From the NCBI RefSeq assembly GCF_964355755.1, contig NC_092676.1, positions 374,501 to 438,500 on the forward strand: a stretch of DNA of 64,000 bases, written 5' to 3'. Shown here piece after piece: positions 1 through 64,000 of the stretch (position 1 is its first letter; each line of letters opens with the position of its first letter). Source of the DNA: Antedon mediterranea (Eukaryota > Echinodermata > Crinoidea > Comatulida > Antedonidae). The notes below the pieces were generated by a model. It did not search any database, was not told the DNA's origin, and saw only the letters and a program-made list of their open reading frames with translations. The position numbers and the translations under genes are program-made.

Positions 1-214
1 AATTGTGATAATAACATTAATTAGTTAGGTAAAAAAACTATAGTATTAATAATATGCAGTTTTGCAAATCACCTCCAAATCTCTTTAATCTGTCTTAAAA
101 GTCGAGAACAGTGATCACCATAACATCGTCTGTTAGAGGCAGAATGTGCCATATATATTTCAAACAATTTAGTATTCTTTTTCTTAACTAAACATGTTTC
201 TCCCTCTTATTCAG

Positions 215-1989
215 ATATCGCAGATTTAAATTTACCACAGACATGCCAGATTGAATACCCTGACCCAGATGACCTGCTAGACTTCAAACTCACAATTTCA
301 CCTGATGAAGGCTTTTATCGCAATGGTCGATTTGTATTTATATTTAAGGTATTCACAAATGACTTTTTTTATTCATTGTGTATATAGCGAAATTGAAAAA
401 TAATCTTTTAATTGACAGTTAAATAAAAATATAAATTCATTTTGGCAATAAATAGGGGGAAAATAAATATCAAAACAATTTTGTTTATTTTGTTATACTT
501 CTGCCCCTGAAGCTTTTTGCATACTTTATTTGTATCTCCATTGAGATAATCCAGCGCCACTAATACCCACAGAATTTTTCAGTAACTTGCCTTTTGATTT
601 TAATAGATAATTAAATATTATATTAGAATAAATTGCAACATTATTTTAATAATATTTGTGTTTAGGTTGGTCCAGGTTATCCACATGATGCACCAAAAGT
701 AAAATGTGAAACCAAGGTTTATCATCCAAACATTGACTTGGAGGGCAATGTATGTTTAAACATTCTCAGGTAAGACAGCCAATTCATCCAAACATTGACT
801 TGGAGGGCAATGTATGTTTAAACATTCTCGGGTAAGACAGCCAATTCATCCAAACATTGACTTGGAGGGCAATGTATGTTTAAACATTCTCAGGTAAGAC
901 AGCCAATTCATCCAAACATTGACTTGGAGGGCAATGTATGTTTAAACATTCTCGGGTAAGACAGCCAATTCATCCAAACATTGACTTGGAGGGCAATGTA
1001 TGTTTAAACATTCTCGGGTAAGACAGCCAATTCATCCAAACATTGACTTGGAGGGCAATGTATGTTTAAACATTCTCAGGTAAGACAGCCAATTCATCCA
1101 AACATTGACTTGGATGGCAATGTATGTTTAAACATTCTCAGGTAAGACAGCCAATTCATCCAAACATTGACTTGGAGGGCAATGTATGTTTAAACATTCT
1201 CAGGTAAGATAGCCAATTCATCCAAACATTGACTTGGAGGGCAATGTATGTTTAAACATCCTCAGGTAAGACAGCCAATTCTGGTTACCTTCTCCCAAAA
1301 TGTTTGTTATTCTGTAGTTAGTTTCTAAGTAAGTTGTATTCTGTGTGTATGTCAATTTTGTTTTCTGTTTTTTAGGGAAGACTGGAAACCGGTACTAACA
1401 ATCAGCTCAATCATTTACGGCCTACAATATCTTTTATTGGTATGTTCTAACAAATTTGATTTTGTTATTCCGAGTTCTTTATGAAAATACTTATTTCTTC
1501 TTTCAGTGAATGAAAACATGGTATTTTTTGTTTACATTTAAGTTAAGCTTTGTTAGAAAGTCATAGTCATTTGATTGAAAGTTTGTCATGCCTGCATATT
1601 AGAAATGACATTCAGTTGTAGAACTCAAATTAACACATCATTAAACCAGCCGTCATCACATTATTCCCTCGACAACACATGCCAGTAATACAATACGACA
1701 TACAGTGTATATAAAGTTAAAGTTAATGAGTGACTGTACCATTGTTTTCATTTTTCCATTTTGTTTCTTTCTATATTGCTTTATTTTATAATTATCTAAC
1801 ACTTTCTAATTATCTAACACTTTCTATCTCTTTTTAATTTTTAAGGAGCCTAATCCTGACGACCCATTGAACCGTGAAGCAGCTGAAGTTCTTAGACAAA
1901 ACAGGAAAATATTTGAGCAAAATGTAATGAAATCAATGCGTGGTGGATACATTGGCAATACATATTTTGACCGATGTTTAAGACTATGA
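215..1989 (+). CDS. UBE2M: NEDD8-conjugating enzyme E2 M (UBC12), 3' part of gene
   Basis: The visible exons are 215-348, 666-769, 1376-1439 and 1846-1989 (TGA 1987-1989); upstream exons lie before the window. The 147 complete codons align from memory with about residue 36 to the C-terminus of 183-aa human UBE2M. They include the HPN motif, the active-site context NVCLNIL with the catalytic Cys codon at 753-755, EDWKPVLTI, and a C-terminus close to MRGGYIG-TYF-RCL. The family accepts NEDD8 from the UBA3-NAE1 E1 as a thioester on this Cys and passes it to cullins through RBX1, which activates cullin-RING ligases. Exon phases join cleanly (1, 0, 2, 0). The second exon's 3' end and splice donor are repeated eight times in the following intron. 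UBE2F is the nearest alternative, but the residues fit UBE2M better. Confidence 0.95.
770..1280 (+). repeat. 62-bp tandem array duplicating a UBE2M exon end and its splice donor
   Basis: Each 62-bp unit holds 46-47 bp of the exon ending at 769 (from CATCCAAACATTGACTTGG through the active-site Cys codon) plus the donor GGTAAG and about 12 bp of intron. The motif CATTGACTTGG recurs at 731 (real exon), 793, 855, 917, 979, 1041, 1103, 1165 and 1227, so there are eight extra copies, each with a GT donor. Copies differ by single bases only (CTCAG or CTCGG; one GGATGG). Reading through the true donor gives AGG TAA, an immediate stop. Confidence 0.95.
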
Positions 1990-2339
1990 TAAGGAAGCTA
2001 GGAAAGCTGTAATGTAAGCGGTCTAGCGTTCCTACCAACAGTTAGTTGCTCTGTCAAACCTTTAAAAATGCTATTATTATTTATATTTGAATCCTGTACC
2101 CAACAACTTTGATTTAATGTAAATTTTCTAATGATTATTTAAATAAGCATGTATTGTGGGAGGCCTTCTTGAGTATATCATAAGCACCATTTGGGTTGTG
2201 GTTGAATCCTAAGACTTCACAGTCTTTTTAATTTACATATGGAAGTAAATTTAACTGAAATATTAACATTTTAGAGCCCAGAGCCTCTTAACACCACTTG
2301 TTGCTATACATATCTAGAATTAACATACCCACAACCCAG
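1990..2339 (+). other. UBE2M 3' untranslated / downstream sequence
   Basis: AT-rich sequence directly after the UBE2M stop, with no coding potential. It is presumably 3' UTR. I could not pick a convincing polyadenylation site here. Confidence 0.5.
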
Positions 2340-2592
2340 ATAAACAATCAACAGGATTAAGTTTAGGGGAAATGACAATGTAGTGACAGTGAGATGGTCT
2401 AGAGAAACAATGAACAGGATTAAGTTTAGGGGAAATGACAATGTAGTGACAGTGAGATGGTCTAGAGAAACAATGAACAGGATTAAGTTTAGGGGAAATG
2501 ACAATGTAGTGACAGTGAGATGGTCTAGAGAAACAATGAACAGGATTAAGTTTAGGGGAAATGACAATGTAGTGTCAGTGAGATGGTCTAGT
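2340..2592 (+). repeat. 63-bp tandem repeat, four copies
   Basis: Four consecutive 63-bp units contain AACAGGATTAAGTTTAGGGG and GTAGTGACAGTGAGATGGTC. Because 63 is a multiple of three, the array stays open in several frames on both strands, giving short repetitive ORFs that I do not regard as genes. It lies 350 bp after the UBE2M stop. Confidence 0.9.
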
Positions 2593-4645
2593 AAAAGATA
2601 GTGATGTGTGATATATTCGCACAGTAAAGGAGCATGCCAAATGTCAGATAATGGAGTTCACATGTTCTACTAAAATCCTGTGAAAAAGGTCCAGTTTTCC
2701 AATATCGGATCACAAAGTGGTTTTTTATTTGTCTCTTTTGTAGTATAGTAAATGTGTATTCATTTATAATCCCACTGTAAACTGCTTATTACATTGCCTC
2801 CTTTCAACAACTCAATTACCTTACATTAAAATGTCCAATGTGTTTTGTAATACCATATTTTTCATGTTTTTAATCGGGTCATGTCATGTCACCAAATTTA
2901 GTATGATTTTTAACTACTACTACTGGAAACATGTCTATTGCAAGATAATACAGTAATACTAGAATTTAAAGTTGATTTTGTAAATTGTAATATTTATATT
3001 AACCATAAACCTGTCAGAAAAAACAGTCTGGTGTGATGATACTTTTTGTTTTCTGGAATTGGTTGAAAGTTAAAATGGCAACATTGGTTTTGTATGTAAT
3101 CACCTTTTGGGAATCCCAAGTACAACTCTTCCATTCTTTATATGTAGTGCATTTGAGTGTGATTTCATTTTAAAGAATGTATTTTGATTTGTAGTGAATT
3201 ATATAGATACTGCAATTTAAAATAGGTCTGTGTTTAGGTTTTGTAACATTCATTTTATATTTAACACTAATAATATTCAACCTATATAATCCATTAATAA
3301 TGTAGGCCTACACATGAAATGAGAATTTTGGTGTTTATAAACTGTTGAAATTCCTAACATTAAATCAAATATTTTACCAATTCAATGCTCTATTCATATT
3401 GGTATATACCATAGGTAGGTTAAATTGCTACTGTATAAATATGGTAGGGAATGCTAGCAAGGTTGCTGTGACGTCAAAAACAAAATGTTACCCGAACATT
3501 ACCTCTTTTTTTTTCATTTTTCATGTAAAAACAAAGTAAATAAACAATAATACAGTATGTAGATGTTGATAGAATTTTATTTCATTAATTTTTCTATTCA
3601 ATAGTTTTTTGAGTGTCATCAATAATTTTTAACACTGAAACTCCTATTTGGATGGATGGCTCTGTTAATTTTTGTTATACCGCCCCCTCTATCTGTTCAT
3701 GCATATCATCAGTTAATTGATTGGCTGTGACGTCATCTCCAAGGCAACTTTTCCAAACGCTGAAGATTCGAGTATCTAAAAATAAAAATATTCAATACAA
3801 TGAATGAAAATCCCATGTTTTAAATTCGGTGTTATTACGAAACAAATAAGAAGGAATCGGCATCTCTTTAAAGGTCAGAATCAAACAATATATTAATATA
3901 ATAATTATAGCCTAGGCCTAGCTAGGCTAAGCTAGCGTATGTAGGCCTAGCCTATTCGAGGCTCCTCCGAAAACAGCGTGTGTGTTGTGCGTGCCGTGTG
4001 ATCCTCCCATCACCCATCATCATCAACAGACCAACCTATCCTCCTCCTCCTTCTGTAAATAGGTAGGCCTAGATACAGTAAGTTATAGCTGCTGCCCTAT
4101 AATAGAGCAGCATTGTATGCCATAGTAATGCAGGCTGTATGGTCATTATTTTTTATGCATTTCATTCAGAATCAGATGTTATTTCGGTGGTGACAAATGA
4201 AATTGGCCGTGTTTTATTTTGGTATTTTTTGATGATAAATAAAAAAGTATAAAACAAAAAAATGACCGGTTTCATGCACGGTCAATATCAAACGTGACTG
4301 ATGGTAATCAAAGACCGACAACCAACCTACGTTATGTCAAGCGATGGAATGTGTCGTCTCGGTCATCCACGGTCTGGAACTAGAAAGTAAACCATCAAAC
4401 CTGCTCACAATGAACTATCATGACATTAGCATTAATTAAATTAATTAGCTCGCTAATGATGAGATGTGGGACACCAGATTTTACCCAACCCTGCAATTTT
4501 TTTTCAGTATTTTAATAAATTTTGCAGGATTATTGAGAAAAATAGTATTTTAAATGTCTGTATTTTTATATTGTCATCTTGCAATGGAAGACAATTTAAA
4601 AACTTAATCTATAAGTCTATAATATTTTTTTATTTGTACTGGTAG
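2593..4645. other. UBE2M-DCDC1 intergenic region
   Basis: No convincing coding sequence. The last part (about 3700-4080) is the probable DCDC1 promoter and 5' UTR: it has a CRE/X-box cluster, then GC-richer DNA with clustered palindromic TAGGCCTA words (3908-3955). A donor-like AG/GTAGGC near 4061 could end a noncoding first exon joining the exon that begins about 4646, but this is a guess. Confidence 0.5.
3719..3748 (+). promoter_or_regulatory. Inverted CCAAT box, CRE and RFX X-box cluster upstream of DCDC1
   Basis: Within 30 bp there is ATTGG (inverted CCAAT, 3720-3724), a perfect palindromic CRE TGACGTCA (3728-3735), and ATCTCCAAGGCAAC (3735-3748), which matches the X-box form GTTNCCATGGNAAC at most positions. 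CRE, NF-Y and X-box clusters are typical of TATA-less promoters, and X-boxes are bound by RFX factors at ciliary genes. It lies about 0.9 kb before the DCDC1 start codon. Function is inferred. Confidence 0.45.
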
Positions 4646-4655
4646 CGTCCACAAG

Positions 4656-7600
4656 ATGTCACAACTCAAGACATCCAATAGACTAGATGGCAGCAAGATG
4701 ACACGGTCTGGAGATAGTGTGACATATGAGGATGTGCTTGTTGCGCAATATCTTGAGGAACTTAAGAAACAGGGAAGCACTAAGAAAAGGTTTGTTGATT
4801 CACCTAATATAGAATAACTATGCCTGTGGAATAACTATACCTATATGGAACAAATATACTATATATGTAATAAGTACAGTCAACTCTCCCAATACTGTAC
4901 TGTCCTTGACATCTAAAAGGTCCTACCGTAAATTCATTTTTACCATTAAAAAACATTCTGAATGCCAGAAAAAAAAAACATTCTGGAAAACTAGACACAC
5001 ATAGGCCAGCCTAAAGGTGTCCAGTATTGGGAGAGTTGACTGTATACTATATGAAAACAGTACACAAAAAGGGAATTATATGCTTTATATACAAATAATT
5101 TTGGAGTTGCAATTATTTAAATTTGTTTATTGGCAGCTAGTGCACTGTAGCTTGACCACAACGTGTGTAACTACATAGAACTAAAGGCTTGTTTTGTTGA
5201 TGTATTCAACCAGCATAGTAACAATACAATAACATACAATTCCTACAATGCAGTCCATATAAAAATGAAAAATTCTTTAAAATAGTGTTGTTGCTAAGAG
5301 AGCTTACTGTAATGTCACATCTGACTGGTTTTCAACTACCGGTAATTGAATCTACACAGTAAAATAAAGGTGTTGTCAGGCAACGAAAGATCATAGTAGT
5401 AGTCTACTATTTCAATTAACTCTTACTTTTCTGAATATTTCATTTATTACAACACATCCAGTCACGTCAGAATTGAACCCTAGACCTTGAGATTGGCAGA
5501 CAAGCATATTAACCACCAATCTACTACATTACAAGTAGATATTTATTATTATTACTAAATATATGCTGTATTTGCGAAGTACTGTATTATTTTAGTATTG
5601 GTAACCTATGATACATAAATATTGGAGACCCTTGTTTGTTTATAGCCGTATTTGTTTTTAGACATTTACCCAAAGACTGTTCATGTGAAGTTAACTTAGC
5701 AATAACACGTTTATTCTTAGCTCTGTTTGTATTAGAAGGGTCCATGTTACACAGTATACATAGATAACTCGTATTCTATTGGTTAAAACTGAGACATCAA
5801 ACATTCTCATGACAGTGCTAGTGTGGTACGGTAAATACAGTAAGCTACATGTATGTCTGTCTACCTACCTCTGTACAACAGAGGCTATTAGTTATCTGCA
5901 TTTATCAACATGTTATTTTTTAAGTATTTTTATTATGTTTATCAATTACTATTTTATGCTGTGAATAGGTAAAAATGACTAAAAAAATCAAAATCAAAAT
6001 GCCTCTCTCTGGAAAATATTAGAGACATCATATAAAACAGTCGATTGATATTTTTTATATTTTTAATTTCATCATGTAATGTAAAATGTTGCTTGCATTC
6101 CCACCAAATATCTAGGTTAAGTATATACTTATACTCTGAATGTTTATATTAATTAATGATATTAACTTTTGTAAGTTTATTATTAACAAATATGTATCCA
6201 TATGTTAAGGCCTAAAAGTGGTGCCAAGATACAGTCACCCTACCTGCAAAAACTACCACACAGAGACTATTTGGTGAATAGCACATCATCAACCGGTAAA
6301 CGACCTATATCAGCCTCTACTAATGGACGTAATGGTGCTAGAGAAAGGCGGAGGATTGATGTGAAGTTTGTAGAAGACAGAAACGATTTGAATAAAAAAT
6401 TGACAGAGGACTCTGAACAGAAGAGAAGAGTAAGACCAACTAGTGCTCCTGTTTATAGGAATAAAAGGTAAGAATACTGACACTTGTTATATACATTACA
6501 GAATTCTCAAAGCAACTAATGCTAAATAGTTTCACTAATGTCTGTCCAGATGGTGCGCTGCTTAATGGGCCCATGAAATACTAAACTGTATTGTATCAAA
6601 ATGGAGCCATAAAACACTGCTGTATAAGGATATTATCATCTAAATTATTTACTTTATTTTGATGGACAGGTAGGTAGATATATAACAAACAATCTATTAT
6701 GCATTATCGACAATACAAATAGTTACAATTTATACTTTAATCTTATTGTTTACTATATAATTTAATCTTTCAACCTGTAAATAATTTGAAAACCTTTTAC
6801 TGAATGTGGGCTTCCACTGGTCGTTTTGAATGCACAGCAAAAATAAAAAATCTTGAAATAAAAATTCAATATAATATTGTGTCTGGCCAGGATTCTCTAG
6901 GATAATAATCAGCAATCAAATATCAGACATATATATCTATTTATTGTTTTCTAATAATATAAAATATTATTTTGCTCTTCTCATCAATTAGCTAATCCTT
7001 CAACTTCAAAACATGTTTTATTATTTGTTGAAATAATAACATTTACACAAAATATAGTATTTTCATGTTTTATCATTATATTTGTTTAATACATTGTTTA
7101 TTTTATAGGCGTCCATTGAGTGCAAAATCATCAGCGTCTATGATGTCACAGAGGTCAACCAGGTCATGTAAGAGTCTGTATAAGCTACAGCCAAGTATAA
7201 TCAAAGCATTGGCTTATAAAAATGGCTCTCGAAGTGAAGCTTTCACAGTCACTGCCCCTACACTAAAGCTAGTATGTAATGTCTTAAATAAACTTTAAAC
7301 ACTCATATCAATATAGCTACAGTACGTCAGACAAAAATCACATTTCAAAGCCAGTTCATTGCTCATTGCAGGTTTTTTACACCCAACATATGTAAAATTA
7401 TCATTATCAATACAGCATAATTACCACTATTAAAGGGACACATTTCAGACCAAACACATTGTCACTTAATAAGGGTGCCCTAAATAGGATCGGTCGTAGT
7501 GTTTCACAGGAAATTAGTGTCTTGTGCATTTACTGTACACCATTATTGTAGCATTTCGATGCAATTCTAGGTTGCTGTACTGATCAGACAGGCCCAAAGC

Positions 7601-10600
7601 AATTAATAGTCTTATTGAACAAGTTTTTACGTTTTTTGTTTGAGCTCTGTTATCTGTTATCAAAGAGGTGTTGTTTCATGCAGTTAGTTTAGTTAAATGC
7701 TCTTTTAAAGTTGTTACTTTCTTTCTGTGCAGTTCCTTGAAGAGTGTACCCTAAAGCTTGGTTTACTGAGTGCCGCTAGAAAGGTTTTCCTTGCAGACGG
7801 ATCTGAAGTCAGAGATGGCAAGATGATTACACGTGATGCTGAGGTGTACATCTCTTGTGGAGAACAATTTAAGGATCCCTATGCCTCAGTCACAGGTAAA
7901 ATATACAACAATCTGATATCTAATTGTGATAGATAGATGGATAGATCATTAGTATTCATCTCACATTCAAAGCATTTTGAATAAAACGTTGAGAAACTCA
8001 ACAGTTCTTTTCCGAACTAAATATACATGATTTACCACAAACTTTATATCAACATTTGATTTCGCCATGCAAACCTTCAAACAATATATTCATTTAGTAT
8101 ATTATTACAAAGATGTCATCTGCCAAATTCTATCTACATTTAGTACAATGATCTAATCATTCACTGTAGTCAAGAAAATGAGTATTTTGTTTGGAATCAA
8201 AAAAAATAAATAAAAATATGGTGAACTGTATTAATAGGTGATGTTCATCGTAAAATTCACACAGCATGGACAGTGAATGGAGTAGTCATACCTCCTGAAG
8301 ATCGCAAGAAAAATACTAAGGCTACGTTATCAAAGAGAATGAGGTAAAATATATTGTAATGATGTGCCCAAATATGGTAGTGATATGACATCATCATGTC
8401 CATATATGGGCACATTTTGTTGTCACATAAAGTTTGATAGTGTAGACAGAGCTTTAGAATAGAGTTGATAAGAAAAAGAGGTATAGAAATTATGGTGGTG
8501 TAGATAAAGGTTATCAGATGGAGGGTGTTGTTGAGAGGAAAGAAGTGATGTAGAGAGAATATGGTGGTGTAGATAAAGGTTATCAGATGGAGGGTGTTGT
8601 TGAGAGGAAAGAAGTGATGTAGAGAGAATATGGTGGTGTAGATAAAGGTTATCAGATGGAGGGTGTTGTTGAGAGGAAAGAAGTGATGTAGAGAGAATAT
8701 GGTGGTGTAGATAAAGGTTATCAGATGGAGGGTGTTGTTGAGAGGAAAGAAGTGATGTAGAGAGAATATGGTGGTGTAGATAAAGGTTATCAGATGGAGG
8801 GTGTTGTTGAGAGGAAAGAAGTGATGTAGAGAGAATATGGTGGTGTAGATAAAGGTTATCAGATGGAGGGTGTTGTTGAGAGGAAAGAAGTGATGTAGAG
8901 AGAATATGGTGGTGTAGATAAAGGTTATCAGATGGAGGGTGTTGTTGAGAGGAAAGAAGTGATGTAGAGAGAATATGGTGGTGTAGATAAAGGTTATCAG
9001 ATGGAGGGTGTTGTTGAGAGGAAAGAAGTGATGTAGAGAGAAGATGGTGGTGTAGATAAAGGTTATCAGATGGAGGGTGTTGTTGAGAGGAAAGAAGTGA
9101 TGTAGAGAGAATATGGTGGTGTAGATAAAGGTTATCAGATGGAGGGTGTTGTTGAGAGGAAAGAAGTGATGTAGAGAGAATATGGTGGTGTAGATAAAGG
9201 TTATCAGATGGAGGGTGTTGTTGAGAGGAAAGAAGTGATGTAGAGAGAAGATTGTGGTGTAGATAAAGGTTATCAGATGGAGGGTGTTGTTGAGAGGAAA
9301 GAAGTGATGTAGAGAGAATATGGTGGTGTAGATAAAGGTTATCAGATGGAGGGTGTTGTTGAGAGGAAAGAAGTGATGTAGAGAGAAGATGGTGGGGTAG
9401 ATAAAGGTTATCAGATGGAGGGTGTTGTTGAGAGGAAAGAAGTGATGTAGAGAGAATATGGTGGTGTAGATAAAGGTTATCAGATGGAGGGTGTTGTTGA
9501 GAGGAAAGAAGTGATGTAGAGAGAAGATGGTGGGGTAGATAAAGGTTATCAGATGGAGGGTGTTGTTGAGAGGAAAGAAGTGATGTAGAGAGAATATGGT
9601 GGTGTAGATAAAGGTTATCAGATGGAGGGTGTTGTTGAGAGGAAAGAAGGGATGTAGAGAGAATATGGTGGTGTAGATAAAGGTTATCAGATGGAGGGTG
9701 TTGTTGAGAGGAAAGAAGTGATGTAGAGAGAATATGGTGGTGTAGATAAAGGTTATCAGATGGAGGGTGTTGTTGAGAGGAAAGAAGTGATGTAGAGAGA
9801 ATATGGTGGTGTAGATAAAGGTTATCAGATGGAGGGTGTTGTTGAGAGGAAAGAAGTGATGTAGAGAGAAGATGGTGGTGTAGATAAAGGTTATCAGATG
9901 GAGGGTGTTGTTGAGAGGAAAGAAGTGATGTAGAGAGAAGATTGTGGTGTAGATAAAGGTTATCAGATGGAGGGTGTTGTTGAGAGGAAAGAAGTGATGT
10001 AGAGAGAATATGGTGGTGTAGATAAAGGTTATCAGATGGAGGGTGTTGTTGAGAGGAAAGAAGTGATGTAGAGAGAATATGGTGGTGTAGATAAAGGTTA
10101 TCAGATGGAGGGTGTTGTTGAGAGGAAAGAAGTGATGTAGAGAGAAGATTGTGGTGTAGATAAAGGTTATCAGATGGAGGGTGTTGTTGAGAGGAAAGAA
10201 GTGATGTAGAGAGAATATGGTGGTGTAGATAAAGGTTATCAGATGGAGGGTGTTGTTGAGAGGAAAGAAGTGATGTAGAGAGAATATGGTGGTGTAGATA
10301 AAGGTTATCAGATGGAGGGTGTTGTTGAGAGGAAAGAAGTGATGTAGAGAGAATATGGTGGTGTAGATAAAGGTTATCAGATGGAGGGTGTTGTTGAGAG
10401 GAAAGAAGTGATGTGGAGAGAAGATTGTGGTGTAGATAAAGGTTATCAGATGGAGGGTGTTGTTGAGAGGAAAGAAGTGATGTAGAGAGAATATGGTGGT
10501 GTAGATAAAGGTTATCAGATGGAGGGTGTTGTTGAGAGGAAAGAAGTGATGTAGAGAGAATATGGTGGTGTAGATAAAGGTTATCAGATGGAGGGTGTTG

Positions 10601-13600
10601 TTGAGAGGAAAGAAGTGATGTAGAGAGAATATGGTGGTGTAGATAAAGGTTATCAGATGGAGGGTGTTGTTGAGAGGAAAGAAGTGATGTAGAGAGAAGA
10701 TGGTGGTGTAGATAAAGGTTATCAGATGGAGGGTGTTGTTGAGAGGAAAGAAGTGATGTAGAGAGAAGATGGTGGGGTAGATAAAGGTTATCAGATGGAG
10801 GGTGTTGTTGAGAGGAAAGAAGTGATGTAGAGAGAATATGGTGGTGTAGATAAAGGTTATCAGATGGAGGGTGTTGTTGAGAGGAAAGAAGTGATGTAGT
10901 GAGAATATGGTGGTGTAGATAAAGGTTATCAGATGTAGGGTGTTGTTGAGAGGAAAGAAGTGATGTAGTGAGAAGATTGTGGTGTAGATAAAGGTTATCA
11001 GATGGAGGGTGTTGTTGAGAGGAAAGAAGTGATGTAGAGAGAATATGGTGGTGTAGATAAAGGTTATCAGATGGAGGGTGTTGTTGAGAGGAAAGAAGTG
11101 ATGTAGAGAGAAGGGTTGGGAGAAGAGTACATTATTTGATTAAAAAGGAAAGCATAAATATATAATTAATTTGTATTTGTAGGAAAATGTTAACATCAAA
11201 GACACGGCGAATAATTGTCTTTAAAAATGGAGATGGGTCAGAGACATTTGAGGCGCTTGCAACTCCTGACAAATTTGAGAAGGTGAGGTTGTACAGTAGT
11301 CTTGTTTGATAATGTCTCAAGTATATTCATTCTGAATTCCATTTTTAATATAAAAATCAAATTAATTGCACATAAAACTATACATTTAAAGTTTACAGTC
11401 TTACATGACTTATATAGGGTTAAACATTTAATGTTTTAATATATATTTACTATTGTGATACAGTTTCTTGATGTGTGTACTATTAGACTGGGTATTACAT
11501 CACCAGCCAAAATTGTCTTCTCATGGGAAGGAAAAGTTATTGAAGATATCAACCAAAGTAAGTAACTATTGTAACAAACTTCCTTCTGTTTAGTATGAAT
11601 AAATGATGATTATTTGGAATTTATGTTGTTTGTCTCTGTATGATTGCAGGGGGTTGTAGTTTCAGTTATTTGCTTGTCTCAAGGATTAAACCAAATTAAT
11701 TATTAAGTATATTTTAAATTTCAGTAAGAAAGCTAGATAAGTGTCTTCAGACCAGCTCCACACCTGCATATGGACCAGTGTGGATATCAAGAGGAGAGGG
11801 CTTTAGTCCAAAGGGTTCTAGAAGTAAGTACCAATTGATCCTATGTTAAATGCCATACTTAATGTTGTATGGAATGAAATGAATATTGCTATCTTTATTT
11901 AAAGAAACAGTTTTAATGTTATAATCCAGAAGCAAAACGTATGGATACTGTCACACGTTGTTCATTCCTCTTCATGGTATATGTTACATTCACCCTCCAC
12001 TTTGTTTCTGTTCAGTTTTCTTACGCAACACACTGCAGTATTGTGAGCAAAAGCTAGGTATAGCAAAGGAGTACAAAGAACAGCTTCAGTTTGCTATGAA
12101 CGGAGAAGATGACAAGGTGTCTATTGTTAGAATTCTGTCCTTGTCGCAAGAGGAACTTCAAGACCATTTAAATGGCGTAAGTTGGAGTTGTAGCTTGAAG
12201 CTCTGTCTACACTATCAAACTAGTTTGACGACAAAAAAAAGTGTGATGTACCCAAATATGATAATGATATGACATCATCATCATATTTTGATAGTGTAGA
12301 CATGGATTTAAAACTTATATTCCTGACCTAATAATTACATTAATGAATTCATCGATGTAATTTTCATATACAACATTTTACCTACCAGATTGTGGTAGTG
12401 ACAATTCTGGAGAAATAAAAAACAGCATGGCTTATACAAATCTTCTTTATTTTGTTTAGACAAACGAAGGCATTCAGGAGTTTAGTACTGCTAAGGATTC
12501 TTTGAAAAGAATTCTCAGACAGATTTCAGACTTGGTCCAGGAAGAGGAGGTAAGTTAACAACACTTTATAGTATGATTACCCTATAGTACAGTCAACTCT
12601 CCCAATATCAGACTCTCTGAAAACCGGAAACTCTTCCAATACCAAATCCTAAGTCCAAACAGTCTCAAATTCTTTTTTAACTTTAAAAACACATTCTGAA
12701 TACCAGACTTTCCAATAAACCAGCTATATTTGGCCAGCCCAAAGGTGTCCAATATTGGTAGACTGTAAATTCTTAAAATGTGATAATCAATGATTGTTGA
12801 ATAATGTATAACTATAATGCAATGTTTAATTACTTAATGTAGATGGAAGGACACAGCTATACTTTGAAGCACATTAAGACAATGGACGCATCACATAGAT
12901 TAGTAGGAATGCATGGAATAAGATTAAAAGTAAGTCAGTCAAAATCACTGATAATTAATTTTTGACAACTTACAATCCCTGTTAGACCAATTTGGTTTTC
13001 AAAAAATTGCCTCTAATTCACTCAGCAATACTGTATAATGCCAGCAAGACAGTTAAAGAAGACTACTTGATAAGGGTGTATGACTATTCCAACTATATCC
13101 TGGAACATATGGGGTTTGTTTTGAAGCAAAGCTCCTGTAATTTCTAACAATGTAAGGTTTTATTTTAATTACAATCCTATCTCAGTTATTCTTACAATCC
13201 ACTTTATCAGTGCAAAATTTAAAATGTTTTTTTGTTAGGTTTATGAGAATGGTTTTAATGACAAGGAGGATACCATCTTCTTCAACATTAAAGAGGCTTA
13301 TAAGGGTTGTCATGGTAACCATGGTATGGTCGTACAAAGGGTATGTTTTTAACAGATATAGTTTAATAATAATAATAATGACAGATATGATGAGGTTGTC
13401 AACAAGTGACTTGTTTCTGCCAATTTTCATTGATATTTGTGTGTTTTGTCTCCAGTTATTGGATCACATTACTCACTGCGTTCACCCTGAGCAGAATGTT
13501 TCAGCCCTCAGCCCTATTGTAACCAAACTGTTTGACAAGAATGGCCAAGATATCACAGATGTGTCAAGATTGCAGAATGATCAGGAAGTGTGGATCTCAT

Positions 13601-16600
13601 ATGGGGAGAACTTTAGAGATCCTAATGGTTAGAAAATAACTATCATCATGTTCATCAACATTGTCATCATCTTTAGCATCATCGTTATCTACCTTATTTA
13701 TTTGAATAAACGCTTCCCTCGAATAAATGTCCAGGGGCATATTTATTTCCGCCCACCACATGCATATACATACAGTATTGTATCTCAAATTTCTATTTGT
13801 AATAGAATTCATTGCTTGACATGATCTACAATTTACCAAGCATTCTGATTCCACTTTTTACTGTATTTTATCACTTCTCGATATTACTAAAAAATAAACA
13901 CCTCCCCCGAATAAACGCCACCCTCATCATCATCATCACTGTGTCATATTTGTTTCTGTAGCCCTTAATGTTTAATATCATAGTTAATAGACATCTGTAG
14001 CAAATTAATAATTTGGGTTTTGTTTAGTATACTGTCTACAGTTAACCCTTGATAAAGCGTCAGCCTATTGTTTGTATGGCAATCGCAATGTGGCATTGAG
14101 AGAACCAATTCTGGCAGATGAATTACAGCCTGGCAAAGAAAAGTAAGCAAAAACAATAAAGCATTCCATTTTGTATCCAATTAGTTTGTGTAAGCTGGAA
14201 TAGGCTTCATTAAGTACAATTAGTTTGTGTGAAGTTGTAAGGTGAATTATTGTAAAAATGTTAAAGTAAAAGTTTATAAAAAATTTGTGGCATTCTTACA
14301 AGCACTGGTTTAAAGTTTAAATATTTCCTTAATTTTGTCTCTGTTATTTAGATCTAGTAACTGGGATGCTACCATTGGATTTCCTGTATTATATGACATT
14401 GAACAAATTGATGAAAATTCCGACCCAATGAAGCGTGACCAGATATTGATGGCTTTGAAAACTCAAGAAATTGATACAAGGCATCATTTCTTACAAGATA
14501 AAGTAAGATATGTTTTATTTTATTTTAAAAGTACTTATTTGCATGGATTACGGTACTTATTTACAGTGACTTAAGCTCTGTCTACACATTTTTCTTTTCT
14601 TTACGTCATTGTTATAAGACAGCAACACAAATTCTCAAGTTGGGATGAATAAAGTTTCCTTGTATCCTTGTATCCAAATATGGTAGTCATATGACATCAT
14701 CATGTCCATATATGGACACATTTTTTGTCACATAAAGTTTGATAGTGTAGACAGGGCCTTACTCATTTGTTTGATTAATGTTGTTCACGATTACTTACTT
14801 ACTTTTTAATACGTATGAAATGTTACAATGTGTAAAGATTATATCCATGTTTTTTTTTATAGGATTCATTAAAAATGGTGCTGTACCCTGATTTGGATGT
14901 AACGCTTAAAAAGAAAATGGGAGACAAAGATATCTGGCCATCAAAGTCTCAAATATGGGTGATTAATAAGGTATGACTACAAAGTACAAGGACAATGGCA
15001 GTAATGTATATGTAAAATAAAAATTAGAAACAAACTAGATATAGTTTTTCCTCTTTTAACCCCACACTGCATACATTGATGCTAAACATGTATTTAGTAG
15101 AATATATTAATCAACTGCAATTTAGTGACTTAAGTATACATGCTTAGAATTGTTTAAACCATGTTTAATATCTTAGTTGCTTATTAATTTTATTTTCAGA
15201 AAGGTGTAATATACTGTCGTGCAATGTCTTCAGTTGCTTTAACTTTAAGTGAAAGATCTCGAGTTGACAAGAAATTTCCTGATGGTGAGACAGCAGCACA
15301 AGGCTATGCTGTTACTCTAGACAAAAAGTAAATAAAACAATTTGTACAATTTTTTCTTGCAAGATCCGGTATAGAATTGTTGTATTGTTTAATTATATTC
15401 ATATATAACTATAATTATTATTATTATTATTATTATTATATCAAAATTTATAAAGCGTCAATTCAAAGACCGAGGTACAAAATCAAAGGCGCTGGGCATG
15501 TTAGTGGTCGAAAAAATGAGTTTTGAGCAATTTTTTAAATAAGGCAACAGAAGAGCAGTGTTTAATTTGTAATAACCGGAGCCTGCACTAGAAGCAAAAG
15601 CTTGTCTCATGACGGCCCTGCAATACAAATGTATAGTATATGAAAGGAAATTTTAAACAATAAAATAAGTAAAAAAAAAAAGATCAAATATTGAACATAA
15701 CAATAGGTATAAAGTATATATACTGTATAAAGATTGTTTGTATTGTTGACCATTAATAGAAATTAATAAATGATGAAAGTACAGTCAACTCCATGAAAAT
15801 CAGACAGTGTTTGTCAGTAAAGGTGACTTTATGTCAGTGAAATATTTTTTTTTATTTTAGGAGTATAGACAACCCAGCACAGCAGTGGGGATTTAGCCCT
15901 GAGGGTTTTATATATTCTTTGGTAAGCATTCAGTATTCTAGATTTTGTTGTTTTTTTATATTAATCATTTTCACTAAAATTTGTTTTTGTTTTATATGCT
16001 TTTTGGTAAAAATCTTCAACATTGATTTACTCATTGCTATATGTAAAACAAATCATAATTTATGAATAATAGGAAGAGAATCTGCAAAAAAATCTACTTT
16101 ACATGTTAAGCAGAAGAAAAAAATATTAAAAGAGTACAACCGTACCTTAAACAATCATTTTTCTTTTTCTATATCTATTTTCTTTAGGCCGAGCCAGAAT
16201 TGGTTTTGACATACATTCCAAAACCAATTGCCCCTGAAGGTGAATCATTCCAATTTGGAGACGATGGAGTCAATTTTCAGGATCTTGAAACTGACCAACA
16301 ATCTCCTACAGAAGACACCACCACAGAGGATGCAGATGTTAAGGAGTTCCCAGGACATAACTTTATTGTTGCTGCAATTGGCAAACTGCCAGCAAAACAT
16401 CCATGGGCCAAATCACAGAGGTAAGGTATTTCTAAGATGTTTGAAAGGGTTTGGGTGGGTTAGCCTTAGGCCTGCATAATGCCTTACATTTTCTGTGCAA
16501 CTTGATGTAGGGTTAAATACTTTTAGGAGCTTTCTTTACCAAATGAATATTGTCATACTACCCAATACAGTATTTAAATTAATGAATATTGTCATACTAC

Positions 16601-19600
16601 CCAATACAGTATTTAAATGAATATTGTCATACTACCCAATACAGTATGTAAATGAATATTGTCATACTACCCAATACAGTATTTAAATTAATGAATATTG
16701 TCATACTACCCAATACAGTATTTAAATGAATATTGTCATACTACCCAATACAGTATTTAAATGAATATTGTCATACTACCCAATACAGTATTTAAATTAA
16801 TGAATATTGTCATACTACCCAATACAGTATTTAAATGAATATTGTCATACTACCCAATACAGTATTTAAATTAATGAATATTGTCATACTACCCAATACA
16901 GTATTTAAATGAATATTGTCATACTACCCAATACAGTATTTAAATTAATGAATATTGTCATACTACCCAATACAGTATTTAAATGAATATTGTCATACTA
17001 CCCAATACAGTATTTAAATTAATTTAAGTGTACTACAGCATTCATACATTCTTGTAATAATATACCAGTAATATTGTATTAACTCTAACTCTAACTTCAT
17101 TTCTTTTATCACAGGTGGGCCTTAAAGCAGGAAAAGATTGAGAACCTAGGCCAATGGAAACATTCAACTGTTCAAAATCCACAATGGAACAAACTAGCTT
17201 ACTCCTGGCCAGTCACAGAAGAGGGAACATGGAACGAAGAATTTGATTGGCCAATGGAAGCATTCCTTATTCCATTTGCTCCACCAATCAAAGTGCGGAA
17301 AAATGAGAAGGGAGACATGAAAGCAGGTTCGTAATTATTCTCATTTATCATTGATATTATGTTTGTATAAGAATGTTTACTGTTGATATTTAATCTTATC
17401 TATCACAATAAACTTTTAATCAAGGAAAGAGAACTTTTTCACAGCCTAATATGTTATTGAGTCTCTGCTACATACCTTTGCAGTATATTGTAATTTTGCA
17501 CTAATTATTATTTTTTTCTTATAATGGATTTCTAATTTCATTTTAGGTGCATTAAGATTGCGTGTTCTTAAGAATGGCGAGAAAGATGAAAACAAAGCAA
17601 GCTATGTGGTTGGCCCTGATCTGAGCAATGTAAGAATTGTATTTTCACTTTATCAAATAAAATGATATAGCATATATCTTCTAAATGCTCATTCAGGCAA
17701 TACCTTTAATTGTGAGAAAAAAATATGACCAACACCAAAATTGAACCCAGAATCAGCAATGCATAAGCAAGAACTTAGCTACTGTGTCACAATAAAATGT
17801 TTAGCCATTTTTAGATAGTTACTTTCTTTTATATGTTGTCCCTTAGATGATGAGGGATCTAAATAAGTCTGGAACGATGAGTAAAAAATCAAGACGACAT
17901 TCCAAATCTTACGACAGGCGAAGTGCTGGTGAAGACGGGGATCACGCCGACAATGAACAACGTCAACATTCTGAGGATGATAAGATGATGCAGATGGAAT
18001 TTCAGCTGGTAAGTCTTGTAGTTTTTGCCACAAAGTGTAAACTAAACATGTTTTACATAAGGAAAATAAACTCTGAAGCATATTAAATTTCGCCATTGTT
18101 TTTAAAATAATAGGAATTGTCTTATAAATAAAAAGTAATACAATTATAAATTTCATCTTTTTTCATAGATTTTGGATCGCTGTACATCTTCACTAAATCT
18201 ACCATTTGCTGGCCGTCGAATATTTGACAGTAGTGGCAAGGAGTTCAAGACTTTGGTTGGTCTTGAAAGAGATCAGCTGGTGTACATCTCATGTGGAGAG
18301 TCATGGAATGATCCTAGTACCTCCGCTCAGGATCAACAAAGAAGGATGTTGCTGGCAACACTCTCAGCAGATATTGAACAAATGCAGGAGTTCCTCTCAC
18401 TTAGAGACACATTAGGTGTGTTCTTTTTGGTAGTTTAAGTTTGTTCTTAATTATTAAGATCAGCTAACAAGGATGTTTCTGGTGATGCTCAGATACATTA
18501 ATTCTGGTATTTGATGTGATACCATGATATAATAATGCTAAATAATCAACTGAGAATAAATTTATAATTTGTTTGTAGATTATGTTCTTGAGAAGGATCG
18601 TAACAGTCAAAGATTGTTAATAAATAAATGCTGTATGACAGAAGAAGAGAAAGAGAAAATGATACGAGGACCGACACCAGAACCAAGTGAAGAAAGTGCA
18701 GGAGAAGAGGATGACTCCATAACAAAGATGAGGTATGCATTTATTCTTTGTTTTCTTAAATCCGTTTCTCTGCAAGTTCAAATCATAATTTGCTTTCATA
18801 ACTTCACTGGTTTCCTGTTAAAGAGCATATACAGTACATGATTATAACCTTTTCCTACAAGTGTCTTTATGGCAGCACTGCTCCCCATTATCTTAACAAA
18901 CTTATTAAAACATACAGTATGTCCCACTACACAGAGGTCTTCGTTCTGAACGGATGCTCTTATGTTAACACCACCTAAAACCAACCTTAAATCCGTGCTT
19001 CTTTGCTCAGGCACCAGAGATCTGGTAGCAACTTCCTCGTTCCATCCGTTACACTCCATCCCCTATTCAATTCATATATCCTAAAAACTCACCTGGTAAA
19101 GAGCGCTTTATAAATCTTCAATATTATATAATGATTGTGCCTTCATTATTTTTTTTGTAAAAATAATTCTTTTAGTTCCCATCAGCGTTCACATGCGAAT
19201 TCTGAGCAGCGTTTAGAAGGTTTGAAATGGCCGTGGGAACGCGTGTTGAATGCCAGTCTGGATGAGGTTACAGAAGCCAATCAGGACCACTCACACGAGA
19301 CAGAACCTTTCACAAAATCAAAGTAAGTCTTAATTAAGAATAATTTTCTTTTGTAATCCTAACACACCAGTGGGGTTTTTATTCAGTTGCCATTAATAAT
19401 TCATTATTTGAAGAAAGAAACAGTTACATCAATATACCATATATAACTGTGTATAATCCTGTGTTCGACTATTATCCCACTTAATAATTTAGGCAAAATT
19501 CAAACAAAATTACTTTGGTAAATCCATTGTTAATGAAGCCCAAGTATAATCCCACCTCAATATATTTGCCAGACTTGGTACCCAGGTGATATTTGGTGAT

Positions 19601-22600
19601 ATATGGCTTGGTTCAACCATATATTTGCCAGACTTGGTACCCAGGTGATATTTGGTGATATATGGCTTGGTTCAACCATATATTTGCCAGACTTGGTACC
19701 CAGGTGATATTTGGTGATATATGGCTTGGTTCAACCATATATTTGCCAGACTTGGTACCCAGGTGATATTTGGTGATATATGGCTTGGTTCAACCATATA
19801 CAGTATTTGCCAGACTTGGTACCCAGGTGATATTTGGTGATATATGGCTTGGTTCAAATAAAGAATTTAAACTTGGTTTCATCATCTATTATCTTTTTAA
19901 TGCTCTTCTATTGTATTGATAAACATATTTGTTAGACAAGTATACAGTGTTTTCTTTCATATATATCTTGTCAGATCCAAAAGGAGATTAAATACATCTC
20001 CTCGATACAAACACCGTGGTCCTGCAGGAGCTCACAGCCAGCAGTTCATATTCATTGATGGCTTTATCACGCTGAAGTCATCACCATACCTTGTGGTTGG
20101 TATATCAAACCCAGAGTTGGAAGAAAAGTCAGAGGTGGCGCTTTGTAAGAAGACAGAGGATGATCCGTCATTAAGATGGGAATTTACTGAAGATGGGTAA
20201 GTACCATACTTAAATGTTTTGCTATTACTTATACAGAGGAGGGTGTGTGGTATAAATTACTGAAGATGGGTAAGTACCATACTTAAATGCAGGGTCTGTG
20301 GTGTAACCCCTGACAATATCATCTTAAATTATATTCATTCAGAGTTAATTGTTTTTTCTTACCCTACTAAATTGGCAAATATGTTTTGTTAACTGAATTT
20401 TCTTTATTTGAAAGGTACATCCAATCCAAGGTTAACGAAGATCTTGTCCTTGCTGTCTCAATGCCCAATTTCACTGGAACAGCCATGGAGGGCGCATATT
20501 GTGGTCAGTCGGTTGTAATTCAACGCAAACAGAATTTAGAGAATGGTGGAGCCAATCAGAAGTGGATGTTTGAGAAGGAGTTTGGGTTTATGTATGCATT
20601 TCATGCTGAACCACTTGATAGAGGTAGGTATTCAATTTTGAGCAACTTGACAGCTAAGTAGATTTTGTGTCTAAAACAACGATGGAATACCATGAATAGC
20701 TTTCACGTTTAGGAATTGGTAGAGGTACTAATTCACCAACCAATGTTTTTCCAAATGTATTGATAACCATTGTAATCTGCCCCTAAGTATACTTAGATCA
20801 ATAAAGGTCCCAAGTATCGGGCCCATCCATCAACGATGTAATTTAGCATTCCAGTTTTTAATTTCATACAATTTTATTGGTTTTATTTTCAAAGAAATAA
20901 TGGCAGCAAATAAGGCTGGCGTTTGTACTTATGCAGTAGTTGGTGAGAATCAAGTCCAGCAAAATGTAAGACATTTATTTTTATTGAAACTATATAAATA
21001 TATCTAATTTTACCACTGAAATTCAATGTATTTTATTTCAATTCAATTTTTAATTTGTATTTGTAGGGGTATGACGTAGTTGAAACTAAAGTAGATGGAG
21101 ATATCAAAGTTTGTGTAGCATGCGCAAGAGCTATGAGAGGCAATTACAAACTAAAAAAACAAGAACATTCAACACCTTTCATATGTGCTGTTGGTATAGC
21201 TCCTAAGATAGGACTTAAACTTATAGGTAGCTTTCAGTGTCTTAGTGGCAAGGTAAGAACATTCAACACCTTTCATATGTGCTGTTGGTATAGCTCCTAA
21301 GATAGGACTTAAACTGATTGGTAGCTTTCAGTGTCTTAGTGGCAAGGTAAGAACATTCAACACCTTTCATATGTGCTGTTGGTATAGCTCCTAAGATAGG
21401 ACTTAAACTGATTGGTAGCTTTCAGTGTCTTAGTGGCAAGGTAAGAACATTCAACACCTTTCATATGTGCTGTTGGTATAGCTCCTAAGATAGGACTTAA
21501 ACTGATTGGTAGCTTTCAGTGTCTTAGTGGCAAGGTAAGAACATGCAACACCTTTCATATGTGCTGTTGGTATAGCTCCTAAGATAGGACTTAAACTTAT
21601 AGGTAGCTTTCAGTGTCTTAGTGGCAAGGTAAGAACATTCAACACCTTTCATATGTGCTGTTGGTATAGCTCCTAAGATAGGACTTAAACTGATTGGTAG
21701 CTTTCAGTGTCTTAGTGGCAAGGTAAAAACATTCAACACCTTTCATATGTGCTGTTGGTATAGCTCCTAAGATAGGACTTAAACTGATTGGTAGCTTTCA
21801 GTGTCTTAGTGGCAAGGTAAGAACATTCAACACCTTTCATATGTGCGTTTGGTATAGCTCCTAAGATAGGACTTAAACTGATTGGTAGCTTTCAGTGTCT
21901 TAGTGGCAAGGTAAGAACATTCAACACCTTTCATATGTGCTGTTGGTATAGCTCCTAAGATAGGACTTAAACTGATTGGTAGCTTTCAGTGTCTTAGTGG
22001 CAAGGTAAGAACATTCAACACCTTTCATATGTGAGCTCCTAAGATAGGACTTAAACTGATTGGTAGCTTTCAGTGTCTTAGTGGCAAGGTAAGAACATTC
22101 AACACCTTTCATATGTGAGCTCCTAAGATAGGGCTTAAACTCAGTGCCGGCCTTAGAGGGAAGGTAAGAACAGATGTTTTGCAATTTTAAATTAATGATT
22201 TTATTAGATAAATATTCTTTTTTACTTGGGTTTATTTAGGTGATATACTGGATATACTAAGGTCTCCTACATTCAGATCAAATTAATCTTAACTTGTGAT
22301 CATTAAATTACTGGTTGATTTTATCCAGAATTTGTCCAAACCATTTATGATATCAAAATAAATACATGTTCTTTCTAGGTTGATTTATCAAGTTTTGAAG
22401 CGGAAAATACAGTGATTCAATATGAAAAGGAATTAAAAAGATTGAAACAAATGTCAAGTGCTCGTCTGATTGCACGGGAAATATCTGCATATCAACCGAT
22501 CCAATCAGTACGAGTTTTGGCGTACAAGAATGGAGATGGACGCAGTAATAACCCTGTTGTTGTCATTGGAAGCACCATCAGAGGGGTAAGATTTATTTTC

Positions 22601-25600
22601 CTGTGTAAAAGGTTTACTATTCCTTTATTTGCTTTCAAAGTGAGTTACAATTGTGTAATATTTGTAAACATTTGCACAGATCTTAAAATTTGCATCGTCC
22701 ATGTACATGGCTGTAGTATGTGGAAATAAATTGAATAAATTAGTGGTTTGTGATTATGTTTATCATTTTTATCATTGTTGTTTTACAAAGAAGGTTATTA
22801 GTAGTAAAATCTGATGTCATTATGTATGGTTGGTTTTCTACATTGATTTATTCAGATCCTTGATCAAAGCACATACCAGCTTCAACTGACATCAGCAGCA
22901 CGCCGTTTGTATTCCCAAGACGGCACACTTTTACTCTCAATCCCAGACATGATCAAGTACAACTTGGTTCAACAAGGCTTAGAAAACCTTGATATTACTA
23001 CACACCAAGGTAAATCTGTCTGGCCTAGCTTATCCTTAAGAGACACTCATTCACCAATGTTGGGTGTTTAGGTTAATACCAGAAAAAAAACATCTGTTAC
23101 TTAAATTTACATTCAGTGAACTAAAGGATGTCATCCTATTAGGATATCCGGTGTTTGTAGAAAATGATTTCACTTAAGAAATTATCAATTCTTAAAATAC
23201 TTTGTATCTAAAATGAACACCAGGTTTATGTCTAATGATTCTATTGAAATTCCTATAATTCTAAGAAATATTTAACCATGAATAATATCTTTTGTCCACA
23301 ATTTCAAAACAATTTATAAATAGTAATTTTTGAAAATCAATGACATTTCAGATAGAAACAGAAAATCATCACACTCGAGAACAACTAGCGCAGATTCAAA
23401 GGTTGCTATGGCGATGAGGAAGCCTATAGAAGTGTGGGTATCGTGTGGAGAGCCATTTTTTAGTCCTGGATGTGAGTTGATACTTAATTACATACTCAGC
23501 AGTCCAGTTATACAAAGCATAGAACACATTATATAATACACACATATGTACATATTTCCAATGTCATTGTTTCTTTTTTCTGTTCTTCTTTAAAAATAAA
23601 TTGTTTGAATTTAATTATGCTTTGTGAAATTAATCAATATAATGATTTTATTAGGTTATGATTATCGGCGAAGTTTATATGCCCAACAGAGGGAGGAGAG
23701 AGCAGAAATTAGTTTAGAACTGGATAAAGAAAAACATATTTTAAGACAAATGCAAGGTAGGTTGAAGTGTACTGTATCAATTAAAATAATGTAGTAAAAA
23801 CATACCGTATCTACCATACCCGATGTAAAGCTCTGTCTACACTATCAAACTTATGTGACAAAAAAATGTGATGTGCCCATATATGGACATGAAGATGTCT
23901 TATCACTCAGGGATATCACCACGGTGATCGGCGATAGTCAGCTCTGTCCACCACTCAGAATTTCTGGCCACCACTTTCATGATGCCAACCACCACTATAT
24001 TTATGTATGTAGATTGTAGCATATTGTTCGTATCACTACCATATTTGGGCATATCACACTTTTTGGTCGAACTAGTTTGATTGTGTAGACAGAGCTTTAG
24101 ATAAGTAAAAAGTTCATTAGTAAGTACAGTAAACAACTAATTTAAGACTCTTCTTATTTGTGTAGGGCGTCGCACAGCTCATTTAGATGGTCCAGACTTC
24201 AAAGGTACAATGAGCCCAGAGCACCCAGTTGCACTACAAGGTGGATGGACACAGCCTTCAACAAGCGAGATACACAAATCTGTACAAGTTCATCAGTTAG
24301 AAGTAAGTAGGGTACTTCAACCACTTAGTCTCACAGCAGCAATGCATTGTGAGGAGAATCTATACTTTACTTAAAATTTGAATATGGTACAGGCCCAAAA
24401 CTATACTCAATGAAAACAAGAAACTTTCCCAAAACAGACAGTTCTGAAGATCTCAAATTCTTGTTTCCATTAAAAAACACATTCAGAATACCACTATTTC
24501 TTGATACCAGACATACTATGACAGGCAAACGGTTGTATGACAATAACAATTATAATTTGTATTACAGAATCATTTGACAGAAATGAAAGCACATCAGAAG
24601 TTTAAGCAAACAACTAAGTCCATCATTAACCCAAACAAGACACTGTATAAACAACCAAATGTGGTAAGTTTTAATTTTAATAATACTCTAGCGGCAATTG
24701 TGCTCTTGATATTATATATCATTATCATACTTTTTATTTATTGCTTTCACTGAATAACTTAATAATATAAAAGATACAATAAATTAAAAAAGCAACTTTA
24801 TAAAATATATAGCTTCATCTGTAAACTTTTACTACATAAGCAAAATCAAAATAAGTATTTATTTTGTGAATGAGGTATGCATCTTTAATAATTTCTTAAG
24901 CCCTGACAAAGGAAAATTGTTTCTGAAGGCTTAATATTTCTCTCTCTCTATTCCTTAAACCACTGTCAGTTACCCACAGTATTGCTGTTTTGTTGTCTCA
25001 ATGCGCTTAATTGTATTATATTTTATTTAGAAACGAGTGTCAGTTTATCGAAACGGTGACAATCCTGAAAGAGCAACGTACATTCGCGTTCACAGCATGG
25101 CCAACTTACTACAGGATGCTAGTGGACGGTTGTCACTGCACATGCCTGCAAAACGTGTCTTCACAGTGTCTGGACAAACAATTGAAGACTTTGACAATAT
25201 AGAACGAGACCAGGTTGTGTGCGTGTCGTCGGGGGAGTCGTTCAAGAACAATAAAGGTAAAAATATGTCAGAAAGGAAATAGGATTAACATGGTGGTGAC
25301 TTAAGATTGCTAACTTTACCCTTCAACTTTGACCTTTAGTGAATGAACTTTTAAAGTATAGTAAAAAAAATTTTTATCTTGTAATGAATTTTCAATTTTT
25401 ATAGCTGGTTTTAAATTTAACATTCTGTATAACAATTGTGTTACTAATAATAATAAAATAAAATTTAAACATTTGTTTCATGGCACAAACATTTTGAAAT
25501 GAAATTGATTTTTATAATTATCTATGTGAAATTATTTCAAGTAAAAAACCAACAATCCAACCTTTGTGCATATATAAGTGTTCATGATAGTGTTCATAGC

Positions 25601-26089
25601 TGCAACTTTATCTTTCGATTTCATGGTAAATAGATTAAACTGCAACATTTTTTAGAAAAGAATGTTATTTCATTTTGCATCTGTTTCATGCTGAAAAAAA
25701 AATGTTTTTTTAGAACGTAACAAAAAAGATGTAGTTAAAATGTTTATTTTTGTTTTTAGCTGGAAGCAGACAACAAGTTGAGATGAAAGCTACTTGGTCA
25801 AGAACTCGTAAACGTGACGGGGAACAAGCGACACAGATCATGGTAACGTCAACCACACATCCAGCTGTTCAGGTTTGTAGACATTCTCAGTTTTCAAATT
25901 CAAATAAACATTTACTTTTTCAATAGTAAATAAATTAGTTGTCAAGAAAAAGGTTTATATATATAATAATTGTGATTGTTATTTATTTTTCTCTCTCTCT
26001 GATTTCCCCTTAAGGTGGATCCATTTGGGCCTCCATCGTTGGCCTTACCTGTAACAAGTTCTATCAGCACCGAACCATATAACCAATGA
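4656..26089 (+). CDS. DCDC1: Doublecortin domain-containing protein 1 (38 exons, about 1815 aa)
   Basis: Exons: 4656-4789, 6210-6467, 7109-7271, 7733-7895, 8238-8343, 11183-11282, 11464-11557, 11725-11823, 12016-12176, 12460-12549, 12843-12929, 13239-13340, 13456-13627, 14028-14142, 14352-14502, 14863-14970, 15200-15327, 15861-15921, 16188-16420, 17115-17326, 17547-17629, 17847-18008, 18169-18415, 18579-18732, 19176-19322, 19975-20196, 20415-20623, 20895-20965, 21067-21252, 22379-22585, 22856-23009, 23352-23471, 23655-23756, 24166-24302, 24568-24663, 25031-25256, 25760-25872, 26015-26089. They sum to 5448 nt in one frame, close to human DCDC1 (about 1783 aa). Doublecortin-like repeats with the V-xISxGExF signature lie near residues 155-235, 275-372, 475-576, 913-1060, 1447-1565 and 1679-1754. 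Ricin-B-like segments with QQWGF and QKWMF lie near 570-765 and 1185-1345. The family binds microtubules; human DCDC1 is linked to dynein transport and the midbody. Several introns hold large tandem arrays. The donor at 13628 (GTTAGA) is weak. The stop is followed by an in-frame open extension. Confidence 0.92.
4875..5044. mobile_element. MITE with TACAGTCAACTCTCCCAATA ends, copy 1
   Basis: A 170-bp noncoding element in DCDC1 intron 1. It starts TACAGTCAACTCTCCCAATA and ends with the inverse, TATTGGGAGAGTTGACTGTA. TA at both ends fits the TA target site of Tc1/mariner/pogo-type transposons. Related copies lie at 12588-12767 and 45593-45896, with a decayed one near 24408. Confidence 0.8.
5461..5530 (-). 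repeat. tRNA-derived SINE-like fragment
   Basis: Read on the minus strand, this has a tRNA-like 3' half with a box-B-like GGTTCAATTCT. Similar stretches occur at 17725-17790 (minus) and 45061-45120 (plus). None folds convincingly as an intact tRNA, so I call them SINE remnants. Confidence 0.4.
8370..8456. mobile_element. Half of a MITE with CTCTGTCTACACTATCAAAC ends
   Basis: Only the right half of this family is present: GATGTGCCCAAATATGG, ATATGACATCATCATG, then TTTGATAGTGTAGACAGAGC. It lies 26 bp after the donor of DCDC1 exon 5. Fuller copies are at 12198, 14571, 23826 and 55407. Confidence 0.7.
8491..11112 (+). repeat. 69-bp minisatellite, 38 copies, in DCDC1 intron 5
   Basis: The unit TATGGTGGTGTAGATAAAGG...GTGATGTAGAGAGAA repeats every 69 bp with no length change: AGATAAAGG occurs at 8502 and the last copy at 11055, exactly 37 periods apart. 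Variants are nearly confined to the unit boundary (GAATATGG, GAAGATGG, GAAGATTGTGG, GATGGTGGGG), and some recur in the same order. All frames contain stops, so it is noncoding. The plus strand is purine-rich. It fills most of the intron between exons 8238-8343 and 11183-11282. Confidence 0.97.
12198..12306. mobile_element. MITE with CTCTGTCTACACTATCAAAC ends
   Basis: About 109 bp. It starts AAGCTCTGTCTACACTATC and ends with the inverse TTTGATAGTGTAGACATGG. The inside carries ATATGACATCATCATCAT as in other copies. It starts 21 bp downstream of the donor of DCDC1 exon 9. Confidence 0.75.
12588..12767. mobile_element. MITE with TACAGTCAACTCTCCCAATA ends, copy 2
   Basis: A 180-bp element in DCDC1 intron 10. 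Its left end is identical to the copy at 4875; its right end (AATATTGGTAGACTGTA) has lost a few bases. It shares the internal words CACATTCTGAATACCAGAC and AAAGGTGTCCA with the other copies. Confidence 0.75.
13690..13930. repeat. Dispersed repeat rich in GAATAAACGCC words
   Basis: Contains AATAAACGCTTCCCTCG, AATAAATGTCCAGGGGC, AATAAACACCTCCCCCG and AATAAACGCCACCCTC. A related stretch occurs at 32530-32745. It ends in a short CATCAT run. It is a dispersed noncoding repeat of unknown class in DCDC1 intron 13. Confidence 0.5.
14571..14761. mobile_element. MITE with CTCTGTCTACACTATCAAAC ends, diverged inside
   Basis: The left end TTAAGCTCTGTCTACACAT is truncated; the right end TTTGATAGTGTAGACAGGGC is complete. 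Between them is about 90 bp of unrelated sequence, then the family's ATATGACATCATCATGTCC. It lies in DCDC1 intron 15. Confidence 0.65.
15411..15625. repeat. ATT microsatellite followed by a dispersed repeat
   Basis: An (ATT)n run at 15411-15439 is followed by sequence containing TATAAAGCGTCAATTCAAAG and CAAAGGCGCTGGGCATG. It looks like the tail of a dispersed repeat rather than unique intron. I cannot classify it. Confidence 0.4.
16541..17023 (+). repeat. 35/39-bp alternating tandem array, 13 copies, in DCDC1 intron 19
   Basis: Thirteen copies of AATATTGTCATACTACCCAA with CAGTATTTAAATG. The link is either short (S, ...TTTAAATG) or four bases longer (L, ...TTTAAATTAATG). The order is L S S L S S L S L S L S L. 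One copy has TATGTAAATG. It is noncoding. Confidence 0.93.
17725..17790 (-). repeat. tRNA-derived SINE-like fragment
   Basis: On the minus strand it has TGTGACACAGTAGCTAAG and a box-B-like GGGTTCAATTTTGG. Too degraded to be a tRNA gene. DCDC1 intron 21. Confidence 0.35.
18920..19125 (+). mobile_element. Degraded LINE reverse-transcriptase C-terminus
   Basis: With frameshifts and stops, the plus strand reads LRS-TDALMLTPPKTNLKS and then IW-QLPRSIRYTPSPIQF. This matches the conserved C-terminal end of CR1/Rex-like non-LTR retrotransposon ORF2 (consensus style LRS..PxTxLKSxGxRSFxxxAPxLWNxLPxxIR). It is a dead fragment in DCDC1 intron 24. Confidence 0.55.
19562..19858 (+). repeat. 59-bp tandem repeat, five copies
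   Basis: The unit contains TTGCCAGACTTGGTACCCAG and ATATATGGCTTGGTTCAA. TTGCCAGAC occurs at 19566, 19625, 19684, 19743 and 19807; the last spacing includes a 5-bp CAGTA insertion. Noncoding, in DCDC1 intron 25. Confidence 0.9.
20184..20289 (+). repeat. Two-copy duplication of a DCDC1 splice donor
   Basis: The exon end and donor TTACTGAAGATGG/GTAAGT, with the following TACCATACTTAAATG, occur at 20184 (real, exon ending 20196) and again 73 bp downstream at 20257-20289. The second copy has an identical donor with GT at 20270-20271. This resembles the first step of the larger junction arrays. Confidence 0.85.
21253..22165 (+). repeat. 94-bp tandem array duplicating a DCDC1 exon end and donor
   Basis: Each unit is the last 90 bp of exon 21067-21252 plus GTAA, so every copy ends GGCAAG/GTAAGA. 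The word ACATTCAACACC (ACATGCAACACC in one copy) occurs in the exon at 21165 and then at 21259, 21353, 21447, 21541, 21635, 21729, 21823, 21917, 22011 and 22095, giving ten intronic copies. The last two lack about 10 bp, and the final one decays. Most intronic copies read AAACTGATTGG, but the fourth reads AAACTTATAGG like the real exon. Readthrough meets TAA after 17 codons. Confidence 0.95.
23826..24100. mobile_element. MITE with CTCTGTCTACACTATCAAAC ends, carrying an insertion
   Basis: Ends are TAAAGCTCTGTCTACACTAT and GTGTAGACAGAGCTTTA. About 110 bp of foreign sequence (about 23916-24028) interrupts the family's internal sequence. It lies in DCDC1 intron 33. Confidence 0.75.
24408..24520. 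repeat. Decayed copy of the TACAGTCAACTCTCCC MITE
   Basis: Internal words (CTCAAATTCTTG, AAAAAACACATTCAGAATAC, TACCAGACATAC) match the inside of the elements at 4875 and 12588, but the terminal repeats are eroded. Confidence 0.5.
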
Positions 26090-27457
26090 AATACTGACCC
26101 TGCTGCTAGACCACCTACACCATTAGGATCCCATGAAGATTCATCTCCTACAACAATTCCACTGCTTTTTACAATGAGCCTTCCTACACCAACAACAGGA
26201 ACTAGTTGTGAAGAATCCTCTCCATCAGCAACACCACAACTTTCAGAGCCAAGTTTTGAAGAACACTCTCCTATGCCACCAGATGAGGAATCCCCTGCTA
26301 CACCAGCAACACCACTGTTATCAAGAACTTATGAGGAATCCCCTGCTACACCAGCAACACCACTGTTATCAAGAACTTATGAGGAATCCCCTGCTACACC
26401 AGCAACACCACTGCTATCAAGAACTTATGAGGAATCCCCTGCTACACCAGCAACACCACTGCTATCAAGAACGTATGAGGAATCCCCTGCTACACCAACA
26501 ACACCACTGTTATCAAGAACTTATGAGGAATCCCCTGCTACACCAGCAACAACACTGTTATCGGGACCTTTTGAGGAATCCCCTGCTACACCAGCAACAC
26601 CACTGTTATCAAGAACTTATGAGGAATCCCCTGCTACACCAGCAAAACCACTGTTATCAAGACCTTATGAGGAATCCCCTGCTACACCAGCAACACCACT
26701 GCTATCAAGAACTTATGAGGAATCCCCTGCTACACCAGCAACACCACTGCTATCAAGAACTTATGAGGAATCCCCTGCTACACCAGCAACACCACTGTTA
26801 TCAAGAACTTATGAGGAATCCCCTGCTACACCAGCAACACCACTGCTATCAAGAACTTATGAGGAATCTCCTGCTACACCAGCAACACCACTGTTATCAA
26901 GAACTTATGAGGAATCCCCTGCTACACCAGCAACACCACTGTTATCGAGACCTTTTGAGGAATCCCCTGCTACACCAGCAACACCGCCGTTATCAAGAAC
27001 TTATGAGGAATCCCCTGCTACACCAGCAACACCACTGTTATCAAGAACTTATGAGGAATCCCCTGCTACACCAGCAACACCACTGTTATCGGGACCTTTT
27101 GAGGAATCCCCTGCTACACCAGCAACACCAGCAACACCACTGTTATCAAGAACTTATGAGGAATCCCCTGCTACACCAGCAACACCACTGCTATCAAGAA
27201 CTTATGAGGAATCCCCTGCTACACCAGCAACACCACTGTTATCAAGAACTTATGAGGAATCCCCTGCTACACCAGCAACACCACTGTTATCAAGACCTTA
27301 TGAGGAGTCCCCTGCAGCAACACAATGTTCACAAACCTACAACGTAACTGAGGACCCAGTGCATCCAGTATGCCGTGAGATAGCATATTATATATTATTT
27401 AACATACCAATTTATATTATATTGCTAATATTGTATAATATTTATATAATATATTAA
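26090..27457 (+). other. In-frame 455-codon open extension after the DCDC1 stop
   Basis: Downstream of TGA (26087-26089) the same frame stays open to TAA at 27455-27457. It begins NTDPAARPPTPLGSHEDSSP, has loose E/S/P/T-rich repeats (SCEESSPSATPQLSEP; SFEEHSPMPPD), then 21 units of EESPATPATPLLSRTY, then a unique tail. The first ATG is at 26174. It may be (a) a readthrough or formerly coded C-terminus cut off by one TGA, (b) an extension reached by alternative splicing (a GTAACA donor-like site sits at 26051), or (c) 3' UTR with a long chance ORF. The stop context CAA TGA AAT is not a classic readthrough context. Confidence 0.55.
26285..27301 (+). repeat. 48-bp (16-residue) tandem array, 21 copies
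   Basis: Twenty-one units of 48 bp encode EESPATPATPLLSRTY in the DCDC1 frame. Variants end SGPF (units 6, 17), SRPF (14) or SRPY (8, 21), with single changes such as PTTP, ATTL, AKPL and PPLS. Unit 18 carries an extra 9 bp (ATP). A partial 22nd unit follows. The +1 frame is also open (MRNPLLHQQHHCYQEL); I treat that as a shadow. Confidence 0.95.
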
Positions 27458-28924
27458 CCATTTCTTCAGTGTTAGGTATAGTTACCAAATTTCACAGTAC
27501 TGTACTTTATTTCAAAATTAGATATCGCTAATTTATACAGTAATTATTGTTGGTTTATTTTTAAACATTTTAATTTTAATAATACAGTTTTACATCTATC
27601 GTAATTGGTGTTCTTATTCTAATGCAATTAAGTGTAATCTTAAGTCACCCTCAATGTTGTGACTTACTTGCCGTTTTGTTAGCTACTACCTACGTGATAA
27701 AGCAATTCTTATCTGCCACAAATTAATAGATTTTTAGCTACAAACTTTTTTTTTTTCAAATCTTTCATTTATATATTGATTCTTATCATTTCAATTTATA
27801 GCCTATTTCTGTTTCTGACCTTTACGTACTCGTTTGATAATCTAAAGATAAAAAAACTGAAAGAGGAATTTCATTTGGAAAGGTTGATACGAATTAAAAA
27901 CATTATCTTGGTTAGTTTCGTTTCTTTATTTAGATTTAATTATGCAATATAATTAAATTCCAACTGTTTCCCTTTTCTTGGAAACCGTTGCAATAGGCCT
28001 TGGGCTTGAAGATGTTCTTTGTTAGGCTTGTAATAATTGATGTTGGTTGGCAATTTATTCAAAATATAGCCTATGTCTACCACAAAACGGAAGCGCGTCA
28101 AAACCACTGTAGTGCCTACCACATTTAGTGTATTAATTCAACGGGTTTAGTGTGCTACTACCGAATCATACGCGTATCAAATTGCATTGTGGTATTTCTA
28201 CGTAGTAGCGTAGCGCGAAGTCACGCTTTGCGCGCACTATTGCAAGGGAACCAATCGCCAGCGCTAAGGTGAAATCTAGGTACTTAATAAAAAACGAAAG
28301 TACTGTATTTTTTATTAGAATATATTACGCCCCTGTAGAATAAAATATTGAAACAATACAGAAATTAATCTAAAGGTCAATCAGTAATGTTGTATCGTTA
28401 TTAAATTGCGTATTGACAATTTAGTAACGGTGTTAAAAATATGCAGATGATAAATGATGTATAAATAAGTCAACTTAAATAATATTGTATATTTGGTGTA
28501 GATTTATGTAATTAAGAATAATCAATCGTTATTTATAAGGGTTTGTTTTAATAACATTTTGCAATAGATTTATATAGATTTTAGAACCGTAGTGTAGGTT
28601 CCAAAGTCTAAAAAAATGTTAAAAAGTACTGTGATTTTAATAGTGCTTTAGAGATAGCGTGTGCAATCCAAACCAAGGTATGTAGAGTAGAGTGTTGGTT
28701 AATTGTGGAAGTGTGTTAATCGCGTATGTTAAACGAATACAGGTTATGGTAATGGATACTTTAGGTTTATATTATGCGTCACAAATAAATGTTTCACTTT
28801 AAATTACCGTGCCTCTGTCCTCATCATCCTGTATCCGCTTCTTCATGTTTGATCATTGTCAATGTAATCAAAGAATATAATTTAATTCAATTTGAGATAA
28901 TTAAATAAAACGTTCATCATCTAT

Positions 28925-29050
28925 ATCCAGGATACTCCGTTTCCAAGGGTACAAGGTACGCGCAACGCATTATTTTGACCAATGGCTATGATTGGTTAAA
29001 TTCCTTGCGTTGTGCGTACGTACGTCTTTGGGTTGCGTCCAAGTAGTTAT
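28925..29050. repeat. Dispersed repeat with GCGCAACGC and TTTTGACCAAT words
   Basis: Contains ACGCGCAACGCATTATTTTG, ACCAATGGCTATGATTGG and a partly inverted TTGCGTTGTGCGTACGTACG. Related sequence occurs at 37150-37420 and, partially, at 38830-38870. It is an inverted-repeat mobile element family of unknown class. Confidence 0.45.
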
Positions 29051-32000
29051 AAACCTTTGTACGCCTTCTTAAATTACGGTCACTAATTTTTTTTTTAATA
29101 AAAAACAAAATGCTGTGTAGGAAGGACTACACACACGTCTCCAAAATTTCCGGTTTCCATATCCTGTATAATGAAAATTCGTTTGTTTTTCTTTAAATGC
29201 ATTATTAATATATTTTCAACTCAATAGTTATCCGTTTGGTTGACTGATGGCATAAAGAGATAATCCGTTAGCCAGTTCCGGATTATTGTCAGTATGATCG
29301 CTTTATTGGCTTCATGACGGATTAACAAATAATTATTATTTCTAAAAATAAACTGTTTGGTACAATTATGAGGCCAAGGTTATGTGTGCGTTATGTGGAG
29401 TGGAATGGTGCCTCCCATTTTATGGACAACCCAAATATTGATAATAGGCCTAATACTTATTGCATGTTTGAAACATGTGATTATAATATTTTATATATAA
29501 AAATGAAAATCCAGACAGTGGGAGTTATAAAACGGAACACAGTGCGACGACGAATTAACTTGAATCTGAATGCATAATTACCAAGACACGATCGTGTACT
29601 TCCTATATTTTCATCATCTAATAAAGTCATGATCTAAAAAATCCGCCAGAAATCATCAAGGTATTACGTAACACATTGCTTTATGGGCCTTGTTCGCACT
29701 GCTACAGACATACAAATAAAGGTATTCCTTAAAATACATGTGTCTAATTTGCATATGAGACAGATATTGGGATTGAAATCAGAATGTGTGATACCTGTCC
29801 GGTCAACGCGGGAAATCCCGGTCGTAATAGGCCTATTATATTATCGGACCGAATATAGCTTCGCTACCAATGGAATTGGCCCTTCGGTGATAACGTATAT
29901 ATGATGTTGGTGCATTTTAATTAAAACAATTTTCATAGTAAACACTCGTATTGTACGGTCTTAAAATTATCCTGGTGAGGACAGACGTTATATCAGTGCA
30001 TTGACTGCACTGTACGGTATCGTTAAACCAAGTTCAAGATTCGCGCTAAAATTATTTCCGCGAATATTTACCACCTCCAAAATATACAGCAGGCTACCTA
30101 TTACAGTATTCGCGAGTTATGTTACGTGATGCATGACTCAACCGCCGTTTGAACAGTGGAATAGCGGATGCCGTGAGATATTATGCTTCACTATTGACAT
30201 AGTCGTGTGAGTGGTAGTACTGTCGTGTGAAAGCATTAAATGTAATGTGTGGTATAAAAATAACATTACACGCACCACTAACCAGTCTGACGGGTACAAG
30301 CAAGGTAAGATGTGCTATTTTATTAGATATGTTGTTAAATGTATGTGAAGAGAATCGCAAGATATTTTAAACAGAACATGGACTGTGCTATGCCCGCTAT
30401 GTGGTGGAGATCACGGATCTGCTGAATGAACGTATAGTATGACCTAAAAACGCAGTGTGACGCGTTGTCGACAACAACACAACTGAGATGCAAAAATAAA
30501 ACAAATTGAGCTTTGTGTATAAATACCAGGGAGAATTTACATCTCTTTTACAACCTAATTGTATTAAATATCGATGTAATTGAAATGTTGAAATCTGGAT
30601 CAGATGCGTACTTTTTATGATGCAAACATTAATATTGATAATAATTAATGATGTATGTATGACGTAATGTGATAATATGTTGTTGAAAATTATCAGCGTA
30701 GATGCATGCATCTGAGCTAAAATAAGCAGGTTTTTTGATGTTTTTAGTAAAGTATAAATACGATAGCCTTTGTTACTAAAAAAGGTCTATATGTTCACTA
30801 TTTCTTTAAAATTATAATTAAATAAATTACTTTATTTCATAATTATGATTAGTATTTATCGAACATAAATTGACAACTGACACCGTACAGTCAACATGTC
30901 CTAATGTGACGTGCGCGTTCGTGAAAAATTCATTTTCTATGATTCATTTAACATTTCATTTATATAACAATGCATATCCGTGAGAACCCCTTGATTTATG
31001 GCGAATGCGGATAACAACCACTGACACGTCTAGCCATCTACACGTAATAAAGCCTTCGTACGAGTAGGAGGCGGACATGTCTTAGTGGAGAACAACCCTA
31101 CTGGGACATCTTATACAAATTTAACTATTAACACAATTTATGGTGTTCAATCAAATTATTGGCCTACTATACTAATAAAAAGAAAAAAAATGTATATAAA
31201 AAAACGTAGTAAATTTGGTAATAGCCGTACACTCATTGCGATGTTTTATAGATAAAGTATACACAATTAATGACGGATGCCTTATATAGAAATGTTTTCA
31301 CTCTGCTCTGGCTGAATGACAATAATTCTATACAGGATTTTGACCGATAATAACAGGACAAGGTACAAAGTTAAAACGCTTTTAAAGGAATTGAACAATA
31401 GATAGGACTACGACGGCAGCAGACTGGATGCTGATATTGTCTTTGTCATGTTAGTATAATGCGTGTCGTCGGTTGCCTATCCATATTCAACTTAATTGAT
31501 ATTACAGAATTGCAGCTTATCTAAGCTGACCTTTTCTTTTCCGGCTGACAATATGAACATCCGGGTGTTCTTATCCGCGCTGTCGATTAACACATTCATG
31601 TATAATGTTTTGAGATACAATATTTCCAATGATCATTATAATGTCATACATTTTAATTTTACAATATCATGTGTTGTTATTGTATTTCCCCAATAGAAAA
31701 GTGACAGTACAAAACGATATAGAAAATTATTTTGGAATTTTGTGGATTTTTTTGTAAAAAGTCTGTAGGCGTATAAGATTCTAAAAATAGTTTAATAATC
31801 CTTTGTTAGTGCTTTGTCCAATTTATTCAAATGCTGCATCTAGGCTATAATGCAATAGACGTTTGTGTTTCAACGCGTATCCGGATATTCACCCCCTGGA
31901 CATTTACCCCCCGGACAACTACCCCCCGGACAACCACCACCTGGACCACTACCCCCTTAGGACAACTACCCCTTTAGGACAACTACCCCCCGGACAAATA

Positions 32001-32529
32001 CCCCCCGGACAACTACCCCCTTAGGACAACAACCCCCTTAGGACAACTACCCCCTGGACAACTACCCCCTGGACAACTACCCCCTAGGAACAATTACCCT
32101 CCGGACAATTACCCCCCGGACAATTACCACCCAGAAAACTATCCCTTTAGAACACCCTAACCACCCAGACCATTCAACAACCTGACTCTGCAACAGTGTA
32201 TAATAGGAATTAATAACTATATTTTAATTCGTTACTTTGACGAATTACTATTCACTATTGTAAACAAAAGTAAAAGATTGAACATAAATATAGCCTGGTA
32301 TAAACTGAAGATTGTCACACATGATAATAGGATAGTCGAACGTATTATATAGTACTCCCTGTATTTACTGTAAAGACTGGGTTCGCTAATAATAATAATT
32401 TTTGCGTCAGGACAATGCTTCGATAACTACTGGTTTTAAAAGAATTAATTTTTGTCTCAAATTTGTCATAATTATATGTATTTTTGTACACTTGAAGAAT
32501 AATATCACTTTTGATATTTGACCTCAATG

Positions 32530-32745
32530 TTCACTCACCGAATAAACGTCGATCTTTAAATAAATTCCCCTCAAATAAACGGTGACCATGTCACTCCCAT
32601 GAAACATCATATGGAATAATCGGCGTCTATTTCCATTAGATTATACCCCCTCCCATTGAATAAACAACTTTCTTCCAATAAATGTCCACCTAAAAACCAC
32701 CTAAACAATAAACAGCCCAGGCCGTTTTTTCAATAAATACGGTAC
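32530..32745. repeat. Dispersed repeat rich in AATAAACG words
   Basis: Contains GAATAAACGTCGATC, AAATAAACGGTGACC, GAATAAACAACTTTC and AATAAATGTCCACC. It is related to 13690-13930 and lies inside the foldback element. Confidence 0.45.
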
Positions 32746-32803
32746 TTTAAATCTAGCGCATCTAGGGTCTAGCGTGCTGTTAAACAGAATAATCGGTTAA
32801 AAA

Positions 32804-33246
32804 CGGGTGTTTCGAAACTAGAGACCCGAGACCAGAGACCAGAGACCCAATACGAAAAGGGAGACCTAAATATACGAAAAGGGAGACCCACGTACGAAAA
32901 GGGAGACCCTACTATACGAAAAGGGAGACCCCACTATACGAAAAGGGAGACCCTAATATACGAAAAGGGAGACCTAAATATACGAAAAGGGAGACCCAGT
33001 TATACGAAAGGGAGACCCAAATATACAAAATGGGAGACCCAAATATACGAAAAGGGAGACCCACTATAAGAAAAGGGAGACTCCACTATAAGAAAAGGGA
33101 GACCCCACTATACGAAAAGAGAGACCACACTAGACGAAAAGGGAGACCCTAATATACGAAAAGGGAGACCCAAATATAGGTCTCCCTTTTCGTATTGGGT
33201 CTCGTGTCAGGTCTCTGGTCTCGGGTCTCTAGTTTCGAAACACCCG
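32804..33246. mobile_element. 443-bp inverted-repeat element with internal 18-21-bp tandem repeats
   Basis: Terminal inverted repeats begin CGGGTGTTTCGAAACTAGAG and continue GACCCGAGACCAGAGACC; the right end is the exact inverse. The direct repeat TTAAAAA flanks both sides (32797-32803 and 33247-33253). The inside is a tandem series of units like ATACGAAAAGGGAGACCC. No ORF. It is a nonautonomous DNA element nested inside the foldback element. Confidence 0.85.
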
Positions 33247-33888
33247 TTAAAAACAGATGATTTCATTTTTACAGAAACCGGTCCTATATATTTGTCTACT
33301 TTTGGATGGGGGGGGGGGGTAGTTGACCGGGGGGTAGTTGACCGGGGGGTAGTTGACCGGGGGGTAGTTACCCGGGGGGTAGTTATCCTAAGGGGGTAGT
33401 TGTCCTAAGGGGGTGGTTGTCCGGGGGGTAGTTGTCCGGGGGGTTGTTATCCTAAGTGGGTAGTTGTCCTAAGGGGGTAGTTGTCCGGGGGGTAGTTGTC
33501 CGGGGGGTAGTTGTCCTAAGGGGGTAGTTGTCCGGGTGGTAAACATCCGGGGGGTAACTGTCTAGGGGGTAGGTGTCCTAGAACCGTTTCAACGTACGTA
33601 CGAGGCCTGTCGTTACTATTCTAATTTTTTTTATTAATGACGAATGTAAATTTAGGCCTACGAGAATATTATGGGAATATGAGACAGAAAGACAAATGTG
33701 TCATAGTTGTAGAGTCGATGACGACGATTACCATAAACGTTCTTTGTGTTGATTGGTGAGTGAAATTTTCACGTACTACGCGGAGTGCGCGCGTGTTGCC
33801 ACACTGCATTTTGGGAATAAATAATTATTGTATATCGCCTATATACATTAACTACATGATATGTGTAAACCGTATATTTTGTATGATC

Positions 33889-33902
33889 GCCCCCCCCCCC
33901 CC
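33889..33902. repeat. Homopolymer C run
   Basis: A run of about 13 C followed by CTTCCCTTCCCC. A shorter G run (about 12) lies at the start of the foldback right arm near 33309. Confidence 0.8.
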
Positions 33903-34112
33903 TTCCCTTCCCCTCATTTCCTCTGTCTGATGACATCATAATCGTTTCTTATAATTAACATCTTCCTTAAATTCACAGGAATAATTTGGAATCCGGACGG
34001 AGCTTCACTTGAGTGCTTTTTCTTTAATTTGAAGAAAATGGAATTATTATATTAGTAATGCTGGAGATTTATAGCAAATAATAACGTCGCAATAAACTTT
34101 GTCCGTCCAACG

Positions 34113-34170
34113 AACCCGGAACTTCCTATGCAAATTAAGGTCACTCATAGAGTGACATAACTGTGACCTC
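34113..34170 (+). promoter_or_regulatory. Candidate promoter motifs: ETS core, octamer and AGGTCA inverted sites
   Basis: About 180-240 bp before the start codon of the Pointed-domain gene lie CCGGAACTTCC (two opposed GGAA ETS cores), a perfect octamer ATGCAAAT (34128-34135), and AGGTCA (34138-34143) with its inverse TGACCT (34164-34169), typical nuclear-receptor half-sites. All three are exact short matches; whether they act is unknown. Confidence 0.35.
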
Positions 34171-34350
34171 AAACCGGATACGAGTAAGCTATTCTGGATT
34201 ATTAAAATGATCTGCTCCAATATCATAGCAACATTAGTCGCAAATCCAGGTGTAATTTGGTAGTTTGATAGTAGTCGTTCTGTAGTGAACCCGGATTTGT
34301 GGCGGTGGGTTTATATTGTAAACAATCTGATTTCAAAACGGGTGAGCTTA

Positions 34351-37300
34351 ATGGTTTTAAAGATGAATACGACTGTTGTTTGTCCAGTAACGGACACGAT
34401 TCCAGTCGATCAAGTATCAAAGGACGCTCTTCATAAAACTCTTAAATTGTTTGAACATAAAAAACTAGGAAGGATAATTCTTGAACCTGATCAACCTAGG
34501 GCCCAGAACATGAAAGCACCGATATTGTACGGCAATGGTACTGCTGCAATAGCTAGTGTTAATAGTACCAATAAGTCAACGATGAAAAGTCGCGATGATG
34601 CGGATAAAGGAGTTAGATTAATTGAGGACTCTCGACGGCGAAAAATGGTAAGTTTCTAATTTAAAGTCGCCATGTTTTGTTTGATTATTATTGATTGATT
34701 ATTGAGAATTAATAATTTCTCCATGGAACAATTTATCACCTAAGAAACTTTTTCCTATTTACCGTGAAGTTTTTTTATCCGATAAAGTCTTTAAACCTGT
34801 TTTCCACTAAGTGAATTTATTCACGCGCGAATAATCGTAAACTATCCATTTCTCTATCACAACCATTTGCTAAAGAATGATCGATGCGCACGAATAAATT
34901 CGCCTAATTTTAATGTTTCCTTTGAAATATTAATGTGATTCATTTTTATTTTGTGGGCGTAGTGTGCAAAATATATACCGCACCAACTCCTTGAAAATAG
35001 CCAGCCTCTCACAGGTAGAACGTAAATAATTGATGCGCGTAAAATAGATGGCGTGCGTAAACCGACCGGAAACGCGTCCTATGAAAGGCGCATATACCGG
35101 AAACGCGTATTTTGAACATACGCATACCGTGTCGACGTTTACGTCACACATTGCATGCTAAAATAAGGTTTTTAGAAAATGTAACTGTTAATTGATGGTA
35201 TTTAAGTAGGCTACAGACCTACTCATCCGGGAAAACATAAATTATTTCTACTGATTTCCTAACCCGCTTTATTGATCATTAAGCCTACGCCACATGGTTG
35301 CGCATTTATTTACATCATTTTAAATTTCCTTCCTATATCGCCCATGAATATGAAGACCACTGATAGTCTTACGTACATCCTTCTTTCTTTTATGTGAATT
35401 TAATTGGGCACTTGATGTCTTGAAAAATAAAATTTTAATTTTGTGTTCAACTTAGATTAGTTGACACAAAATAAGAGTCAGGTGCGTGGTACCGAGTAGT
35501 ATCCACCAAGTCTAACCAAATTTGTGAGATTATTTTAACAACGATAATACTGGCTAATTCGAAAATGTTCCCTTTAGATAACAAAATTAGCAATCAAGTC
35601 ATTAAAACCATTATTGATTGACACAAATGATTAGTTAGTCTACCATACCAGGACTGACATAAGCATAAAATAATCACCACAGCCTCACACGACAATCCTC
35701 CTCAGTCTCCCCAACCAATAAAACGGTAGGCCTACAGAATCTGCAAGGGTAGAGAATATGCAAGGGTAATCTGCAAGGGTAGAGAGAGAGAGCGAATCGA
35801 AAGTTACATCGGTAAGATTTAAAAGAGAACGTTCTAACCCATTTCCTATTGTATTTCATGTTTCAAAGTACTTTCACTTGTTGAATTATTGCAAGCATTG
35901 ACAGTACTGTATCTCGGTTAACTTAACATATCGATAAATTCCACTTGACCAAAAACGCGTTTTTCTATCGATTGTTTATGACGCAATTTAACACATAGAA
36001 TCTGCCTCTTCAATAGCCAATATACATGGTGACTAATTTACATAATAGTTCTTCCTGTTGAAATGTTGTCTCTGGTGCGTATAATAGTTTCTTTGTAGGC
36101 CTCTTATCAAATTTAACAAATATCATTTCACTGTATGGTGGCTCTAATTTGCATATTTCCTGCTAAAATGGCGTTTTTTTTCAGGATACGCGCTTCCTAC
36201 TGATCTTCTTTGAAATCAAAACCCGGATTTAATGGGTGTAAATAATGCTACAAAGATTTAAATACGAACAAAAGATTCTGTTGTTTCAAATACTCAAGAA
36301 CCGATAGAAATATAACGTGTGTAATGCCATCTGTCTTTAACAATTCGATGGTGTTAGAGATTTAGTCATTTCGAAAATATTATTCTGATCGTAATAGTAC
36401 TTTATACAATACTTAAACATGCACTATTGGAAACGGACATTATGAATTAGAATCAAAGGTGAAATTATCACATTTCACACCTTGGCCATAATAAAACTTT
36501 AACTTGGCTTCTTTCCTCCAATCAAAACCCACAACAAATGACTTTTATTACTTTGGTGGTCATAATGGTTTTTAAACAGTCAATTTCCAAGAAAAACTGG
36601 TAGTAAATACAATATACACTTTAACGTCATGTTTTTCATCATTTTTATAAGGTACAAAAATGGCTAGCTCTGAGAAGATGCACATCGCAGATAGAGACGC
36701 CTCGTGACGTCATCAGTAGTCAGGTTTACAGCAGGGAAGTTTCAAACGCCACATCCATGCATCTGCCGAACGGTAAGATATAGTACGCGCATGCGTACAG
36801 TATACGTAACTCTCATCATCGCTGTTGTGTCATTATTTTCTATTCGTCACATTAGTAACAACATTAGATTATACATGTATTAACCAGATGTTCATCTATA
36901 CGACTTTCGTGTTTTTCCCTATTTGTTTGGCATAGGCCTAGTTATCTAGGTTAAATATTTGTTTAAATCATAAATTGGATATATTTAAACACACTTGACA
37001 ACCATAACATATTATCAACATCCGGGTTTTTATTGCTTTCCAAATTAGTCGTTTATATTTAAGGTTGGCTAGTAAATCGTAACAGGATACTGTATTCAAT
37101 AAATGTCAACATCTAAAACAAGTACGTATAAAACATGCAGAAATAATCCGCGTTGATGTTTGTTTTTGTACGCGGCGTATTTGACCAATCACAAGCGATA
37201 GATTATCCGAACTCTGTCACTTGTCATAGGTTAAGTCGCTTGCGTTGCGTTTACGTCCTTGCGTTGCCAAGCTTTCCCACGTGGATGCCACCATTGTAAT

Positions 37301-38220
37301 TGATCACGCACAACGCAATGGAACATCCGAACTAAGATCGCTTGTGATTGGTCAACTCACTTGCGGCATACGCACTTCTGTTACGTCCTTGTGGGAACTA
37401 AGCTTTTTAAGCAAAAATATAAAAAGTACAAATGCGATGCATTCAACCCTATGACAGTGTGGGCGTAACTGGACGTTGAGTGGGTGTATACACGCGTAAT
37501 GGGTGTGGTCGTTAAATACCCGGTCCAAAGAAAATGATTATTGGGACTTTGTGAAAAAGAATAGGAAATATTTAAACACTGCGTTGAAACGTGCACCCCG
37601 CATTGAACCGTATAAAGCTGAGTTTATAGATTCTGTATACCTTCCCTTCCGACGCCGACACGGAAATAATTCCCATTAAATTGAATTTCATGATAATCCT
37701 TGAGTAACAAAACAATTTGATCGATGCTGTACTTAACTTGTGGTAACTTAGTTCCGGCTCAAAACATGTTTTGATAATTATACTTTTTTTTTTAATAGAT
37801 CCACGAAAATGGACTCCTCAGGACGTTGCAGCATGGCTGCACTACATGGCAAACTCGTATTCTTTAAACATTGACTATAGTTATTTCCGAATGAACGGAA
37901 GAGCATTATGTCTTATGAATTTAGAAGGATTTCAGCGTCGTGTTTTTAATGGAAAAATCCTTTTTGCGGATTTTCGAGAACGACTCAGGAGAACAATGTT
38001 ACCTAAACATAGTGCGCCCTCACCTCCTGTTCCACGACGACAATATTCTGTGATTGTGCGCAATGATAGTTGTCAAAATGGAGAAAAGATAGAATTGAAT
38101 GAACGAAGGACAAAGGACCCAACTGACACATTTATTGTAACGGCAAGGAAGGACACAAAACCTGAAGAAGGAGGAAAACAAACTTTTAAAAGCGAGAGTA
38201 TTCCCAATCCCAGTCTATGA
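34351..38220 (+). CDS. Pointed (SAM_PNT) domain protein without an ETS domain, 279 aa
   Basis: Exons 34351-34647, 36652-36772 and 37799-38220 (TGA 38218-38220) join in frame (phases 0, 1). Residues about 140-207 form an ETS-family Pointed domain: RKWTPQDVAAWLHYMANSYS, then the signature YFRMNGRALCLMNLEGFQRR. The fit is best to the TEL/Yan/ETV6 subgroup. The protein ends about 70 residues after the domain in a Lys/Glu/Pro-rich tail, and no ETS winged helix follows. The first 99 residues are not recognised. Drosophila Mae/Edl is a precedent: a stand-alone Pointed domain that binds Yan and Pointed and modulates their activity. By analogy this could be an ETS co-regulator, but that is inference. 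An in-frame upstream ATG at 34285 exists; I chose 34351 because the region before it has no coding character. Exon 2 lacks a recognised motif and rests on splice signals and open frame. Confidence 0.75.
37150..37420. repeat. Inverted-repeat element in the Pointed-gene intron
   Basis: TTGACCAATCACAAGCGAT (from about 37181) is mirrored by ATCGCTTGTGATTGGTCAA (from about 37337), and both halves carry ATCCGAACT, CGTTGCG and TTACGTCCTTG words. Related to 28925-29050. Noncoding. Confidence 0.6.
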
Positions 38221-38221
38221 T

Positions 38222-38425
38222 GTGGATTCGATTTATCAATTGATAATAATTGATAATTTATTAATTATCGATTTAATAATAATAATATTATTTATTGATT
38301 CAATAACCAATAATAATAATTTATTGATTTAATAATTGGTAAATTATTGATTATTGATATCGATAATTATTAATTCAATAATCGATAATATTGGTTATTG
38401 ATTGATAAATCGATAAACTATAACA
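38222..38425. repeat. AT-rich block of overlapping small palindromes
   Basis: About 200 bp almost entirely of TTATTGATT, AATAATCGAT and TTATCGAT words directly after the Pointed-gene stop. Many overlapping inverted repeats are possible. Low-complexity sequence, probably in the 3' UTR. Confidence 0.7.
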
Positions 38426-40646
38426 TATCTGTGAAATCAATTGACTCAAAAGACATTATTTCAGTAAGGCATATTTTCATAATGGTTTATTTCATAAAAA
38501 AAAGAACTCTGAATTTCCACAACAGAGCTAGAATTATGGAGTGACCTTTAACGTTTTATAAACTCTCTTGATATGCATGCATTATTAGTTGCCAAATCCG
38601 GGTTTGTGATTGGTGAAGATTTTAGTGATTATCACGGAAGGTACAACAACCATCATCGGAAGCTAAAATCGGAAATGATCAATGATCGTGGAGATGACAT
38701 GATCAAGGCATTACCGTAGGATACTTTTTAGAAAAGGTTGTCGCGACGGTTCGAATCGATATGATTACGTTTGTTTCATCAACCACCTGAATATAAACAC
38801 GCCAATAGAAAGCGTGTTTCCCACCCTACGGATGAACGTACGCGCAATATTTTGACCAATCACAAGTGAAAAACGAGCTAAAGCCCGGCGCACACTACAG
38901 CTTCCGGCTGAGCCAACTGCCACGAGTAACACTTGCCTCACAGTGTGCGCCGGGGATTTCGTGAGGAATCGGCCACGCGTGCCGCTGAGGAAAATATCTA
39001 TCGTGTTTAATATTTTTTGGCACGCGTGCCATTTTCCTCAAGTGTGCGCCGAACGTGAGCTTCCTGCTCACTAAAAATTTCACTGCGCATGACATGATTT
39101 ATTATATTTCAGCGCGTGCTGTATAGCGTAGTAAGTAATTATCCAATCAGAAAATCGCGTACTGAAGGCGTTTAGTGTGCGTCCGATAGAACGCGATCAC
39201 AATTTGCGGCAAATTTGTTAGTGAGCCAAGTGTTACTCGCGTGCCAGTTGGCTCAGCCGAAAGCTCTAGTGTGCGCCGGGCTTTAGCGTTAAATATGCTG
39301 CGCATACAGAACGTCTTGTTTATTGCGTCATTTTCATTCATGATACCTATAAATATTATGGTTTAAGAGTTTACGTTTTGCGTTGATAGGACGACGCGTT
39401 CACAAACATAGACCTACAAGTAAACGATTAATTTTTATTTTGCCCTAGTCGATGCAGACAATGAACAATTCTTTTTTCGAGATGTTCCGGCTAAAGAAGT
39501 ATTTTTTTCTATCGTATTTCTCTCTATCATATCGTTGGGAAATACATGTTTTAATCTCAGGATTATCAGGACTATTGTGTAAAATAAAGCGAACTTTTGC
39601 TGCAACCTATTTTAAATTCATCCCAACAGTTTGTGAGCGAATTTATTAGAAAGATGTAGAATAAATTGACGGCATTAAATTAAATGACAGTGAGTAGAGA
39701 TCATGTCGAAGTATAATAGCATAGACATTTAGTAAATGCAACTGCTAAGGCCTAGTGTTCAATAGTGACTCGTACATAATGTTCATTTTCTTAAATTAAA
39801 TTATTTTAAAATTATGCCATTATAATAATTCTGAACTTTATTGTTGTGAATGTGAACAACAATAAGCCTAAATGGTTACACGTTCTGATTTGTGTACTGA
39901 ACATAAACCGCCGTAACATTACCTCATGTGTGTGTATGACTAAATGTGAGAATGTATCAATATGTATGTAATGTATATATTGTAAATAAGGATGCATTTT
40001 GTGCAAAACTTGAATAAAATCATGTAAGTAAGACAAATATCGAGTCATTAGATGTGAATTGTTGATAATATAAAGTTCAATTTATTTATACCCGACGTCA
40101 ATTACTAACCACAACTGAAACTAATTAGACTTACACATTTACTTCATTTATTTTTACCAAGTTCAAATAAGGTCAAGGATTGTTGGCAAACAAGCGAGAG
40201 GTGTAGTGTACCCACACACGTATCAAACAATCCAGATTTTAGATTGACGGCGTGATTACGGATCATTTTTCGTATACGGTTTTTGATAGGCAGTACAGAA
40301 TTTTTCTCGACGACGACGACGCACGTCGACGACCGATGGTCAGTCATATTGACACATAATATGCATGACTCTGTTTTTAGTTTCGAGGCATTGAAAGCAT
40401 GAACCAGTTATTCGAGTTCTTGGTAAAATATGAATAAACATTTTAGTTGAATTTGAAAGTACGTAGAAAAAGAATTTTACTACAACAGTTTTGATACGAC
40501 GAGATTGAGTGTAGTCGTATAGAGCTTGAGGAAAATATAGATGGCGCTATACTATTATTAGTAAAAAAGTTCTAACAAGTCGCTATCGTTTCGAACTTTC
40601 AATTATCGTAACAAAAGTACTGTAGAATACCTAATAATTATTAAAT
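38426..40646. other. Pointed gene to CCDC91 intergenic region
   Basis: Holds the 411-bp inverted-repeat element at 38877-39287 and otherwise no convincing gene. An AATAAA near 40013 follows T-rich, GTAT-rich sequence of 3'-UTR character (39890-40030); I could not assign it to a gene. The CCDC91 promoter presumably lies in the last few hundred bases, which include a GACGACGACGACGCACG run at about 40310. Confidence 0.5.
38877..39287. mobile_element. 411-bp inverted-repeat (MITE-like) element
   Basis: The left end begins GCTAAAGCCCGGCGCACACT and continues to CACGAGTAACACTTG; the right end is its inverse, closing with GTGCGCCGGGCTTTAGC. Further GTGTGCGCCG words occur inside. GC-rich relative to its surroundings. 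No ORF and no clear target-site duplication. Confidence 0.8.
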
Positions 40647-43600
40647 ATGGCAGACGGCTGGGCAAACTTCCCATCTAATGAGGTAAGGATACTTATTAGG
40701 AAGTGTTACACGTCGACTATGTTTGCAAACGCTCAAAACGTCCAGACAAGGCTAAGCCTACGTACGACAAACATACCGTAATCATCCGGCCTATCCAGGC
40801 AATCCACAGGCGAGAAACACCTTTATGCACTTACTGGAGCTGCTGAGCGAGCGAACTACTAGGGCCTAGCAATGTTGAGCCTAAGCAAGCTTAGATTGCG
40901 TTTAATTATGTATTTACACTAGAATGAAAGGTACCTACACGATACTTTAAAGGTAAATTATTATGTAATGCATTCCATAAACAAGTATTTGATTGCTCTT
41001 CCCAAACTTTCCTTTTCTTTTTTTGATATCTTTTTTTTTACTGATGATGTCATGTATGTTTTGTATAGGGGAATGAAAATGGGCAACAAGAAGAGGATTG
41101 GGATGATTTTGGCGGCTTTGAAGGTGCAGAACCAATGCCTGCTGAGTTAGCACAACAAGATGTCCCACATGTAGAAGCTAGCCCTTCACCATGGGCTGTT
41201 TTCTCAACAGGTAATTCATATTTCAATGCTACAAGAAAACTCACCAGTGTTGAATTAAACAGGATTTTGGAAAGAGCCATGCATGTTTTGAATGAGCCAA
41301 TATATGGGGAACCTGACCGTACCATTTTCAAACATAGTGTAATTGTAAATATTTGGAATTTTATTGTTAAAACAGTTTGATTTTTTTGTAGGAAGTTCAG
41401 GTGCTGCTCAACCAGACTTACTCATTGCTCCAGCACAACCTACCTTACCAAAAATGGATCATTCCTTCTTGAATAACTCCTCTCCAGAAGTAACAGCAAT
41501 GGGAGGTTCCATTCCATGTCAAGGGGCAGTTGGTGGACCGCCTGAAATTACTATGCAAGCAGAAGCATCCGTGCTACAGGCAGCTGCAGGTCAGGCAGAA
41601 ACAGATCGGCAACAGTCGCTTAAAGATATTGATGTTGATCTTGTATTGGATGATAGATTAGATATTATTGTAAGTTTCCATGGGTATAATTAATTGAATT
41701 GGAAAATACTGTGGCAAAGGATGGGAGGAAATATTTTCTTTTGAGTACTTGGATAAAGTGACTTAGTTGAAAGACTAATATAAACATATATGTTATCTCA
41801 CCCAAAACTGTATGTGTTTGTAATGTATATGTTTCCATATGTTATGCTATTAAATGTCTATGCAATATTGTAACTTCATTATTTAAAAACATACAAAACT
41901 TTTGTAATTCATCATGATTAACTTGTAAAATTGTAGGTTGTTTTTGAGGTCATCCAAATGTCATAGTGTGTTTATTTTAAAGGGGTCAAGAAAAGGAAAT
42001 GCTATTGTGAATGGAGGTGCTTGGAATGATAGTCCTGTGTTTAGAGGTTCCCATGGCAACCAATCACATCCTCACCAAGAGCAAACAGCTCAGTTATCTA
42101 GAAGAGTTGAAAACATGGAGGAACAGTTATCAGTTGTAGATCGTGAGAAAGAGCGATTACAGCAGGTATGTTGTTATTGTCTCAGTTATTCTGTGTTATT
42201 CAGTTTTATTTCTATAAATAAATATATATAATACATTATATATCATCTATTACTCTTTTATCCCTGCTTTTTTTTGTAGAAACTGCACGAAATGTCCACC
42301 AAAAATGATAAACTTCAAGAAGAATTATTAAAAGAAAAAAGTGAATTAGAAGAACAACTTAAAAAATATAAAGATTTAGAATGTAAACACAAAGGAGATA
42401 TTGACGAATTGAGAAAAGCTGGACATGATACGCTAGCTATTATGTTAGAAGAGTATAAGGTATTAGCAATGAACATCTCCCTTAGCCTAAGTACCAACTT
42501 AGTTAACAAGCTGGACATGATACGCTAGCTATTATGTTAGAAGAGTATAAGGTATTAGCAATGAACATCTCCCTTAGCCTAAGTACCAACTTAGTTAACA
42601 AGCTGGACATGATACGCTAGCTATTATGTTAGAAGAGTATAAGGTATTAGCAATGAACATCTCCCTTAGCCTAAGTACCAACTTAGTTAACAAGCTGGAC
42701 ATGATACGCTAGCTATTATGTTAGAAGAGTATAAGGTATTAGCAATGAACATCTCCCTTAGCCTAAGTACCAACTTAGTTAATAAGCTGGACATGATACG
42801 CTAGCTATTATGTTAGAAAAGTATAAGGTATTAGCAATGAACATCTCCCTTAGCCTAAGTACCAACTTAGTTAACAAGCTGGACATGATACGCTAGCTAT
42901 TATGTTAGAAGAGTATAAGGTATTAGCAATGAACATCTCCCTTAGCCTAAGTACCAACTTAGTTAACAAGCTGGACATGATACGCTAGCTATTATGTTAG
43001 AAGAGTATAAGGTATTAGCAATGAACATCTCCCTTAGCCTAAGTACCAACTTAGTTAACAAGCTGGACATGATACGCTAGCTATTATGTTAGAAGAGTAT
43101 AAGGTATTAGCAATGAACATCTCCCTTAGCCTAAGTACCAACTTAGTTAATAAGCTGGACATGATACGCTAGCTATTATGTTAGAAGAGTATAAGGTATT
43201 AGCAATGAACATCTCCCTTAGCCTAAGTACCAACTTAGTTAACAAGCTGGACATGATACGCTAGCTATTATGTTAGAAGAGTATAAGGTATTAGCAATGA
43301 ACATCTCCCTTAGCCTAAGTACCAACTTAGTTAACAAGCTGGACATGATACGCTAGCTATTATGTTAAAAGAGTATAAGGTATTAGCAATGAACATCTCC
43401 CTTAGCCTAAGTACCAACTTAGTTAACAAGCTGGACATGATACGCTAGCTATTATGTTAGAAGAGTATAAGGTATTAGCAATGAACATCTCCCTTAGCCT
43501 AAGTACCAACTTAGTTAACAAGCTGGACATGATACGCTAGCTATTATGTTAGAAGAGTATAAGGTATTAGCAATGAACATCTCCCTTAGCCTAAGTACCA

Positions 43601-46092
43601 ACTTAGTTAACAAGCTGGACATGATACGCTAGCTATTATGTTAGAAGAGTATAAGGTATTAGCAATGAACATCTCCCTTAGCCTAAGTACCAACTTAGTT
43701 AACAAGGTGGACATGATACGCTAGCTATTATGTTAGAAGAGTATAAGGTATTAGCAATGAACATCTTCCTTAGCCTAAGTACCAACTTAGTTAACAAGGT
43801 GGACATGATACGCTAGCTATTATGTTAGAAGAGTATAAGGTATTAGCAATGAACATCTTCCTTAGCCTAAGTACCAACTTAGTTAACAAGCACCACCTTA
43901 GTTAAATAAGCACCAAATCAGTTGAATAAGTACCAATTTAAGTGAATCAGCACCAACTTAGTTGAATAAGTACCAACTTAGTTAAATAAGCACCAACTGA
44001 CTTGGATTTGAAATAAGTCTGTTCTGTTTTTAGTTGGATAAGTACCAACTCAGTTGAATAAGTACCAACTTAGGTGAATAGGTACCAATTTAGTTGAATA
44101 GGTACCAATTTAGTTGAATAAGTACCAACTTTACTTGTTTTTTAAATAAGTGTTCTGTTTTTTAGGGATTGTGTAAATGCGCTATTTTAGAGCAACAGGA
44201 AGCAAATGAACAAAGATTAAAAGATGCACTTACAAGAGAATCAGATAAATGCCAGGCCTTAATGTTGTCACAGGTTTGTTTATAATTATGGTTTCTACAG
44301 GACTTTTGTTGGTATACTGTAATAAACAGTTTCTCTATTTAAACAAGCATCATTTTAAAAACTTAACTGTAAGCATTAATATCTTATGTATAGCCTTTTT
44401 AATATTACTTATTCAGGTGTAAGGCCTCATTCCTATATTTGGAATGATTACACCAAACACCATTTTGTATTATGACCCATAACCCATGTTGTGTTGAAGT
44501 TGGTGTTCTTGCATTGTTTTATTCTGGTCTTTGTTTTTTTCAGCATGAGAAGCTAATTGGTCTACTAGAAGAAGAAAAGAAATCAAATGAAGAACAAATG
44601 AATTGCGCAATAGCTGAACTAACAAAAAAACATGAACAAGAAATTGAAAATGTTATAATTTCTCAACAGCAAAAAGCAGAAGAAAAAAACAAAAAAGCAG
44701 TAGAGGTAAATATACATTTAGTAAGAATTGTTGCATACTGTATAACATATATATTAACATGGAATCACCTTTTGGGAGCATTTGTAATAATCATATAATG
44801 GTTTATTTTAAGGTTATGGAACAGACCCACAAAGAGTCAATGGAAAAATTACTTAAAGAACAACAAGAGAAAGCGAAGGGAGCTTTAGAGAATGAAAGAA
44901 AAATAGTTTTAGAAATGATTGAAAAGGAAAGAACAAAAAGTAAAGAAGCGTTGAGTAAAGCATTGAAAGAGGAAACAGACAAGGCAAAGGTAGGATGCTG
45001 ATGCTTTATATAATGTTTGTTGTTTGTTTTAACCCTTTCACTGTGAATGTCATAATTTGTGGCTTATGATGCTTGGCTACCAATCTAAGGGTCATGGGTT
45101 CAAGTCCTGTCATATGTCAGGATTTTTCTAATAACAATTTACAACTCCACTCCCAAAGACTTGTAATAAGACTTTGTTTATGTAGAGCATCTTGTGTATA
45201 TGTTTGTCTTGTGAACAGGATTACCACCTTTAAAAAAAAAGGATAGTGAATGAATTTGCTTATTGTTATCCGTGGCAATTTGCCTAAATATATATAAAAC
45301 AAAATATTAAAAGATACATAATTAATAAGGTTTTATTTTTGATTGAGGTTGCAATAAAAGAAGCACTTTGTGAAGAGAGGAAGACGCAAGAAGAAGCCAA
45401 TAAATATGCCGCAGACAAAACAAAGTCACTGATAATGGAACATCTAAAAGAACAAAAGAATGTTAGTGTGTTATAAATTATTACATTATCATTGTATTTA
45501 TTATTACATTCATCATCTCAGACATTATTTTGGACTGATGTTTATACATTTATACTTGTTATTCTGTCATAAATTATTTTCAAAATTAGTAGTACAGTCA
45601 ACTCTCCCAATACCGGACACCTTTGGGCTGGCCAAATATGTCTGGTTTTTAATGGTAAAATTGAATTTGGGACTGTTTGGACTTCAAGAAAAGTCTGGTA
45701 TGGAGAGTTTCCAGTTTCATCATCAAGTCTGATATTGGGAGAGTTTCCAGTTTCATCATCTAGTCTGATATTGGGAGAGTTTCCAGTTTCATCATCAAGT
45801 CTGATATTGGGAGAGTTTCCAGTTTCATCATCAAGTCTGATATTGGGAGAGTTTCCAGTTTCATCATCAAGTCTGATATTGGGAGAGTTGACTGTAGTAG
45901 GTATGTTGCTATTCTTTGTCTGCATTTTCAATTTATAATTTAGTTTTGTGTGTTTGTCTTTATCAGGCTGACAGTGCTGTCCGTCAACGATCACTTGCAA
46001 GCATCGATTTATTCCTAGAGGGCGCTAAACAACAATTACATATATTGTTAGACACTCCTGTAAAGTCTTCCAAAGATGGTGTTGATAGCTGA
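40647..46092 (+). CDS. CCDC91: Coiled-coil domain-containing protein 91 (GGA-binding partner p56), 501 aa
   Basis: Exons 40647-40682, 41069-41210, 41392-41669, 41983-42165, 42280-42459, 44166-44273, 44544-44705, 44813-44989, 45348-45461 and 45967-46092 sum to 1506 nt (501 aa; human about 441). The family binds the ear domains of GGA adaptors and helps trafficking between Golgi and lysosome. Residues 24-30, DDFGGFE, match the human N-terminal GAE-binding motif. Residues from about 200 on are a long Lys/Glu-rich coiled coil, including IDELRKAGHDTLAIMLEEYK (human: MRKAGHEALSIIVDEYK). The C-terminus VRQRSLASIDLFL matches human VIRQRSLSSLELFL. The donor of exon 5 (AAG/GTATTA) is weak and lies at the head of a 92-bp array that repeats it 15 more times. 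The last donor (AAT/GTTAGT) is also unusual. Confidence 0.93.
42460..43889 (+). repeat. 92-bp tandem array duplicating a CCDC91 exon end and donor
   Basis: Each unit holds the last 41-42 bp of exon 42280-42459 (GGACATGATACGCTAGC to GAGTATAAG), the donor GTATTA, and about 50 bp of intron (GCAATGAACATCTCCCTTAG). GGACATGATACG occurs at 42421 (exon), 42513, 42605 and so on every 92 bp to 43801: 15 intronic copies. Variants are few (AAAAGTATAAG, AATAAGCTGG, ACAAGGTGG, CATCTTCC). Readthrough meets TAG in the next copy. Confidence 0.96.
43890..44145 (+). repeat. Decayed short tandem repeat after the 92-bp array
   Basis: Degenerate units of about 20 bp, GTACCAACTTAGTTGAATAA and variants, apparently derived from the tail of the 92-bp unit (GTACCAACTTAGTTAACAAG). 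They run almost to the polypyrimidine tract of CCDC91 exon 6. Confidence 0.8.
45061..45120 (+). repeat. tRNA-derived SINE-like fragment
   Basis: Contains GCTTGGCTACCAATCTAAGG and a box-B-like GGGTTCAAGTCC. No complete cloverleaf could be drawn. CCDC91 intron 8. Confidence 0.4.
45593..45896. mobile_element. MITE whose right end is amplified as a 36-bp tandem array
   Basis: Same family as 4875 and 12588, starting TACAGTCAACTCTCCCAATA and ending ATTGGGAGAGTTGACTGTA. Near the right end, the unit GTCTGATATTGGGAGAGT plus TTCCAGTTTCATCATCAA is repeated five times at 36-bp spacing (about 45690-45890). Each unit contains the TIR core. The array is open in both directions (36 is a multiple of three), giving spurious ORFs. 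Confidence 0.85.
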
Positions 46093-47150
46093 TGATGTGG
46101 TATGTCCTTGTTGTCCATAACAAATGTAACAATTTTAATACAAAATTATTTGAATAGAAATACTGTAGCGTTGTTAATGTCAAACTTGTAAGAATAATGA
46201 TTAAATATGGTTAAAATACAGCAGTACATTAATGTACAGCACATGAATGTCGTATTAGGAAAAGATACATAATGGTCACATATTATTTATGAGATTGTTT
46301 AGATCATCAAAGTGGAATAGAGCTCACTTACATGATATAAAGCATCATATTGTTTTTACAATTGTCTACTTACGCACAAATAATAAATAAGAGGTCTTTA
46401 GATCAATAAGTCTCATCCATTTGTAAGTTTTTTTGAACCTCTATAACCTCTGTAACTGCTAAGTTTACAAACTCATCTTTTAACTTTTAACATTTTTCTT
46501 AATTTCTGGTATTTTATTTTTAATGTTAAAGATATTCAGGCTTTTAGTATAATGTGCTAATAAGCCTGAAATATTATTATTAAATAGTAAATATAATATT
46601 TTACCAACATTACTTATTTATTTTTTAAAATGTTATTTAGTAATAACTTTTGTATTGATTAATTTATTAGTTTATATTAATCACTTTGAACGATTTAGTG
46701 ATATAGCAGTTATTATAGGCAACACAATAAACCACCATTGCAGAAATCAATCATGTACAAATTAGTGGGTCAAAAATTATGTAAACCTTGAAACTATCTA
46801 ATTAAAGACCAATTTTATTATTTATATATTTAATATTTATGATCCATGAAAATTTGTGAAAAACAAATTAATGTAATTGCAATGTAAGTAATACTACTGA
46901 AGATTTAAAAATTGATTGCCTTGATAATAATATACAAGATAATTACTATGTATTACTGTATTTATAGGTTGTGTTATCTTTACATGGAAACACAATACTG
47001 TACATGTAACATAATTAATTTGATTTATTTATTTGAATTTTTTTCAAATCTTGCTCTTTACAACAACTAACATCCTTGCATTAAATATTAATTATTGTAC
47101 CATCTGAACATGTTGTTTATTTTGCAAATAAAATATTTTATTTCAAAATG
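46093..47150 (+). other. CCDC91 3' untranslated region with polyadenylation signal
   Basis: AT-rich sequence after the CCDC91 stop with no coding character. AATAAA at 47127-47132, followed by T-rich sequence, is the most plausible polyadenylation signal. Confidence 0.6.
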
Positions 47151-47870
47151 CTGTAGTTCTATTTAGTTTTATGTTTCTGATCATAAAGAGTAATAATTCC
47201 GTATTATTACGTATTTTTTAAGGATTTGCCATTCCATAGACACACTTGTGCGTCCCATATCAATTCACCCCCTAAGTTTCTTGAAAAATGTTTCAACAGT
47301 TATAGTCTCGCGTGGCCCAGTCTGCAATTAATTTCTATTACTTTTCTGACGAAAAAAGTGATTGAAATTAAATAATATTGACCTTTTCAGTGAAGAAAAT
47401 CAGCATAACAATACATTATACGGTTTTCTAAAATACTATAATTTTTAAGAAATTTTATTTGGTAAAAAGGGACATTATTTACAACTGATTTTGGATCAAA
47501 CATGTAAAAAATCCAATTTGGTATGCTGAATTCAACTCGGCTTTGCAGTAAGTAGCTAGTATGCTTTCTTTCCACCATCACACCTTGACGATCCCCACCG
47601 GCAGTAGTCCTGCTGCAACGATTTGTTTTTAGGTAAACTAATACAATAGGTAATTTTCAAAATATTATATTGTTTGTAATTATAAAGTGTATGTATATAG
47701 TCTAGTGATTCCATCTTCTAATCATTTTAAAGCCTGGAACTTGAATGACAAAAGAACATGTGGAAAGCAGGCCCTCTAGTCTAGCCTAACTAGCTAGGCT
47801 AGGCTATGTATTTTATGGTCTAGCTAGGACGGCCAGGCGTTGAGTTAGAGATAGGTAGGTAGGGACTTTA

Positions 47871-49695
47871 TAGTCTAGGACCTGTGTCAGATTTGTATGC
47901 ATTTAATTTAGGAGAGAATATCTCAACTGTTATAAGATAATTTGACCCCAACGAACAACATAGAATGTGTGCCAAATTCGCTATCCGGGACGAACATGCC
48001 CAAAATCGGGGTCAAAGGTTAAAAATGTGTGGTTCTTATATCTCGACAACCACTTGTCGTACAGATTTGCTTTTGGTGTCACATTGTTCAGAATATACAT
48101 ATTTATATTCGGTCTAACATAACTTTTAGCGAAAAAATGACCGGAAATGCTTTTACAGACCTTTGACCCAAAATGACCCAAAAACACATTTTCAGGTTAA
48201 ATTATTCTTTAAAATGCCAATGGACAAACTGTATGGTATTAAATGAAAGCATACACAATATGCTACGCATTGCTACCCAATTAGTATTGACAATTTTTAA
48301 TTATGAATCTAATTGTATGGAAAATGTGCATATTTTGATTATTTTTATACAAAAAATGAATATTTTGTAGTGTAATTGTTATGTTTACTATTTTGTATCA
48401 AATGAAAGCCCATAAAATATTCTATCCATTGCTACCCAACTTGTATTAAAAATCTGTAATTATGATGCTAATTTTGTTAAAAATGTGCATATTTTATAAT
48501 TTTGTTACTAAAATGAGTATATTAAATAGTGTAAATTTATTTTGGTTTGTTTATAATAATTAATATTAAATAATTCAAGTGACCTTTGAATTATTCTTTA
48601 AAATTCCAATGGACAAACTGTATGGTATCAAAGGAAAGCATACACAATATGCTACCCATTGCTACCCAACTTGTATTGAAAATGTTTAATTATGAAGCTA
48701 ATTGTATGGAAAATAGGTAGCATATTGTGTATTATTTTTTGTCATTTTTGGGTAAAAGCATTTCTGGTCATTTTTTCGCTAAAAGTTGTGTTAGACCGAA
48801 TATAAATATGTATATTCTGAACAATTTGACACCAAAAGAACTCTTGAATTATTTAATATTATAAATAAACCAGAATAAATTTACACTATTTAATATACTC
48901 ATTTTAGTAAAAAAAAAAAAAAAATATGCACATTTTTTACAAAATTAGCATCATAATTACAGATTTTTTATACAAGTTGGGTAGTAATGGATAGAATATT
49001 TTATGGGCTTTCATTTGATACCAAATAGTTTTTCCAAACACTTAAATTATTTAATATTATATAAATAAACATAACAATTACGCTATAAAATATTCATTTT
49101 TTGTATAAAAATAATCAAAATATGCACATTTTCCATACAATTAGATTCATAATTAAAAATTGTCAATACTAGTTGGGTAGCAATTCGTAGCATATTGTGT
49201 ATGCTTTCATTTAATACCATACAGTTTGTCCATTGGCATTTTAAAGAATAATTTAACCTGAAAATGTGTTTTTGGGTCATTTTTTCGCTAAAAGTTATGT
49301 TAGACCGAATATAAATATGTATATTCTGAACAATGTGACACCAAAAGCAAATCTGTACGACAAGTGGTTTTCGAGATATAAGAACCACACATTTTTAACC
49401 CGAAAATGTGTTTTTTGGTCATTTTTGGGTCAAAGGTCAGTAAAAGCATTTCCGATCATTTTTTCGCTAAAAGTTGTGTTAGACTGAATATAAATATGTA
49501 TATTCTGAACAATTTGACACCAAAGGTAAAGAACCACACATTTTCAACCTTTGACCCCGATTTTGGGCATGTTCGTCCCGGATAGCGAATTTGGCACACA
49601 TTTCATGTTGTTCGTTGGGGTCAAATTATCCTATAACAGTTGAGACATTCTCTCCTAAATTAAATGCATACAAATCTGACCCAGGTCCTAGACTA
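47871..49695. mobile_element. 1.8-kb element that is mostly a long inverted repeat
   Basis: The ends mirror each other: TAGTCTAGGACCTGTGTCAG on the left and the inverse on the right, then long matched stretches (GGGGTCAAATTAT, GATAGCGAATTTGGCACAC, GTTCGTCCCGGATAGCGAAT). TTA flanks both ends (47868-47870 and 49696-49698), compatible with a 3-bp TTA duplication as in PIF/Harbinger elements. Internal sequence is also repeated within arms (GACAAACTGTATGGTAT; GCGAAAAAATGACCGG). Open frames in one arm reappear inverted in the other, so they are structural, not genes. No transposase motif seen. Confidence 0.8.
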
Positions 49696-49698
49696 TTA

Positions 49699-50535
49699 GG
49701 AAATATTAGTTAGGGCGGCGATGCTGTAAGTTGTATTAGCCTAGCATGATATAAGTCAGCAGGGCCTATATCGAATATTCATACTGAACATTTGCTTGGT
49801 ATTTATTCGGACCAGTAGTACCTAGTAGTAGGCCTAGCCTAGTAGCCTTTGAATTCCTTATTTAGACACTCACTATTTTACTGCCTAGCCTAACTAGGCC
49901 GGTGTCTGATCATTTCGGCCGTCGGTTATGGAACGGCCAAATTTATGAAACGCCAAAAAGGATAAAATATGTACTGTTCATTTTGGCCGCCATAATTCTA
50001 AATATTGTACAATATGTATGACAAATGTTCATTCTATACTACTACAGTAGTTTTATGCCATTTAAATTTTTTTTTTGGTAAAAAATGTAATCCATAATTG
50101 TGGAAATTAGTTTTAGTCATAATCGTTGACCCCCCTATATATGGTCGATGACAAGACTTGGGTTGCATGAACTTGGTATACACCACAAAATTTGCACAAC
50201 TTAGAAATTCATATAAAAGATAAGCCTACTTGTTTAGCGCATAGTAACTGTTTTGGCCCGCCTTTGTTTTTTAAAAACAAATATTTTATGATGAAATGCG
50301 CCCGACGACAATGACAAGAAAAAATCACAGGTCATGCGCGGTTATTGTTCCAGATATCATTGTCCATTTTATAGATTTAAAGATTAAATTGATTTTACTC
50401 ATGTTATTTAGGGGCCTGGCAGTTTATTAGGTAAGGATTGTCACTCTTTTTTTCAAATATACCATGTTTCAGTATTTTAAATATTTGTTATCATTTTACT
50501 CTTTTAATTCTCATAGAAACCAAAGAAAGAAAACA
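49699..50535. other. Sequence before PTDSS2
   Basis: No coding sequence. Contains several TAGGCCTA words (49840-49900) and GC-richer patches (50290-50345). The PTDSS2 promoter is expected here. A possible acceptor TCTCATAG ends at 50516, so a noncoding first exon may exist upstream. Confidence 0.45.
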
Positions 50536-53500
50536 ATGAACAGAAGAAAAAAAAACAGAGAATCTGACGATTCATTGAACTATGAATCTGAAAGCAGACA
50601 AAGATTTGAAGATTCTGATGATCGAACCAGTCATTTCTCAAGTTTACAAACTCACGTCTATGATGATGGAACCAATACATATTTTTGGTAAACTGTTTTA
50701 TAAAAAATCGACACTCTTCTCTCATCTTCCCTTTAAAGGACATACTACTCGTTTTCTTCACTCTACTCTACCTCACTCACTGTCACTCGCTCAATCTCTT
50801 CATCTTAACGCGTCTTCCTCTTCTGTGCTTGACATTAAAACTGCCCTTAAAGCCTGTCAGTCGACACTATTATCGTTAAAAGTTCAACGACGATCGTTTG
50901 AAAACGATCAAGTTGAAATGATAACGATAGCGCGAACATTTGATTTCTAGCGTTGAACGTTAGAGTTGAAAACTCATGTCTTCTCTCTCGAAGTCGTCGT
51001 AACGCGAAAAAATGAATAGAGGATTCCGCTGCCTCTACTAGAGGAGGCTCACAGTGTAGGAGATGTGGGCCTAGGCATACTAATATCTCTATACTGATGG
51101 TTCTTTGTTTTCAGTAGGCCTATCCTAGCCCAAATAGCATTTTGGACTTAGGCAGAATACTTAGACCTACCTAATATCCCTACGCCTACTTTCTGGAACA
51201 TCATTTTATAGTCACTTTGGCAAGGCCAGGCCTAGCTTTGACCGCGCCGCGATGCAACAAATATAAATGTAGTAAGCAGAATTTTCCATCAATTACGTGA
51301 CGTCATGTGCTGTATTGCGAAGATGATTGGTCAGTTCTTACGTTTTAGCGTTGCGATATCGCTAGATTTGAACTGGATTCAACTCTTGCGATTGTCACCG
51401 ATTGCGAATTGTAGCGTCGATTATTACACCTTTTCCTGTAAGTCGCCGACGTTTTGTATCATCGCCGTTAGTTAAAAAAGTACCTTTTCCTGTAAATCGT
51501 TAACATTTCAATGTTTACGTAGGAGATCGCCGATTATTGTTAACGATAGCGTCGAATAACGTCAACAGGAAAACAGGCTTAAGATGTAACCTATAATTTC
51601 TTACACTTTTATTAATTATTATAATAACAATAATTACAATAATTAAAAATAATAATAATTACTACAGTAGTAATGACTCTAATTTTTATGTGTTTAAATT
51701 AAACACATAAAAATTTAAATTTTAAATGTAAATATGTATAATTATGTTTGTATGATGTAGTATGTTTTAGCGGATTTTAGCCCTTGATGGCATTTGCAGC
51801 AATAAAGAAATTGAATTGAATTAATGCGAGAACCACTTCCATATTGACCATTGGTTGTTAAAAAGATTATAGCAAAATACAAGCATATGATGAAGCTATG
51901 CTGAAATGTTTTTTATTATTCTGACTGGACACTAACCAGTAAAGTAATTCTTAATTCCATGGGCTCAAAAGTATCAAAATCTCATCAATCTTAAATTTAG
52001 AACTCTGGTGATCTAAAAAGTGTTATGCAGATCAATAATTATGTATATATCTTCGGCAAATAGAGGTTAATGATAATATTTCTTGAAAATTTTTGTGTAA
52101 TCTTGAATTATTTGTGTTTTTTTTCTCAACATACAGGCGTGCACATTCTATTACAGTGTTGTGTTTGATGATAATATCCCTAGTGTATGTAGCCTTAGTA
52201 GAAACAGACACTGGCAATGACACCAATTTTCATGTCAAAAGGTAACCAAGGTCGACTGTTTATTTCAAAATTTAAAAACTTCAAGAATATTTGTTTTTAA
52301 TACATGAGGGAGAAAGATTCCAGCATAGTCTATTGTAGAACATCCCTTCTATTAATACATGAGGGAGAAAGATTCCAGCATAGTCTATTGTAGAACATCC
52401 CTTCTATTAATACATGAGGGAGAAAGATTCCAGCATAGTCTATTGTAGAACATCCCTTCTATTAATACATGAGGGAGAAAGATTCCAGCATAGTCTATTG
52501 TAGAACATCCCTTCTATTGGGGACAATTTATAGTTTATTCCTCACTTTTTTATTATTTCTTCCTCACATTTTTGAAGATTCCTTAGTCAGTAGCTTTCCC
52601 TTCCTACTCTTTTTAAAGATAACATGATCATCTTATTAAAGTTATCAAACTAAAATAAATGCATTTTATTTCAGAGGCATTGTAGCATGTGTCGTCATAT
52701 TTTGTTTGTGGGGTATGACTCAAGCCAAAGATGGTCCCTTCCAACGCCCTCATCCTGCTGTCTGGAGACTTGTCTTGTGTCTATGTGTTGTTTATGAGCT
52801 GCTTTTGGTCTTTATACTTTTTCAGGTGAGTAGTGTTTGTATAGTTGTTTTGCCCTGTGTTTGCTTGGCCCTCAAAGCTGTGACATTGCATTCTTTTGTA
52901 TTTTATTTAAAATAAATTTTATATATCGATGAAATCAAAATGCTATTATTGTTAACTGAAGGTAATGATTGGTTTGCAAGAATATAGAAATAAGATTGTT
53001 TGATAAACTGTATTTTGTTTTGATCTCAAAGAACATTGTTTATTCTCAAATCAAATCTGTTTTTTACAGACAATTGATGATGCAAGAAAATTTGTAGGAT
53101 ATTTAGACCCAGAGCTTGGTAAACCTCTAAAAGAACAAACATATGCAGAAGATTGCAGGCTGTATGTACCAGGTCATCCTGATGGACCTTTCGCTAATTT
53201 CTGGGTTTGTCTTGGTTTTTTTTTATTGTAAATTTAGACATATTGCCAGCCAAGTATAATCTATCATTCACTGTCCTCCAAAAGTGCCAACTCTGATCAC
53301 AGAATAAACATACATAATTGTAAACAAAAGTCCCCTTTGATATAATCTTTCCCAAAATTTTTAATTTAGTCAAAAAATCTTTGAAAAAAGTTGGTTAATT
53401 TGTGACACAAAGAAAAACTCTTCTATGTTTTATTTTTCAGATTAAAATGGATTTTTTTGTCTTCAGTCATTTGTTTGGATGGTTTGTTAAGGTAAAGTTG

Positions 53501-56500
53501 ACAATGTAGTTAGAATAATTTTATAATTTTATAATAATACTGTACCGGAAATTAATTGAATACTTTGATGAATTTAACTTGAAGTTTAGAACTTAGCTCA
53601 TTCGTCCCTTTGTTGACGTCATAACTGGAAGCTCTGAAAACATACGCGTGAAACTTAAGGTGTTGGTTAGAAAAAATGTCCAGAATCCACGCTTAAATGA
53701 GTTGACATTACATTTATTCTATTATTTATTCTCAAAATGTTTGTGTTTTTATAGATGATAATTGTTCGTGACTTTTGGATATGTCAGCTGCTTAGTCTTG
53801 GTTTTGAACTTCTAGAATATTCTTTAGAGCATCAATTGGCAAACTTTGCAGAATGTTGGTGGGATCATGTAAGTTTATACATAGTTCCAGTTTATTTTCC
53901 ATTTCAATTTATGAACATAAGATAAACAACTTATATGGATGGATAACCGTAAAAGCGAAGCTCGTTAGCCGGTCACCCGTTAGTGCAGTGACATTACAGA
54001 CAACATAAAGACAAGACAAAGGTGCAATACATAACAAGACATGTGAACACTTGTTTCAGTCTAGGTTCAATCTTTAGAAAATTACTTCACCTTATTAGCT
54101 TTGTTGGTGTAAATTTATCAATTCCAGGAAAATATATTAAATAACAAATTAAACTTCTCAAATGGGACAATGTTTAGTCATGCGATTTATGAAGGGATAT
54201 AGTAACAAATTGGGGTTACAGTAGTGCTATTATAGATGTATCATGTTATTCTATATGCAGTACATTACAGATGAACATCACCCATGAGCATGAATGTTAA
54301 TAGAGTCTTGCGCTATTCTATTTCAGTGGCTTATGGACTTTTTAATTTGTAATTCACTTGGTATAATTATTGGTCAGATGACTTTGAAGTATCTTAACAT
54401 TAAAGAATATCATTGGCATGGCTTATGGAATATTCAGTCGTACAGGTAGAGTGTGTAATTGCATATTAATACTGTCGTAGTAATAACATTTATTTCAAAT
54501 TTTAACTTCATTAGTAATAATGATTATTCTTCACCCAGGATGAATAAATGTGATAAAATTATTTTTATGTCATTTTTACTTGGGAACTTTTTTTCAATTT
54601 TTTTTTCAATTCAAATATTCTTTATTCATCCTCTATCATGAAAATATACAACAACAATATATGAGAACATAAAAAAGATGAAAAGGAAACACATAAAAAC
54701 TCAAAAGAGCTTGATTAGTTGTGTCCCCCTATGTCCCTAACTAGCCTAAAAAACTAAAACATAAATAATAAAAAAGCTAAATCCTGCAACAAGTATAATT
54801 TTTAAAATTATTTGTAAAATGATAATAAATGTTCTTTAAACAATGATTTAAATATGTATATTGATTTGGTACTTTGTAGTTCGTAATTCAAGTCATTCCA
54901 CAATTTGGGTCCCACACATGACACAGTAAAACTAGTAGAAGTACGATTACGTTTTCTGAGTCTCATTTTGTCTTTAGATCTTGTATTATAATTATGGTAA
55001 GAACCATTTTTAATAAAGAGCGATGAAAAACGCACGTCCTGATTAGTAGTAACATTATACATGAGAAGCCCAATTTGGTACTTATTGATATCCGCAATTT
55101 TAAGAAGTTTAAATTTATAGAAACATTCTTCAGTACAAGACTGTTCCCAGTATACAACTCACAATACAATGAAAAAACTTGCATATAACACAGAAAAAAC
55201 ACCACCCACCACACTTATTTTTGTTAACCTTTGTTTAAATCTATACATTTTGTGTGTGGATTAAATCATATTTCTTTTATTTTCAGAGGTAAGGTTATGC
55301 GTGTATTCCAGCAGTTTACTCCTTACAGCTGGACACGCTTTGATTGGAAACCAACCAAGAGTCTCAAACGTTGGCTTGCAGTTATTGGAATTATGTGTAT
55401 GGTAGGTAAAGCCTTGTCTACACTATCAAACTTTATGTGACAAAAAAAAAATGTGATGTGCCCATATATGGACATGTCAAATATCATTACCATATTTGGG
55501 CATATCACTACCACTTTGTTAAACTAGTTTGATAGTGTTGACAGAGATTTATGCATTATAATAATTTACAGATACAAATAACTATAGATTAAAGTGTTTT
55601 TGTAATGTTTACATGTAATTTTTTTGTTTTTAGTTTGAAATTGCAGAATTGAATACGTTTTACTTGAAGTTTATCCTATGGATCCCACCGCCACATTTTA
55701 TAAATTGGGGGCGCATGTTAATTCTTGGGCCAGCTGCTGTTGTCGCCATAAGAGAAACTTACCAATATTTGGAAGATCCGTAAGTTGTCAACAATAAATT
55801 GATCTATTTATTTTTAATCTATTAAAATGCAGTGCTCGCTGAATCAAGGAACAATTGTTAGCCCACACAGGTGAATTTCTTAAATTAAATTAAACACGCA
55901 AAATGTCAGAACAACTTTGTTCCTGGTTCAACAGACCCTTAAATGTGTGTACATTTTTGCTTGCCATGGGGCCTAGGGTAACTGATTCTGTATATTTTTG
56001 CTTGCCATGGGGCCTAGGGCAACTGATTCTGTACATTTTTGCTTGCCATGGGGCCTAGGGCAACTGATTCTGTACATTTTTGCTTGCCATGGGGCCTAGG
56101 GCAACTGATTCTGTACATTTTTGCTTGCCATGGGGCCTAGGGCAACTGATTCTGTACATTTTTGCTTACCATGGGGCCTAGGGCAACTGATTCTGTACAT
56201 TTTTGCTTACCATGGGGCCTAGGGCAACTGATTCTGTACTTATTTGCTTGCCATGGGGCCTAGGGCAACTGATTCTGCAAGCACTAAAATAAGGAATATT
56301 AGTCATATACTAAAAACTTGTAGTTTCAATATTTTATTGGTTTTTTTTCAGCACCTGTAAAAAGTTTGGTCAGCAATCTTGGATAATTTCAGCAATGGTT
56401 GTAACAGAAGTTTTGATTGTTATGAAGTTTGATTTACCTCTGGTCCTGCGACCTTTCCCGACCCACATCGCCCTCCTTTGGCTCATCGCATTTATCTGTC

Positions 56501-56727
56501 TCGTTGTCTGGACTATATTTCAATTCTACATTCGCCCACAATTTTTCACTCAAGTGCCGTCGCATTATGGATCTCCATCGAAATACGAGTCGTCATCGAA
56601 ATACGAGTTGTCGTCAAATTATAAATCACGGTTTAATGCTAAATCTGAGGAGTACAGTCACAGCATTAGTAACGGAACACATCAGCCTTATTCCCTGAGA
56701 GCAAGACGGCCGATTAATGGGAAATAG
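50536..56727 (+). CDS. PTDSS2: Phosphatidylserine synthase 2, 487 aa
   Basis: Exons 50536-50687, 52137-52241, 52675-52825, 53070-53204, 53441-53491, 53755-53868, 54327-54445, 55287-55401, 55634-55779 and 56352-56727 sum to 1464 nt in frame. The 487 residues equal the human PTDSS2 length. The enzyme swaps serine for ethanolamine in phosphatidylethanolamine at the ER (mitochondria-associated) membrane. [15 protein letters not shown] near the N-terminus favours PTDSS2 over PTDSS1. Conserved stretches include [49 protein letters not shown] and [10 protein letters not shown]. Several hydrophobic segments are consistent with a multi-pass membrane protein. The charged N-terminal 40 residues and the Ser/Tyr-rich tail diverge. 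A MITE begins six bases into the intron after exon 8. Confidence 0.95.
50846..51583. mobile_element. Possible inverted-repeat element in PTDSS2 intron 1
   Basis: The left end CTTAAAGCCTGT and right end ACAGGCTTAAG are imperfect inverses. Related words continue inwards (ACACTATTATCGTTAA versus TAACGATAGCGTCG). The inside is unusually rich in CG dinucleotides and CGTT/AACG words. No ORF. Boundaries uncertain. Confidence 0.4.
51681..51715. repeat. 35-bp near-perfect palindrome
   Basis: AATTTTTATGTGTTTA, then AAT, then TAAACACATAAAAATT: 16-bp arms around a 3-bp loop. AT-rich; it could form a hairpin. Confidence 0.85.
51716..51830 (+). mobile_element. Probable retroelement 3' tail
   Basis: Ends GGCATTTGCAGCAATAAAG, then AAATTGAATTGAATT. 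A conserved-looking stretch ending in a short ATTGA-type microsatellite is typical of CR1-like LINE or SINE 3' ends. No coding part remains. Confidence 0.4.
52298..52518 (+). repeat. 55-bp tandem repeat, four copies, in PTDSS2 intron 2
   Basis: Unit TAATACATGAGGGAGAAAG, ATTCCAGCATAGTCTATTG, TAGAACATCCCTTCTAT. Starts at 52298, 52353, 52408 and 52463. Copies look identical. Noncoding. Confidence 0.93.
54595..55215 (-). mobile_element. 3' end of a non-LTR retrotransposon (LINE), minus strand
   Basis: The minus strand reads [13 protein letters not shown] just before the 54808-55062 frame, then [13 protein letters not shown] and [14 protein letters not shown], ending [14 protein letters not shown]. 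This is the conserved C-terminus of LINE ORF2 (consensus style HxYxTRx...GPxLWNxLPxxIR...FKxxLKxHL). The coding part ends at 54808; the rest is an A/T-rich 3' tail. 5'-truncated copy in PTDSS2 intron 7, opposite to the gene. Confidence 0.8.
55407..55551. mobile_element. MITE with CTCTGTCTACACTATCAAAC ends next to a splice donor
   Basis: About 145 bp. Left end TAAAGCCTTGTCTACACTAT; right end TTTGATAGTGTTGACAGAG. The left end begins at intron position +6 after PTDSS2 exon 8 (exon end 55401, donor GTAGG then the element). Confidence 0.8.
55948..56275 (+). repeat. 41-bp tandem repeat, eight copies, in PTDSS2 intron 9
   Basis: Unit GTACATTTTTGCTTGCCATG, GGGCCTAGGGCAACTGATTCT. Eight copies of CATGGGGCCTAGGG. 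Variants: TATATTTTTG in one, TTACCATGG in two, GTACTTATTTGC in the last. Noncoding. Confidence 0.92.
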
Positions 56728-59160
56728 TTGGCATCATAGTGGATTATCTTAGGATTAGTACAGTCACTAATCTACTTACTCATTCTGTGTTATTAGTTTC
56801 ATTTTGTTGAAAGGGTTTTCAGATATCAAAATATAATAATCCTATATATGTATTTTTTTTAGGTTCTCACTCTTAACCACAGTAGTAAATTGAGAAGTAG
56901 TTCATTGATTGGAAACCAGTAATTTTAACTTACATTTCAAGATATTTAAAAATACTGTTTTGCAATCAATGAACTACATATCAATATACTAATTGAAACC
57001 AGAGGGAAATGTTTCATTACAGTAGTACATTTGTTTGTTACTTCCAAATTTGCTTCTCCACCATAATTTCTGATTTCTGTATTAATATTTTTTCTATGAA
57101 CAAAAGGCGATAACAAATATTTACTAAAAAGTTTCTTTTTACAATACTAAACAGGGACAAATTTCATTTTGTAATTTTGTTTAGCAAAATTGCTAATCAA
57201 ACTGATTTTTGAGTCAAGAAACATAGTTTTGTATTTTATTTTTTGCTACACAATTTTAGAAATGTGTAGCAATATTGTTGTTTTGTATAGCTTTTTGCTA
57301 TGCCACACTGGCGAAATTATTCCCTGCTAAAGACATACTTGAACAGTATATATTATATATTATTTATTATTTAAACGTATTGTCCTCCTCAACCATATAG
57401 CATACAGGGGAGAGATTTACTGGTCAATAATTGGACTAGTGACTTTATGAAACACGACTGGAAGCCACAGGATGGTGCTCATGAATAAGAGGTTTGCTGG
57501 TCTATAATTGGCTGTCTTAATTTGATATTACCTGTTCACTGTAATCCATATAGGGTTATTTGTCATCATAAACTACGTTGGGTTAACCCTATCATCATCA
57601 TCATTTAGGAACCCTAAGTGACCTTGGTTTTTTCCTCTGAGTACTGCTCAGGGGGCACTAGGTTTAGCCAGTAAGCGTTCATAGCCGTTTTTTTTAGTGC
57701 TTTTTCTATTGCTTCTATATAAGTTGTCATGGCTATGTAGTAGTCACATTGGTTAAACAAGGTTTCCATTGCGTGTTTGCATGTTGTCATGGTTTTTGTA
57801 CCATAGTTTTTTCAAAAAATATCATATTTTTATAAAAGTAACTGGATGTGTATTTTATATTCCACACAATTGCATTGTTTTCATCATTTTTGTTGAATAA
57901 TAACAGTTTAATCAATGCCATATCCAAAGGCTGGACTATCCCCTTTACAGTGATATGAATGCTTTTTTTCTTACCCTTTATGTGAAATTTCTGGATTCAC
58001 CACTAGGTTATCATGAAACAATTCATTTTTTTAATTTTGAAAACATGCCAAACGTTTTTCAATTAATTCTAATTAATTAAGTTGGTTTTGTTTTAAACTG
58101 TTTTATGAGTCATGTGTTGCATTAAGTTTTCTTTTTATCATAGATTGTTTATAGATTTAATTTTACTCGTTTGTTGTTGGTTTTTTCTTAATTGTAATTT
58201 ATAAGACCATAACGGTATGGTCAGTATTTAAGAGAAAAGATATTATATGATACAGTAAGGTGTCTTATTATGCAAATGAATGGTTATGAGTTGAATGGGG
58301 AGAATATTCTTATTAGGTTCATCTTTGTTTTGTGTGATCAATGGATTTTTATTACATCTTATGTGAGACCACCAATTCATTTAAATACAAATTATGTTTT
58401 ATTTACATGCAAATAATATATCTATTCCTTTATAAGCGCTGAATGACTTGCAATTATGTAGAAAATTTCGTTTTTAATGAGCATACCAGTCTACTAAGTA
58501 TTTAATAATTGAATCAAAAGAACATAAGTTCAAAGAAAACAAAATTTTAAAAAAGTAATGGAAGATTCTTTTATATTAAAGATATATTGACATCACATTG
58601 TCAAAATATAGATAATTGATGTTGTTGTGGATTTAAAATGAAAGCATTTTCAAATTTGTCTGTCAGATAATGAGGGGTTTATTTTGTCTTTTCATAAGTC
58701 AAATCATTTGGTTGTATGATTTTATTAGTCTTCATTTTTTTGGAGGACAATACATTTTTATCTGATGATCGGCAAAAAATAGTTTAAAATTGTGGGATGT
58801 AGAGTTATGTGACAAAGAAACCATGATTTTTTCATTGTTTCTAAGGGTAATTTAAGATAATTTTCACTAATAAACTGGAAAACAAGGTTCAATTTACTAC
58901 ATGCATTTGCTTTTAAAATGGTGTACTGTATGTGTTTCGTCTCGGATGGTATTGCAAATATAGTGTAATTGGGGCTCTGCAAATTATTAAAGATGTATAA
59001 ATTTGACATAAAATTATTTCATTATGAAATATAGTTTTTTTAATCACTTGTATCATAAACAATTTATACCGAAAACCATGGATTCTCCAAAAATTCCCAG
59101 TGAAAGTCAAATGTATTTTAAAAACACAGAAACGTGTCTGCTGCCACCACCATGTAAAGT
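56728..59160. other. PTDSS2 3' UTR and intergenic sequence
   Basis: AT-rich, no convincing ORF. A short CAT run lies at about 57593-57606. AATAAA near 58868 is a candidate polyadenylation signal, but it is 2.1 kb from the stop and uncertain. Confidence 0.45.
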
Positions 59161-59190
59161 TAACCTTTGAACTGTGTGTGTGTGAAACGC

Positions 59191-59255
59191 TAACCAATCA
59201 GGTACATTGTTTTGTTGAAAGCTAGCCAATCACATGTCGTAGAATAAGAACCAAT
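59191..59255 (+). promoter_or_regulatory. Three spaced CCAAT boxes, possible KIF18 promoter
   Basis: CCAAT occurs at 59194-59198, 59226-59230 and 59251-59255, spaced 32 and 25 bp. NF-Y-bound CCAAT boxes spaced about one to three helical turns are typical of G2/M cell-cycle promoters, and kinesin-8 genes are mitotic. The distance to the start codon (1.46 kb) would need a noncoding first exon; an acceptor-like TTTTTTAATAG ends at 60680. Confidence 0.35.
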
Positions 59256-59769
59256 TTAAAAACTACCGAAAAGCAACAAGGCGAGGCTAGCCCAGGCCGG
59301 CTTTTGTTGAAACAAAAACTTAAAATCACTACTTTACAATTAAATAAATAGCTACATTTGAGTAAGTATATAAATATATGATAATCTAGGTCAATACTGT
59401 AGTAGTAAACTTATTCATTTTAGGCATGAGAAGAAAGAGAGCTAGGCCTACGAGAGGCTAGAGCTAGGCCTAACCTGAAAAAGTTTCAGGGCCGGTTAAT
59501 CAGAGTAGGCCTCAGTCAGAGAGAGGAGGGTCTAGGCCTAGCTAGGTGGTACATGGTGGTACATTTAACTAGGCCTAGTGGCCTAGCCTAAGAATATTAA
59601 GCCTAGATAGGATTGATAATAGGCCTAGACTAGAGAAAAGAAATAATAATTTAATAGAAATATTATTATGATAACATAATTAATATTACAAGCAATTTGG
59701 GCCACTATTTGTAATTGTAGTAATAGATTTTTGATGGAATAAATAAAGTGAATAGGCCTATAATATACG
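59256..59769. other. Sequence between the CCAAT cluster and the 776-bp element
   Basis: Noncoding. Dense in TAGGCCTA-type words (59440-59640). A KIF18 noncoding first exon may lie here. Confidence 0.35.
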
Positions 59770-60545
59770 CCGTGGTTAGGATTCCGGCACCGGAACTCAA
59801 CTGCTCACCGTTAGGGAATCTGACACGCTATTGCGCATGCCCAGAGCTATGGGAAGTGAATTATAGCTTGCACTAATACTTAGTGTGCCACACCACGGAG
59901 AGTCGGAGTGTTATAGGGATTTACTGTAGCCTAGATAGTCGTTGCGCGAGCGAGAAAGCGATGGGATGAAACTTGGCCTAGGCCTATGCCATATATGAAT
60001 TAATAATTCAAATACGACTACGCCACGCGTTAAAATAATTATAATGATACTGTATTAATAAGTATCAGTATCTATCTAAGATTTAAGAATCGTAATGCTG
60101 TTTTTAGCGTTGCGACCCTGACTGACTTCCCGAACAGTTTTTTCACATCCACGCGGTGGCTGCCGTCAACAAATCAACTTGTGATTGCATGTTGTTATGT
60201 ACAGTATAATGCGTTATGAAAAATCATAAAACTAGTCATGTAATTATATAATTCATAATGATATGAAGTTTATATATGAATGAAGCAACCACTTTTTTTA
60301 ATTACAAAATAAATACTATAGGCCCACTGGTCACGTCTAACTGGTAGCCCTAGCCTAGATTAGTGGATCCCATATTAGAAGGCATCTAGGCTAGTTCGCC
60401 GTGTGGCGCAGCTATGAAATGATCCATCGCTGTTATTGTTGATAAGTATAGAGTCGCCGATTACCTTGCTCTGGGCATGCGCAATAGCGTGTCGGATTCC
60501 CTAACGCTGGGCAGTTGAGTTCCGGTGCCGGAATCCTAACCACGG
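59770..60545. mobile_element. 776-bp element with 78-bp terminal inverted repeats upstream of KIF18
   Basis: The left arm 59770-59847 (CCGTGGTTAGGATTCCGGCA to ATGCCCAGAGC) is mirrored by 60468-60545 with few mismatches. The flanks are also partly mirrored (AATAGGCCTATAATATAC versus GTATAATATAAAGGCC), so the true boundary may be a little wider. Both arms contain TTGCGCATGC. No ORF. It ends 166 bp before the KIF18 start codon. Confidence 0.8.
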
Positions 60546-60711
60546 TGTATAATATAAAGGCCCTATTATAAATATTTAAAATAGCATCATTCCATGTTAC
60601 ATTTTTCAGCTGAAACTTTTTTGCGCTATAGCCTAATCCTGATCTAGGCCTAAATCAGATGTATAACTTTTTTTAATAGATTGGAGGAAGAATTTAAAGT
60701 ATACCACCACT

Positions 60712-63700
60712 ATGACTTCTAAGCGAAGTAACATAGCGCTTTCTGGGTCAAATGAGAAATCAACCAATGTTAGAGTTGTGATACGTGTTCGACCTGAAAA
60801 CAGTCAGGAGGCAGAGTCTGGCTCGCGCAACATCATTGAAGTTCTTGATGACCAAATTTTAATATTTGACCCAAAAGAGCAACTGTCACCTCAATTCTAC
60901 CACGGAAAAAAAATCCGCAGAAGGAACATACTCGTACGCAAGAACAAGGATTTACGATTTGGATTTGATTGTGTATTTGATAAAAATGCTACGCAACAAA
61001 GTGTTTATGAAAGCACGACAAAACCTGTGATAGATGGATTGATGAATGGATATAATTGCTCTGGTAGGTGTGGTTTTTATTTTTGGTTCATTTTAAAGTT
61101 CTTAAATTCAATTTACAAGGCTTAATCATCAGGTTAAAGCATGGCAATGATACATCAGCATTTTTGCAATCATATTTAACGTACATATGCATGTTTAAAA
61201 AAAATTATGAATGAAAAAAAAAAAGAATGAATTCAATTATTATAATTCGTCAAAGCGACTATTTAAATTCTAGTTTGATTTGTAATTGCAATGTTTAATG
61301 GGTTCCACGTAACAATTGTCAAGAATTTAAAATTGATTATGTCTATTGTTTTTACTCATTGTCAATGGCAAGTTGTTTGTCTTTATAGTATTTGCATATG
61401 GAGCTACAGGTGCTGGTAAGACCTTTACCATGTTGGGTAATGGTACCAATTGTCCAGGAGTCATCTTCTTGACCATGATGGAGCTGTACAACCGAATTCA
61501 ACAAGTCCAAGCAGAGAAAGTATGTGATATTGCTGTCTCTTATTTAGAGGTAAGTTTTCATTAACATGTTTGTAAAAACTAAATGTACTACTAGTACTAG
61601 CAATGTTTTTATTTCTAGTGAATCACGTTAATAAGTAAACAACTAAAATCTTTTTCAGATTTATAATGAGACAATCAGAGATCTGTTGGTACCATCAGGA
61701 GCCCTGGCCGTACGTGAAGACCCACAGAAAGGTGTATGCGTAACTGGTCTATCGGTCCACAAGGTAACTTACTGTTCTTGTAGCCTAATAAAGGCACATG
61801 GAGTCATTGACAAATACAAAGTATTGACTTCACTGCTGGTGTTTACTTGAGTTTATACCATGGTATAAACTTTTTGATTTATATAACATTTAGACTCAAT
61901 GCTACTGTATTAAGTTCTTTCTATCATTATTTAAATAAGTCAAACATCACTTAGGAAAAATTAAAGTATTAGGCTTAACACAAAAGTAAAACATTACACT
62001 TAATTAAGTGTGATACAATAGTATTTATTGTAATTTGTGCTATGTTATTGTGTTACAGCCTGCTACAATAGTATTTATTGTAATTTGTGCTATGTTATTG
62101 TGTTACAGCCTGCTACAATAGTATTTATTGTAATTTGTGCTATGTTATTGTGTTACAGCCTGCTACAATAGTATTTATTGTAATTTGTGCTATGTTATTG
62201 TGTTACAGCCTGCTACAATAGTATTTATTGTAATTTGTGCTATGTTATTGTGTTACAGCCTGCTACAATAGTATTTATTGTAATTTGTGCTATGTTATTG
62301 TGTTACAGCCTGCTACAATAGTATTTATTGTAATTTGTGCTATGTTATTGTGTTACAGCCTGCTACAATAGTATTTATTGTAATTTGTGCTATGTTATTG
62401 TGTTACAGCCTGCTACAATAGTATTTATTGTAATTTGTGCTATGTTATTGTGTTACAGCCTGCTACAATAGTATTTATTGTAATTTGTGCTATGTTATTG
62501 TGTTACAGCCTGCTACAATAGTATTTATTGTAATTTGTGCTATGTTATTGTGTTACAGCCTGCTAGTGCACAGGATCTGTTTAGTATGTTACAGTTTGGA
62601 AATAAGAATCGAACTCAGCACCCAACTGATGCTAACGCTCAGTCTTCAAGATCACATGCTGTCTTTCAGGTTGGTTATTCTATAATCTAAAGCTCTAAAT
62701 ATTAGAGAGCTTTAGATTTCTGAAGACCTAGAAACAAGTTAGTTCATGGTAATTCATTGTGTAAATACATTTTTCAACACAGTTTTGGTGATTTCTAGGC
62801 CTATGACACATCAATTCCTCAATCCGTCTCAATTTTCCATTTAAACCGTATTTTACAGGGCCTATGGTGTTTTTGAAATCTGCATTTTTAATAGTTTTTT
62901 AACAGTATTTTAACATAGGCCTATATATAGTATTTTAACATTGCCTTTTTCTTTTTCTTGAAACGCTTTTGGCACATTCTGTTTACTCACAGTGATTCTT
63001 ATTAATCACAAAAGTCTGAGTCAAGAGTGGTCCTGAACTTGTATAAAGAATAAAACTCTGAAATAAACTACAATTTAATTTTGTATGGAATCAAAAATGT
63101 TTTATTTATTAACAAATTTTTTCCTTTTTTTTTGCAGGTGTTTGTAAGACAGAAAGACAGAACTGGCAATCTGAATGCAGACGTCAAACTGGGTAAGATG
63201 TCGCTGATTGATCTGGCAGGTTCAGAGAGAGCCATCGTGACCAGGAACCGTGGGGCTAGGTTTCAAGAAGGAGCCAACATTAACAGATCTTTACTTGCCT
63301 TAGGTAGCTGTATAAATGCTCTTGCCAGCAATAAGGTAAATGTACAATACATTATATTTTTATTTATTTTAAGTTTGGAAGGTAGGGTTGTTATTGAAAA
63401 AGATGAGTGTATGTTGGTAAGCAAGATAAAATCCTCTCTTACAAAATCTGAATTGTTTTCAGCATCAATTGCTTGTAAACCTGTTTGTTTATAATACAGA
63501 CATTTCCCCCAAATCCAACATCCTAATAAAAGACAGCATTTTCATATTTAATTTCGGTTGTTTCTTGTGTTTAGAAGGATAAGTTTGTACCATACAGAAA
63601 CAGCAAACTCACCAGATTGTTAAAAGATTCACTAGGAGGCAACTGTAATACTGTCATGATAGCTGCAGTGAGGTAACTGTATATAACCACTTCTATACAA

Positions 63701-63855
63701 TAATAACAACGGCTAAAAATCACCATTAAAAGTAACAGAACTTTCCTTAAATTTATTGAAATGCTTTATCCTATTACAGCCCTTCAAGTTTGACATATGA
63801 CGACACGTACAATACACTGAGGTACGCAGATCGTGCTAAAAACATCAAGTCACAG
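60712..63855 (+). CDS. KIF18: Kinesin-8 KIF18 (KIF18A/B type), motor-domain part, continues past the window
   Basis: Exons 60712-61063, 61389-61549, 61659-61763, 62559-62669, 63138-63335, 63575-63672 and 63780-63855 give 367 in-frame residues. Kinesin-8 motors walk to microtubule plus ends, reduce their dynamics, and help align mitotic chromosomes. Motor motifs: P-loop GATGAGKT (about 122-129), switch I SSRSH (235-239), switch II DLAGSE (268-273), the [11 protein letters not shown] helix, and [23 protein letters not shown]18A-like traits: [31 protein letters not shown]18B-like traits: [38 protein letters not shown]. The mix suggests a gene from before the vertebrate A/B split. The neck, coiled coil and tail exons lie beyond the right edge. 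The exon 4 acceptor is the last of 11 tandem copies. Confidence 0.92.
62014..62558 (+). repeat. 50-bp tandem array duplicating a KIF18 splice acceptor
   Basis: Unit ACAATAGTATTTATTGTAAT, TTGTGCTATGTTATTG, TGTTACAG/CCTGCT. Each copy ends with the full acceptor TGTTATTGTGTTACAG followed by CCTGCT, the first bases of exon 4. Acceptor copies precede 62059, 62109 and so on every 50 bp to 62509, then the real exon at 62559: ten decoys, visibly identical. Using an upstream acceptor gives a reading frame that soon hits TAG in the next copy, or a frameshift. Confidence 0.96.
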
Positions 63856-64000
63856 GTAAGAAGGTTACATTTTAATTGTAGAAATGTGTGAGTAGTACCC
63901 ATTCATGATACAAGGAGACTTTTTGTGAGATACAATGTACAGTCAGATTCCAGTATCAGGTTAACCTTTGGTAACACTTTAATAAGTAAAAATATGTCAA

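Follow-up and report, generated by a model that had tools for sequence, protein, structure and literature searches.

The 64-kb window analysed here (G000:C7:374501-438500) comes from an assembly of 354 Mb in 18 chromosome-scale contigs and contains four tandem arrays that lie across exon-intron junctions, all of which were recovered by Tandem Repeats Finder (TRF). Three of them span donors, in UBE2M, DCDC1, and a CCDC91-like gene, and the fourth spans an acceptor, in a KIF18-type kinesin gene, so that either type of boundary can be duplicated; in each case the splice site of a real intron lies inside the repeated unit (table 1). The spliced UBE2M product (VGPGYPHD...NILR|EDWKPV..., the bar marking the junction) aligns with human UBE2M without gaps across NILR|EDWKP (E-value 1e-59), and the KIF18-type product gives a gap-free alignment with human KIF18A across VHK|PASAQ. 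DCDC1 was identified by its match to the Pfam model DCX2_DCDC1. The junction of the CCDC91-like gene was placed by its open frame and splice signals only; the name is taken from an earlier note on this DNA, and a Pfam search with the protein returned no match. The location of the four arrays on splice junctions, proposed in that note, is thus confirmed by TRF and, for two of the junctions, by homology to human proteins. Predicted exons with a SAM/Pointed domain (SAM_PNT) at 34-38 kb, between DCDC1 and the CCDC91-like gene, suggest an unlisted ETS-type gene, and a gene similar to phosphatidylserine synthase 2 (PTDSS2; 52184-56730) lies between CCDC91 and KIF18; its two arrays (41 bp x 8 and 55 bp x 4) are purely intronic.

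Table 1. Junction-spanning arrays of the window with their exons and adjoining features (window positions)
Feature	Position	Strand	Repeat structure or basis
UBE2M exon, 3' end seeding array	666..769	+	sequence and homology to human UBE2M
UBE2M donor array	722..1281	+	TRF, 62 bp x 9.0, 98% identity
UBE2M next exon	1376..1439	+	sequence and homology to human UBE2M
DCDC1 exon seeding array	21067..21252	+	sequence, gene finder
DCDC1 donor array	21161..22141	+	TRF, 94 bp x 10.3 (21161-22117), 96% identity; degenerate 84-bp units at 3' end
DCDC1 next exon (VDLSSFEAENTV...)	22379..22585	+	in frame with first donor
CCDC91-like exon seeding array	42280..42459	+	sequence, gene finder
CCDC91-like donor array	42416..43891	+	TRF, 92 bp x 16.0, 99% identity
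20-bp intronic minisatellite adjoining CCDC91 array	43868..44131	+	TRF, sequence
KIF18-type kinesin acceptor array	62014..62565	+	TRF, 50 bp x 11.0, 100% identity
KIF18-type exon 3' of acceptor array	62559..62669	+	sequence, homology to KIF18A

Structure and reading frame of the four arrays

The UBE2M unit joins the last 48 bp of the exon to the first 14 bp of the intron (first donor 769|770), and the 92-bp unit of the CCDC91-like gene is made of 44 bp of exon end, the start of the intron, and one 20-bp minisatellite unit from the adjoining intron sequence, with AAGC as microhomology at the array borders. In DCDC1, where the first donor follows position 21252, AAGAACA forms a 7-bp microhomology at both borders. 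The KIF18-type unit is composed of 45 bp of intron end and 5 bp of exon (CCTGC), and the acceptor that keeps the frame is the last one (62558|62559). Copy numbers had been given earlier as 8, 10, 15, and 10; TRF counts 9, 10, 16, and 11, so that three of the four were one too low and only that of DCDC1 agrees. A further two-copy donor duplication described in DCDC1 (21950-22141) turned out to be part of the main array, forming its degenerate 84-bp tail. DCDC1 also contains a coding minisatellite (26283-27315) of 21 copies of 48 bp (16 codons, YEESPATPATPLLSRT-like), whose period, unlike those of the junction arrays, is a multiple of three.

None of the four periods (62, 94, 92, and 50 bp) is a multiple of three, as the earlier note had stated, and its claim that readthrough into the arrays would be nonproductive was borne out as well. 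Among the copies tested, an open frame is obtained only through the first donor in UBE2M, DCDC1, and CCDC91, and through the last acceptor in KIF18. Later donors lead to a stop immediately after ...NILR in UBE2M, to a stop within about 25 codons in CCDC91, and to a stop in DCDC1, where the first donor joins SGK|VDLSSF in frame; the earlier acceptors of KIF18 shift the frame. The sites were also scored with position weight matrices derived from 62 donors and 63 acceptors of this genome; within each array the scores are nearly the same (7.1-7.5 in UBE2M; 7.6 in DCDC1, with one copy at 5.8; 4.4 for all copies in CCDC91; 4.6 for all copies in KIF18), and site strength therefore gives no indication of the copy that is spliced. 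Under exon definition, the splice site next to the exon would be favoured.

Other junction arrays and a myosin copy-number series

Junction-spanning arrays are a genome-wide phenomenon. A kinesin gene on contig C5 has an acceptor array of 20 copies of 70 bp (L013), a 58-bp array spans a donor of a myosin VI gene (seen in two pieces, L060 and L093), and TIMELESS has a donor array of 12 copies of 47 bp whose unit includes 5 bp of exon (L097). A 55-bp array lies on the donor of an open, unnamed exon (L094), and a decayed acceptor array was found at L058. Two further arrays picked up by their donor motif (L095 and L096) were rejected, as no exon was seen there.

A further case concerns a myosin-head family with at least 19 intron-containing copies spread over about 5.5 Mb (C3:19.6-25.2 Mb; L072-L078, L080, L081, and L083-L092). 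The exon end and donor ...NISIFALMNQ|GTAAGT is present as a single copy in 10 of the 19 paralogs and as 1.3 copies, that is, a single copy followed by a 27-bp copy of exon sequence just inside the intron, in four. Three paralogs have 2.3 copies, one has 8.3 (L081), and the remaining one, L075, has three copies of 82 bp. The seeded paralogs cluster in a single clade. Paralog L075 falls outside this clade and its units carry the exon variants of the other clade (GCACTTATG, not GCTCTCATG), so that its array probably arose independently at these breakpoints, although ancestry shared with the seeded clade and followed by loss is a conceivable alternative. Many copies of the family also have a 49-bp intronic array.

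Expected numbers and border signature

The window is both array-rich and junction-dense. Tandem arrays make up 16% of it (10,084 of 64,000 bases), compared with 3.5% of other gene loci and none of a Markov control, and a small gene finder combined with a score filter, from which minus-strand predictions were excluded because they looked like noise, gave 92 well-scored junctions; a count by hand would be perhaps about 135. Arrays expand from a single founder unit, and the null model therefore places one such unit per array at random. With 12 arrays whose periods sum to 704 bp, 1.2-1.7 junction-spanning arrays are expected in the window and four are observed (P = 0.03-0.09, in a window chosen for these very arrays). 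The statement that four arrays in 64 kb is far above chance thus does not hold, since the expectation is not near zero: the argument from extreme improbability fails and the observation is mildly surprising. The 59-bp (19560), 41-bp (55948), and 36-bp (45691) arrays, tried as additional junction arrays, all lie inside introns.

In gene loci picked only by a Pfam match (kinesin, tektin, and myosin), three of nine arrays span a junction, compared with 1.0-1.3 expected at a density of 2.0-2.6 junctions per kb, an estimate based on how exons are spaced in the tables of matches; the count excludes two weak or degenerate cases, L058 with its decayed acceptor units and L006 with two copies and only 4 bp of exon. 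Window and loci pooled give seven observed for 2.2-3.1 expected, a two- to threefold ratio (P = 0.008-0.037, uncorrected for the fact that the window was picked for its arrays). This small sample suggests that about 1-3% of splice junctions may carry arrays of near-identical sites, a share close to the expectation from random placement.

We also asked how often donor consensus 8-mers recur every 43-73 bp across the genome, relative to the reversed motif and normalised by single-motif counts. Three occurrences of CAGGTAAG at this spacing were matched 454 times and three of its reversed form 310 times, while single occurrences numbered 10,619 and 6,255, respectively (normalised ratio 0.86). For AAGGTAAG, the arrayed counts were 548 and 1,606 and the single counts 13,578 and 20,562 (ratio 0.52). 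The donor consensus is thus not enriched within arrays genome-wide, with the proviso that the test counts matches, which a few giant arrays dominate, and so rules out only a large enrichment.

The borders of the arrays carry a signature of their own. Microhomology could be read in 11 clean arrays, after exclusion of those with nested or partial end copies; the values for DCDC1 and CCDC91 (7 and 4 bp) were read by hand, as the TRF edges contain mismatches. It ranges from 0 to 7 bp, is at least 2 bp in 10 of the 11 arrays, and sums to 31 bp, whereas 8.7 bp would be expected if tandem duplications with these periods arose at random (P = 5e-5). Junction arrays (2, 2, 4, and 7 bp) and non-junction arrays (0, 2, 2, 2, 3, 3, and 4 bp) are alike in this respect, which argues that a common birth process probably underlies both. 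Neither this shared border signature nor the two normalised ratios lend support to a bias towards AGGT or splice-site sequence, one of the explanations put forward earlier. The idea of a genome-wide amplification process stands as a general expansion of minisatellites, in line with the junction arrays found elsewhere in the genome.

Relation to amphioxus mirages and origin of the arrays

The arrays of this genome are of the same kind as the "mirage" minisatellites of amphioxus, described in Adh3, the globins BflGb6 and BflGb9, troponin C, and PGBD5. These have units of 10-160 bp over donor or acceptor junctions, vary in length, and have AG/GT signals in most units; globin RT-PCR and Adh3 data suggest undisturbed splicing, and length and somatic instability have been reported, the latter for Adh3 (PMC3087553, PMC3902484). 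As in amphioxus, the unit spans the exon-intron boundary in all four arrays of the window, either the 5' or the 3' boundary is duplicated (three donors and one acceptor in the window, with more at L013, L060, and L097), and length varies, here among paralogs rather than alleles (1, 1.3, 2.3, 3, and 8.3 copies at one myosin junction). Unlike the amphioxus cases, copy numbers reach 16-20, several unrelated genes are affected, one family shows a copy-number series, and the host is probably ambulacrarian rather than cephalochordate. The latter assignment relies on tektin similarity: two tektins match the sea urchin sperm tektins of PDB 8snb with 406 and 516 bits, whereas the best other chains, from mammals, reach 288 and 317 bits, in a comparison that included no amphioxus tektin. 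We found no report of mirages from echinoderms in the open-access literature. The kind of structure is known; what adds value here is the scale, the extension of a little-studied amphioxus structure to another, probably ambulacrarian, lineage, and the graded copy numbers of the myosins. Arrays that offer the spliceosome as many as 20 equal sites amount to natural experiments on its choice, and the C3 myosins make the birth of minisatellites and their effect on splicing directly testable within one genome.

With ordinary intronic or coding minisatellites (VNTRs), represented by the non-junction arrays of the window, the junction arrays share periods, identity, and border microhomology; they differ in having exon sequence and a splice site within the unit. 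We consider it likely that ordinary minisatellite birth, falling on a junction by chance and tolerated by splicing, accounts for them. Minisatellites and junctions are both numerous in the genome, so that no targeting is needed. A short, microhomology-mediated tandem duplication would happen to land on a splice junction, and the array would afterwards gain and lose copies as any other minisatellite. Splicing would normally use the exon-proximal site (the first of the donors, the last of the acceptors), so that surplus copies would remain intronic and the array would be close to neutral.

Alternatively, splice junctions might be preferred birth places, R-loop-linked breaks or slippage at AG|GTAAG favouring tandem duplication. 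The two- to threefold pooled ratio would fit such a preference, as would the C3 myosins, in which two clades with the same exon and intron breakpoints and clade-specific exon sequence suggest recurrence. However, donor motifs are not in excess in arrays genome-wide, intronic and intergenic arrays have the same border microhomology, and the window was selected for its junction arrays, and we regard this explanation as unlikely. A version in which junctions are true hot spots, with tandem duplication several-fold above random, arrays of competing identical sites in several percent of introns, and repeated births at the same breakpoints, appears if anything less likely.

That the arrays are regulatory, their internal sites being used and the nonproductive transcripts tuning expression, would agree with the similar splice-site scores retained by all copies and with the frameshifts or stops that other copies produce. 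On the other hand, recent minisatellite turnover would produce high identity anyway, copy number varies freely among paralogs, and amphioxus mirages are reported not to disturb splicing, which makes such a role very improbable. We give still less credit to nascent introns formed by tandem duplication of AGGT, also suggested in the earlier note. AGGT does occur in the donor units of UBE2M (in most copies), DCDC1, and CCDC91, and intron gain by tandem duplication has been documented in potato RdRp (PMC4974935) and proposed for mirages (PMC3087553). Both situations involve a duplication around a splice signal, but here the units sit on the junctions of existing introns, no array combines donors with acceptors, and none of those in the window showed a new intron that could be spliced. 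Finally, inflation of single copies by the assembly is the least credible explanation, for although the 11 KIF18 units are 100% identical and the near-identity of the KIF18 and CCDC91 copies leaves room for copy-number error, unit variants are interspersed in UBE2M, DCDC1, and CCDC91, the flanks are unique, paralogs of one gene differ in copy number at the same junction, and the contigs are chromosome-scale.

Other repeats were observed in the window, in which an Rfam search gave no match. Two arrays of 15-bp period (ACCCCCTGGACAACT and its complement) at 31891-33578 face each other as inverted arms of 170 bp; between them lie a 22-bp array and another inverted pair, and the whole may be a DNA element whose subterminal arrays are inverted. 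A structure resembling a non-autonomous DNA transposon lies a short way upstream of the KIF18-type gene (59759-60556); its inverted repeat arms are 89 bp long, 94% complementary, and 620 bp apart. The KIF18 intron that follows the array exon contains a dispersed repeat (62840-62960) with more than 30 copies genome-wide, part of which occurs as a 25-bp tandem array at C6:22761894-22762103.
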